DNA from: Mytilus galloprovincialis
Taxonomy: Eukaryota; Mollusca; Bivalvia; Mytilida; Mytilidae
Assembly (NCBI RefSeq): GCF_965363235.1
Contig: NC_134848.1
Span: 61,528,181-61,592,180, forward strand
Direction of reading: 5' to 3'
DNA length: 64,000 bases
In this document: positions 1 through 64,000 of the stretch, piece by piece
Numbering within the stretch: position 1 is the stretch's first letter
Layout: each line of letters opens with the position of its first letter
Position numbers and translations under genes: made by a program
The notes under the pieces: generated by a model
Seen by the model: the letters and a program-made list of their open reading frames with translations, nothing else
Told to the model about the DNA's origin: nothing
Database searches by the model: none

Positions 1-19
1 AGAAGTTAATTTTCCCATT
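1..19 (-). CDS. Possible first codons of paralogue E, cut by the window edge
   Basis: Read on the minus strand, an ATG at 17-19 opens MGKLTS before the window ends. It sits at about the same distance from the conserved upstream block as the start codons of genes A-C, whose signal peptides begin MKIS, MRLY and MKLS. It would be the signal-peptide exon of a fifth cluster member running out to the left. Only six codons are visible, so this rests on the position of the promoter block. Confidence 0.3.
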
Positions 20-215
20 GGCTCTGTCTTTTGAGAGAGCAATATATCTTTTGTAGTTTGAGTGGAGTTGAAATTATACGGATATTGATAAAAATAATGA
101 AATGCGTTTAAATTCGTTTGAGTATTTATCGACATGTGCAGATTTCCGATACTTGAGCGATGTTACAATGGTTGTTTGGTGTACACAATGACAGAAAGTG
201 TAGCTGATTCGATAC
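20..215 (-). promoter_or_regulatory. Upstream region of paralogue E (cluster promoter block, TATA decayed)
   Basis: This stretch matches the region upstream of gene A in order and spacing: a GAGAGAG block, then GTTTGAGTGGAG, then ACGGATATTGATAA, then TTTCCGATACTTGAG, then CAATGACAGAAAG (plus-strand reading). The position of the TATA box reads TTTGTAGT instead of TTTTATAGT, so the box looks lost, although an AT-rich TATATT lies a few bases nearer the start. It marks a fifth copy of the cluster unit. Confidence 0.6.
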
Positions 216-599
216 TAGCTTTAGTTTTCTTTTGAACAGGAAAAAGGAAATATTTGAATATTAATACATACAATTTTATAAAATGATGTGTCAGTCTTAA
301 ACAATGAAACAAAACCACATACCGTAAAAATGTAGTCGGCTGTTACAGATCTTATATCGTACATATAAAACAAGTCAATTGAGAAAACTAACGATATATT
401 TGTACAAAACAATCAACAACAAAAATATGATATACATGAACTAACGACATCCACTGAACTACAGGCTCCTGTATTAATACTATGTCAATTTGTCCATTAA
501 ATCGTCCGTTCATATATTTGACAGTATATCTAAATTAATTAACCCACAATACTGCATATTAGCAAATGCAGCTTATTCCTTCTTATATACAGACAATAT
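216..599. other. AT-rich spacer, nothing recognised
   Basis: There is no gene-like reading frame and no repeat shared with the rest of the window. It lies between the promoter of E and the decayed 3' exon of D. Confidence 0.5.
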
Positions 600-1500
600 A
601 AAAGAATTTAAATTTGGTGTTGTCAGGATACTTTCCTATTGGTATATGCATTCCAATTATCAATAAGACATGTTAAAGCATTGACAAATTAAAACTCAAG
701 CTAACATATTTCAATTTTTATTTTTTTGTTTAAAAAAAATAGTCAATATATTTTAGCGTTCTCCACCATGTCCGCCATTTCCACCATTTTAACTACCATC
801 GTTTCCCCCACGACCTTCCTGCTGACCGGTTCCTCCATTAACACTATTCCAATGACCACCATTTCCTCCACGACCTCCATGCTGAACGCTTCTTTCATTA
901 CCACCATTCCAACAACCCCCTTTTCCGTCACGACCTCCATGCGGACCGCTTCCTCCATTTCCACCATTCTAACGACCACCATTTCCTCTACGACCTCCGT
1001 AATGTCCGCTTTCTCCATTACCGCCTTCCCAACGACCACCGTATAATATTACCATTTTGTCCATTCTCACCATTTTAACCAATTGACCCATCTTCTCCAT
1101 TTCCACCATTCCAAGTATCACCATTTCCACCATTCCGACCTTTTCCTTTATTCCCACCATTCAAAGTATCACCATTAACACCATTCAAGGTAACCTCATG
1201 TCCTCCATGTTGACCATTTTCACCATTCCCATTATTTGAACTGTGTCCTCCATTCCCATCATTCAAATTATCACCATTTTACCTTTCTCATTCTTCCAAC
1301 CATTCAAAGTACAACCGTTTCCACCATTCCCATCATTCCAACGACCACCGTTTCCTCCACTACCTCCGTACAGACTGCTTTCTCCATTCCCACCATTTCA
1401 ACGACAACCGTTTCCTCCATTACCTCCATTCAGACCGCTTCCTCCATTCCCATCATTCAAAGTATCACCATTTCCACCTTTCTGTGAAATATTAGGACAA
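600..1500 (-). pseudogene. Decayed Gly/Asn-rich last exon, copy 1 (paralogue D)
   Basis: On the minus strand this codes for Gly/Asn repeats of the same kind as the last exons of genes A-C, in units of about 30 residues of the type GGRGGNGGRWNGGNGGSG, with runs such as NGGNGDTWNGGNGEDG. The frame is broken: a TGA stands where CGT TGG is expected near 1400, there is a length change near 1290, and further in-frame stops follow. It ends in GGHGGER and a TAA at about 755-765. The 600-725 part matches the 3' flank of copy 2 and the 3' UTR of gene C (CAATAAGACATGTTAAAGC). It has no Kunitz exon or splice acceptor of its own. Confidence 0.65.
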
Positions 1501-1609
1501 TTTGTTTACAATACGGGATGATTTATAGTTTGATATAATACATACATGTATAAATATACATGTTTATATTGTTGAAGACGACACATTAATTATAAAGTGT
1601 CTTTTATTT

Positions 1610-2430
1610 ACTGGTGTTGTCAAGATACTTTATTATTGGTGTATACACTCCAATTTTCAATAAGACATGTTAAAGCATTGACAAATTAAAACTGAAGTTA
1701 ACATATTTCAATTTTTATTTTTTTGTGAGTTAAAAGAAATTTAAAAAATAGTCAATATATTTTAGCGTTCTCCACCATGTTCGCCATTTCCATCATTTTA
1801 ACTAACATTGTTTCCCCCACGACCTGCATGCTGACTGCTTCCTCTATTAGCACTATTCCAACGACCTCCATTTATTCCACGACCTTCATGCTGACCGCTT
1901 CTTTCATTACCACTATTCAAACGACCCTCATTTCCTTCACGACCTCCAAGCGGACCGCTTCCTCCATTTCCACCAATCCAACGACCACCATTTCCTCCAC
2001 GACCTCCATGATGACCACTTCCTCAATTGCCGCCTTCCCAACGACCACTGTTCCCCCACGACCTCCATGCTGACCGTTTCCTTCATTTCCACCATTCCAA
2101 CGACTACCATTGCCTGCACGACTTCCATGCTGACCACTTTCTCCATTCCCGCCATACCAACGACCACCGTTTCCTCCACTATCTCCATACAGACCGCTTT
2201 CTTCATTCCCACCATTCCAACGACCACCATTGCCTCCATTGCTTCCATCAGACCGCTTCCTCCATTCCCACTATTCAAAGTATGACCATTTCCACCTTTC
2301 CCATTATTTTAACCGTGTCCGCCATTCCAAATACCTCCATTTCCACCATTTTGACCGTTTCCTCCATTTTCGTCCTTTCAAGTACCACAATTTCCACCGT
2401 TTCAAGTTCCTGTGTTCAAAGAAGGTTTTT
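1610..2430 (-). pseudogene. Decayed Gly/Asn-rich last exon, copy 2 (paralogue D)
   Basis: This is a second copy of the preceding unit with the same 3' flank, so the 3' end of paralogue D was duplicated in tandem with a period of about 1.0 kb. The minus strand reads Gly/Asn/Arg/Trp repeats (GGRGGNGGRW type). Its upstream edge near 2425 resembles the start of the gene B last exon (TGGAACACAAGAACTTCAAC). In-frame TGA and TAA codons and two or more length changes interrupt the frame, for example where GGTCTGATGGAAGC replaces the usual GGTCTG, NAT, GGA. It is not expected to make a full protein. Confidence 0.65.
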
Positions 2431-3118
2431 TTATTGTGACCTGGAAATGAACATGTATCATAATGTATTATATTGACGAGTCAAAAGTGATTGGTTCTTT
2501 GGAAATACTATATAATTGAAATAAAATAGCTAGCAGTATCAAGTATTTTCAACGAAGCAGCATCTAAGCAAAACCTTCTCAAAAACAAATGGAGTTCTTT
2601 TATTTCATGTTCAGATATTTGATGATGTGCGGTACAACAACAGCTCACATTAAAACGAGTCCTTCCATTACATGTATTCCGAGTTAACTTATTTGAAGGA
2701 TACTATCAATAATAGAACTTCGTTTCATGTCTTGATATTTAAAATTAAGATGGATGGACGACTTCAAAATTGATCTATGACAAACCTGCAAATGCAGTTT
2801 TCTATTTCAAGTTTTCATCTATTAGTACAATGGGACGATGTCAGCATCTCTATCGTGCCATCGTCAAAAAAGCTTAACGAAAACATCGATCTCCAAAGCA
2901 AATCCAAAAAAGGGGAAGTTAACAAAAATTTACAAAATCAAACGCTATCAATTAACGAAACAAGTCAAAAAGTTAAATTCAAACATCGTTACATCATACC
3001 AAATCTGTACATATGATACTATTAAAAAAGTTTCTCCGTGTAATTAAATAAATATCAAATAAGACTTCTAAAATAATGTGAACCTCATTAAATATACTAA
3101 TTGATATACATGTGCATT
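2431..3118. other. Former intron of paralogue D, no Kunitz exon found
   Basis: Both strands were read for the Kunitz Cys spacing (8-15-7-12-3) seen in genes A and B and nothing was found. The remainder is AT-rich without clear repeats. Confidence 0.5.
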
Positions 3119-3184
3119 CGTCTATTCCAAATTCAAGAAACTGATACAATCAGACAAATGACTAAGATGGTTAAAAAGTTTCAT
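3119..3184 (-). pseudogene. Relic of a signal-peptide exon (paralogue D)
   Basis: The minus strand from the ATG at 3182-3184 aligns base for base with exon 1 of gene C (ATGAAGCTTTCTATCATC). An extra T in the early TTT run shifts the frame, so the reading becomes MKLFNHLSHLSD and meets a stop at the former Trp-His-Arg end. The splice donor GTAAGT is replaced by GAATGC. Both defects say this copy is dead. Confidence 0.7.
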
Positions 3185-3350
3185 TTTCTTCAAATTTCTA
3201 CCTTGATAGAAGGGCACAGATGTGTTAAAGTCTTGATGAGGACATACAGACACGGATATAAGTAAGACAACGGGATGTGTTTTAATTTATATGAATAGTT
3301 TATGTCAGTAATGAAGAGGTTTCCGATACTTGCGCAAAATGATTGTTTGT
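3185..3350 (-). promoter_or_regulatory. Upstream region of paralogue D (TATA box lost)
   Basis: It shares GATGAGGACATACA, ACACGGATATAAGTAAG and CAACGGGATGTG with the gene C promoter and TTTCCGATACTTG with the E and A promoters. Where A-C have TTTATAGTC, this copy has TTAAAGTC, so the TATA box is gone, in keeping with the dead exon below it. Confidence 0.6.
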
Positions 3351-3848
3351 ATGAATCTCAGTTTATGACCAAACTCAGTAAAGACACATCATTGTTACAT
3401 TTGGTTGATACATTCAACAATACCTACCGTTATCTGGAAGATATTTTCTTTGAATAATCCAAAGTTCTCTTAATATACAACCAAAATTTACCCAAAAGAA
3501 CTTACTTTAACTAAATCTAACATAAACAGCAGCAGATGTCCTTTTCTAGATTTAGACAAATTCAATTTCTTAAGGGAACATCAATACTTAAATTTAAGAC
3601 AAAAAAGACGTTTTCATTACCTATTGTTAATTTTCCTTTTTTAGACGGCAATTTGCCTTTGGCTTCATCATACGGTGTTTATATATCCCAACTCGTTCGG
3701 TATGCCCGTGTGTGAAGGGATGTCATAGATTTGAACGAACGTAGTAAATTTGGATGTTCCTTAAAAACTTAAAAACTTATTAAAAATGGTATTTCACATC
3801 CTAAATTTTACGGTAATATTGTACTTTAAGCGCGGAAATCACTATGTG
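3350..3848 (+). mobile_element. Penelope-like element fragment (RT C-terminal part), left half
   Basis: The plus-strand reading shows reverse-transcriptase landmarks of Penelope-like elements: a RYLEDIFSLNNPKF segment, a CPFLDLDKF segment and FPFLDGNLPL followed by SYGVYISQLVRYARV. The copy is truncated at its 5' end and broken. It is split by the hAT-like element at 3849-5139 and resumes at about 5140-5235. Confidence 0.75.
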
Positions 3849-5139
3849 CAGGGCCGTAACTACACTGAGGCAAATGAGGCAAATGCCTCATGTTGAAAAC
3901 TTCAAAAAAAAAAAACTGAAACAAAAAAATTGTCTTCATATCAAATTGTGTTCACGGAAAGTGTCTTGCAAAAAAGAAAGTTCTCTTCACTCTCTGCTGT
4001 CGTCCCTGCATGTTTTTCGTGATCCATATTTCTATTTTACTTTTAGTTTTGTTTTCAGAGTTGATGGTCTATTGTTTGTTATTATGTGTCCCGGGTTTGT
4101 CTTTTGTTCATTTATTGTCCTACTTTGTGACGATAGTCTGAGGGTTAATTTCCATTTGTAAACGTGTGGTTTTGCAATGTTGCATGTTAACCGATGTCCA
4201 GACATCGTGCGACAAAAATATTTTAAGAATATACGATGCTACTGGACACAGAAAAAACTGGTCGTTTCTGCATGGGGCATTGAACTTGATATCAAAGAAT
4301 ACAAAACTGACTCTTTTTGTAGATAAAACTAAACAGCTGACATGGTTTAAATCAAAGTAAGACGACCAATTCATCGGTATCAAATCATCTATAAAAAAAA
4401 AAACATCACTGTATAGCCATATGACCTTTTACATTGAAGGATTAAACTTGCATTAAGTCTTGTTAAGACCCTTTAACAGAAAATAAAGGAATATGGAGAA
4501 AACGTACACGGGAACTAATCTCACACAAAGTCAATGCATAGAAAAAATACAAATGACCAATGTTCAAAGTTTTTATTCCTGTTCTTCATCTTGGTAGTAG
4601 ACGGAGGGTCTTCAACAATAAAAGAATCATTAATACCGTAAAACAAGGTCAAGATGGTTCTTAGTGTCGACTTAGGCAGTACTAGTACTTAAAGTATATT
4701 ACTGCACTGTCACTATGTTTAAATCTAGTCATTATAAAATCACCAAAGTCTAAGCACAATACAAAACAAGAACAGACAGTAAGACCCGGTTTTTATGACT
4801 ATGAGACTTACGATTTTTGCTTTATCCTACATATCGGTCTGCTAATGATGTTGTCCCCGTAAAACCTAAAAGTCCCAAATTACAATGAATCTACGTTTTT
4901 GCTTTGAGACCAGCATATTGTCGGAGAAAAATGGCTAAAATATTAATTGCGTTTCAATGTCAGAAAGAGTCTGGGAAACGCTCAGAATGCATGATTTTGC
5001 GTTATTTTTCTCAAAGCTTCTGGGGGTCTTAAGCGGCCCCCAGACCCCCCCCCAAGACCCCTCGCCGAAAAAAATTCGCCTCGCTACGCTCGGCATATAT
5101 ATTTTGCCTCACTATTAACAGAGGCTAGTTACGGCCCTG
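3849..5139. mobile_element. hAT-like non-autonomous DNA transposon (1291 bp)
   Basis: The ends are inverted repeats starting CAGGGCCGTAACTA, and the next bases on both sides are also related (GAGGC repeats). A 5-bp direct repeat ATGTG flanks it at 3844-3848 and 5140-5144. CAGGG-type ends are typical of the hAT superfamily. Most hAT elements make 8-bp duplications, but 5-6 bp forms are known. The inner right side has a GC-rich stretch with a run of C at 5041-5051 and GCCTCGCTACGCTCGGC. No transposase could be recognised in either strand. It sits inside a Penelope-like fragment. Confidence 0.7.
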
Positions 5140-5235
5140 ATGTGAATCGTGTAAACTCATCGAACCTTTAAACACACTTATAAGTAAGGATTATCGTATC
5201 AATGTTGTAATTAGATCTCCGAATATAGTTTACAT
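5140..5235 (+). mobile_element. Penelope-like element fragment, right half
   Basis: This continues the fragment that ends at 3848: AAACACACTTATAAGTAAGG and TATCGTATCAATGTTGTAA resemble the 59030-59080 part of the other Penelope-type copy (CTTATTAAGAAGGGAAATAG, ACGATACTGTTGT). It shows that the hAT-like element landed in an older element. Confidence 0.5.
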
Positions 5236-6395
5236 TGGCACTAACATCGATTTAGTCATTTGTAAATTAAAACATAACTAAATTTGTATTTTTTTTCAAA
5301 CGGGAATATAGAGACACACACACGTTCATTTTTATCTATAAAGAAGTCACTCCTAACTATCATACTACCTGTCGATACATTTATTTTTGGCATTGCACAA
5401 GTCATGTTTTCTTTGCCTGTTCATGTCGTTAAAATACTAAATCCCTGGGATGTTTTATAGTTGAATTTAGTCTCTGATGTATAATATTTATTATTAATTG
5501 TTTTGGCTTTTAACTAGCTATCAGTAACTGCGAGTGATCTCAAATCATACTTTCTTGTTAATTTTACCTGTTGATACTATTTGTAATGCTTTTTGGTTAT
5601 TTAATGTTAACATGGATTTTGTCTATATACCAGCTTTGATTATTTGTATTATTATTAAGGTGTGGTAAATATTTCAACGAGACGACAACCTGACGACAAA
5701 AGAATCTGAGGTCTGTTTATTATTTTCTGCTATATTCAAATATTGTTGATGAAGCATGATGTTATGAAAGATGTTTTGACACAATATATTATGCATGTTT
5801 CTGTCAAATTTTACATCCAGAGCCAAATTCAATTAATATAGTTTCAGCTGAAAAACGTAACCTCGCTTTAGTTTCAATACTATTTAGTTCAATACTACAA
5901 TTACATCAAATTATTGTGGAAACCTGAAATATAAACTAAATTAAACTTGTATTTGTTGAAATGACTATGGTGTGCAATAACATTCATGGAAATAAAGCCA
6001 TATGTATTTGACAAGTTAAAATTTGATGTTTGAGATACATAACCGTATTAGGTTGTGTTCACACTGACCTATATTCGGCGTTGTGGTAGTGTAATTCACA
6101 CGTAAACTAAAAACAATTACGTTCCCATTGATAAAACGCAATGTTTACATGTAGTTTAAATCATGTTTTGTCTACATGCAATCGATAGTCAATGTAGGCC
6201 TTGTGTGGGTTAAGTTTACACAAAACTAGGTATTTAGAACGTAAATTTTACCATGTAGAATTAAACAAGAAACTTTTAAAAAAATTTTAAATACATTGAT
6301 CAACATTGATAACAATGATCAATAAAGTTCTCAACATAATTATGTTTCTGAATTTGATAATTTGCTTTGTTATAAAAAACACCTTTAGGTAGCAT
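5236..6395. other. AT-rich spacer
   Basis: There is no gene signal. The 5500-5530 part (TTTTGGCTTTTAACTAGCTA) resembles 43690-43710 and may be a trace of a dispersed mussel repeat. The rest shows nothing. Confidence 0.4.
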
Positions 6396-7162
6396 TAGAG
6401 GTCAGTCATTTACAAACGTATCAACCGTACCGTATACGTTGACGTATCCGCATCTGGAGATATATCAAAAATATTATGTGATCCCGAGCTTATTAATAAG
6501 ACTATTTGTCAATAAAAAAAACTAATTTGAATCTCTTCGAAACAATCAAATATTCACTTTCAATATTTGTGATTGTGATGTTTTGTAAAAAAAAAGTAAG
6601 GGGTTCTATCAATTACTTTTACATGCCCTTAAAATTGAGCCAATGAAGGGCAGGTGCGCGAGTATCGTACACAATCCTTTAATGATCTAGTTAAAAAGAT
6701 ATTTCAAGATCTTAAATGAATAAACACCAAACAAAATTAAAATCAAATTTTCTACTTATATACATGTAAGGAACTTTGAATATTGTTCATGCACGATTTT
6801 ATCATGAAAGGTAATAGAAACGTCCTGAGAATTTCTCTATTTGTCAAATAAAAATTTAGTTCTTCGTGAGTATAAGTTCCCACACAAACAAACGATTTTA
6901 CCGTATTCACTCCTATCATGCCTGTAAACTGTTCCAATTATCCGGAATATCTTTAAAAGTTGGATTACATTTTCCACAAAAACTCGATATTTCCTAATTG
7001 TTTGTAAATGTCTGTATTAGAAATTAATCAGTTGCCCATTTGCATGATTGAAAGTACATAAGATTAAAGCTGGGGATCACATACTGATTTTGGTATATCT
7101 GCAGATGCGGATACGTCAGCGTATATGATACGGTCGATACGTCTTTAAATGACCGACCTCTA
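6396..7162. mobile_element. MITE with about 95-bp terminal inverted repeats
   Basis: Both ends read TAGAGGTC(A/G)GTCATTTA inward and stay alike for about 95 bases, through GACGTATCCGCATCTG and ATGTGATCCC(G/C)AGCTT. The outermost TA could be a TA target duplication, as in Tc1/mariner-type elements. The 570-bp middle is AT-rich without a transposase. Confidence 0.8.
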
Positions 7163-7884
7163 TTATTAATACAATTGTTCACTTCTTCGTACTATGAACA
7201 TCAAAATTATTTCATTTCTCCTTAACTACTGTTCTTACACCTGTACAGGAAGGTTTATCTAGCACTAATTATATAGTTTGATTGTTGATATTCAAATATT
7301 TTATTTTTGATATTATAAAAACAACAAATTTGAGATTTCGAGAAAGAAACCTAACCTGAACAATTTCATATTTCATAACTGTGAGTTTTTATGTCAAAGG
7401 GAGATTTGTTATTGTTTCTGAGATATTTTGGACAATATTTTACCAACACTTAGGAGATAACTGCATCAATTGGTGATTTGATGGTCGCAAATTAAGACGA
7501 CTGGCGACACGTAAGCGGAGCCAGTAAATGGATATTTGCAACTATTAAATCTCTAAGTGATGCCGTCGGATTTTAATATACAGTATTGTTATCTCGATTT
7601 TAATGAAACTGATAGAAAACATCGATAAAACATACATTCAGAATCGGTCATACGTCGTATGCACTTGCGCGTTCGTTTTCATGGCACAGTTTTATAATTT
7701 TCATTGTTATCAAATACATCAAATATCATTATTACATACCTTATCTAACTTAATCCTATTTTTTTTTCGAAATTTACCTGTGACGTCACTTGTGTGCGTT
7801 GATCAACTCGGGTGACATACAATGCGTGGTTCTGTTGTCTTGTTTTATGTACTGACCTAGGATGGGTTACGTGTATTGCTTTAT
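7163..7884. other. Spacer, nothing recognised
   Basis: AT-rich DNA without a coding pattern or a repeat matched elsewhere in the window. Confidence 0.4.
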
Positions 7885-8170
7885 TCTGTTGTTAGTCACC
7901 ACTTCGGTGTTGACATGTTTATCAATTGTATGGTGATTTTTATAAATTTACTGTTTGCAAAAGTATGAGTTATTGTAAATACTAAGGATTCTCTTATCCC
8001 AGGCAGATAACCTTAGCCGTTTTTGACACAACTTTTTGGAATTTTGGGTCATCATCCCTCTTCATCTATGTTTGGCTTTCTTTACTATTTTGACCTGGGC
8101 GTCACTGATGAATCTTATGTAGACGAAACAAGCGTCTGACGTATCAAATTATAAGTCTGGTACCTTTAAT
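7885..8170 (+). repeat. Dispersed repeat family 1 (GACGAAACGCGCGTC type)
   Basis: It begins near ACTTCGGTGTTGACATG, contains ATCCCAGG, CCTTAGCCG and GACACAACTTTTTGGA, then GTCACTGATGAATCTTATGT and AGACGAAACAAGCGTCTG, and ends near TGGTACCTTTAA. The same order recurs at 29590-29885 and, in part or inverted, at 12430-12620, 23205-23400, 36810-37010, 37200-37400 and 55640-55850. It is a short non-coding interspersed element. Confidence 0.75.
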
Positions 8171-8189
8171 TACAATTAGCATGTCTAAA

Positions 8190-8490
8190 TATTCTATTGT
8201 ATTGTTTAATTGTACATTTCTCTGTCCCGAATTTTCTTCCATATATTTGTACTGTAATCCTGTCATGTTATGTTGTCATTTTAGTGTTGTATGTAACATT
8301 GCCATAAAAGCGCGAGGTTTGGCTAGCCACAACACCAGGTTCAACCCACCATTTTTTTCTTAAAATGTCCTCTACCATGTCAGGAAATGGCAATTGTCAT
8401 CTTATAGTTCGTTTATTTGTGTGTTGCATTGTCGTTTGATTTTTTGTTGCACTTCCGAACAGCGGTATACTACTGTTGCCTTTATTTATC
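8190..8490 (+). repeat. Dispersed repeat family 2
   Basis: Landmarks are GGTTTGGCTAGCC, CCAGGTTCAACCCACC, a poly-T run, a CATGTCAGGAAATGGCA-like part and, at the end, AACAGCGGTATACTACTGTT. Related stretches lie at 24175-24360 and 41395-41665, and a short one at 21420-21450. Confidence 0.65.
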
Positions 8491-8722
8491 TAATCGAAAT
8501 GAACGTTTCAAACGATGTTACATTCAACAGAATGATTAACAGCTTAATGTATTGACGTTTCATGTATATACATGTATTTTTTTGAAAACTGTATGTTGAC
8601 AAAAAAATGCTTTTTGTTGATTTGTGTTGCCAGGTTTCTGTCTTATTTGTGAATACCCCGCAGTCCAAAATAGTCAATAAGACATGTTTAAGCATCAAAT
8701 AATGAAAATTAATGTGAACAGT

Positions 8723-8728
8723 TTTATT
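8723..8728 (-). terminator. Possible poly(A) signal of gene C
   Basis: AATAAA on the minus strand, about 90 bases past the gene C stop, within a 3' flank shared with the decayed D copies. Confidence 0.45.
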
Positions 8729-8818
8729 TTATATGTGAAATAGAAAACAAAAAATTACAACATTTCCGTCACATGTTCATTTTTCCTTATTTCACCACCA
8801 TGTCCACAATTTTCTTCA

Positions 8819-11598
8819 TTACCAGCCTCTCCCACCATTTCCACCATTGCCACCTGTCCACTGACCACCATTTCCGCCATCTCCGTTATTCCAACCATCT
8901 CCTCCATTTCCACCTCTCCATCGACCACCATTTCCCCCGTATCCGCCATACCCTCCGCCTCCGCCTCCGCCATTCCCACCATTCCAAACACCACCGTTTC
9001 CACCATTCCCAGTTCTGGCGTTCCAATCAGGTTGAGGTTTAGGTTTTGGTTTTGGATCTGAAAAAAAACCAGTAATGAGTGAGAGCAATCGGTTTCTCGA
9101 ACATAATCTATAAATACAATAGTGAATATTATATACTGTTTAAAACATATGGAATTGAAACACAGACTTGATGATCAGATGTAAATGTGTTCAATTAGAT
9201 ATCGCAGATCAAATTTATTCGTTTATAGTGTATTAATGTACGTTTTTTGATTGAGTTAAGCCTGCCAATCCTATTGTTTCAGAAAAAGGGGGAAGGCTTG
9301 GATCCATTAAAACGTTTAATCCCGCTGCAAATGTTTGCACCTGTCCTAAATCAGGAATTTGATGTACAGTAGTTGTAGTTTGTTTATATAGTTTATACGT
9401 GTTTCTCGTTTCTCGTTTTTTTATTCTATATAGATTAAACCGTTGCTCTCATCATATATACCAGATACAAAAAATATATATATTTAAGATATGATGTAGA
9501 CGAATAAGATACAGTATAATGGTTTTTATATAGCGAATATTTTAGGAATACAAATATTGCTATCAAAGTTTTCTGAAACTTAGTATATCTTTTACATGAT
9601 AGATTTGTTGAATGAAACAAATACAGTACAAACAAATACTTCCTACTTATGGAGTCTTCTCCTGAATGTATTATAACATTTGAGCATACAACCATTATAT
9701 TCATACTGGTCTAATGGGACGAAAAAGGAGAAAGAGCTCGAGAGATCGAAGGGAAGATCGAAAGTGAAAGAAGATGACTGGTCTTAATAAAGGAAAGAGA
9801 GAAAGAGATCGAAGGAAAGACATAGAATGTGAAAGAAGATGATTTGTCTAAAGAAAGGAAAAAGTAGAAAGAGATCGAAGGCATCGAAAATGAACGAAGA
9901 TGATATGGAATGTACGTCAGCTGTTTAAGGGAACACATGTGCTTAGTTGAACTCATCGTTATAAAAAAGGCGACTTTTTGGGCAATGGTAATATATATGA
10001 ATGATGCACACTAGTCGATGATATTTTATTTCGAATACTTACAAATAAAAATGCCTTATTATAGATGAGAATCGAAAACGAGGGACAATCAAATGGTTTC
10101 ACGTACCGAAATAGGCAACTCTTCCAAGTAATGTTTAACATAAAAACAACGGGTATGGACTATCCAACGATGACACAAAATCAGACCGTTAAGGTAGATA
10201 ATAAGTATATACTTTTTGAGACAGAATTTTCTTATAAAATGCCAAAATGAAGATTTTACTTGCTTTTATTTAAAAAATTTAATAAAAAGTATGATCACTG
10301 TGCTATTTTTCAAGCTATGAGTCGTTGAAAATTGCATAAATTTGGTTAGATTGTTCATGAAAAAACACATTTGTGTGCATTTAAAAAAATCTATGAGACA
10401 GAAATTTGATATAAATTGTGAGAAAATAGGTTTTAATATATGTTTGAGAAAATAAAAAGAAAAAATGGTGTCACCGAATTTGTTTTCTTGCTACAAGTAA
10501 AAATAAAAAAAATCCCTGTTAGTCCAGTATAATTTTTTTGCTAAAAGAGTTATCTCCCCTTTAATGGCTCATTTGAAAAGTGATTATAGTTTGAATATTT
10601 TAAATAATACAATAAATCAACAAGTTTTCTTTGTATAAATAAACAGTCTTAACTATTAAATTGTAAATCTGTCTCCAAATTTGCAGATTTGGGTAAATAA
10701 CTAGACCGATTTTGTACTGTGATTGTACAATCCAAGATGGCGGTATACCATGAATCTACCTTAACAGCCAAAAACACAGAGAAAGCCTTACAGTAATGCA
10801 GACGTCTTATAAGACATCTTGATTTTGACTACCATTTGGCCTACGGTAATCGATGGCCTGCAATTATATTGAAGATGAACATCCAACCAGCGATTTGAAT
10901 CAGACATGATAACTGAGCTATAAGGTCATAGCAAATGACTTAACTCTGCACTTCATTTATTGTGGTCTATTGACTGATAGACTACACCTTCCCCCTAAAC
11001 AGAGCCTTTTCTACAAAAGGGGAATCATAGTTCTGTTTAATTTGAGAACTAGTACGTTATGAATAACTACAATGATTTTATCAACAAACACACGTAATTA
11101 AGATACTGTATGTTGTTAACGCTATATTTTGACGTTGTTGGCATAGTTATAGTTACGAAGTCAACGTCTTATTCAAACGTCTTTATAACTCAACAGCACC
11201 CGAATGTGCTAATGTTCCATGAATTAAAACTAATTTGGTTTATCTTATACTTTTAAAATTTTATCTCAAAGATAAAAAGTATAAAAAAAAATTTTGAATA
11301 GGTCCGTTAAACTGGCAGATAAATAAAAATAAAAAATTGGATGATTTGAATTTAGAGTAAAATATTAATGATTATATATTACTTTAATCGTTTTCTAGCT
11401 GTCAATCAATTGCCATCAACCAGATCTGTACATGGAATCATTTCAGAAAAATACTTTGCAGTGGAATCAATTTAATTAAAGACTTCTGAAATAGTGTTAA
11501 CAACATAATTATTACTAATAAATCATATACTTACGCCTATGCCAAGTCCCAGAAACTGAAACAACCAGACAGACCACTAAGATGATAGAAAGCTTCAT
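8819..11598 (-). CDS. Gene C: secreted Gly/Asn/Trp-rich protein, Kunitz-less paralogue (100 aa)
   Basis: Two exons are inferred: 11535-11598 (signal peptide MKLSIILVVCLVVSVSG then TWHR, donor GTAAGT, phase 1) and 8819-9057 (acceptor TTTTTTTTCAG, stop TAA). The joined frame has no stop. After the predicted cleavage near residue 17 comes a Pro-Lys linker (PKPKPKPQPD), then GGNGGVWNGG, a Gly/Tyr run (GGGGGGGYGGYGG) and further GGNGG units with Trp every 10-15 residues, ending GGRGW. In genes A and B the same Pro-Lys linker leads into the Kunitz domain. Here it runs straight into the Gly-rich tail, and no Kunitz exon was found in the 2.5-kb intron. It is likely a structural extracellular protein. 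No catalytic residues are visible. Splice sites are by eye. Confidence 0.75.
9290..9450 (+). repeat. Dispersed repeat fragment in gene C intron
   Basis: The part with TTAATCCCGCTGCAAATG, TTTGCACCTGTCC and AAATCAGGAA resembles the start of the Penelope-type 3' tail at 61800-61865 (TTTAACCCCGTCGCATTTT, GCGCCTGTCCCAAATCAGG). It then continues differently, so it may be a separate but related family. Confidence 0.4.
9715..9910. repeat. Purine-rich tandem repeat, three units of about 65 bp
   Basis: GAAAGAAGATGA and GAAAGAGATCGAAGG recur three times with period about 65. It lies in the gene C intron and codes for nothing recognisable. Confidence 0.6.
10187..10766. mobile_element. MITE in gene C intron (about 580 bp)
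   Basis: The ends read GTTAAGGTAGAT on the left and ATCTACCTTAAC on the right and stay partly alike further in (GTATA-AC). The inner part at 10300-10450 (CAAGCTATGAGTCGTTGAAA, CACATTTGTGTGCAT) recurs in both arms of the inverted-repeat element at 34949-36796. Confidence 0.65.
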
Positions 11599-11850
11599 TA
11601 TCTGCACATGTCTACCTTGAGAGAGGAGTACAGATGCTTTATAGTCTTGATGAGGACATACAAACACGGATATGAGTAAGGCAACGGGATATGTTTAATT
11701 ATTTATATGAAATCACTTTATACTTCAGCACAACTATTGTATTGTAAGTTGTACAATAAGAGGAAATGATTGCTGAATAGGTACAACCTTATTTTATATT
11801 TTGCAACGTATAAGGAAAATGTAAAATAAACTAAAAGGAAATTCATAATT
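11599..11850 (-). promoter_or_regulatory. Gene C promoter with TATA box
   Basis: TATAAAG on the minus strand at 11637-11643 lies 39 bases before the start codon, inside the block shared with A, B, D and E (GAGAGAGG next to the start, ACACGGATATGAGTAAGGC and CAACGGGAT beyond it). A further part with GTACAATAAGAGG and AATGATTGCTGAATAGGTAC matches gene B's upstream region (CAATGAGACAG, AATGATTGCTGATTGGGTAC). Confidence 0.65.
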
Positions 11851-11934
11851 GACAAGGGTTCGGAGTGACTTATAGCATTATAGCTTTAATATACTAGTAC
11901 TTGAAAACATATACAGTAAATAAACTCAGCATAG

Positions 11935-12062
11935 ATACCAGGCTTACAATTTTGTACGACAGAGGTGCTTTGTGGTAAACCTTTTTGAATAAAAAGTTAT
12001 CGATACCAGGCTTACCATTTTGTACGACAGAGGTGCTTTTGGTAAACCTTTTTAAATAAAAT
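11935..12062. repeat. Two tandem copies of about 62 bp
   Basis: GATACCAGGCTTAC, TTTTGTACGACAGAGGTGCT and GGTAAACCTTTTT occur twice in a row. The motif resembles the outer edge of dispersed repeat family 1. Confidence 0.65.
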
Positions 12063-12414
12063 GTTATCTTTTCTTACAACTATTTTAGAAGAGATGTCGG
12101 TTATGATAGCAACACCATAAGATATTATCTGAGATAAAAGAAGTTACAGCAAAATCAAAGCGATCAATTGTGTAATGTTTACTCCTTTATTATTTTACGG
12201 TACACGTTTAGGGCCATAGTGAAGAAGAAGAATACATATACATGTCGTAATTACGTGATTATTCCGATATAGCATGTCGTTTACACGAGATATAAGAGTC
12301 GTAATTATGGAGCTAAGATAAGAAAATTGATAGTCATTCAAATACACATGTGAAGAGATAATGAAATAATTTGATTAAAGAATTATTTATTTATCATAAA
12401 TTATTCAGTTCAGA

Positions 12415-12625
12415 AATTCATGAACGATAACATTGATATGAGCATCAATATAAATTTATTGTTTACAAAACTTTGAACTTTTCGACATACTAAACATTTT
12501 CTACCCCAGGAATAGATTACCTTAGCTGTGTTAAACAAAAAAACAAAAAACGATTTATTAACAAACTTCGTTATACAAAACGTATCATAAAAAACTAAAG
12601 ACTGCATGAACAACATGACCTCCAC
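12415..12625 (-). repeat. Partial copy of dispersed repeat family 1
   Basis: Minus-strand ATCTATTCCTGGGG, TTTGTAAACAATAAATTT and nearby parts match the first half of family 1. The end with GACGAAACGCGCGTC is missing. Confidence 0.4.
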
Positions 12626-14095
12626 TTAAGGATCTCGGGTTTTCTAGTTTCGCGAAAAACGGTACTAAAACAATATAATTTAAAATTTAAGAATAAACAT
12701 GCAAAAGTAAACATCCATTTTTTTGCTGGTGTTTAAATATAATGAACTTGTCAAACGTACAAACAAGAAATGGAAAACATTAAAACCCCTAATCTATAAG
12801 ATAACACAAAAAGATAAAAGATAAGTTACAGAAGATACATGAAGCAGTCCTATATTTTCAATTGCAGATCCTTATCAATGGTTGTTTAACAAAAATCAAA
12901 AATGGTGATATCCCATATTAACAGTGGAAAACTTTAAAGGTCCATATATTGCCTGTCTTTGAGTTTTTTTCTTTTGACGTGTTGACCATTGGTATTTATC
13001 ATTGTTCCTTTAACAGGTTTTTCGTGTGTTATTTGCATCGTTTCGTCCGTTTAAATGGACGGCACAGTCCGTACTTATGCCCTTTCATCCGTAAATCCTA
13101 CTGTTTTACTTTTGTATCTACTTATGCTACTGGACTTCTATCATTGATTTAATGTAATCATCACAGAGTTTTATTTCTTCTTTTGAATGATTCTTCTTGT
13201 TAGTTTTGTCATCACATAGACTTTGTCAACTAATATAGTTTGACAAATGTTTGTGTCTTCTCCCCTTCTTCCCCCTTTTAACACAAATGGTTTTGATAGG
13301 AATAATGGTAGGTCTTGACATCCATGTCAGTTTATGACTATACTTAGTTGGACTATATAGCCAGTGTTTTGTTCTTTTGTTTGTCTTTTCATTTGCATAT
13401 TTTTTTCTCGACAAAGTTATTAGTTTGGATGCAGGTCATTGTTTAAAAGATTTATTTATTCTTAACAGCTTTGTTGATTCCTGTAACCATTTTTAATTTA
13501 ATAAAATCTTATGTCTGTGTCAATGTTTGTGGCTGTTTCGTTCCCGAATATGTCTATGTCAATGCCTGTGGTTGTTTTGTCCCATAGCGCACGATGAGCC
13601 CAGCAGTCAGCACTCTTTTTCAAACATGATTATTCATCGATTTTTTTATGTTGTTAGTTTACTGTATTGGATTTTAAAGTTTATAATTCTAAACGTGTTT
13701 TTTTGTGTATACTTAGCCTCTCCAGTTTATTGAAAAAGACGTTTATGTTTGACCAATTTACATACTTTCAAACTTTCAAATTCAAGCAAAAAGCCGTTTT
13801 CAAACATGCACATATGTCTGAAAAGATACTCAGATTGACTCAATGGGATCATCAACGCATCTTTGATCCTTTCAGCCAAATCATACATACGATACACACC
13901 GAATGGGACGAAAGAAACCGAGGGGACGCATCAAACAGGTAGTTAAAATAGACCAGATAGTTTCTCTACAAAAAAGATTCACATAAACACTATTCAAAGG
14001 ATACTTGAAAGGATACCATTATCTACTTTGCTGTCATCTGACTTCTGTTCATTTCCTATACTTAAAAACTAGAGAAAATTGATTAGTGTTGTCGT
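12626..14095. other. Long AT-rich spacer, nothing firm
   Basis: Some open stretches of 60-90 codons occur (such as 13667-13942) but they have no recognisable domain, Kozak-like start or splice pattern. No repeats shared with the rest of the window were seen. Confidence 0.4.
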
Positions 14096-14099
14096 TTTT

Positions 14100-14183
14100 A
14101 ACCATTTTACGGAGGACCTTTGCATTGATACCGGTACATCTCGCGTGCTTATCAAACACTTTACCATATGAGCTAGTCCGCCG
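14100..14183 (-). tRNA. Decayed tRNA-Ile-like sequence, perhaps a SINE head
   Basis: On the minus strand a 7-bp acceptor stem (GGCGGAC with GTCCTCC, one mismatch) and a 4-bp anticodon stem with loop TTGATAA (anticodon GAT, Ile) can be drawn. The A-box-like TAGCTCATATGG and B-box-like GGTATCAAT are present. The D and T stems pair badly, so it is unlikely to be a working tRNA. Confidence 0.35.
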
Positions 14184-14654
14184 GTTGGCCAGTAAAAGAG
14201 ATACAATATATACCAATTGATATGGGGACTTCGTTTTTCTACTATTACAGTAGAAAATTCAAAAAAAAAAAATCGGGAAAATTTCCCGAATTTTTCATTG
14301 TACTAATGAACTCAAAATCGTTCAATTTTTTTTTTGTCGCGTTTTTTAATTTCCGGACCTGCGCAGAACACATAACTCTACTTCCTTCTTCCGGTCTTGT
14401 TGTCGTGAGACTTTGATTAGTCTAGTAAAATATAGGAACTCAAGGAACACAATACCAATATTTCATTTTTAATCATTATTTGTCTTTGGTATGAAGAAAC
14501 GTTACCTGATGCATTGCGTTTCTTTGTTTACATTGAACATGACGTTATAACTTAAATAACGTCACAAGTAAAATCCCTAACAACAGAACCAAAATCGGAA
14601 ACGTTACGGTATTTCCGTTTCTTTTTTTAACAAATATTTAAGTTACAAAAAAAT

Positions 14655-14870
14655 TAATTTAAACAAACTTCGTCCCCATTCACAGGTAATGCCTGCCTCA
14701 TATTATTCAAACTCATTAGCAAAAATCGAAAAACGACAAACAGATAAAGGACCAGTACACAAAACACAACATAGAAAACTAAAGGCTGTGCAACACAAAC
14801 CCCACCAAACTTTGGGTGTGATCTCAGTTGCCCCAGAAAGTTATCAACAAAATGACAAATGATAACTTTA
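14655..14870 (-). mobile_element. Solo 3' tail of the Naiad-type element
   Basis: The minus strand reads GATCACACCCAAAGTTTGG, GTTTTCTATGTTGTGTTT and GTCGTTTTTCGATTTTTGC, which follow the order of the terminal repeat of the Naiad-type element at 33290-33550. It is an old 5'-truncated copy. Confidence 0.5.
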
Positions 14871-15084
14871 AACAGTATCCGACAAGTCTTGGAGATTTTT
14901 TTTGGTAGACAACAAGAATTAAGTGATAAAAGAAAATGATAAAAATTCAATTCCAATATTTCACTATTTAGGTCAATTTTGTGGTATGCTTACTCAAATG
15001 GTCTATCAACAATGCAAAACCGTAAAACATAATACATTCATGAAAATTCATATTGTGCACTCACTAAAAATACTTTTCAACATT

Positions 15085-15445
15085 TAAAAATTTGAAAGTA
15101 AATAATATCTATTTATCATTTACATCAAATAGGTGCTATCATGGCTATGGTCGTGTTGAACGTGCAGTTAGTAGAGAGTATTTCCATATTGAGACATCAC
15201 TTAAGATTAAGGCCTACAACGAAAGAGAAGATTCTGTTATGGGTTTTCCGTTTTGACAGATGCAACATTTAAAAATTAGAAAATAAATAATATCTATTTA
15301 ATATTTAAATCAAATAGGTGCTATGGTCGTTTTGAACGTGCAATAAGTAGAGAGCTTTTCGATATTGTGACTTCACTCAAGATGTAGGCCCACAACGCAA
15401 GCGAAGATCTTCTGTTATGGGTTTTCAGTTTTGACAGATGCAACT
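15085..15445. repeat. Tandem duplication, two copies of about 180 bp
   Basis: ATAATATCTATTTA, CAAATAGGTGCTAT, GAACGTGCA, AGTAGAGAG, TTCTGTTATGGGTTTT and TTTTGACAGATGCAAC appear in the same order twice. The copies have diverged clearly, so it is not recent. Confidence 0.75.
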
Positions 15446-15636
15446 TCAAACACCTTTATTGTCTGTACATAAATATTGATACCAAACGAGTGGTAAATTT
15501 CCCTTTGAAACAATATATGCCAGCAATTATTAGGAATATGTATTACTCTTATATGACTTGAGTAAACTGGTGTTGAACCTCGGTAACTACATGTAATCAC
15601 TGATTTCTTACAAGCTCTCTTTTTTTTTGTTTCGTA

Positions 15637-15890
15637 TACATTGAGGGGGTCTCAGTAGCTAAGTGGTCTACTAGTGTAATCACTAGCCAATCAACACTGA
15701 GGTGTGAGTTTGAACCTGGCTCGTGCAGGTGCACTCGACTCCAATCTTAATTGTTTCTGATTGTCAGTTTTCCTATAGAAGGTCGGTGGGTTTCTCTGGG
15801 CACTCCGGCTTCCTCTACCAATAAAAACAGCCCGAATGTGGCGCTTAAAAATGGTGTAAAAACACTATCAATCAATCAATCAATCAACCT
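15637..15890 (+). mobile_element. tRNA-derived SINE
   Basis: The head has an A-box-like TAGCTAAGTGG and a B-box-like GTGAGTTTGAACCTGGC at tRNA spacing. A central part TCTCTGGGCACTCCGGCTTC resembles the conserved core shared by many invertebrate tRNA SINEs. The tail is (ATCA)n after GTGTAAAAACACT. It lies between cluster genes B and C and is about 250 bp long. Confidence 0.8.
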
Positions 15891-16259
15891 ATACATTGAA
15901 AGTACAGACTTAAATAGTATGAAACAAATGCAAGCTCAGCATATTTTAGATTAGTTGTAGCCTCAACAAGTTCATGTTCATGTCAAAAGTGTTTTATGTG
16001 TCATACCTTAACATTTCATTGATAGTTTTAGGCAGATTTTTCATAGTTCCTGTTAAACTTTGTGACACCTTTTTCAACACTGGATGATTTTGAGCTTGAC
16101 ATATTTTGAAACATCTATCCATTGTTGGAGACTGTTATGTTGACCTCTGAATATTTTGCTTATCTCTGTTTCCGAGTTGCTTTTGTCGTTTACCCAACAT
16201 TTAATTTGGTTTAAGATATATAAAAATACCAACAAATAAAGATGTATTTGAATAGAGTA

Positions 16260-16475
16260 TTTATATTGATTTTTTGTTACATTTGATAGAATATGAATGC
16301 AAATAAACGAGTATAATCCTTTCACATGGTAAAGTGTCGATAGTCCGGAACCTGGTTAGTGTTTGTACCACAATTTTCAAGATTTCTACCATTCCAAAAT
16401 CCATCGCTCCCGCCATTCCCACCGTTTCCCCAATTTCCACCTTTCCAAACACCACACTTTATTTGTTTATTAGGT
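16260..16475 (-). pseudogene. Duplicate of the gene B 3' end
   Basis: The minus strand reads VWKGGNWGNGGNGGSDGFWN followed by a tail ending near QVPDYRHFTM, matching the end of gene B and its 3' flank (AAATAAACGAGTATAATCC at both places). No good splice acceptor stands before it, so it is taken as a leftover of a tandem duplication of about 240 bp and not as an alternative last exon. In this copy the C-terminal QVPD is in frame with the Gly-rich part, unlike in gene B. Confidence 0.55.
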
Positions 16476-16651
16476 ATCTAAAACACCAACACATAAAGAC
16501 GCATATGGATAGATGTATTTATATTTTTTTTTACATTAAATAATATATACAAGTAAATGCAAATAAACGAGTATAATCCTGTCACATGTTAAAGTGTCAT
16601 TAGTCCGGAACCTGTTCAGTGATTATACCATGATTTTCACGGTTTTCTCCA

Positions 16652-18511
16652 TCACCCATTAAAATTTCTACCATTCCAAAATACACTGCCTCCGCCATTT
16701 CCGCCATTCCCACCATTCCAAACACCACCGCTTCCGCCATTTCCACCATTCCAACTGCTTCCACCATTCCCACCAACCCAAACGCCACCGCTTCCTCCAT
16801 TTCCACCAGATGGTTGCCATGTTGAAGTTCTTGTGTTCCAACCTCCCGTTCCACCACTATTCCCTTGATGACAACCTTAATATAAAAGATATATGGTCTA
16901 GTGCTTTCAACACGTTTAGTCAGTTGAACTGAGCGTTAACATTTTTAAATTATATTAGATTCAACATGCCAAAGAGTTTCAAAAAACTAAACAATTTCAA
17001 CCGTAATTTATTATAGGTCAAATGCATTTTTATAATAATCAATATTCACTTATAAGGAAATTGATCGATATGAGATTGTGTTGATCTTTCAAAACATGTT
17101 GTGATAAACTTTTGAATGGTAGGAAGTTCTTTCTACAATACTGGTACCTTGTGAATCACATGTGAAATATATTGTTCAAGATATTATCGGCATAAGTTTG
17201 TAGATATACTTATCCATAACATTTGCATTCATTTAATTACAATATTGTAGATTATGAAATTGTTATGTCAACTTTCCCACTTATTTTGCCACCACGTATT
17301 TCGTGACAACAGAAGGTAAAACCAAAAAAGTAAGGAATTGGCCGTTTTAGAATCTAAAGCATGATGGGTAATTTCATTGTTCGTACCTCAAAATGAAAAA
17401 AACGTCACGTCATTGGTTAAATTTCCATTGTTTATGAAATTTTTAACCAATCAGGACGTTTTGGTGTACACATTTGAAAATATTACCCAGAATGCATTAG
17501 ATTCTGAAACGGTGAATTTGATATAAAAATTTTACTCACATGTGTCACTACATTCTCTGAAAGTTTTGAAACGATTTGCGTTCCCCTTACAACCTTTGTA
17601 GTGAAATTCCTCGCACCGTCCGGTTGCCGTGTTATAGTAGAAACGTCTTAACCAGGAGGAACACCGTCCTGAATCTGGTGGTAAGTTACAACTAGGTTTA
17701 GGTGTTGGTCCTAAAAAAAAACCAATAACATATGGTGGTAAGGTACAATTAGGTTCAGGTTTTGTTCCTGGAAAAACATTAAATCTGAAGGTAAAGGTCA
17801 ATGTGTTCAGGTTTTGTTCCTGAAAAAATATAAAATCTGAAGGTAAAGTATGGTGGTAAGGTACAATTAGGGTCAAGTTTTGTTCCTGGAAAAAATATAA
17901 AATCTGAAGGTAAAGTACAATTAGGGTCAGGTTGTGTTCCTGGGAAAACATAAAATCTGAAGGTAAGGTACAATTAGGGTCAGGTTTTGTTCCTGGAAAA
18001 ACATAAAATCTGAAGATAAGGTACAATTAGGGTCAGGTTTTGTTCCTGGAAAGGTACAATTAAGAAAAAAATTGGTCCTAGAAAAACATAATAGCTGTCA
18101 TATTTTATTGTGAAAGTAATCTATTCCCCGTTAATATGAAACAGACACAAAAGATATGAGATATCATGTTTTTTTTTCTAATTATAAGCTTTATAAAATA
18201 TAGTACCCATAGAGTATAAAATAATCAAATGTATGTGTATTTAAAAGACAGCTAAATATAGCCATATTCAAGCCTAATTAACGCGCAAACTATTTAAACT
18301 AAAAAAAAAAACAATCTAAAATGCAAAATCAATGAGTGGGACCTTTTAAAGTAAATTAGTAGTCTTAGGATAATCATATAAATATAGTATAAAACTTGTA
18401 AAAAAAAGGTGAACAAAATAACTATATTTTATAATTGATATACTTACGCCTATTCCAAGTTCCAGATACTGCTACAATCAGACAGACGACTAGGATGATA
18501 TAAAGCCTCAT
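16652..18511 (-). CDS. Gene B: secreted Kunitz and Gly/Asn-rich protein (152 aa)
   Basis: Three exons are inferred: 18448-18511 (signal peptide MRLYIILVVCLIVAVSG, then TWNR), 17540-17710 (Kunitz) and 16652-16875 (Gly-rich), with GTAAGT and GTGAGT donors and phase-1 joins. Kunitz cysteines fall at about residues 29, 38, 54, 62, 75 and 79, spacing 8-15-7-12-3, the exact BPTI pattern, with the sixth Cys codon split by intron 2. The P1 and P1' residues are Ser-Ser and are followed by Trp. The tail has WNTRTSTWQPSGGNGG and SSWNGGNGGSGGVWNGG units. Compared with the duplicate at 16260-16475, a 22-23 base length difference makes the frame end early at TGA, leaving QVPD out of frame. Likely secreted matrix or protease-inhibitor-like protein. 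Intron 1 holds an array of extra splice-acceptor copies. Confidence 0.82.
17760..18085 (-). repeat. Array of Kunitz-exon acceptor copies in gene B intron 1
   Basis: Minus-strand units of about 53 bp repeat the 3' splice site and the start of the Kunitz exon: a T-rich run, CCAG, then GAACAAAACCTGACCC and TAATTGTACCTTA, comparable to the true GGACCAACACCTAAACCT and AGTTGTAACTTA. Exon-like starts fall at 17767, 17819, 17885, 17939, 17992 and 18045, and a seventh, CTAG-type, at 18077. Those at 17767 and 17992 are in frame with the Kunitz exon (57 and 282 bases before it), and the frame is open throughout. Confidence 0.75.
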
Positions 18512-18760
18512 ATTTCTATAAGCCTCTAAATTGAAAGAGGGTTACATGTGTTTTATAGTACGAGTGGATTTGAAATATTACGGATATTGGTAAAGCGACA
18601 ATATGCGTTTCTGAATTATCTATCTAACGTCATGGAAAGATTTCCCCCACTTCAGCTCTGGTTATGACTGTTTCTATTGTACAATGAGACAGAAATGATT
18701 GCTGATTGGGTACAGACTTATATAATCTTTTGATACGTTTACGGAAAAAGGAAACATAAA
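18512..18760 (-). promoter_or_regulatory. Gene B promoter with TATA box
   Basis: TATAAAA on the minus strand at 18551-18557 lies about 40 bases before the start codon. Next to it are the cluster-wide blocks (GAGTGGATTTGAAA, TTACGGATATTGGTAAAGCGAC) and, further out, TTTCCCCCACTTCAG in place of TTTCCGATACTTCAG, then GTACAATGAGACAG. Confidence 0.65.
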
Positions 18761-19106
18761 AAACAAGGTTCAGGGGTTACTTATTACTCTTATTTAAATC
18801 AATAGCTCATACTAAATACTTGATTTGATGTGAAGTGTTTATATCCACAATGTTAGACAACACATTACCTATGAAGACTGGTTAATGATAGGGCAGACGT
18901 CAACATTGAATAATTTATCTCAAAAATTATTATTTAAACTATTTCAAAATTAGTACGTTAATTCGTGTCATATTATCTAAAACATATCATTATGTGATCA
19001 TGGTTGTTTCAATGTGTATATTTTCCTATGAGATTGGGTATGACAGTGGTAATTTGATTTATTTGACGATCTGCACTTTGTGTATTTTACTTAAATCTTA
19101 AGGCAT

Positions 19107-19325
19107 AAAAAAAAATCGATCTCTACCAAATAATTCCAATTAAACCTATGTAGAAAGCAATAATCCTTGGCGCGGCCAAAAAAAAGAAATCGATCTCTAC
19201 CAAATAATTCCAATTAAACCTATGTAAAAAGCAATAATCCTTGGCGCGGCCAAAAAAAAATCGATCTCTACCAAATAATTTCAATTAAACCTATGTAGTA
19301 AGCAATAATCCTTGGCGCGGTAAAG
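19107..19325. repeat. Tandem repeat, three units of about 70 bp
   Basis: ATCGATCTCTACCAAATAAT, TCAATTAAACCTATGTA and AGCAATAATCCTTGGCGCGG recur three times separated by runs of A. The copies are nearly identical. Confidence 0.9.
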
Positions 19326-20814
19326 ACCTCAATATAATTTTAAGATGAAGAACCGTTGATTCTGGTTGTTGAAAGGTAAAAACTTAATTATAAATTTCCA
19401 GTCTTGTATATAAAACATATTGACCTACAGATCAATGTAAGGACTTTGGGTAATGTTCAATTTGAAACCTCAATGCAAATAGTTATAAGATTACTTTTTA
19501 ATTATTACTCTCGAGTAAAACGAAAGAGAAAATAGCAAGCGGGCAATCAGTAACCGTCAGTCCTAAAAACAAGTTAACACAATGTACAAAATAGAAACGA
19601 TGAAAAAAAAAACAAAAACAAAAAACAATACAAAAAAAATATTACACAGAAACTTTAGTGCAAGGAGTATTGACGAAGGATTGACAATATACCTAGTCTT
19701 TTGATAACAAAGAGACTTGACAATAAACAGTACATTAAAATGTATCACTTAAACAACAAGTGTATGCATCCTATAAAGTTCCGCTTGGCGGTAACGTATA
19801 ATTAATCAGTATGTAAACATACATATAGTTATGAACCATGTTGTATACTTAAGGCAATAGTAGAATACCGCTGTTCAATAGTCATCAATCGATTTCACTG
19901 AAACCAATCGGTGTCACAAATCCGGGTCACAAAATAATTTTGTATACAAAAAACAATTGTGTTTCGCAATTAAAGTTGAATTATTATCTACAGAATTGCC
20001 AAGATCAGATGAAATCATATAAGAAATATTTAATATAACGAATTTGCTGTTGACTTCTATAAATAAGCCTTGTCTGTACCATGTCGGTGCACCCGATCTC
20101 ATTTTAAGGTGGATAAAAACTGAATTTTTGATAATTTGGCACAATGCGAGTAATTACCCCATCCCCCCTCCCTAACGACAAAATAAAAAAAAAATTAAAA
20201 ACCACAAAAAACAAAAAATAATGAGAAGCACAATATTAACCGAAGCACAGATTATATTGTTAGAAAAAGCTACGTTGTATCTTACAAGTAATAATAATGT
20301 GATATTTAAAGATGTCATTCGACAATGACAACTGTACATTGACAGGAAAATGTATTATGACAAGCTAAAGACGACATTTTTGTGTTTTGAGAAATTTTTG
20401 GATTAATACATGGCTATATGGAAAGAAAATGTAGACTCTTTTATAGATATAGGAAGATGTGGTATGACTGCCAATAAGACAACTCTCCATCGAAGTCACA
20501 ATCTATAAAAGTAAACCATTATAGGTCTTTTATGTCTATTATCTAGACTATTCAATATTCGAACTCAGGAAGATTTTAGGAACCTTCGGATTTTGAACAT
20601 GCATGTGTTTGTCCTTTGAGGTATTTATAGTTCATGGCAAATCTTCGGGAGTCCCTCTTAAATTCATACGTGTACATACACTTTCTAATAAATACAAATA
20701 AAACTTTATATATTTTGTGCGAAAGCTTTTGTGGATTAACCTTCATCATAAAAGCTCAAACCCAAACATTTTAAGGCCCAAAATTGTTTTTCATTTTAGT
20801 TCCTTTATATGTTT
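19326..20814. other. Spacer with traces of dispersed repeats
   Basis: Nothing coding. The 20450-20530 part (GGTATGACTGCCAATAAGAC, AACTCTCCATCGAAGTCAC) resembles 25025-25080 in part (GCCATTGAGACAACTATCC) and may be a common mussel repeat. Confidence 0.4.
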
Positions 20815-21005
20815 AAGGAGTTATGTATGGCGTCCATTACCACTGAACTAGTACACATTTTTGTTTAGGGGCCAGCCGAAGCACGACTCCGGGTGCAATA
20901 TTTTATCCCTGTGTTAAAGACCCATTGATGGCCTTCGGTCGTTTTCTTTTTTTTTGGTCGGTTTGTTGTCTCTTTGACACATTCCCCATTTCCATTCTCA
21001 ATTTT
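20815..21005 (+). mobile_element. Solo 3' tail of the Penelope-type element
   Basis: GGCGTCCATTACCACTGAAC, GGGGCCAGCCGAAGCACG, CTCCGGGTGC, GGTCGGTTTGTTGTCTC and CCCCATTTCCATTCTCAATT match 61930-62102, where the same tail follows the Penelope-type element. It is a 5'-truncated copy. Confidence 0.6.
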
Positions 21006-21799
21006 ACAAAAGTGACAAAGAATAGTTTATAACATGTATAAGCTCGACATATGCTATATGTTATCGTTTGTTCGTTACAGAGGCATTAGCTGTCAAATTC
21101 ATGTTCACCAATTTGACTCAAATCATCATATTTGATTTATGACATAATTACACGTATATCCAAATTACAATAAGTATAAAATAAACCTTTAACAAGACAA
21201 AGACTCGATAATAATATAACAGCACTTCGTGTGTATTTCTAAGTCTTGAAACCATCTAATCAACCACTGAGATTACCTTCGAAGACTGCCGACGGTCATA
21301 TAACCCATTATGTACATAACTGAAAATTTTAATAGATAGCGACGACGTGCAATTGGATATTTATATGTGTGTTTGGTTTAATGTTAAAGGTTAACAAAAT
21401 AAGTTTATCATCGTTTTTAAACAGCGGTATACTACTGTTGCCTTTATTTACCTGTAAAATAATGATTTTTTTGTGGATTGAATCAATTAGCGAAATGCTT
21501 CACCCTTGTTTCACTTTCGATATCGACAATCTTTTCTTTTTATTGCTGAACATGCCTAGTAGACGCGTAAGCCATTTACAGCTAAGTTCACATAAATAAT
21601 ATTACATGAGGTCGAATTAGTCACTTGCAAGTCAATTGTACATTGAACTTACGTTGACAAAAATCTAACTGTTTATAACAAAATATTATTTCCAAATTCC
21701 GCTTTTATTAACTCGAAAAAAAAAACGTATTTTGATTTTGTGTCTAAATCGTTGATAATACCCTTCTTTTAAACCCACATTAATTATGACCGTAAGACA
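21006..21799. other. Spacer
   Basis: Only a short match to dispersed repeat family 2 near 21420-21450 (AACAGCGGTATACTACTGTT) is seen. The rest is unassigned AT-rich DNA. Confidence 0.4.
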
Positions 21800-21809
21800 T
21801 TGATGGTTA

Positions 21810-23065
21810 CAAAAAACGACGGAAGATAACAAAGGGACATTCAAACTCATAAGTCAAAAATAGACTGACAACGCCATTACAAAATAAAATAAAGGCCCAA
21901 AAGACAAACTATACACAAAACTCAAAATAAAAATTTATAGACTGAGCAACACGAACCCCTAACAAAACACCGGGGTGATATCAGGTGCTCCTAGAGGGTA
22001 AGCAGATCCTGCTCCCCATGTGGCACCCGTCGTTTTTTTTTATCATGTTAATACAAACCCGGTGATAAATCTAAATTGGTAGATCCCATTCGGGGAAAAA
22101 AGGCCGGAATTGTGATTACAACAATTGGAATATATCGGTCGTCATCTGTGAAACAGATATTCATTAACGGTCAGCCAACTGTTAATGGCGTCCGTTATAT
22201 TAACACTTCACCACTTCACCACTTGGAACGCTTGGTCTCATAGCTTTCTTGTTAGCAGCAATCCTCTATCAAGAAAATCATGATAGTAAAAAAAAACTAG
22301 CCCTGGGATATCGTATCAACTAGGATATACTGTGGATTCCTTAATATTCGTGGATTTTCATGGATTTCGTGGGTAAAGGTGAACCACGAATTCAAATGTT
22401 CAACGAAATACAAATGTTATATGGGTTGTATGCCGACTTTGGCAAAACCACGAAATAAAAAATCCGCAAAAATGCAATGTTTACTGAATCCACGAAAATT
22501 GATACCCACGAAAATAAACGAATCCACAGTATGTACTTTATATGTAGGCGCTGCTCGAATGTTGCTACATAGAAATGGAAAATTCACAATTAGGGAGGTG
22601 AAATAATCTCTTTTTTCATAAAGTTTTGTTTTCAAGCGACCCTCCACGTCAATTTCTAAATATAAATCAAGATATGGGGCAGACTTAATTGCATCTATTG
22701 TATCCTTTATTTCAAGGTTGGCGGGATAGATGCGTTCAGCATAGTGACCAAACATTGAATTATTTATGGGAAAGTCAAGTTAAAGGATCATGCTAACTTA
22801 TTTTCTTTCTACCTTTTAGAAGATCCTTTATGAAATTATCCTCATTTGAATATAGAAACAGTTCGACAAGATGAGGAGCACAGTAATTTTTAATGGGAAT
22901 GCCGGAATTTTTTTTTAACTTGTCTTTCAAATGTAACAAATAGTTTGTCAATCAAGTATTCAGGCATCTTGATAATGTCATATTTGTTTGAATTAGAGGG
23001 ACTTTTTGTATAGTACGATGTGTCCCTCCCTAAGAAAAGGTACCCCTAATTACGATGACCATTCT
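21810..23065 (-). mobile_element. Second Naiad-type Penelope-like element, 5'-truncated
   Basis: The minus strand carries the RT C-terminal part (ERIYPANLEIKD, APYLDLYLEIDVEGRLKTKL, KRDYF, IVNFPF) and then the same 3' tail as the Naiad-type element at 30-33.5 kb (GTGCCACATGGGGAGCAGG near 22020). It is a broken, older copy and is interrupted by the MITE at 22328-22531. Confidence 0.8.
22328..22531. mobile_element. 204-bp palindromic MITE inside the Naiad-type copy
   Basis: The ends read TACTGTGGATTC and GAATCCACAGTA. Further in, TTCGTGGATTTTC, TTTCGTGGGTA and their inverted forms (ACCCACGAAAATAAACGAAT) pair, so most of the element can fold. TA is the likely target duplication. The ends suggest a mariner-type MITE. 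Confidence 0.8.
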
Positions 23066-23660
23066 ATTTGTATACAGGTTTGTTCTAGTTTAAACATATT
23101 TTATTTGCTGAATTAAAGCAAAATGGATTAGACACAAGTAAATCATACTTATGAAGTCCTCTCCATATTACAATATAAAATTACAATTATAGTATATAAA
23201 CTCATCATAGATACCAGGACTAAATTTTGTATATACGACAGATGCGCGTTTCGTCTACAAAAGATTCATCAGTGACACTCGAATGCAAAAAAGTTAAAAA
23301 GGCCAAATAAAGTACGAAGTTGAAGAGCATTATGGACCAAAAGTCCTAAAAGTAGGTAGAAAAGCCTTAGTATTTAAACAATCCAAATTTTGTAAACAGA
23401 TACATGTAATTCATAAATATAACCATATCATTCATGTCAGCACATAGTATAATATAATGGACATGCATATTAAGCGAACAGTTTATACAATTAAATACAA
23501 GCTATCATAAGTAAAGAAAAAGAGAGAGATAAAAAATATAGACAAAGAAAGTTTGAAAAGTCATATAATTCGGTGATGATGACGTGAGTGTTGATGATGA
23601 TGTTGATGATAATGATGACGTTCCGTGTCAGTATAAATAACGCTTTATGAAGGCACAACA
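23066..23660 (-). repeat. Dispersed module adjoining the Naiad-type copy, with a family 1 insertion
   Basis: The minus strand has AAGTATGATTTACTTGTGTC, AATCCATTTTGCTTTAATT, ATATGACTTTTCAAACTTTC and a (TCA)n-rich part, in the same set as 33560-33905 next to the other Naiad-type element. A family 1 piece (GACGAAACGCGCATCTGTCG and GTCACTGATGAATC at about 23240-23280) lies inside it. Confidence 0.6.
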
Positions 23661-24174
23661 AGGTAAAGGTTTGTTTAGGTCAATCAATTAAGCAAGCGAC
23701 AATCAATCGTTATATTCTTGTATTTCATATTATGTGCAAAATTATTATCCCAGCCCAGTAAATGAAATACATCTTGTCCTAACTTTGTCTATGATATCGG
23801 TGCTGAAATTTTTATTGTTAGTTTTTAAAAAAAATTTATGAAATGTCCTGCGCCCTTATAGATTTTGTGTGAGATTTCCTGTTCATAAGTTATTACATAT
23901 CTTCTACTTCTACTTTTATTTATACCGGATAACAACCACAATTATTAGACTGAACATTTTGCCATGACTTCGGTGCGCATACTCCTCGATTCTTCCAATC
24001 ACTAATGGTTCGTGGAAAGAAAGAATATTTCCGGTAATCACTTCATGATGCTGGAATTTGGAAGCTTCTGTAATGCATTGTTTTGGCAGTCAAGCGACCA
24101 TCCCTTGTCACTGCAACTTTCCCTTTAACAATTTTGAAGAGTATGGAGGGTCTTGCATCTTTTCGCCTTTTTTC

Positions 24175-24365
24175 CATAGATCTCCATGCCAGGTGATTTG
24201 GTCCGTTTCTGTGTGTGTAACATTTTAGTGTTGTGTCGTTGTTCTCCTCTTATATTTAATGCGCTTCCCTCGGTTTTAGTTTGTTACCCCGATTTTGTTT
24301 TTTGTCCATGGATTTATGAGTTTTGAACAGCGTTATACTACTGTTGCCTTTATTAAGCATCGTAC
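24175..24365 (+). repeat. Dispersed repeat family 2 copy
   Basis: CATTTTAGTGTTGTGTCGTT, CCCTCGGTTTTAGTTTGTTA and GAACAGCGTTATACTACTGT follow the same order as the copies at 8290-8480 and 41560-41660. Confidence 0.6.
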
Positions 24366-25799
24366 TAACAGTAGGATGATTTATATGTGTGTTCATTACA
24401 TATCGTTGCTGCTCGTCTCTGGTTTATTTCTTGTCGGTCTAGATATGTTTTATTATATGTATCTCATAACACACATTACAAATTCCTAACAATGCAAAAT
24501 CGGCCTTAGCCGGTTTGTGTATGATCTTTTAAGCAACTTTAGCTTGTAACATACATTATATGCTCTCAAATTGTGGTTATACATTTGCAGACTTATTTAT
24601 TTGTCTCCAGCATAAAGGTGCATGTTATTATACTTGCGCATAAAACCACTCCATTAAAGGCAAAATATGACCAAAAGGGGGAAAAATGGTTTTATATATC
24701 AATAGATATGTTATTCTTAGTGAGACATTCAACGTATTTGTTTACAGTTCACACAGTATTAATGCAGTTTTCTGTTCATTTTTATAAAATTTCCTTCAAG
24801 CGTCACTGAGAAGATTTTATGAGTTGATATTTGTTGAAATCAAATAGTATCAGGCTGAACCTTTCCCGTTCAACTAGTTGTACCTCATTGTTTTCAGATG
24901 AAAGCTCACATAATCAGCATAATGACGACCCTTGTTCATGTAGGCGGTAATATACTGTATAGCTTTGAAGGCGTTGACAATACGACACTCACCCGATAAG
25001 TTAGGTATTTATGAAAATAAGAAAATATGGTAGGGTTGCCATTGAGACAACTATCCAAAAGAGACCAACATGGCATTGTTCCTTTTTTATTAACTTGATT
25101 CTTAACTGTTAGAAACCCCATAGAAACATGAAGGTGCCGTTGTGTATTTTACGTCCTTAAATAAAGGTGTTTCATTAGTTTTTTTGTCAAGGGCGTTGTG
25201 TTGTCTGTTGTTCTTCAAATTCTTGTTTGATTGGATACTTGTCCTTTTCTCTCGTTTCTCCATTGCCGTTTTGTGTTAGTACCAAACGACGATTCTATTA
25301 AAACAACAATTAGCATTGTGAGTGGGAGAGCTAAGTAATGATGATCATATTTTTATTTTTAGGCGTTTTCATTAAACAAAAAGTAGTATTTTGCTAAACA
25401 TATGGCGGTATTATGTTCCGACTTGCAGTTTTACTTGCAGAAAATGTTCTATACCTAATGAAAATAGTTAAACATCTCCCCTTTTACTATTTGTAGCTAG
25501 ATTTGGTGGTATCTTTAGAGGTCCTTCGCTCCTTTTGAACATTTGAGTTGTCAATACATTACTTTTTCAATGCGAATGATATTGCAGGCAGAACGTCTAT
25601 AGATATTAAGGTTATTGTATTTTAGCACGTGGTCCATATTTAAAAAAAACTTTCAGGTGGATTTGAATAAAACAATATTATGGCCAGTTTATTTTTATAT
25701 TGTAAAACGACGAGCAACTCCGTTCCACAGGCTAAAAACGATTGAACGAGAGAAATCAATTATAACGCAAATGTTGCATTGATTTAATTCAATAAATTC
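24366..25799. other. Spacer downstream of gene A, nothing coding
   Basis: No domain, no clear repeat apart from a short mussel-repeat-like piece at 25025-25080. Confidence 0.4.
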
Positions 25800-25805
25800 T
25801 TTATT
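25800..25805 (-). terminator. Possible poly(A) signal of gene A
   Basis: AATAAA on the minus strand about 180 bases past the gene A stop codon. Confidence 0.5.
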
Positions 25806-25985
25806 CGACAAAAAGTATACAAATAATGGTAATGAAAATGTTTGGCAGTCAAATTCTCCATCTTAAATATGCATATTACATGTTGCATGTTGTTTACATG
25901 AATTATTACACAATTTCTTTTCATCACATGAATGCTTAAGAAATACTAGTAGACGAGAATGTTATATTCAGTGTCAAGGCCATAA

Positions 25986-28194
25986 TCACGCCGGGGATGG
26001 TTTTTGGCCTTTAGTAGACATCTCATCGGTACCTCCACCGTTTCCGCCATCACCTCCGCCACCACCATTTCCACCATTTCCACCATTACCGCCATTTCCT
26101 CCGTTTCCGCCATTTCCACGACCTTCAGTAACACCACCATTCCCACCATTTCCGCCATTACCTCCATTTCCTCCATTTCCACCACCATTATCGCCACCAC
26201 CATTTCCGCCATTCCCACCGCCTCCACCATCACCTCCATTACCAAAACCGCCATCTCCGCCATTACCTCCGTTTCCCCCATCACCTCCATCACCAAAACC
26301 GCTATCTCCACCGTTTCCACCGCCTCCTCCGTTACCTCCGTCACCAAAACCACTATCTCCACCATTCCCGCCATTCCCTCCATTACCTCCATTTCCGCCA
26401 GATGGCATCATTGTTTCAGTTGTTGAGTACTTGCCAACCCCTCCATCCATATTTGGTGTCATGCCTCCATTAGAACTCATGTCGATTTGTCCTTCGCCTA
26501 AATAATAAAAATAACATCTAATTGTTATATATATTTACTGGTTTTTTTTACATTATAGTCAGATAACCCATTTATAACGTTCGATCAATAATGTTTACAA
26601 ATGTTGGAAAACGATGGGAAAATTATAACTCATTAATTGAAAAACGCGACATAGAAAACTAAAGATCGAGTAATACGAGCCCCACAAAAAACGGAAATGA
26701 TTTTAGGTTCTCAGGAAGGGTAGGCAGATCCTTCTCTTTACGTGAAACCCGATATGTTGAGTTAGTTAGTGATTTTTTTTGCCAGGAGTAATATACACGC
26801 CTTGTTCAAACAATAAACATTATACAAATCTGTCTCTACATACTTGAACATTGAAGTTGTTTGCATATGATCATATATTGGAATGACAAATATTAGTATT
26901 AAGTTTTTCAATGTTGATTTATTCGGTATACATCTAAAAACTTCCTGTTTCATTGTGTTTATAAAAAAAGAAAAAAAAATATATAAATTTTAGCTCCCCC
27001 CTCCGTTTTCTCCATTTCTCTCACCCTCAACATGCTCAAGAAAACAAATATTATATATATAGATGTGAAAAACAAATCTGTTACTTACATGTATCTCTGC
27101 ATTTTTGTAAAGTTTTGAATCGATTTGAGTTTCCCCGGCATCCTTTGTACCTGAATCTCTCGCATGCTCCGGTTTCGGTATTAAAGAAGAAACGTCTCAA
27201 CCAGAAGAAACATTTGCCTGAGTCTACTGGTAAACTACAATCCGGTTTGGGTTTTGGTCCTAGAAAAGTACATTTATTTTGTATTATTATGAGATAAGAA
27301 ATGCTAGTTGTTTTTAAAGGACGAAATGATCGTTGTTTTTTTCAAAGCTAGTATGATATGTAAGAGGAACTTTAACGAAAATATGCATATAACGTGAAAA
27401 CTTTAATTAAAAGTTCCTTTCACTTCCTTTTTAAAAACGTTTCTGGAACATATTCTCGTAAATAATGTTCAACGTTTCTCAATGATTATCTTCTGTCATT
27501 CTTTTCATCAATTTTCAATGGTTGACGTCGTCCGAGTCAAGTATGACCACCTATGGTGTGCAGTGTTTCTGACATATACAGACCTAATTGTGCAATAACT
27601 ATATCACATTTGATAGTCTCTTTTTAATTCATTCCATATATCTTGGATTCCAACAGATTTAAAGAAAAATGTTACGGACAATTGTTACTCAGTAAAGACC
27701 GTTTGTAAAACTCTAGATCTATGTTTTTGATACTTATCGGGCATTTGGTAGCTGTTTCTAAATAGTTGTACTGGCAGGAAATTGCTTCTGTAGAACAATG
27801 ATTATGATAAGGGCCTTTTATTTTAACAAAAACAATGAGAAATAAAAAAATAATTAATAATAATTAACATAAAGATTCATTTTAAAGTGTGATAATTTCA
27901 GAAGCAAAGCAAAATCGATCTAGCGTGCACGTGAATACTCAGGTCTAAATATATTTTAAATTAAAATGATCATATTATTTATTAAAAATGTAAAACACAA
28001 CAACAATTGAACTCACCGACAACAAATAGATAAAACATTTACAAAGGAGCTTAAATTATAAATAAAAAAAATAAATAAAAAAATTCTGAAATATTAAGGA
28101 ACACATATTATATATACGTACGACTTCTTCCCCAGTTCCAATGTCCAGAAACAGACACAATCAGACAGACAGCTAAGGTAATTGATATCTTCAT
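25986..28194 (-). CDS. Gene A: secreted Kunitz and Gly/Asn-rich repeat protein (251 aa)
   Basis: Three exons are inferred: 28122-28194 (signal peptide MKISITLAVCLIVSVSG, then HWNWGRS; donor GTACGT), 27089-27259 (Kunitz; acceptor TTTCTAG, donor GTAAGT) and 25986-26497 (Gly-rich; acceptor ATTATTTAG, stop TGA). All joins are phase 1 and the frame is unbroken. Kunitz cysteines lie at about residues 32, 41, 57, 65, 78 and 82 with exact BPTI spacing, preceded by a PKPKPD linker. P1 and P1' are Phe-Phe, unlike active trypsin inhibitors, where P1 is Lys/Arg and P1' is small. After a Met/Ser/Thr linker (MSSNGGMTPNMDGG) come about 130 residues of GGNGG with Asp-Ser-Gly-Phe-Gly-Asp-Gly inserts. It is likely an extracellular matrix component of shell or byssus. 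The inhibitor role is doubtful. A Naiad-type 3' tail lies in intron 2. Confidence 0.87.
26590..26765 (-). mobile_element. Solo 3' tail of the Naiad-type element in gene A intron 2
   Basis: The minus strand reads GGATCTGCCTACCCTTCC, AACCTAAAATCATTTCC and TAGTTTTCTATGTCGCGTT, as in the terminal repeat at 33340-33440. Old and diverged. Confidence 0.55.
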
Positions 28195-28450
28195 CTTTTG
28201 TTGGTTTAAGTCGAGAGAGAGGTACAGATGTTTTATAGTCTGAGTGGAGGTGTATTACTACGGATATTGATAAGGCGACGGGATGTTTAATAAGTCATTT
28301 TAGATATCAAACGTGATATACAGGTTTCCGATACTTCAGTTTTGTTTATGATTGATTTCATAAGTAGTACAATAAGACAAAAAATATCATTAACAAATGT
28401 TAATCATTCATTGATACGTATAAAGTATTAGTAATATTCAAAAAGTACAT
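28195..28450 (-). promoter_or_regulatory. Gene A promoter with TATA box
   Basis: TATAAAA on the minus strand at 28231-28237, 37 bases before the start codon. The cluster-wide blocks follow: GAGTGGAGGTGTA, TACGGATATTGATAAGGCGAC, GGTTTCCGATACTTCAG and GTACAATAAGACA (plus-strand reading). Confidence 0.7.
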
Positions 28451-28954
28451 ATATCATTCAAGTCTACTGGTATATTTGGACGCTTATAAACATGTATAAA
28501 TTTAACATCCCACACCGAAAAATTGATGTAATCAAAAATTTCCCCCCCTAAAACTATCTCTGACAAAAAGCAGCTATTGGCGACACATATCTCAATACAG
28601 CTTCTGGTGTTCGTACGTCTACATTGTTGTCCGTCGGTTAGTATGTTATTCGAAATTGAAAAGCAGCCAATCAGTATTATTTGCGCTCTTCGTCCGTATT
28701 TTTGCACTAGTAATACACAATGATCGTGGTGCATCAAGCACCGTATTATCAACTCTATTCATACTATTTTTGAATGTTAATTATTTTACTCCGCATTATT
28801 CTAAACTCTTTTAATGCGTTTAAAACAGTATGAAAATTAAAAGAGAATTTGGAATTCATCTCAATTAATACCGAATTTTGTGATTATCCCTATTTACTAC
28901 GACATTTCAATATTCTGCTTGACATGGCTTGGTGTTTACAGACAAATGACCTTA
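28451..28954. other. Spacer upstream of gene A
   Basis: AT-rich with no coding pattern recognised on either strand. Confidence 0.4.
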
Positions 28955-28958
28955 AACG

Positions 28959-29061
28959 CCCCCCCCCCCCCCCCCATCCCGCCAAAAAATTAAAAAAAAG
29001 AAATAGTAAACATAAAAAAGGAAACATAGACAAAATTAAGAATATAGGGGGGGGGGGGGGG
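28959..29061. repeat. Poly-C (17) and poly-G (15) runs in inverted order
   Basis: A run of 17 C at 28959-28975 and a run of 15 G at 29047-29061 flank 71 bases of A-rich DNA. They can pair with each other or form G-quadruplex or i-motif structures. Run lengths may be unreliable in the assembly. Confidence 0.85.
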
Positions 29062-29147
29062 CAAATATTTTTTTTTAGAGAATAACCAAATTGAATACTA
29101 GTACAATAGAAGAATAGAAAAATGACTCTAAATTCAACTTTTAAAAG

Positions 29148-29217
29148 TCCCCGTAGAAACCCATATCACCGGTACATATATCCCTATAGAAACCCTTATC
29201 ACCGGTACATATATTTT
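29148..29217. repeat. Two tandem copies of about 35 bp
   Basis: GTAGAAACCCATATCACCGG and TATAGAAACCCTTATCACCG, each followed by TACATATAT, stand side by side. Confidence 0.75.
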
Positions 29218-29344
29218 TCATTTTCCTATACACTATATTTTTAGTGGCACAAATGGAGAAGAAAAAGTTCTAGTTAGGGTTCTATTTCTACCTCCGAAAT
29301 CTGCAATGAAAATTGACCTACGTCTCTTTTTACATTATTTTTAA

Positions 29345-29590
29345 AAGTAACATGAAATTGAATACTATTTTAACGCAATGGCGATGCTCCGCTTCATTCT
29401 TTAACAATAATCTTTTTCGAGCTAATATTGTAAATGATCCGTTTTGCCAATGTGGGGATAGATATTGAGGATGTCTATTATTCTTTCATTGTTTGTCCAA
29501 AATACATATCATGTAGAAAAACCTTATTCAATAATCTTAACTGGCTATCCGAAAACTTTGTTTTAGATACATATATAGCTAATAATATGC
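29345..29590 (+). mobile_element. LINE 3' end fragment (C-terminal tail of the RT protein)
   Basis: The plus strand reads LFRANIVNDPFC, then DIEDVYYSFIVCPKYISCRK and TLFNNLNWLSENFVLDTYIA. This is the usual Cys-rich ending of many invertebrate non-LTR elements (CxCG, then Y/H-x-FF-x-CP). One frame change separates the first two parts. Only the last 80 or so residues are left. Confidence 0.65.
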
Positions 29591-29885
29591 GGACATATTC
29601 AGTAGTCAACACTTCGGTGTTGACATGAATATCAATAATGTGATCATTTTTATAAATTTCCTGTTAACAAAACTTTGAATTTTTCGAAAAACTAAGGATT
29701 TTCTTATCCCAGGCCTAGATTACCTTAGCCGTATTTGACACAACTTTTTGGATCTTTGAATCCTTAAAGATCTTCAACTTTATACTCCTTTGGCTTTATA
29801 CATATTTTGATATGAGCGTCACTGATGAGTCTTATGTAGACGAAACGCGCGTCTGGCGTACTTAATAATAATCCTGGTACCTGTG
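29590..29885 (+). repeat. Dispersed repeat family 1, best copy
   Basis: It runs from GTCAACACTTCGGTGTTGAC, itself a palindrome, through ATCCCAGGCCTAGATTACC, TTTGACACAACTTTTTGGA and GATGAGTCTTATGTAGACG to AAACGCGCGTCTGGCGTA and CTGGTACC. This is the most complete of the copies in the window. Confidence 0.8.
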
Positions 29886-29933
29886 AGAAGTATTTGAACA
29901 AACAAAATATTTAAATGTTCAAACATGTTCTCT

Positions 29934-32900
29934 ACAATCCACTTCCCTTTCATGAATGTGACCTACCGAATTAGACTATTTACCGGATTTGTTATCACAT
30001 AAGCCAAACGACGGGTGCCACATGTGGAGCAGGATCTGCCTACCCTTCCGGATCATCCCTAGTTTTTGGTGGTGTTCCTGTTGTTTTTTTTCAGTTTTCT
30101 ATGTTATGTCATGTGTACTATTATTTGTCTGTTTGTCTTTTTCATTTTTAGCCATGGCGTTGTCAGTTTATTTTAGATTTATGATTTTGACTGTCCCTTT
30201 GGTATCTTTCGTCCCTCTTTATAACTACTGGGTCGATATCTCTGCTGGTGGACATTTTGTCCCCGAGGACATCATCCGCCCAGTAGCAAAACTAAAATTG
30301 CGTGACGAAGATCAAACAGGAAACTGGCTCGGACGTCGCCCAGTATAAAAAGGTCCGAAACAAACATCACCATGGACACGATGTCGTCTGATACGGCAGG
30401 TGTCCCCTCATCACCAGATATGACAAATATCTCAAACATAACTCATTCAGATCATCGTCCTAGTGACAAAAGCAATATTACACTTATACAGCCATCTTCA
30501 GTTCTCCTTAAAGATATTTTGGTTTTTGATGACACAGTACAACACTGTCGCATTTCAAAATATGAGACCAAATGCTGCAAAATTTGTGCAATTTTAATTA
30601 CAGATGCTGAATTGCCTAGCAATTTTACCAAGAGGTCGTATTTTACCAGAGGTTACGGTGATCTGAAATGTAAATCGCTAAATGTCGTCTACGGATTAGA
30701 GTGCAATCTTTGCGGATTGGTATACGTCGGTGAAACGACTAAACAAACGTATGTGCGGTCATAGATCAGACATTAATCTCAATGCTAACGACATTCTATA
30801 CCAGCATCGCAATCAGCCCGATCATTCCATCGTTTCTATGACAGTTCGCATTATCGAAAAGATATACCATAGCTCTAACAATCCTAATCTTTCAACGACT
30901 CTCCGTAGACAAAAAGAGGAATACTGGATTAGACAATTGGGAACTGCGACACCCTATGGTTGCAATGACAAAATTGATGGTATAGGTATTCTATCTAGTC
31001 CTTCGTTTAGCTCAGTGAATGTGATGAATATATTCAAATCGACTCCACGACGTAGACGCAGTCATGGTAATCGTCATTATACATCACCTTCTCTGCATGA
31101 TGTCTCTATTAATGACTTGCTGCCATTTTTTCAAATGCCGTTAGGTATTCATCACATTCGCACGAAACTTTATTCATTATCCCTTTCAAAAAACTTTATT
31201 CTCTGTTCAATTTATGTTTAGAATCCACTCTTACAAACCCTCAATTAAACCAATACAAACTTGAAGCTATAATTTCGGATATTGCAAGTCACAGACTTTT
31301 CAAGCCAGTCCGCATTGGAAAAGATGAAAAAGAGAAAAGATCTTTCCTTAATCTTTCCTTTGCCTACAAAGGTCTCGATGGCGTCAACTTAGGCAATACC
31401 CTTCATCATAAATTAGTTTAATTAAAAATACCTCTTTATTTCAAAGACCAGTCTGCACTAATCATTTCTTATCCCTATACCAACCCTATTGCAACTGAAA
31501 TTTTGAATTACAAACACGTTTTGCAGGATCTCGATATTGACGACTTCAAGTCTAAACCTCCTGATTGCACTTGTTCTAGTTCCCAATAATCCTGCCGGCC
31601 ACGTTATAACCGGTGACCTCAACATTGTTAATAAAACTTCTCTACAAAATGTAATGAAAGGTCCGAAATATCGTGAGCCAAAATCCATCAATTGGAAATA
31701 CAACTTTAAAATTTTGATGGATTCAGTCGAGGATTATGCCAAACAATGGGCGAAGCGCGAGAAGGAAGACTTTGACACTCTTTCCGAATGGATCAAGGCA
31801 GTGAGGTCGTTGATACAAATCAGAATTAGGAAACTGATGGGGTCTATCAATGCCTATGCTACGTCAATCTTTAAAGACCCAAATGTTGCAAAACACCTAT
31901 CCTACCTCCATGATAAATATGCTGTTGTCCCCGCAGATAAAGCCCCAAACAACATCGTTTTTGTGTGTAAAACTCATTAAATTAACTGCTTGATAAACAA
32001 ATTAGGTATTGACAATTCACTTGGAAACTCAACATATACCCTCACGACACTTACCAAAGAGGAAATCCTGGATAATCATAGGTCTGTTTTATGTTCCTTT
32101 GGAATTCCAACCAAGATGAAGAACTGGATCTTCCATCACTGTATTGGATACCTAAACTACATAAGTGTCCTTACAAACAACGGTATATTGATGGGTCTTC
32201 CAAGTGCTCTACGAAACCTCTTTCTAAATTATTAACATCTATTTTATCAACAATCAAAGACGGGCTTCAAAGTTTTTGTGACACTGCCTATTCTAGAAGT
32301 GGCGTGAATCAGATGTGGCTTTTAGATTACATACAATCTAACTCTCTTTTATCTTGTAACAGTATTTTAAAAAAACATTTGACTTTTCTACTGTTTACAC
32401 AAGTATTCCACATTCCAAACTAAAAGACAAATTGAAAGAGTTGGTATTGCTTTGCTTCATAAAAAAGAATGGCCAACGTAGATACAAGTATCTTGTCTTA
32501 GGGAGGGATAAATCCTACTTTGTATAGGATCACTCTGATCCAAACAAAATATTCTCTGAAACTGATATTATCAAGATGCTTGATTTCTTGATTGACAACA
32601 TACTTGTTACGTTCGGTGGACGTGTTTTTCAACAGATCGTCGGCATTTCAATGGGAAAAACTGTGCCCCTCTACTTGCCGACTTGTTTCTTTATTATTAT
32701 GAGGCTGACCTCATGCAAGAACTTCTTAGGAAAAAAGACAAGAAGTTAGAAATATCCTTTAACTCTACTTTCCGCTATATAGATGATGTTCTTTCACTAA
32801 ATAATTCAAAATTTGGTGACTATAAGGAACGCATCTATCCCATCGAACTAGAGATAAAGGATAATACAGATACAGTTAAGTCGGCCTCATATCTTGACTT

Positions 32901-33550
32901 ACATCTAGAAATTGACAATGAGGGTCGGTTGAAAACAAAACTTGACGACAAAAGAGACTATTTCAGCTTTCCAATTGTCAACTTTCCATACCTAAGTAGC
33001 AACATTCCAGCAGCACTTGCATACGGGGTATATATCTCCAAATTGATATGATATTCCCGTGCTGGCATTTCCTATCATGATTTTCTTGATAGAGGGTTGC
33101 TACTCACAAGGAAGCTATTAAACCAAGAGTTTCAAGTGGTGAAGTTGAAATCATCCCTCCGTAAATTTTACGGACGCCATCACGTGTTGGTTGACCGTTA
33201 TGGAATATCCGTTTCACAAATGATATCGGATATGTTCCTTACGTCGTAACTACAATCCCCTTCTCTTTCATGAATGTGACCTACCGAATTAGACTATTTA
33301 CCGGATTTGTTATCACATAAGCAACACGATGGGTGCCACATGTGGGGCAAGATCTGCTTACCCTTTCGGAGCACCTGAGATCATCCCTAGTTTTTGGTGG
33401 GGTTCGTGCTGTTTATTCTTTCGTTTTCTATGTTGTGTCATGTGTACTATTGTTTGTCTGTTTGTCTTTTTCATTTTTAGCCATGGCGTTGTCAGTTTAT
33501 TTTAGATTTATGAGTTTGACTGTCCCTTTGGTGTCTTTCGTCCCTCTTTT
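29934..33550 (+). mobile_element. Naiad-type Penelope-like retroelement with direct terminal repeats
   Basis: Two direct repeats of about 290-305 bp (29934-30222 and 33249-33550) enclose the coding part. From the left, a Cys-rich start (KCCKICAI) leads into a GIY-YIG endonuclease (NVVYGLECNLCGLVYVGET, then RMCGHRSDI). Further on come reverse-transcriptase parts: VVPADKAPNNIVFVCK, WIPKLHKCPYK, SGVNQMWLLDYIQS, a RYIDDVLSLNN catalytic segment, and YLDLHLEID with KRDYFSFPIVNFPY. The endonuclease lies before the RT and none follows it, the permuted order known for the Naiad clade of Penelope-like elements. A TATAAAAAG box stands at 30345-30353, before the Met at 30372. The copy has several breaks and cannot be active as it stands. 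The end repeats are the pseudo-LTR arrangement known for this class. Confidence 0.88.
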
Positions 33551-33559
33551 CTCATCATA

Positions 33560-33905
33560 AGGTCAATTAAACAGATTTCTTGTTCCTTTATAAAGCGATA
33601 TTGTTACTGGCACAGATCATCATCATCATCAACACTCACATCATCATCCCAATCATAATTGAATGACTTTTCAAACTTTCTTTTTCTTTTTTTTTCTCTC
33701 TTCTTTTTAACTCTGATAGCTAGTATTTATACACTATAAAGTGTTTGCACTAAAACATGATCATTATAATATACTATTACTGTAAATTAATATTGTATTA
33801 CTTCGTAAGTATGATTTACTTGTGTCTAATCCATTTTGATTTAATTGAGCAAAAAAAATAATATTCAACGTGTATATTGCAATTGATGTTCTATTTGTAT
33901 ATTTG
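33560..33905 (+). repeat. Dispersed module following the Naiad-type element
   Basis: It holds (TCA)n-rich DNA, GAATGACTTTTCAAACTTTC, AAGTATGATTTACTTGTGTC and TAATCCATTTTGATTTAATT, matching the inverse of 23066-23660. It adjoins the Naiad-type element at both places, so it may belong to it or be a preferred neighbour. Confidence 0.6.
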
Positions 33906-34194
33906 AACAATGCAAGGTGACATTTTATTTTGTTATTTATGGAAATGTAAGAATGTATTGAATGTTTTTGTCTAATACATATTTGGCTGCACAGTGTACT
34001 ACACGTACTTTTACAAGGGGCGTAACAAGTTCGTTCAACAAACTATACATTAACCGCTCACAATGACGTTTGATTTTTAATTATAGATCCAACGTATCTA
34101 TTACTAAGACACTTGAACAGAAACAGTTCACTGACATTGTACACGAAACAACAAGTGTACGCATCCTGTTAAGTTGTTCGTGGCGTTGTATATA

Positions 34195-34335
34195 TGAGGG
34201 TCTGGTTGGGGATTGTTAAATAATTGACAAAACAGTAAAGAATTGAGAATAATTGGTTGCTGAAAATAAATGAATAGAGAAAGGTAGACAAAACAGTAAA
34301 GAATAGAGAGGAATTTGTTGCTGATAAATAACAAA
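34195..34335. repeat. Two direct copies of about 70 bp
   Basis: GACAAAACAGTAAAGAAT, AGAG/GAGAATAATTGG and TTGCTGA-AATAA recur once, with A/T changes. Confidence 0.6.
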
Positions 34336-34910
34336 TTAAGAAGAAAAGAGTAGAGATATGTTATAAAAAAAACTAAAGAAGAAAGAAACAAATACCCCTC
34401 CTCCCCAACATGACCCTCATACAAAGCAATAATCAAGTTGTCTTTAACTGTAGGATGTGGTTAACTGAAATAGAAGCTAAGACGATCGACAATAAAAGTA
34501 TTCATTTTTTTTAGATCAGCTGTCATAGTTCAACATGTTATTATGTCAATGATAATTATACATGTATATAGATTTATTGACAACAAGTTCAATAACCAGT
34601 TCGAAAAAAAATAAACAGCACATACATACAAATCTGCTGACCTTGAGTATTGTGCTGTTAAGGTATTGCCTAATTAGTGTTAACATCTCAACACTTTTTT
34701 TTTTATAAAAGTTTATATGAGAATATGAAACATAAAAATTCATAAATTTGAAATGTCAATAAAAAAAAGTTTAACCCTTAACACATGCGTGTTCATTATT
34801 ATCGTCATTAACCTCGTTAGGTTCAGTGTTATATCTTAATATTCTGGTAATTTAGATAATTTGTTAACACTTCTCCTTGTTTGTTTCGGATGATTTTTGT
34901 CACAACTGTT
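34336..34910. other. AT-rich spacer
   Basis: No gene or shared repeat seen. Confidence 0.4.
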
Positions 34911-34948
34911 TTCAATTCTTTTAATTATAGCTTTAGATATTGTTTCAT

Positions 34949-36796
34949 CACGGCTGGTAATCTACACACGCAGAACATTTGGTTCTGCAATGAAAAACGT
35001 GAGAGGATTTTCCGGTTGTGCTTGAGTGGAACAATTGTCACCGCTTCGAAAGGTATATACATTTCTAAATCGAAATTTTCTTATTCGACTAGTCAAAATA
35101 TTGAAAATCGGAGAATGCTATGCTGTGGTGAATACTTAAACGAAGAAATACATGTATCATTTACTGATGTACGTGGAGTTAAACTCCTACAAAATCAGTT
35201 GCCGCACGACAATTTGCCTAAAAGAGTTACATTTAAATTCTAAGATGGTTCTAATTACACACCCTCAAGTTCAAATTTACTTTTTTTTTTCGGTCAATGG
35301 GTATGAATGTCGTTTTGGGCGGTGAGTACGCTGTCCGGTGTTGATCGACATCTTAATAATATAAAAACCTCATATTTTCATTCTGACATGCGTGAGGGGA
35401 TCGGTTCTGATTGAGGACATCGTGAATGCGTGAGGGGACGTGAAATCATAATATAATATCCAAACTATGAGTCTTTGAAAGTTGCCTAAATGTGGTCAGA
35501 TTGTTGATGAGAAAACACATTTGTGTGCATGAACAAAATTAATGAGATAGAATTTTGAAATACATTGTGGGAAGATAGGTTTTACGAACAATAAAAGGAA
35601 AACAATTGTCAACGATTTGTTTCTAGCTACAAATAAAAGTGAAGCTCAGATGAAAAAAGTTCGAAAGCCAAGACAAGTACATTGAGGACCAAAAGTTCCA
35701 AAACGTTGTGCCTAATACGGCTAGGGTTTATGCCTGGAATAAGAACATCCTGGTTATTTCGAATAATTCATAATTTTGCAACCAGTGATGTTTTATAAAA
35801 TGACTATATAATAGATATACATGATAAAATCGAAGTGGTTACTAACTACACAATAAAAACGGTTACATAAAACTATCTAAACCAGCACATAAAAATTCAC
35901 AGCCGAGTTAGCCAAAACCATAAACGCACAAAGTGACGTAATATATGAATTTCTTAAACAATATCCCAAAAATAGGATAGACAGAATTCAGGATTAGATT
36001 TTCTATACTGATATAACATTTATCAATAACAATGGAAATTACAATATTAATTATTATCACATTGTGGACTGGTAGTAAACTATTCCGATTATTTGCCCAA
36101 CTCCACGATTTTGGACACATATTTGAAATTTATTGGGTAGTCTAGACTTTTATTCATAAAAAGAAACATGGTCATTTATGGTTATTTCAAAATTATATCT
36201 CATAATTTTTATTTATGCACACAAATGTTTTTTTCATAAACAACCTAACCATATTAAGGCAACTTTCAACGACTGATAGCTTGTATATAAAGATATGATT
36301 TCAAGTCCCATCACGCATTCACGATGTCCTCAATCAGAACCAAGCCCCTCACGAATGACAAATTGAAAATATGAGGTTTTTAGATTTATTAAGATATCTA
36401 TCAACATCGGACAGCGTCCACGACGCCCAAAACGACATTCATACCCATTGACCGAAAAAAAAAAGTAAATTTGAACTTGTAGGTCTGTTAATAGAACCAT
36501 TTCAAAATCAAAATGTCACTTTTTTAGGCAAATTATCGTGGGACAACTGATTTTGTAGGAGTTCAACTCCACGTACAACAGTAAATGATACATATATCTC
36601 TTCGTTCAAGTATTCACCACAGCATAGCAGTCTCCGATTTTCAATAATTTGATCAGTCGAATAAGAAAATTGCGATTTAGAAATGTATATACCTTTCGAA
36701 GCGGTGACAATTGCTCCACTCAAGCACAACCGGAAAATCCTCTCACGGTTTTCATTGCAGAACCAAATGTTCTGCGTGTGTAGATTACCAGCCGTG
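34949..36796. mobile_element. 1.85-kb inverted-repeat (foldback) element with 5-bp target duplication
   Basis: Arms of about 640 bp (34949-35590 and 36168-36796) are inverted copies beginning CACGGCTGGTAATCTACACA. TTCAT stands directly on both sides (34944-34948 and 36797-36801). The same flanks without the element occur at 37156-37200 (AGATATTGTTTTATTTAAAG), which serves as an empty site. The arms contain an open stretch of about 95 codons alike in both copies (AGNLHTQNIWFCNE, SKGIYISKS, RRMLCCGEYLNEEI) with no recognised domain. Inner arm parts match the MITE at 10187-10766. The superfamily is not clear from the ends. Confidence 0.75.
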
Positions 36797-36800
36797 TTCA

Positions 36801-37547
36801 TTTAAAGTTCAGTGTTGAGAATTGTATGTTGACCTTCGTGGTTATTCGTGATGTTGGGTTGACGTGTACCTCATAAATAGATTACCTTATCGGTTTTTGA
36901 CAAAACATTTAGTAATTTTTGCTTTTCAACTACGTACTTGATTTGGCTTTCTATTGTTTTGGATTCACGCGTTTTTTAGACGAAACGCGCGTTATAGTAC
37001 ACCTAACAATTTTACATATTATGTAGGAAATTGTCTTATCGATCATCAACACGGCTGATAACTTCACATTAATCGTGCTTGAATATTATTCAAATATAGG
37101 ATATATAGGATAAAATATAGGATAATCACTTATTCTTAGTTAGATATGAAGTTATCAATTCTTTTAATTATAGCTTTAGATATTGTTTTATTTAAAGTTC
37201 AGTGTTGAGAATTGTATGTTGACCTTCGTGGTTATTCGTGATGTTGGGTTGACGTGTACCTCATAAATAGATTACCTTATCGGTTTTTGACAAAACATTT
37301 AGTAATTTTTGCTTTTCAACTACGTACTTGATTTGGCTTTCTATTGTTTTGGATTCACGCGTTTTTTAGACGAAACGCGCGTTATAGTACACCTAACAAT
37401 TTTACATATTATGTAGGAAATTGTCTTATCGATCATCAAAACGGCTGATAACTTCACATTAATCGTGCTTGAATATTATTAAAATATAGGATATATAGGA
37501 TAAAATATAGGATAATCACTTATTCTTAGTTAGATATGAAGTTATCA
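36801..37547. repeat. Near-identical tandem duplication, period 390 bp
   Basis: Copy 1 starts at 36801 and copy 2 at 37191, both with TTTAAAGTTCAGTGTTGAGA. Over about 355 compared bases only two differ (near 37050/37440 and 37092/37482). Each holds a partial dispersed repeat family 1 (GACGAAACGCGCGTTATAG). Between them lies the stretch ATGAAGTTATCAATTCTTTT that also flanks the inverted-repeat element. Confidence 0.92.
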
Positions 37548-37760
37548 TTTAAAAATGATAAATAACAAATCCTGAGTGAATTTGATTAATAAATGTTATT
37601 TCCAATCAACATTTAACAAAGATTCAAACACTGTTTGTTTTAATATTCAGTTTTTTAATACAGAGGAAAAGGCTCATTCGAGACTTATAAGTAAATACGT
37701 ATTTTAACTGTATGATTTGTTTAATGAAGTCTTTAATATAAAAATGGTAAAAATATCTAA

Positions 37761-37921
37761 AGAATAACTAATCGAAGAATTTAAGTGGAGAAAAATATTC
37801 AACAATCGACCGAACAACACATTAATTCACGAATGCGCGTAGCGCATGAGTTCATTATCAGTGTTGTTCGGTCGCAAATTGAATATTTTTTCGATATTTG
37901 CATTCTTTGATTAGTTATTCT
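37761..37921. mobile_element. Palindromic MITE, 161 bp
   Basis: The ends AGAATAACTAATCGAAGAAT and ATTCTTTGATTAGTTATTCT pair, and so do AAAAATATTCAA and TTGAATATTTTT further in, then CGACCGAACAACAC and GTGTTGTTCGGTCG, and GCGCGTAGCGC at the tip. Almost the whole element folds into one hairpin. Confidence 0.85.
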
Positions 37922-38829
37922 TTTATTACACTGACAAATGCCTTTTTTTTTAAGAAACAAATGTAGAAAATGTAAGGAACTATATTTTTTCCCTACGTAT
38001 TCATATTTCGTTTTGATCCGCCGATATCGACGTCTTTTAACAACGCCTACTGTTGTATGACGTCAGAGTGTGTGAGTAACCACGTTTGTTACACATGTGA
38101 AATAATCAGTTTTTATTTAACTGAGAAATCAATGTAATTCAGTGCAACCAATGTAATGATTACCAATACTTTTATTTGAAGGTTTATATGATTACATTAA
38201 TTGACACTTCTTTCATTAAGTTTGGTAAATTATGTAGTACCTCTAAGGTCGAACATTTAATTACCAACAAAGCTGATTGGACGTTCTTTAATGACTTTTG
38301 TTTTCAACTTTCTAAGCGATACGTTTAGTGTAGTTTGAGTGAATGTTTTTTGTTTGAGGACATTTCTATTTTAAGCACTTAGTTAACTTCTTTATTCTTC
38401 AGTAATTAGTTCCATCGGGCTTTAACAGAACAAAAACAGACTGGAAAAACGGTCGTTAACGGACTTTACATGTTAAAGACCAGTGGTGCGTGGTTTCTTT
38501 GTTAATGACCGGTAGGGCGTGGTATCTTGGTTTACAGAAATGTCCCTTTAAAAACATTTTACTATTTTCAATATATATTAAAGTTGTTGAATTGTTTACC
38601 ATAAGTTTTGATCAATTATAGAATTATAGAAAACTTTATTTAGAATTAATATACTAAAATATTACATTTAAAGGAATGATAGTGAATTATAGTTACATGT
38701 ATTACTTCAGTCTTTACTATAGTAATCATATAATAACTCGAGTTTGCTTTGAAACGTTTGAATTTATAAGAATTTGTAAAAACATGATTCATCAATGAAA
38801 TGAACATAATAGTTATTGAAGATCTGGGG
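37922..38829. other. Spacer, nothing recognised
   Basis: AT-rich. GACCAGTGGTGCGTGGTTTC and GACCGGTAGGGCGTGGTATC (38475-38526) are a short direct repeat. No gene was recognised. Confidence 0.4.
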
Positions 38830-39010
38830 CTGTTTATCGAAGCAGTCTTAGGATTAGGACGTGTCATAAGACCAACTTAGGACACATCTTAGTCCTAAGT
38901 GGATTTATTTCGCAATTTAGGAAAATCCTAGGAATTGTCCTAGCTTTAAAATACAAATGTAGGTGTCTTAAGAAGGTCCTAACTTTAGGATATATTTAGG
39001 ATGGTTATTT
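38825..39010. repeat. TCCTAA-rich repeat, possible MITE end
   Basis: GGGGCTGTTTATCGAAGCAG and many TCCTA and TTAGGA words in both directions (TCTTAGGATTAGGAC, TCTTAGTCCTAAG, AAAATCCTAGGAATT) resemble the ends of Harbinger-type MITEs in invertebrates. Both ends could not be defined. Confidence 0.45.
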
Positions 39011-41394
39011 AATAAACAAATAGGGACTGTAACAGTTCAATTTGATTTTTATGGCGGGAGTGAAAAAAGGGGGTGCGGGCTCTGATTTTTTTATATTACA
39101 TATTATCATATTTATACTCAATCATAGTAAAATATCAACCAAATTATTTTAGATATTTAATCCAAAACTGTGAAAAATGTGCGAAAGATTGAATGTTGTA
39201 CGACATTTAAAACTATGCAAAATATTGATAAGAGCTCATTTTTAATTCTATACATTAATTAACAATATTGTGATCAATATTCGTTCTTTTGAATAAATAA
39301 ATAATTTTGTAGTAGCACGATTTTTAAAAATAAAATTGCATTACGATGTAAAGTGTAAGGTGTATGTTGCAAAGGTGAAACGTGTATGGTATAATGGCAC
39401 ATATTGCATGGTGCAATGTTGTATGGTGAATTGTGTATGGTGTAAATGGGAAGTTAAAACCATCCATGGACTGTAAGAGAGGTAGTTAAGAGGATTGACA
39501 GATTAGTAGTAGAACACTTAATACAAAGTGGTAGATATGTATCATGTGTATAATAAAAGAATATGTTGATGGTTTTCCCATGAATTATTCAAACTAGTCG
39601 GAACTAATTCTTAATTTAATATCAATGTAAAGTGCATAGCTCTAAAGCTCACAATTTCTCCTTTGGGATTTAAAATTTCAGATGTAGGAGCAATTTCCAA
39701 AACCTTAAATCTTTTATTTTTTAAATAAAAGTGAAATCTGATTCAAAATTTTTCATACCCATATAGCAAGGACGAAGAAAACCAAGGCAATAATAGCACA
39801 TTTAATTGAATGATATGTAGATGAAAAATACGTTTTTAAAAAGATTGTCAGAGAACTGCACTAAGGTGAGTAAAGGTAATAGATTTAACCATTAATCATA
39901 AACAAGAATACTCATAGACGATAATTTGGATCAAACATTGATGTAAAGATCTGATTTTACATAGGTAGACTGTCTTTTGACAAAATTGTTGGTTAATTCT
40001 GTGAACTTGAACAATTTCTATAATACTTAACATTAGTAAATTGTTTGAGACCCCTAAATTACAGAATATAGAATAATGCAAACATACAGCCTACTTTTTG
40101 TTATTTAAAGTTCCTTAGATGTTTCAGATACATGTATGTTATATGACTACTGAGGAATTTTTATCATTAACTTCAGTCTATTATATGTTTAGTATGTCCA
40201 TTGAGTTCAGTATATTATGCAGTGAACTTTTTTTATTCTAAAAAGATAAATATAAACTAGCATATAAAGTAACTTTAAAAGAACACCTTTGTTTTGTAAA
40301 ACCAAAATTCTTTTATAGTCATGATACATGTGATAATAGAACTTCCATAACAATTCTTAAAAAACAATTTAAAAAGAAAAGGGTTCCAAAATTTATGTAA
40401 AAAATATTCTAGTTAAATTAGAAAATCGAATACATTGTATACACGAAAGATATGTGTGTTTTACAGGTAAAAAGACAGCCCAATTTTTAAACTCGTGTAT
40501 AACTTATCTGTTGAAATCAAAAGTACTTTCTATAATTTGTTTTCCCTTTTTGATATATATTATCCCAAATTATAATAATTATAGATATATTCATAACATG
40601 TGAAATACATGGTTAAAAAAAGTCAGTGATTTTTGTTGGCTGTTGTTAACTTATTAAAAAGATGGTACATAATATTGTATGTAACCATGAAAAATGTCGG
40701 AATTTTCTGAATAAAGAAAATATAAGTTTTAACAAATCATATGCGAAACAAGAAGCAACTTAATAAGGTAATATAAACATGAAAAATGTAGGACAGAAAG
40801 TCAAGGACGAAAAGGCAGATATTATCTTTCTTTAAATAAGAAAACAATTATTTACAAAAAACAAATTTTGTATTTTCTTGAACTATTATATATAAATTAA
40901 CTTTGTTATTATTCAACAAATATCAATAAGGATCAAATAATTGTAAAGCAAAGAATATTTCAAATTGACTCGGTATCTGTGAAAGCTTCGTGGTGACAAG
41001 AAATATATCCTTTACATGATTAAAATTTAAAAAAAAAGTTTCATTTATCAAGAATAATGAACAATATAATACACTTAGAAATGAATATATGTAATAATAA
41101 GAAAATATTTTAAGACATTTCTCTTATCTATCGAAACAATTGTGCCATACAACTGTATGTGACTTTTGTCATCATATCAACTATGTGACTTTCTGTCCGT
41201 TTACCGGTTTTATTATCCTCAGTAAAGGTGTAATTTTCAAGTTAAAACAAATCTTGTTTCTGAAAAGACTTAAATAATTATGATATAAGATAATGTAACT
41301 ACCTCTGTTTGATGAATCTGCAAAATCATGTTCAGATTTGAGTAACAGTTACTTTTAAAAATATTATCAGTTTAGTATTAATTTATGAAAATTA
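39011..41394. other. Long AT-rich spacer
   Basis: A short TGTATGGTG(A/T) repeat (39360-39440) is the only pattern noticed. No gene. Confidence 0.4.
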
Positions 41395-41665
41395 TAAACC
41401 AATGTAAGGCTTGGCTAGTAATTAAACCAGGTTCAACCCACCTCTTTTTTTTTATTAAATGTCATGAACCAAGTCAGTAATATGGCAGTTGTTATCAATA
41501 GTTCGTTTCTATGGTATGTTGACGTTTTTGTTTGTTGCCCTTCAGTATTCCTGTTGTTCATTTTTTCCATCTGGCAGTTGAACGTGTTCCCTCGGTTTTA
41601 AATACCCGGATTAGTTTTCTCTCAATCGATGTTTGACTTTTGAACACCGGTATACTGTTGTTTTT
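41395..41665 (+). repeat. Dispersed repeat family 2 copy
   Basis: AAGGCTTGGCTAG, CAGGTTCAACCCACCTC, a poly-T run, GTTCCCTCGGTTTTAAATAC and GAACACCGGTATACTGTTGT line up with 8305-8480. It lies about 470 bases before the GIMAP-type gene. Confidence 0.65.
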
Positions 41666-42136
41666 TTCAACAACACTAAAGTGATGGTTTTAACGCGAGG
41701 CAGAATATCAAATGATTTTAAGGTTAAGGAATGAAAATCAATCGATTGAGAGAGTTAAACATTATGTAATAGTTACGAAACCAAGCTACCGAGCTATGTG
41801 CAGTGTAATAATTATTATTGACCTAACATTGCATTATCTGTTTTGTGCGCAGTATGTTTGTGGATCGTTTGATTTAGTGGTCGTACGTGATATGGTCAAT
41901 GTAAAGGTTTGATACGTAAAATCAATACTATTAAAGATAAACGAGCTATATTTACAATTATAGCATTCTGCGTATCATTTGGATTACACTTAAAAATAGT
42001 TTATCATTATATAAACCAAGTGACTCTTGGTATAGTATTACTTTATAATTGACACTTTCCAAGTAATTACTAAAAAAGAAAAAGAAACAGAACGCAACAG
42101 GTTTTTAGAGGAATAATTATCTTGGTAGGAAACACA

Positions 42137-45100
42137 ATGGCTGCCAAATACAGTATGGATAGAACAACTGAAAAGGAATGTGAAGGTATGCCTTAAGAAA
42201 TTATATATTCAATTGTTTCAAAAAAGCGTTAGGATACGAAATTACTGTGTTTATGGCTGTGGCTGAAAGGAATACAACTTAGATAAATAGTTACACATTT
42301 GAGACATTAATACTTAACTTTCAAAATAATGTAGTTCATCAAATTTAAACTCAAAGATATTTATGTGTCGGTAAGAATCGATATATGCAATCATAGTTTA
42401 AGCATGTATTATATATGCTTTGGGATTGTATGATCCGTTTATCGTCTTTTGACTCTTTCAAAATGCAAGAGAGTATCCTGGGTAGAGATAAATTTTATGG
42501 CCTTCAAAATACAGTTTCGATTCCCAAAATTCTCGAAATTTTTTCCCCTCATGTTGGCGGTATACCATCTTTTCCGAAAGATCATTGTTTTTTGTTTGGA
42601 AATACATAAATAAATATGTTCATTCAAACAAAAACATGCTTTCATAAGATAAGTCGCAACTTATGCAAAGGTTTCGTCCAGATTTATCTGTTAACAACCT
42701 TAAAACTTTGATATCGTATGAACGGCGTAATCGTAATAAGTAGAAAAAACGAAATAAAGACAATGTTCAAAACCATACGCTTGTAATTCTTGTATCCTCC
42801 TTTAGAAAATTAATTTCGGCTGGACACAAACACTCAAAAACTGTAATAGAAAGTTCCAAGAATGTTTATCAATGACCAGCAATTTATGTGAACTTTAATG
42901 TGCCTCGAGATCAAATTCGGGTTGCCCATCACACTTGATCTTATATTTTGCATGGGATGACAAGGGTACAATTTAATTTGCCAGCAATCATCTTGTGCAT
43001 CCGACACGCTTGTAATCTATAAATGTACTTGCAATAGGCAGTAATGTCGAGTGTTATTGGCGGAATCGTGACCTGATTCATTGTTAAACAATCTTTGCTG
43101 CTCAACATTTTTGTAAAATATATTCATAGCTTTGTGACTTTAGCAGTAGGACACTTGTAAGGTAATTAATTATTATTAGAGACTATGAATAAATATGACC
43201 TTAATCATTACATAATATGAATAAAATATAGGACAAATATAAAACATCGAGAAATCAAAATCAAACTTACTTAACAATGTTGAAATTTGTGTTTAACGTC
43301 AATACAATGTATCAAAATCATACTAATCTACATGTTTGTACATTTATTTTATAACAGATATTGGTTCGTCAATTGATCAGGATACAAGTGCAGATGTTAT
43401 TGGTAAGAGAACATACTACTTATTGTTTATCCAAATTAAGGAATTTGGCAAAACTAAAAGCAAATTAAATATATAAATGCAAACGAAAATATATCATATT
43501 GAAATACGTACAAAAGAAGATAAATAACGAGACGTCAGACCGACATTCTGTCCTCTGAACTTCTGTTTAACTATCAAATTGTTCGGACTCTTTATCACTA
43601 GTAGATTAATTCTGAACCAGAACAGCCGTTTCGATCTGAAAAGCTTTTATATCTAAGTCTGTGTAACATGATATAGTTATATATGTATTGGCTTTTAACT
43701 AGTTTTCAGAAGATGTAAGTACTCTTTTTTTTTAAATGCTTTATCTTCGTGAAAGCTCTGTTTTGTGATTCGTGACAATTGGATAATAATATACTATACC
43801 AACTCAGGAATATCACAGTTGTTATCCATTTATTTGATGTGCCATTTATTTGATGTGTTTGAGCTTTTACTTTTGCTAATTAAATATTGACTTACCGTTT
43901 TGAACTTTCCTTGAAGTGCAGTATTTTTGATATTTTACTTTATACTGTTATAATAACAGCATAAAGTAAAATATGAAAAATAACAGTGTTATTCAAACAT
44001 CACTAATCGATTAAACAAGAACGAATCCGAAACTGAGTCAAACCATATCAGATTTTTCCGGATTATTTTTATATTGTGTTGATACAACACTGTCCCCATT
44101 CGCCAGTTGTAATTGGTTTTGAACTAACATTCAGTTACTGGGTGCAGTACTTGTTAGTTGCTTTTGTGTCTATTGTATCACAGAAGGATTTTACATCACC
44201 AGTTATCGTTCCTGCTGTTGCCGACATCCGTGAATTGTAAAACACGATGTTTAAAAATATCTAAGAACGTATTAAAAAAAACAATCAGACTCCTATATAT
44301 ATAGTTAGAGATAACTATTTTATTTATTTTAAATTTGCAAATATACCTGACTATATATTAAAAAATACCGTCATTTAGCGTCGCCTTCTAATCGATACGA
44401 TTCAAATTACTATCATATAAACAACACTTTACTTTATAGATGCGATTCACATAAAGACCAATAATGATAAATAATTGTTAATCACACGTAGGTGAAATCG
44501 TAATAATAAATCAGCCTAATAAAATTGAGAATGAAAATGGGGAATGTGTCAATGAGACAACAACCCAACCAAAGAGCAGAAAAGAGCTGAATGCCACCCA
44601 TTGGTCTTCAATACGGCAAACCAGTATCCTGAGCCGTGCTTCAGCTTGCTTCTAAACAAACATGTGTTCTAGTTCAGTGATAATGGACGTAATACTTAAC
44701 TCCGAAATAAATAAATGAACTAAAATTAAAAATCATGCAGGAATAACATTGTTCAAAGGCTCCCAACTTGGGAAAGGCGCAAACATGCAACGGGGTTTAA
44801 CATGTTTTTGAGATCTCAACCCTCCCCCTTTACCTCTAGATAATGTAGAAAAGACAAACACATAGCAATACGCACTTTAAAATTTAGTTTAAAGGTTTCC
44901 GATGTCAGAATAGGTACCAAAAAGAAACTAGTCTAAATTATAATAATACATTAATTTACAAAGGACTGCTAGCAGTTGCTGACATAATATCTCCAGACCT
45001 CAATTTAACTGATTGAGAGACTATGTCTCCATCATATGAATATGAAGAACAATTCATTCCGTTAGGGTTTAGTATCATACTTTAATGAAATATATGAGAA

Positions 45101-48100
45101 GAACATAACCCGTATCATGTCAACAACTGTTTTTAAAATAAATGTGTTTATTTCTAATGCAAAGACCCTATAAGAGAATCAATATTAAAGCCAATGTATG
45201 CCAATGACCTGACAACAGTATCGTAACCACTAGTATATCCTTTCTGAATAAGTCTATCTTAATCGTTAGTTAGCTGTTTAGATAACTGCCGACATATATG
45301 TGCTTTGGAAAGAATATTACCTTAAAAGATTGGATATGAAATACCTGAACGTATAAGATGACTGCATGTTGATTTATATTTACGAATGATGTCTTTCCGA
45401 AGATAAACAGTAGTTAATATTTTGAAATATTTGTTATATCGAAAACCCTGGTGTAATACCTTTTCAGTAACACAAATATTTTTTCGGTAAAAACTTATAT
45501 GTTGTTACATACAGGAGCAAATCGTACAAGTTGACATACATAAACACCATAGGATGGTGACGGGGAACATCACCATATAGAAAGGGATAATTAACAATAG
45601 GAAATGAGAATCATTTCTTTTATCATAAATTTTGGTATTAAGCTTCTCGTTAATGATATAAATATCAAGATCTAGGCAAGGACAGTGTTCATTATAAGAA
45701 TTACCTTTATTTATAGTTAGTACAACAGGTTAAATCTTTTTAGTGTACATACTGCATACAAAAGCAAAGGTTCATGTGTTATACGGGTTGCATCTGCTGC
45801 GGCGTATGGGTTTTGCTCTGGTAAGATCCTAGGCATCTGGGGTGAACTCCCTGTTAGTGGACTGCAGTATATCTAAAGACAGTTGTACACTTTTTTAATA
45901 CTTCTGTCCCACCAGTCTCGTGCCCGTATAGTTATTGTGTGCAAAGAACGTTATGATGATTAGATGATGATCTAAGGTCATTATGCCACTTACGTCAATA
46001 AACCTAGGATGCAAGAGTGCGAATGTTGACATTATGTCAGGTCAGAATATGGGCAAATGTGACATGACTAAACTTACTTTAAGCATGTTTGGGCCCTGTT
46101 ACAATAGTCGGGCTTTACGTAAATAAAAGAAAAAAGTAATAAAGCGGGAAAGTGTACAATAATGATAGACAGAAGGTGGGAACTGTTGTAATATCAGGGA
46201 ACTCTGGTCAAACAGTGAAGACGAACTCTATAATCATTATTCCCAGATACCTAACTCACAATATATACACACAGTAACAACAAAAGTACGTGCAACGTTC
46301 ATCAAATGTTTTTGTATACGCGTTGGCTAACAGTAAACGTCGAACGTGAAAGTAGAAGTGACTGTTTACTGAGTAGTCCGAACAAATCTACAGCTACAAT
46401 CATTACAATACAAAAACAAGTCCGCAATAATTGGTACACACTTAGTCCATATTGCAATTAGGATAACCTGACGATAAACGGAATCTCCTAATCGAAATAT
46501 AAATGCGATTTAGAAAGAATTCAAAGACAGTTATAGTATAAAAGCATAATCGTTTTAAATAGTAATTTGCATTAATGCAGAGTGTCGAGGGATTTGGTTG
46601 TTCGTCGTCTTCCTCCCTTTCGTCTTCTAATTCTTTGCATTAAATATTAACATTTCAAATGTTTTCTGCACAATGATACATTGTAAGTAAGCATTTTTAC
46701 AATTTATCTGTATGTGTTTTAAGCCTAACATACTAAGCTTGTTATTCATTTTTTTGTATTGCAATGCATTTTTACTAATGATGCTCGGTGTTACCCGATG
46801 ACAGTTTGCAATACCTATAGGAAGCTCATACCTTTTTAAATGTTGACTGAAAAATGTCGCTTGCAAAATAGAAAAAAATAAAAAATACTTAGGTAATTTA
46901 AACTCGTTAACTGTTTCGACATTCGCTGCTTCACTACTACATGTACTATGCCTTTCCAATTGTGTATACATCAGTATATTTGTAAAAAAGATAATGTGTA
47001 CATATTAATTTATAGATGATGCATATTCTAAGGGTTTTCCATGTCGTATAACACACCTTGGGGTGTAGGGTGTCCCACATTAAGACCTCCCTTTATTTGA
47101 CCAATCTTGACACTCCTCGGTGTGGTATACAACAATATAAACCTTAAGGTATTCATTATCGGACTTATATACCGTCAACAAATATTATTTTCTGCATACA
47201 TTTACAGTGATTTTATCCTGTTTTTTCAGACTGCACTAAGGTTTTTTTCGCCCTACCGCTTATGTATAATATGTAATAAAACTCACTGGTTAATCTTTAT
47301 GTATAGACTTTCACATATCAGAAATAATTGTCTAGTTTAAATAGCACAATTGCTGTAACTGCTTGAAGCAAGACGCAAATGAATTGTTCCGGGGTATAAA
47401 AAATACAAGCCACCTTGTGATTGATTAGTTATACCCCCGCTTTAAAAAAGGGGGGGTATACTGTTTTACCTCTGTCTGTCAGTCCGTCCGTCAGTCCGTC
47501 CATCAGTCCGTCCGTCCATCAGTCCGTCCGTCAGTCAGTCCGTCCCATGAAACTTTCGTCACATTTTTCTCAGGAACTACACATCCACCCTTTCTGTAAT
47601 TTGGTATCAACATTTATATATGTCAGCCATACCGTGTGATGCGTTTTCAGATTCATCACTTGACAACTTCCTGTTTACCGAACACTTGGTCTGATTTTAC
47701 ACATGATAGCCAAGTTGAAAATTTTTGTCACATTTTTCTCAGGAACTACAATACAAGGATTTCTGAAATTTGGTTTCAGGATTTATATAAGTCAGCTATA
47801 CCGTGTGATGCGTTTTCAGATTCATCACTCGACAACTTCCTGTTTACCGAACACTTGTATGATTTTACACATGATAACCAAGTTAAAAATTTTCGTCACA
47901 TTTTTCTCAGGAACTACAATACAAGGATGTCTGAAATTTGGTTTCAGGATTTTTATAAGTCAGCTATACCGTGTGATGCGTTTTCAGATTCATCACTCGA
48001 CAACTTCCTGTTTACCGAACACTTGCATATTTTTACACTATTAATATTATCCACTTGCGTCGGGGGTATCATCAGTGAGCAGTAGCTCGCAGTTTCACTT

Positions 48101-51100
48101 GTTCTTTTCACTTTTCCGTGGATAGACCTATTGATTTTGTTCTGATTATTATGAGGTCTTTCCGTTTTTCCGTGGAAAGACCTATTGATTTTTCTGATTT
48201 TTTTTTATCCGCCTAATTTTTTCTTGCGCTGTGTTATTGTTTTATAAGATGTTGCTTATACATTTGAAATATGATATCGTACAGTTCATACGATTGTGAA
48301 AATAACACTGCTTAACCGAACACTTTACGTTGTAAGAGTTATCTCCCTAAACATTTCTTTTCTTGTGGCGACTACTCCTTCGCAACCGTAAAAGATTACG
48401 ACAAATATATTTTACCAAATTGCTCGTTACGTCTTCAGGTTTGGATGACCATTTGGACCAAAGCTATCCGGAGACTCTATATGAGAGTCATTCCCTCTAA
48501 TGCATTTGATATAAGTAATAAGCATATCTACCTGGCTAACCATAAATGATAGATACCTAGGGTCTTTCAATTTGAGGTTCTTGGTCCAAAATTTGAAAAT
48601 CAGATCAAGGTCGAAGATCCTTTTTATATTTATAATTGCATGTAGGGTGGTTTTACTCATTTACCAAGTATAATGAAGACCTAGGAAAGTTTTATAACAG
48701 GTCCTTGGTTCATGACCTTTAAAAAGAGCTCAAGGGCAATGTTAAAATTGTTCTAGATTTTGACCTTTGCTTTAACTTCATATTTAGACACGATAAAGCC
48801 ATGGGGCACTTTTCATTGGGTTATTATGTACATGACCTTGAAAATCCAACCGGAAATGACTTTTTGTAAAACGGGGAAGTAGCTTTGTTTTGAGTGTCAA
48901 GTAAACTATCAAAAAATAACGTAAGTGTCATTTTTAAGACCGGAAGTAACAAATTATCTCCTATATTTCGAATTAGCGTACATTAAGTTATCAATCGATA
49001 CTTTTTATGACACTTTAAACCGTATTTTTATATTTTCATATCAAAATGATTTGTAAGAAGTGGAAAGACCTTCAATTGTTCTCTGAACAATCGTTTTTTA
49101 ATTTATTCATGTAATTGTATCAATTTTGTTTATAAAAGAATGATATTATTTTGGGAATTTATTTAACATATTCATGACATTTTTATCGCGGAAAAGCGGA
49201 CTATTTTTTTTTAATTTTTTTAGAATATTTGTTGTTTCTCTTTTGTTTGGTATTATCACTATTGTTTTTATATAAAACTTAATGATCAGGAATAAATATT
49301 ATATCCCCACTCATTTTTAAAGTACGTGGTTGTTATTATATTGAAAAAAGACTATATAGCCATTTGATAATTATATAGAGTTAAAGGTTTTAATATTTTT
49401 TTCGAAAAAACTGATATCAATAGAGCACGAAATCATCATGAAGGTACTTCAAATCATGTAACACGAAAAATGAAAGTTCATAGGTCACAGTATATTTCCC
49501 AATAAAAGGTGAAAAAAAAAGGATATTGTTTCTTACAAAAAAAATACTACAGCTAATACAGCAATAATGGTGACTTGTACAGTTCTATATTACATAGAAC
49601 TAGTAGAAAACACAATTGAATTGATAAATAATTAATTTGCGTTCTTTATTCAACACCTCCATCGTGTGTTCCACTGTGTTATTAATAGGTCAATAAAATA
49701 CCGAACATTGTACGTATATTCTATATATTTCAAGCTTAACTAAAACCTTACCACAAACTGTAAAATGTATGATTTAGCATTATCTTGTTCCGTCGAATCC
49801 TTTGTTAAATGTATAGCAGTTTACCAAAATGGAACAACGTGTTAGAAAAGAGGGCTTGATTCCCATGAATCAGTTCTCGTTTGTCTCACAATAATGTAAC
49901 AAATTATACAAATCCATACACAACAGGACTATATCGTCTGCTGGTATTTCATTTTTATTGCAAGCAACTGACTATATTGCTGTTGTGGTCATGGCAATAA
50001 CCGTTTTTCGGTTTCTATACACCTAGTTGAAATAAATTTTCATTTTATTGACGATGTAAGAATAAATTTATCTATATGCGTTAGTTTGTTTTTAATATGA
50101 ATGCATAAATAGTATCATTTTTGATTATATATACAGATAAGATAAGGGAAACGTTCTAGTAGCCGATATTATGCTTTGTAGATCAGGAGAAAGACATCAA
50201 GGGAAAAGAGGTATGCATGTTTATTCTTAAATGTATTTAGCTTTTACTTTTAAGCACGCATGATCAATGACAGGTCATTAACTATTTTAAAACTAAGAAG
50301 GATAAAGTGTGCTCGAGATGAAAAAGGTTCGCTCATGATATTCATCGAAACAGTAACTGTCACTTTTTTTTTAATTAAGACCGATAATGTCATTATGATG
50401 TGCAGGCTGTTGCTAACATCTAGTAGTCGAACATCAGAATAAGGTTCGACTAAAATTGTATATCGTGCCGTAAACAAATTAAATCCTGCATATATGAAAT
50501 AAGTTTTTAATTGGGATGTTAAAATTGCTTTAGTTATAAGCAAATTAGATTAAAATACTTAATTATATATGTAACACTCAGAAACGTGTCCTTCCCCCCA
50601 AACGTGTCCGATTCCCCCAAACATGTCTAGTTGAAAACTGCGCCAAAGCGTGTCATTTGTATAAACGCCCAAACGTGTCCATTTCTCAACTAACCCCCAA
50701 ACGTGTCCAATCGCCAAAACGTGTCCATATCAAGCGTTATTTGGTTATTGCTATTTCATTAACGTATACTAATTTTACCATTTCATTAAAAATATACATA
50801 AGCACGTAAGTACTTTTTCAAAACGGAAGAATTAAACTGGCTTAAAGTGGGGGCGTCATTTCGGCTATTTCGTTTGTAAATTGTAAGCAAACATGTTGAG
50901 TTAAACAGTACAGTTAACGGGTCAAAGTTTCCCTTTCTCTGCGCATTAAAACTTTAATGTTCTCTCTAAGTATGCATGAAATACTGACAACGACTATTCT
51001 CAATCAACAGCCTAAAGTTAATTTATTCAGTAGAACTGAAAAAAACCATTAAAACTTGTATGTTTTCTCTAATTTGCATGAAATACTTGCAACTGGACAA

Positions 51101-53883
51101 TATGCAACCAGCAGTTTAGAGTTTATCTTAACAAAAGAACAGTAAAAACATTAAAACATGTATGTTAAAATGTAAAAAAAAAAACAAAAAAAAAAAAAAC
51201 AGGTAGCCTATGTTCACTCTAAATAGAACTGCAAAAACATTAAAACTTGTATGTTCTCTCTAAATATGCATGACATACTTGCAACTGGACAATACGCGAT
51301 CATCAGTTTAAAGTTTAGTTTAAAGTTAATGTGTACAGTACAACCGTAAAAACATTAAAACTTGCAAAACTATTGTGCGCTCTAATTATGCATAAAGTAC
51401 TTGCAACTGGACAATACGTAATCAACATTCTAAAGTTTATTTATACACTACAAAATAAATTTGCATTTAAAACCGGCGTTGATCACATAACAGTAATATT
51501 CATAAAAAAAAAGAATCTATAAAACTTATGCATGAAATATTTGGCACTGGACGTTATGTTTCTTATCGTGTGTCTTTAGTGATGGTGGAAACCTAAAATT
51601 TATTAAAAACCCGGATAACAAGTTTATAATTTGATGGGCTTTTGAAATACACACAAACTATTGACAAAAGTAAAAAAAAATACTGTTAAAACCCCGCCAT
51701 GCAATATTCGGGTAAATATAAAAGGCATCATCGGAGTTTATAAGTACAAAATAATTAACAAAGTTAACGATTAATTCAACACCAGAACTATGTGAATGTT
51801 CACTCTAAACGAATATGAAATACTTGCAACTGGACAATAAACAACTGCAGTCAAAGTTACTTAATAATAACAGATTAATTTTGCAATTATTATAATCATT
51901 AAAAACCTACATCGAACTAACTTAATCTGATAAATGACATCTTCATCACCTGTGTCTCCCATCATAGAATTGCCGTAAATGTTATGAGCGATTTTATTTA
52001 AGAGATACATGTAAAAGCGCTAAAAGACGTGTAACGTTTTGGCGTTAAATATTGGACACGTTTTGGCGAATAACAATTATCGGACACGTTTGGGGGTTAT
52101 GAAATCGGACACGTTTGGGAAATATTGTACATTTCGGACACGTTTAGGGAGAAAAGACACGTTTGGGAGAATCGGACACGTTTGGGGGAAGGACACGTTT
52201 GGGAGTGTTACATATTTAAGGTTTAAAACCATGCATGTTCAGGGTGTAGATTATATGTCCGATACAGAGTGAACATTATAAATTTTCAGCAGATACTTAG
52301 TTAAAAATTATAAACAAATGTAGACAATCTATTGCATAAGAAAGTGAACAAAATAAAAATACGATTTATTGATTCAGTTAATTCAGAAATTCAAAAAAGG
52401 AAAAGCATAATATAAAAAATTATTAACTAACAACACTGTTATTGGACTCAAAAGGTGTAAACTCGGCCAATGTCTATTTTTTACTGAATTGGCCGTATTA
52501 TTCTATATTGGCCGAGTTGACACAAATACAGGATATCGAAACGTCTTTAGTTTTCATATCGAAAGTCACGATCAACACAAACTGAAAGTAAACAGTTGTT
52601 TGGAAGACGCAGTTTTCATTCAGTCATCATAAAAATGCTGTAAAGTTCAGTAACGCATATATTCAGGCTGAAGACGGTGACATTAATTTAAAAAGCATTT
52701 TGAAAGCAGACGATGTCATTATTGCAGGTTTTGGGAACGAGTAGATTATCACAAAGTTCATTTCTTTATGTCCTCATAATTTCACGATGGTACAAATACT
52801 AAAAATCGATTAACTGTTTACTTTCGCTTTTGTTTTGCAAACTGTCATTTATTCTTAAACCCAAACTAGGCAAATGCATTCTATAATTATACAAATCTTC
52901 GTTCTTTGGTCATTTGGCTGATGGATAGTTGTATCATTTTCAACTCCTAGTCCTACATTATTTTTGTTTTAAATATATTCAATTAGTTTCTGCATAACAC
53001 ATGCAATGGCAGTACCTTTCCAATTACTATGTATGTGTTGCGTCTAAATTATCGTTATGTTTTGCATTTAATAAAAAGAAGCTGAGATTTGGATAGTTCC
53101 ACTTCAAGGTAAAAATATTTATCTCTTCTATTCAAGCGTTTATCAGAATTGAAACACACTTTTAATTATCATTCATGCTATATTTGAGTAAAATTATTTT
53201 ATTCGTTTTTGTAGACGATTAAATCTGAATCTGAAGAACATGTAAGAATAGTCATTATCGGAAGAACTGGTTCTGGGAAAAGTTCACTGGGAAATCAAAT
53301 TTTAAAAGAAAACGTATTCAATGGCGGACTTTCCCCAATTTCTGTTACAGAAAACACAAAAGTCCAAAACAGGACCAGGAATGGAATAAATGTTAGTGTT
53401 GCTGATACACCAGGGTTATTTCACACAAACATTTCAAAACGTAATGTAAAAAAAATCATCTTAAAAAGTATAGATATGACATTACCAGGTCCTCATGTAT
53501 TTTTGTATACGATAAAAATTGGGAGACATTCTGACGAAGAGTTAAATTCCTTCAATACATTTTTGGAGATATTCGGTGGTGATGTCCTTAATCATACTAT
53601 CTTAGTCTTTACTTGGAAAGACTATTTATTAGAAGAAAGCATAAATATGTATTTTGAAAAGCTACCTGAAAATTTCAAGAAAATTGCCAAAAAATGCAAT
53701 AAAAGAATAGTGGCAATTGACAATTTTGCGACGAATGATGAAAGTCAAAAGCAATGGGAGGAACTTCTTACTTTAATTAACACCATGGAAAATAGCAAAA
53801 ACTACTTTGTCGCCGATATGATCAAATCTAATTCGGTTTTGGAATTCCTTAAATCGCCATTAAAGTTCATGAATTTTTTTTAA
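42137..53883 (+). CDS. AIG1/GIMAP-type GTPase (263 aa, four exons)
   Basis: Exons are inferred at 42137-42185, 43358-43402, 50182-50210 and 53215-53883. Joins are phase 1, phase 1 and phase 0, with GT-AG sites. The first three give a short acidic, polar lead (MAAKYSMDRTTEKECE, then DIGSSIDQDTSADVI). The last exon holds the GTPase: P-loop GRTGSGKSS at about residues 57-65, Thr in SVTENT as switch I, DTPG at 105-108, a conserved IAN-type stretch and FTWKD at about 173-177, then RIVAIDN. It ends at TAA. AIG1/GIMAP GTPases act in immune and cell-survival signalling at membranes and are many in bivalves. Typical family members have 200-300 residues. The last exon is sure, the first three are less so. 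Introns of 1.2, 6.8 and 3.0 kb are full of repeats. Confidence 0.82.
43795..43974 (+). repeat. Dispersed repeat family 4 fragment ending in a hairpin
   Basis: AACTCAGGAATATCACAGTT, GTTATCCATTTATTTGATGT and GTGTTTGAGCTTTT recur at 55420-55560. At its end ATATTTTACTTTATACTGTT and its inverted copy form a 45-bp near-perfect hairpin (43930-43974, one mismatch). Confidence 0.6.
44525..45735 (-). mobile_element. Penelope-type element, 5'-truncated copy in GIMAP intron 2
   Basis: On the minus strand the RT end part (CLDLDIYI, KLNTKIYDKR-like, then the SPSYGVYVCQLVRFAPV-like stretch near 45500-45700) is followed by TATCGTTACTACTGTTGTCAGG-like sequence and the 3' tail (44525-44830: GGGTTGAGATCTCAAAAACA and GCGCCTTTCCCAAGTTGGGA). 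It parallels the plus-strand copy at 57.4-62.1 kb. It is broken in several places. Confidence 0.75.
45736..47430. other. GIMAP intron 2, no feature recognised
   Basis: No coding exon in phase, no clear repeats. A few short inverted words (CACACCTTGGGGTGTAGGGTG near 47050) are seen. Confidence 0.4.
47431..48069. mobile_element. Repeat element with ATACCCCC ends and 168-bp inner tandem units
   Basis: It begins ATACCCCCGC and ends GGGGGTAT. A (CAGTCCGTC)-type simple repeat follows the start (47474-47545), then three units of 168-169 bp begin at 47622, 47791 and 47959 (GTCAGCTATACCGTGTGATG). Because the unit length is a multiple of three, a 150-codon frame runs through. It is likely not a gene. 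Confidence 0.7.
48100..49110. mobile_element. Repeat family 5 (GTGGAAAGACC ends), copy in GIMAP intron 2
   Basis: It starts with GGTCTTTCCG and CCGTGGAAAGACCTATTGAT and ends with GTGGAAAGACCTTCAATTGT, CTCTGAACAATCG and TTTTTTAATT. Between are AAGAGTTATCTCCC, CCTAGGGTC, GACCTTTAAAAAGAGCTCAA and ACCGGAAGTAAC. Copies recur at 59341-60320 and 60321-61672. Non-coding. Confidence 0.75.
49111..50160. other. GIMAP intron 2, AT-rich end part
   Basis: Nothing coding or repeated was recognised before the short exon at 50182. Confidence 0.4.
50571..52211. mobile_element. 1.64-kb element with AAACGTGTCC arrays at both ends
   Basis: The ends are GTAACACTC and GAGTGTTAC with ATAT on both outer sides. Inside the left end seven copies of AAACGTGTCC or near forms stand between 50580 and 50730. 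The right end has about seven to eight inverted copies (GGACACGTTTGGG) between 52040 and 52205. The centre (50930-51860) is a tandem array of about 110-130-bp units with CATTAAAACTTGTATGTTCT, ATGCATGAAATACTTGCAAC and TGGACAATACG. No transposase. It lies in GIMAP intron 3. Confidence 0.82.
52440..52510. repeat. Small inverted repeat with GGCCAAT words
   Basis: GTAAACTCGGCCAATGT and ATATTGGCCGAGTTGACAC form a stem, with TTGGCCGTA in the loop. Possibly the end of a short MITE. Confidence 0.5.
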
Positions 53884-54389
53884 GTTCAGACCAGCATGCT
53901 TGAGCTCATTGAAATACTTCAAAATATACGTAATATATTTTTTGGACATTGTAATTAATCAATCATAAAACGTTATGTTGGAGAAGCTCTTGAGATTGAT
54001 GTGTGTTTTGTAGTATTAGATCTTTCTATGTATTGTTATAGTATGTTTTTCACATATCGTGGAAAGATGTGTGGTGTTTGTTTTGTACTTTATTCCTTAT
54101 TCAATGCTATAAATTACTTCTTCTAATTTAAAACACTTGTATTTCCTATTATGTATGTTGGTTTGCAAAATATTCCACTGATGTTTTGGATATCGATTAG
54201 CTAATACGATTTTAAAACAGATATCATTTGCTATACGCCGCAATTAATTATCTATATTCCCTTTGTAATTTTGAAATATACAGCCCGTTTCAAGTTTGTT
54301 GTTCCATCTTCAGCATGTTGAAAATAAGGTTGACCGATATTATCCCGAAACTCGGTGTGATGTGTTTCCCCTCAATGTATTTTATTGAC

Positions 54390-54395
54390 AATAAA
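54390..54395 (+). terminator. Possible poly(A) signal of the GIMAP-type gene
   Basis: AATAAA about 500 bases past the stop. Other AT-rich candidates lie nearby, so the choice is uncertain. Confidence 0.35.
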
Positions 54396-54399
54396 CTCT

Positions 54400-55410
54400 A
54401 AAAATATTATTTATTTATTACAAATATATTATAAGGTAAACTTTAAACATCACCTCCCTTGTAGTTTATGTTTATTAATTGCGATCAAGGTTTTAATATT
54501 TAATCCGGCAGTAAATGTTAAATGTTTTACAAGGACAGTAGATATTTAAATTAATAATAACGGCGTCTGATCTTGTTTACGTAATTGTGCCCATATAAGA
54601 TCTCGTTATTTTATCTTATAGAGACATAATTTGTGAATGTTACTATCATTAAAAAAAAACATATGTTAACTCCGAAAATTTAACTCTTAGGATGACACGA
54701 AATGAAGGTTGGGATAGAACATAATGTTAGGATAAGATGAAACTCTTAAAATTTCAGGTCATGTTAATATTGAAAATATGCCGTAAAACCCTATATTTCG
54801 ACTTTTGAATAAAACAGTCGCGCATATCAACTTTCTGTTTTAGAATATAATTCTTTACGAAACATCATAGTTGAAGTGGCACAGTGTTAGCCATAAAGGG
54901 AGTCCCTATTGTAAATTGCATTTTCCATATTTATTTAACAGATTTGCAACCTTTCTATTTTGATTGTCATACCGATACGTGATATTTGACTTTTAGTGTC
55001 TGCTTTATTTTCTTGTGTTTGAGGCGACAAAAATTTGCGATATCCTTACTACATTAAGTTGAACCAGTAGCAAAATATTTTAACACCTCCCTTTTTCTCC
55101 CTTTTTGTGTAAAATCAACATAAGGCTCACTAGTTCTTTGAAACTAAATTGTAAAGGATGAAAGTATCTTGTAATGCGTTTTGTTCTATTGTGCTTTGTC
55201 TCTATGCCTTTTTATTATTTTCTTTGCTATTTTTTTTCCAGTTCTTTAGTGTTTTGCATAATAAATAACACAATATTGACTGTGTACCTTTTATGTTTGT
55301 TTGTTTTGTTCACACATCGTTGTCGATATAATGGAATTGTTTGCGATTATCATTCGTTATTAGAGAGGTTTATTTATAAAACCAGATTCAATCAACCGTT
55401 TTCTACATAA
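54400..55410. other. Spacer downstream of the GIMAP-type gene
   Basis: AT-rich, no gene and no repeat recognised apart from the family 4 stretch that begins after it. Confidence 0.4.
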
Positions 55411-55419
55411 GAAGATGCA

Positions 55420-55560
55420 TGTATGAAATCAGGAATATGATAGTTGTTATCCATTCGTTTGATGTGTTTGAGCTTTTGAATTTTCCATTCGCCTAGGAGT
55501 TGTCCGTTGTAGAATTTTCCTCCGAGTTCGGAGTTCAGTGTTTTTTGTTTTCTTTTACTG
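55420..55560 (+). repeat. Dispersed repeat family 4 fragment
   Basis: ATCAGGAATATGATAGTTGT, TATCCATTCGTTTGATGTGT and TTGAGCTTTTGAATTTTCC match 43795-43930. Confidence 0.6.
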
Positions 55561-55639
55561 GTTATTTCATCCCGATCCTATTAGGACCGCTTGCATTTAA
55601 GAGGTCGTTTTTAATTAGCCATTTCCGATAACCAGTAGT

Positions 55640-55850
55640 TGATATAATAAACTCATCATGGATACTGAGATTGAAATTTTGTATGTGCGCCGGACGTGTG
55701 TTTCGTCTACATAAGACTCACCAGTGACATTCTAACAAAAAAAAGTAAGAGATGCAAAATAAAGTATGAAATTGATTGCAGAACACTGAAGACCAAAATG
55801 TTCTTAAAAATTTACCAAATACAGCTACGGTAATCTATTTTTGAGGTAGA
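55640..55850 (-). repeat. Dispersed repeat family 1, inverted copy
   Basis: AACTCATCATGGATACTGAG, GTTTCGTCTACATAAGACTC and CCAGTGACATTC are the inverse of the GATGAGTCTTATGTAGACG block of family 1. Confidence 0.65.
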
Positions 55851-56968
55851 ATAGCCTGAGTGTTTCACAAATTCACAAAATGCCCTTTTGTAAAAAAAAA
55901 TTAAAATAAAACTGCATTGCTGAGTTGACATCCTAAAAAAAACGTAATTCCAAAGAATGACTACAGTGTCTTCGATCAGAGAATTCCACGGGAAGTAGAG
56001 TCAATGTAAAAAGACAATGTTTGTCAATTAATGGTTAGTATATTGACGTTTCTTTTTTGTCAAATAAAAAAAAATGGAAAACAACACGTTTAATAACTTA
56101 TTGCGTTCGAATTTATAGAACAGATTAGTACTGCAAAAAATTGTGAAACAGATTGGTATAAATGTATGGTTAAATGTATTACCATTACAGATACAATTTC
56201 AAATGAAACCATTGTACAATTTTGTTTTTGACTGTTTGGAAGAAAATAAATTGAAGATGTATCGATTGAAACTTTTACAAAATATATAACCTACTAAAAA
56301 GTTATTGTTTAGATGGAAGGTAACAGCATTTGATTTGCTGAAGACGATTATCAACATTATTTTAAAACTTTTATTTTTTAAACGATATTTTGAGACAAAT
56401 TCATAGTTCATTAAAAAAGTAAATATAGTAAAAAAACAATCACATCTGGCTATATCTGATAAATATAACTTTGGCTTTAACTATCTTATTACTTTTATTG
56501 TATTTTCAATTTATAAATCTTACTATGTATCTAATCAGAAAATGAAAAGACTTATGTATTTTGTCTATTCCCTAGAGAACCTCCAAAACGAATGTACTAT
56601 TCAAAGAAGTTAGAAGAAGTTATTTTTTTAGTTAATTTTAAGAAACATTTATTAGTTTAATGTTTTATTATTGTAATATATTTGAAAATTATATGTATTC
56701 TTCACGAGAAGCTTGGACTTGTTGAAGACAATGTAACAAGCAACTGATGGAAATAAAGAAATTTTAAATAGAAAAAAATAGTTTTGTAAACAGTTAATTT
56801 ATCATTTTGACCATATCAATGGTAATTCATGTCAAGAACAAAGTTATGGCTACTGTACTACCTTATCTTAAAGACCTACACAAGTTTAATAAGCTAAATT
56901 TACGCAATGGTAAACAAAAGATATCGTTAATGAAATTAGAAATTCATAGGTATCTTAGATAATCATTT
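55851..56968. other. AT-rich spacer
   Basis: No gene or repeat recognised. Confidence 0.4.
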
Positions 56969-56981
56969 TGTATTGAATAAC

Positions 56982-57410
56982 TTCCCCAAGGGTGACTGGG
57001 GTATAGCAATATGGTCACTTGGTCTTCTCCCGACCGGCAGTAAAACGCTTGCCGAAGTGGGGCGTCCGTTTGGCTGTGCGGGATGTATCAAGTTCGCAGT
57101 CGCGTCCGGTCAGAAGGGGGACGTTAAATCCGATGCCTCGTGTAAAGAGAGTGCCACGCTTTTTGCACGTTAAGAACCCTTGCAACAACTCTTTTAAGGG
57201 GTCCGTAGGTGGCCTGTTGGAAGGCAAAATTTCTGTCCCTATCCAAGATCCCTCATTTTCCAGTGGCAGTCCAAATTTCCCCGACCATCATCCCAGGTGG
57301 CCTCTATCGTGTCAACCTACCTATTGTATTTATTGTGAACTTGTTCTCGTCCTGAATATGCATGAAATGTTTGCCACTGGACGTTAAGCAACCAACAATC
57401 AATCAATCAA
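56982..57410 (+). mobile_element. SINE with perfect 13-bp target duplication
   Basis: TGTATTGAATAAC stands at 56969-56981 and 57411-57423. The GC-rich body (CCGACCGGCAGTAAAACGC, GTGCGGGATGTATCAAGTTC, AAGGGGTCCGTAGGTGGCC) ends in ATGCATGAAATGTTTGCCAC, TGGACGTTAAGCAACC and (AATC)n. The 429-bp body, simple-repeat tail and flanking duplication make it a SINE. An A-box-like word TAGCAATATGG lies near 57004, but a clear tRNA head was not settled. It may belong to a mollusc-wide SINE family. Confidence 0.82.
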
Positions 57411-59340
57411 TGTATTGAATAACAATCAAAAATGCACAAAAAAGATCTTATCATCGTTCGTCAACAAAAGTTGAAATCATTCCACAGTAAAGGGCCTCAA
57501 TATTGGTTCCCGTAAATTATTCATTGGAATGATTGTCGTAACTTCATCAACGAATCCGTCAATACGTACTGTTCGAAATGGATAAAACGAGAAAAATCTG
57601 ACAAGAAATATTTGATTTTTTTTAATTTAGAAATTAAAATAGTTGATGTACGTGACCAACATTTTACTCTTATCAACAACCATAACAGCCCAAACTCTTG
57701 TATCTAATATACGGAACTCGCAAAGGAATGTTTATTTCCGAACTGATAAGGTTGCTCATGATACCTTTATTGTTTGACGTACATTATACATCAAGGTTCT
57801 GAAAAAGAAATCACGAGTTCAACAACATTTCAACTGACTCCACTTTTGGAAAATAACATATGTCTAAAACAATAACTTTACAAAACACCTTACAAATATA
57901 GATTTATTTCGACTTCAAGCCATTGTTCCACTACTAAATTGTCTAATCTTCTTACCAGTACACTTGGTACAATCAAAAACCTTATAATAAATTGTTCAAA
58001 TAAGGCCTTCGAAAATAGCGGAATTAATTACTTTTGGAGTGTCAAGAACTCGTTGGAAGTACTTGATAAATTGCATGCTTATATTGGTGATTTCGAATAT
58101 GTTCAAAGTTTTGATTTTTCTACCCTATATACCACATTGCCCCACATTCTCATTAAGAAAAAAATCACAATGAGCATTTAAAAAGTCAGAATGTGAATAT
58201 ATATGTTCAAACTCTTTTAGGTCATTTTTTAGTAGCAATAAACCAAAAAACTATGTCAATTGGACATGTGTTGATACTATATCTGCCCTTGAATTTTTAC
58301 TAGATAACATTTGTGTTCGCTTTGAAGATTCAGTATATCGTCAGGTTATCGGAATTTCAATGGGGACTTACTGTGCACCACTTATTGCGGACCTGTTTTT
58401 GTATCGCTATAAGTTATAATTTATGACAAAAATCAGCAAAGACCCATAGAAACAACATCTGATAAACAAATTTAACAATACTTTTAGATATTTGGATGAT
58501 ATTTCATCTCTCAATAATGACGACTTCAGTATGTATACTAAAGAAATTTATCCTGTTGAACTTACTTTTAGTAAAGCTAATACTAACAATGACCACTTCC
58601 CTTTCCTCGATCTTGATATCTATATCAGTAACGGAAGGCTTAATACTAAAATGTATGATAAAAGAGATGATTTTTCGATTCCTATCGTTAATTGTCCATT
58701 TTAAGATGGTGACGTGCCCTTGTCACCCTCTTACAGTGTTTATATATCTCAACTTGTATTATTCGCTCGTGTATGTAACAATGTTTTAAATTTTACCGAG
58801 AGAAATTTATGTATAACTAAAAAAGATATTACACCAATATTTTCGATATCACAAACTAGTCAAAACATTTACTAAATTTTATCATCGGTATAAGGACATC
58901 ATTCGTAAATAAAGCTCAACATGCAGACTTCTTATACGTTCAGGTATTTCACATCCAATTTTTTATGGAAATATTCTTTATAAAGCACAAAAATGTTAGT
59001 ATTCACCTCAGAAACTAACAAAACCTTTAAATAGACTTATTAAGAAGGGAAATAGTTACGATACTGTTGTCAGGTCATTAAAGATAGCATATTTTGGCGT
59101 TAATATTGATTCACTTATAGGGTCTTTGCATCGGAACTAAACACATTTATTAAAAATACAGTTGTTGGCATGACACGGGTTATGTTCTTCTCATATATGT
59201 TATAATTGTATAATACTAAACCCCTAACGGGAAGGATTGTGCCTGATATTCATATGATGAAATCTTAATCTTTAAATCAGTTTAATTGAAATCTGGAGCT
59301 GGCATGTCAGTTAACTGCAAGAAGTCTGTTGTTATTTATG

Positions 59341-60320
59341 TATTATTAGATCTTTCCACTTTTCTGTAGAAAGTCCTATTATTTTTCTTCTGATTATTAA
59401 GTCTTTCCACTTCTGTGGAAAGACCTATTGAATTTGTTCTGATTATTATTATTTTTTTCGCCACATTTTGTTCTTGCGATAAATGTTTGTTTTGCAATAT
59501 GTCGCTTAGATATTTCTCACATGGCATCGTATAGTTCATGCGCTTTTAAATTTTACCTTGCTAAGACAAACAATTTTCTTTGTAAGAGTTATCTCCCCTT
59601 TCACTGTTTATCATCAGAGTGCATCTCCTCCGTAACCGTAGAAAAATGCGACAAATTTATTTTATAAAATTACTCGTTATATCCTTCGCATGATTTGTCC
59701 TATTTTAACCGGAGCGATATGAACACTCCATATGAGAGTTATTCCCCCTTATGCATTTGATATTAGTAATATGCATTTCTAACTGGTAAACCATAGGTAA
59801 TAGAGACCTAGGGTCATTTGATTTAAGGTCCTTGGTCCAAAAAAATGAAAATTAGGTCAAGGTAAAAGGTAAAGGTCATATTATAAATTTAGATTTTAGC
59901 TTATTTTCACTTTTCTTCAAAAACCGTATAACATATTGACATGTTATTTTTACTAAATTGTTAGTTACGACATGTCATAACTTATAAATTTTGGTTGAAA
60001 GGGTGCGTAAACAATAAATAGGAGTTTTCGCCCATCTTATATTTAGAATTATGCATAAAGTGATATAACTCATTATCCATACATATTATAAGACCTTGCA
60101 TCTTTTGATTTGAGGTCCTTAGTTTGTGACCTTGAAAATAAGCTCAAGGTCATTGGTTAATAGGATGTTCTAGATTTTGACCTTTGCTTTAAATTCATAT
60201 TTATACATCATAAAGCCATAGGAACTGACATTTTATACTGATTTTTAATATTTTTATATCAAAATAGATCTTTACCGGTGGAAAGACCTTGAATTGTTCT
60301 CTGAACAATTGGTTTTTAAT
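59341..60320. mobile_element. Repeat family 5 copy inside the Penelope-type tail
   Basis: AAGTCTTTCCACTTCTGTGG, AAAGACCTATTGAATTTG and TTTTTTTCGCCACATTTTGT open it, and GGTGGAAAGACCTTGAATTG, TTCTCTGAACAATTGG and TTTTTAATT close it. Internal AAGGTCCTTGGTCC and CAAGGTAAAAGGTAAAGGTC words recur in all copies. Confidence 0.75.
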
Positions 60321-61672
60321 TTTTTTTTTTTTCTTCCGCCAAATTTTGTTCTTGCGATAAATATTTGTTTCGCAATATGTCGCTTAGATATTTGGTATAT
60401 GATATTGAACAGTTTATGGTTTTGAAATTTACTCTGTGTAACCGAATACTTTTCTGTGTAGGAGTTATCTCCCCAAACACTGTTTTCCTTGTTTCCACTA
60501 CTCCTTCGCAACCGTAAAATATTTTATAAAATTGCTCATTATATCCTTCGCATGATTTGTCCAATTTTGACCGAAGCAATATGAACGCTCCATATGGGAG
60601 TCAGTTCCCCTTTTGTATTTGAAATTTTGAAATGTATTTTAAACTGGAAAACCATAAGTGATAGAGACCCAGGGTCTTTTGATTTGAGATTCTTGGTCCC
60701 AAAAACTGAAAATAAGGTCAAGGTCAAAGGTCAAGGTCGTATTTTAGATTTTTATTTGTCTTTGATTTCCCTATAACTTTGGAATTATTATAGATACAGA
60801 AAATTCACATAGTGAAAAATGCTTGATACTTCAAGGGGCAACTTTGTGACATATGACTGTATTGGTTTTACCATTGTGTAAGGGGCATAATCCCCATTGA
60901 TGGTTTATGTAAAGCCATTATTAGGCAAAACTCTTAATCAAAATGTCCATGACCCATTGGGTCTTTTGCAATGACATTGTGGAGCAATGACCTTGACAAA
61001 GGTCACAAGGTCAAAGGTCAAGGTCAAATTCTAAATTTTGACTTTTCATTATTTTGAGATTTTCTCTGAGTCTTAAAAGATATATATAAAAGAACAAGTG
61101 CAAAATGTTTGCTTTATTGTTATGAAGATATGTTACATTTGGTCTGATACAATTAAATGGCATCTTATTGGAGTTAGTGCCCCTGAAATGTCTTAATATA
61201 AGGTTATTTGATTATAACTTCAACTAAATTCATTACAAAGCCATATGACCTTCTACAAAAGGTAATGTGACATATAACCTTGAAAAAAGACAGCCGGAAG
61301 TGACCTTTTGAAAACCGGAAGTAGCTTTTTTTGCACTTTTTTCATATCTAAGTACTTAGATTCGATATATTTTGTAATTCAAATACATTCACTTATCACT
61401 TAAGACTAGAAGTAAATTTTTGTAAACCGGAAGTGGTGAATTATATCCTGGTTTACAGGCAAAAGTATATAAAAACTATATATTTTTGGAATCAGTGTGA
61501 AAGAAGCTACCATATGAGACCAAAAGTAACATTTACTTAACTGGAAGTAGCATATGATCTCCTTTAGTTCTCTTTCAAGCATATCAAAATCAGTCTGAAG
61601 AGACTAGCTTCTTTTCAAAATTTCTTTGATGTGGAAAGACCTTCAATTGTTCTCTGAACAATTGGTTTTTAA
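60321..61672. mobile_element. Second repeat family 5 copy, end to end with the first
   Basis: It begins with TCTTCCGCCAAATTTTGTTC without the outer GTCTTTCCAC word and ends GTGGAAAGACCTTCAATTGT. It has runs of AAGGTCAAGGTCAAAGGTC words and three ACCGGAAGT words (61300-61440). Longer than the first copy by about 370 bases. Confidence 0.7.
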
Positions 61673-62105
61673 TTGTCATTTTGTTTATTTTCTTTGGTTA
61701 CATCTTCTGACATCAGACTCGGACTTCTCTTGAACGGAATTTTAATGTGCGTAGTGTTATACGTTTATTTTTCTACATTGGCTAGAGGTATAGGGGGAGG
61801 GTTGAGATCTCATAAACATGTTTAACCCCGTCGCATTTTTGCGCCTGTCCCAAATCAGGAGCCTCTGGCCTTTGTTAGTCTTGTATTATTTCAATTTCAG
61901 TTTCTTGTGTATAATTTGGAGTTTAGTATGGCGTTCATTATCACTGAACTAGTATATTGTTGTTTAGGGTCCAGCTGAAGGACGCCTCCGGGTGCGAGAA
62001 TTTCTACTTAGACGACTTGTTGGTGACCTTCTGTTGTTGTTTTTTCTATGGTCGGGTTGTTATCTCTTTGACACATTCCCCATTTCCATTCTCAATTTTA
62101 TTTAA

Positions 62106-62360
62106 GCTACCTCTTCACAATTGGAACCAAATAAAAAACCTGATTATAAATTATTCAAATAAGACCTTTGAAAATAGTGGATTAAGCTTCTTTTGGAGTG
62201 TAAAAAAATGGTGTAAGTATTTAATAATATATATGCTTATATTGTTGATTACGAACCTGTTCAAAAGATTGTTTTTCAACTCTAAATCATCTTTGCCTCA
62301 TAATCGTATTAAGAAAAAATTATACACCTTATTCAATGTGCATTTATTGAAGCTGTGAAA
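62106..62360 (+). mobile_element. Penelope-type RT fragment directly after the tail
   Basis: KNLIINYSNKTFENSGLSFF and WSVKKW match KNLIINCSNKAFENSGINYF and WSVKNS of the copy before it. A second partial element following the tail of the first is the tandem arrangement usual for Penelope-like elements. Broken. Confidence 0.7.
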
Positions 62361-63159
62361 TGTACGTTTTGGTTACAAGGAATATCAAAGGGATGTATGC
62401 AGGGTTTTCACATTGGAGAAGTTTCTTTTTCGGCTACTCTTTCGCAAAAACAATGAAATGTTCGCCAACTAACAATTAACATATACATATTTGTCTTTAA
62501 AATTTTCATTTTTCCTGACAAAAAATATTAGTTTGCCCCAATTATTTGCATATTATATTTTTTTTTCAATCTACATCATTGCAATGAATAAACACGAAGC
62601 ATTTAGTTTTCAAAAGATACTTAAAAATTAAATATAGATCCGGAAATCATAACCTTATTACTTTTGGAACACACTATTCATTTTGAGTAAGTTTATCGGA
62701 TATATATTTTCCAGTCTAGATGTAGAATAAAGATATAAAAAGAGATTGTTCTAACGATTACATTTATGTCTTCGAAGCAAATGTTTTCTTTTCCGGACCA
62801 TCTCAAAAAGAATAGTCGAGACGTAAAATCTAATACAATTATACTCGAAAAACGTGCGTTGCCAAAACGGTAGTACATTACTGGAAACCACTTCAAAAAA
62901 AAAGTTTATATAGTCGGAGATGCTTTGAACAGCCTTCGGCATAAAAACAGTTTCTTTACCGGACTATCGTTAAAAAGAAAACGAGGTAAAGCGCGCAAAA
63001 CCTTTTTCATTTTTTTCAAACGTGTGGGTTGCAAAGTAGTAAATAAATCCTTTATGTAACATGTAACGCAATTCAACCCCATCATTATGTAAAATAATAA
63101 AATCCAACTCTTTATTAATTATTCCATTTTTGCCAACAGCTATCAAAGAGGGACAAAAG
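62361..63159. other. Spacer, nothing recognised
   Basis: AT-rich. No domain or shared repeat was found on either strand. Confidence 0.4.
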
Positions 63160-63405
63160 ATACCAGAGAGTTATTAAACTCTTAGATCTGAAGAAAAAAG
63201 ACACACACTGACAACGCAATGGCTAAAAAAGAAGGGGAAAAAAACCAGACAAATAAAAGTACACAATAAACAACATGAAAAACAAAAGACTAAGCAACAC
63301 GAACCCGGCCAAAAACTTTGGTTGATCTCACGTGCTTCAGAAAGGTTAGCAGATTCTGCTCCACATGTGGCACTCGTCATGCTGCTCGTGTTATTACAAA
63401 CCCAC
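63160..63405 (-). mobile_element. Solo 3' tail of the Naiad-type element
   Basis: The minus strand reads GAGTGCCACATGTGGAGCAG, AATCTGCTAACC, GTTTTTGGCCGGGTTCGTGT and TAGCCATTGCGTTGTCAGTG, the order of the 33320-33500 terminal repeat. It is one of the better kept solo copies. Confidence 0.75.
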
Positions 63406-63639
63406 TAAATATAAAATGCACTCAGCTGATTATTGACTTTCTGTTAAAATCGTAACGAGTTCAAGGTGAAATCGAGTATTGTCTGATCAGGTAAAGTCCG
63501 AGAAACCTGTAACAAGTAAACAAGATGGATCAAATCGAAAATTATTTCGTCAATAAAGAATTTAAATCACGGATATGTTGTTAACCGTGCCCGGAAATTA
63601 AGAAACAATCCTAGTAAAATAATGAATTATATAAATAAA

Positions 63640-64000
63640 CTTATTCTTATAGGTTATCAACCTGTGGTCAGATCGTTAAGGATGGCATATTATGTTACAA
63701 ATCTTGATTCACTCATAGGCTCTTTGCAGTGGAAATAAAGACAAATTTATTCTAAAACCTGTTGTTTGAAGATGCGGGCTATGTTCGCCTTGTATTTTTC
63801 AGGATTGAATGTTACTAAAGCCCTAACGAGAGAGATTGTTCGTAATTCCATATGCTGATGAAATAATCTTTAAATCAGTTTAATTGAGGTCTGGAACTGG
63901 CATGGCATTAACTGCTAGTATTTCTTTGTTAATTTGTTTACAATTGTCATTTTTCGTAGTTTCCTTTGTCACCTATTCTGACATCGGAATCATATTTTAT
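63640..64000 (+). mobile_element. Penelope-type 3' fragment, cut by the window edge
   Basis: CAGATCGTTAAGGATGGCAT, GATTCACTCATAGGCTCTTT, AAATCAGTTTAATTGAGGTC and TTCTGACATCGGAA follow the order of 59060-59330 and 61672-61720, here without the family 5 insertion. It shows what the uninterrupted tail looks like. Confidence 0.75.

Follow-up and report, generated by a model that had tools for sequence, protein, structure and literature searches.

What do tandem genes make when they pair a Kunitz domain with a glycine- and asparagine-rich tail, and how did one of them come to be without the Kunitz core? Both questions are raised by positions 1–28,450 of the window, a 64,000-nucleotide stretch of Mytilus galloprovincialis DNA, where gene modeling on the sequence places five units, A to E, head to tail on the minus strand. 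A, B, and C are intact gene models, D is a decayed copy, and E is truncated at the window edge. The reading we prefer, at about even chances, is that A–C are tandem-duplicated small secreted proteins of an extracellular secretion, with a Kunitz head and a Gly/Asn tail, and that C took its form by fusion.

Homology among the units runs from the core promoter into the signal-peptide exon. In a one-strand self-BLAST of the first 32 kb, promoter plus exon 1 matched between C and D (E=4.4e-42), B and C (E=1.3e-17), and A and B (E=6.0e-6). The match of B with D was confined to exon 1 (E=3.6e-8) and that of A with E to the promoter (E=1.7e-6), while the Kunitz exons of A and B matched each other at E=5.8e-21. 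The models of A, B, and C encode 251, 152, and 100 amino acids, are open and in frame with GT–AG borders, and have five introns, all in phase 1; they are predicted to be expressed and spliced at these borders (Table 1). An earlier note had proposed five head-to-tail minus-strand units with phase-1 borders, forming a tandem secreted-type family in which a Kunitz exon is combined with GGN tails of varied length. The self-BLAST homology and exon models bear out the arrangement, the phase holds at every intron of A–C, and Pfam and the gene models uphold the family.

TATAAA stands 43, 46, and 45 nt before the ATG in A, B, and C, and the TATA position is altered in D and E. A TATA box this close to the ATG suggests that no 5'-UTR-only exon lies upstream. 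All three intact genes have CATGTGA in their 3' flank, lengthened to ACATGTGAC in B and C.

Table 1 Features of the five units, in window coordinates
Feature	Position	Strand	Remarks
A exon 1: signal peptide (MKISITLAVCLIVSVSG) and HWNWGRS	28122..28194	-	donor GTACGT, phase 1; cleavage site assumed
A exon 2: Kunitz exon, 171 nt, phase 1-1	27089..27259	-	P1/P1' = Phe-Phe
A exon 3: Gly/Asn-rich tail, 169 aa, 52% Gly, 15% Asn, with stop	25986..26497	-	completes Kunitz Cys6 (T|GC)
B exon 1: signal peptide	18448..18511	-	donor GTAAGT, phase 1
B intron 1 array: 7 additional copies of splice acceptor and Kunitz-exon start	17711..18078	-	precedes exon start 17710
B exon 2: Kunitz exon, 171 nt, phase 1-1	17540..17710	-	P1/P1' = Ser-Ser
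B exon 3: Gly/Asn/Trp-rich tail, 73 aa, with stop	16652..16875	-	completes Cys6 (T|GT); contributes seventh Cys
Partial second copy, end of B tail exon and 3' UTR	16197..16392	-	79% identity to 16454-16652
C exon 1: signal peptide	11535..11598	-	donor GTAAGT, phase 1
C terminal exon: Kunitz-exon-like start (PKPKPKPQPD), then WNART and Gly/Asn/Trp tail	8819..9057	-	without Kunitz core
D exon 1, decayed: frameshift, in-frame stop, donor GT lost	3119..3184	-	TATA position TTTAAC
D terminal exon, decayed, many stops	1750..2440 (lower end approximate)	-	like C terminal exon, 27/36 nt
Second copy of D tail and 3' region	615..1482	-	87.5% to 1612-2051, 89% to 2143-2300
E: possible signal-peptide exon start, cut by window edge	1..18	-	upstream region aligns with A–D

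The composition of the tails sets the units apart from the rest of the window. A six-frame scan of the whole window for stop-free 40-residue segments with at least 60% Gly+Asn found six, all on the minus strand within units (three in A, and a single one in B, in C, and in the D region). Twenty shuffled copies of positions 1–30000 (2-kb blocks) gave none, in a control that took the minus strand only, sampled every fifth residue, and used single-base shuffles, which destroy repeats too. For Kunitz or signal-peptide exons outside the units, the best tblastn match in the rest of the window reached only E 0.11 (37146–37178). Searches of the window with Rfam (gathering threshold) and for tRNAs gave no matches, nor did NCBIfam with A, B, and C at E 0.1.

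The N-termini of the models are hydrophobic and signal-like by composition, so they are predicted signal peptides and the proteins are probably secreted. The tails of A, B, and C contain 41–52% Gly, 15–16% Asn, and 0–2 Tyr each, and are probably disordered; Lys and Arg are scarce in their Gly/Asn repeats. Fast evolution had also been proposed for the family. This fits the tails, but the folded and signal parts show dN below dS. Between the Kunitz exons of A and B, dN is 0.23 and dS 0.97, and for the signal peptides the ranges are 0.12–0.22 and 0.43–1.08 (Nei–Gojobori over 56 Kunitz and 20 signal-peptide codons; dS is close to 1). Of the 45 differences between the A and B Kunitz exons, only 20 fall at third codon positions.

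These values bear on whether the locus is alive at all. The decay of D, already described in the earlier note, is confirmed by the frameshift, stop, and lost donor of its first exon and by the stops in its tail. E consists of just 18 possible coding bases plus upstream sequence, and its TATA position reads TACAAA. With partial second tail copies lying downstream of both B and D, it could be argued that the whole locus is decaying, with most units nonfunctional relics and A–C intact in appearance only. We regard this as very unlikely, given that A, B, and C are still in frame, have their splice sites and TATA box, and show dN below dS.

The Kunitz identity of the second exon is firm in A and B. 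PF00014 matches A at E 8.4e-18 and B at E 2.4e-18 (64.8 and 66.5 bits against a cut-off of 21), and both have all six cysteines at standard spacing. The codon of the sixth cysteine is split by intron 2 in both genes. Read-through past the donor likewise yields this cysteine in A and B, so the split codon backs the acceptor more than the splice. An AlphaFold2 model of the B Kunitz exon, built from two sequences, is of modest confidence (pLDDT 70.2, pTM 0.49). When it was used as a Foldseek query, the best 50 of 217 matches (E up to 10) were Kunitz chains, with TMq 0.64–0.73, identified by title or, for some, as known Kunitz proteins. The Kunitz fold of B is thus supported, with modest confidence. 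In prokaryote and viral collections, short-pattern matches to the B Kunitz domain numbered 302 and 25; tblastn at E 1e-3 upheld not one of them, in line with an animal origin of the gene.

The closest PDB sequences are SmCI, boophilin, and TFPI, multi-Kunitz inhibitors that are not known to carry Gly/Asn tails. Although these are the nearest solved sequences, their reactive-site residues differ from those of A and B. Alignment with all three gives Phe-Phe at P1–P1' of A, and alignment with SmCI and boophilin gives Ser-Ser in B. A canonical trypsin-type Kunitz inhibitor has Lys or Arg at P1 and a small residue at P1'. Neither Lys nor Arg is found at P1 in A or B, and the predicted Phe-Phe and Ser-Ser sites argue against a classical trypsin inhibitor and offer little support for strong canonical inhibition. 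That the proteins are classical secreted serine-protease inhibitors with Gly/Asn tails as passive linkers would account for the six regularly spaced cysteines and the strong Pfam and PDB matches, but we judge it unlikely in view of these residues, P1' being Phe or Ser, and of the tail that C keeps without a Kunitz core. On the same two grounds, canonical trypsin inhibition was rejected as the main reading.

How C may have lost the domain is suggested by its last exon. The earlier note had described C as lacking Kunitz, and a PF00014 profile search of C indeed gave no match; the difference is not mere absence of an exon, however, since the last exon of C opens like a Kunitz exon, and simple loss of the Kunitz exon was rejected on this ground. 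This opening is new in the present analysis. It is identical to the start of the B Kunitz exon at 27 of 33 nt. When 1,400 AG sites were scanned with the C exon start, the eight best non-self matches comprised six copies from the B array and the starts of the two Kunitz exons, those of B and A. With the 18 exonic bases alone, site 13117, which is not a Kunitz start, ties with B array copies at 12/18. Further downstream, WN[TA]RT is common to the C terminal exon and the B tail (14/16 nt). The link of the 3' half of the C exon to B was equaled by 9 of 2,000 single-base shuffles, and in a wider scan the B site fell outside the ten best.

The Kunitz-less form of C thus looks like an exon fusion, in which the start of a Kunitz exon was joined to a Gly/Asn tail. 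The most likely route is a deletion that brought the start of the Kunitz exon up against the interior of the tail exon and took out the Kunitz core and intron 2 in frame. This qualifies the idea of free exon shuffling. The symmetric 1-1 Kunitz exon of A and B is suited to shuffling, but the change in C resembles fusion within exons rather than a clean skip. The claim that D may share the fused layout of C is weakened, as D has weak likeness to the Kunitz-exon start, its score being reached by 33 of 2,000 single-base shuffles for A and 197 of 2,000 for B.

Taken together, the full form would consist of two modules: a Kunitz head held together by disulfides, and a tail rich in Gly/Asn(/Trp) that is flexible and hydrated. 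Its most likely place of deposition would be an extracellular secretion, such as shell or byssus matrix, mucus, or a hemocyte or wound matrix. The tail might act as filler or network strand in the secretion, while the head might shield the secretion, either as a weak inhibitor or as a compact anchor resistant to proteases. A shell or byssus role is possible on this sequence-based prediction.

A hemocyte or mucosal defense role is a live rival. A–C would then be effectors of hemocytes or gill mucosa: the cationic Gly/Trp/Asn-rich chains (C and the B tail) would act against microbes, and the Kunitz head would inhibit proteases, whether of microbes or of the animal itself. In their mature form, B and C are strongly basic (computed pI 9.7 and 10.5, charge about +8.5 and +4.6, with cleavage assumed) and C is cysteine-free, but mature A is acidic (computed pI 5.4, with cleavage assumed after the signal-like stretch) and no dibasic site was found in C. 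The tandem cluster, pseudogene, and phase-1 coding intron recall myticalin clusters (PMC12294457), although the same source gives glycine-rich antimicrobial peptides as unknown in bivalves. A 'Gly, Ala and Asn-rich protein' of M. galloprovincialis is in the hemocyte top 25, with a fold change of 383 in stimulated hemocytes (PMC4581086), a likeness in name. We hold the defense role as a tentative possibility.

A bolder proposal, which we consider quite improbable, is that C is a cationic, cysteine-free Gly/Asn/Trp-rich defense peptide, the first such in a bivalve, which arose at this spot when a Kunitz-carrying matrix or inhibitor gene had its Kunitz-exon start fused to the tail exon, with the B acceptor array yielding several N-terminal variants from one locus. 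If C is such a peptide, the bivalve gap stated in PMC12294457 would be filled. The would-be exon starts of the array are 18077 (partial copy), 18045, 17992, 17939, 17885, 17819, and 17767, making B a natural test of how the spliceosome chooses among eight similar 3' splice sites.

The cluster illustrates how a folded domain may be gained and lost among the low-complexity proteins that molluscs secrete, and does so within a single tandem array. Behind a common promoter and signal-peptide exon, the Kunitz cassette is kept, apparently fused away, or the unit is wholly decayed. Exact exons and peptides are now available for comparison with shell, byssus, mucus, and hemolymph data.

Molluscan low-complexity secreted proteins with a protease-inhibitor domain, the kind to which the cluster is assigned, are already known. 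A protein joining Kunitz to a GGN tail was not found described in the literature searched, whose coverage left out most subscription journals. In related literature, GGNGG appears in a PCR primer, resilin, and an Ascaris peptide. Mytilisepta is reported to have a glycine-rich secreted protein specific to gill (PMC5549309); this and the hemocyte transcript indicate possible sites besides shell, byssus, and mantle.

Shell proteins offer several parallels. Lotgi1|239447 of Lottia gigantea and GAAP_HALAI of Haliotis asinina are likewise Gly/Asn-rich low-complexity shell proteins, compared here by description only (PMC3374290). A–C have the layout of this type, a signal-like N-terminus and a Gly/Asn-rich region. 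Lotgi1|239447 is basic (pI 9.5) and combines a Gly/Asn-rich domain (55% Gly, 28% Asn) with a Cys-containing domain, but the order is reversed, the Gly/Asn domain coming first, and the accessible text of PMC3374290 does not term the Cys domain Kunitz. Kunitz proteins occur in mollusc shells (PMC6641155, PMC2989941), and abalone KCP_HALAI and papilin-like Perna shell proteins share the domain with A and B; KCP_HALAI has two Kunitz domains, however, and a Gly/Asn tail goes unmentioned for these proteins in the accessible parts of the sources (PMC2989941, PMC6641155, PMC3374290). In Perna, the genes strongly expressed in the foot include ten proteinase inhibitors, which were suggested to guard the byssus (PMC7971044).

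Two further families come close in other respects. Myticalins, an antimicrobial peptide family of the Mytilus gill, form a lineage-specific tandem cluster with signal peptide, phase-1 coding intron, low-complexity chain, and pseudogenes, as here (PMC12294457). A–C share the phase-1 coding intron and the clustering, but a 5'-UTR exon, a dibasic site, and an anionic extension at the C-terminus set myticalins apart, and Kunitz goes unmentioned in the accessible part of that paper. Membership was rejected, as C lacks a dibasic pair and its overall charge is basic, unlike the anionic-extension layout. The byssal thread matrix protein TMP-1 is a Gly-rich matrix protein with Asn, like the tails here, but differs in its Tyr richness (consensus GYGYGNYGYGY; PMC6474901). 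Membership in this family was rejected too, since the tails lack the Tyr-rich GYG/GNYG repeats that mark the byssal protein.

The earlier note had outlined a minus-strand cluster in positions 1-28,450, and this outline is real and was correctly described: five related units (A to E) stand head to tail, and A, B and C are open and in frame. Exon borders were located directly and then joined, and the three models have GT-AG borders and five introns, all phase 1, of 862 and 591 nt in A, 737 and 664 nt in B, and 2477 nt in C. The cluster is richer than first described, with a likely exon fusion in C and an array of extra splice acceptors in B as novel details.

Features of the cluster and of the rest of the window
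Feature	Position	Strand	Content	Size or copies
Unit A	28122-28194, 27089-27259, 25986-26497	minus	signal peptide, Kunitz, Gly/Asn tail	251 aa
Unit B	18448-18511, 17540-17710, 16652-16875	minus	signal peptide, Kunitz, Gly/Asn tail	152 aa
Unit C	11535-11598, 8819-9057	minus	signal peptide, tail	100 aa
Unit D		minus	broken: exon 1 frameshift and stop, donor lost, tail with stops	
Unit E	window edge	minus	possible coding bases	18 bases
Acceptor array, B intron 1	17711-18078	minus	would-be exon starts, 18077 to 17767, first copy partial	seven extra copies
53-nt array inside it	17855-18052		Tandem Repeats Finder, 93% matches	3.7 copies
Tandem repeat upstream of B	19107-19320		74 bp, 94% matches	3 copies
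Dispersed repeat	29603-29882, 7893-8165, 12449-12532	one strand	79-84% identical	three places
Broken frames	30306-33051 (+), 22417-22779 (-), 57876-58181 (+)			
Similar translated frames	34860-35243 (+), 36508-36801 (-)	opposite		
Tandem repeat	36800-37547		390 bp, 99% matches	1.9 copies
Tandem repeat	47550-48038		168 bp, 92% matches	2.9 copies
AIG1/GIMAP GTPase open frame	53215-53883	plus	PF04548, E 6.6e-50	

Self-comparison of the first 32 kb aligned the promoter and exon 1 block between C and D (E 4.4e-42), B and C (1.3e-17), and A and B (6.0e-6); the B-D match is limited to exon 1 (3.6e-8) and the A-E match to the promoter (1.7e-6). Across the ten unit pairs, the aligned blocks of promoter and exon 1 (plus 40 nt of intron for units A to D) are 54-69% identical. 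In A, B and C a TATAAA box precedes the ATG by 43, 46 and 45 nt, respectively; at this place D has TTTAAC and E has TACAAA. The Kunitz exons of A and B match each other (E 5.8e-21, same comparison) and the Pfam Kunitz domain (8.4e-18 and 2.4e-18). A six-frame scan of the whole window found six Gly+Asn-rich, stop-free 40-aa windows, all on the minus strand within the units; no such window arose in 20 block-shuffled copies of 1-30000. Intron 2 splits the codon of the sixth Kunitz cysteine (T/GC in A, T/GT in B), which supports the acceptor without proving the splice, because read-through past the donor also yields Cys in both.

The terminal exon of the Kunitz-less unit C begins PKPKPKPQPD, and the Kunitz exons begin PKPKPDC (A) and PTPKPSC (B). 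The 33 nt around the C acceptor were scored against 1,400 AG sites on the minus strand of 1-30,000. Apart from C itself, the Kunitz exon of B came highest (27/33), followed at 20-23/33 by six extra acceptor copies of B and the Kunitz exon of A, and then by three sites at 19/33, namely the terminal exon of D (2440) and two unrelated ones. The lead is smaller over the 18 exonic bases only, where B scores 14, A and one array copy 13, and two array copies and an unrelated site (13117) 12. After its Kunitz-like start the exon continues as WNART-GNGG, and this stretch matches WNTRT in the B tail exon at 14/16 nt (score reached by 9 of 2,000 shuffles) and the terminal exon of D at 27/36 nt (0 of 2,000). 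The Kunitz-less form of C looks like an exon fusion on these matches, and the simplest history would be an in-frame deletion starting inside the Kunitz exon and ending inside the tail exon. This reading has two weak links. A wider scan including the WNART segment places D first (20/29) and leaves the B site outside the ten best, and D resembles the Kunitz-exon start poorly (score reached by 33 of 2,000 shuffles against A and 197 against B), so D may or may not have shared the fusion event. The reverse direction, from a Kunitz-less to a Kunitz form, is also conceivable.

The array in intron 1 of B repeats the pyrimidine tract-AG-G together with the start of the Kunitz exon. With exon 1 joined to copy 17992 or 17767, the reading frame stays open as far as the usual stop, giving predicted products of 246 and 171 aa, respectively, the latter with one more Cys; joined to any of the remaining five copies, it meets an early stop. 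Two more AG sites inside the array, 17956 and 17836, are likewise in frame. These acceptors are candidate alternative 3' splice sites of B.

Elsewhere in the window, the broken frames resemble pieces of Penelope-type retroelements; five frames tested from these places had no Pfam match at E 0.01. The similar frames in opposite orientation, also with no Pfam match, are possibly the ends of one inverted repeat element. The 390-bp unit is a recent duplication.

Between the Kunitz exons of A and B, dN is 0.23 and dS 0.97, 20 of the 45 differences fall at third codon positions, and the signal peptides of the three intact units give dN of 0.12-0.22 and dS of 0.43-1.08 (Nei-Gojobori, few codons). Within the three intact tails, all four bases occur at the third position of Gly codons. 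From these values the modules look kept as protein; the tails vary in length, charge and side residues. Tail A has Asp and mature protein A is acidic; tails B and C have Trp and mature proteins B and C are basic.

All six cysteines are kept in both Kunitz heads. The alignments place Phe-Phe at the reactive site of A and Ser-Ser at that of B; neither pair is of trypsin type, and a bulky P1' is unfavourable. The head is therefore more likely an anchor or a weak, unusual inhibitor than a classical one. A seventh Cys in B, directly after Cys6, could form a cross-link. The tails, flexible to judge from composition, each carry 9-25 Asn-Gly pairs, which are prone to deamidation. Heads and tails together would fit a secreted matrix or mucus component, and two readings are live, a role in shell or byssus and one in haemocyte or gill-mucosa defence.

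The likenesses to published proteins rest on descriptions, not on sequence comparison. A 'Gly, Ala and Asn-rich protein' is among the haemocyte-enriched transcripts of M. galloprovincialis (PMC4581086), and bivalves are not known to have Gly-rich AMPs, according to a paper describing myticalins (PMC12294457). GC content here ranges from 27 to 39% in 2-kb steps and averages about a third; it is 32.97% in a M. edulis mantle transcriptome versus 38-39% in scallop and oyster (PMC8382897). Together with the context given in the earlier note, this base composition points, weakly, to a mussel-like bivalve. Kunitz proteins are present in the shells of abalone (PMC2989941) and Perna (PMC6641155) and in pearl-oyster mantle (PMC3120837), proteinase inhibitors occur in Perna foot (PMC7971044), and Mytilus shell repair involves repetitive low-complexity protein families (PMC8194122). 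By description, a Lottia shell protein combines a Gly/Asn domain with a Cys domain (PMC3374290). The cluster belongs to a known sort of molluscan secreted protein, and the variant itself is new.
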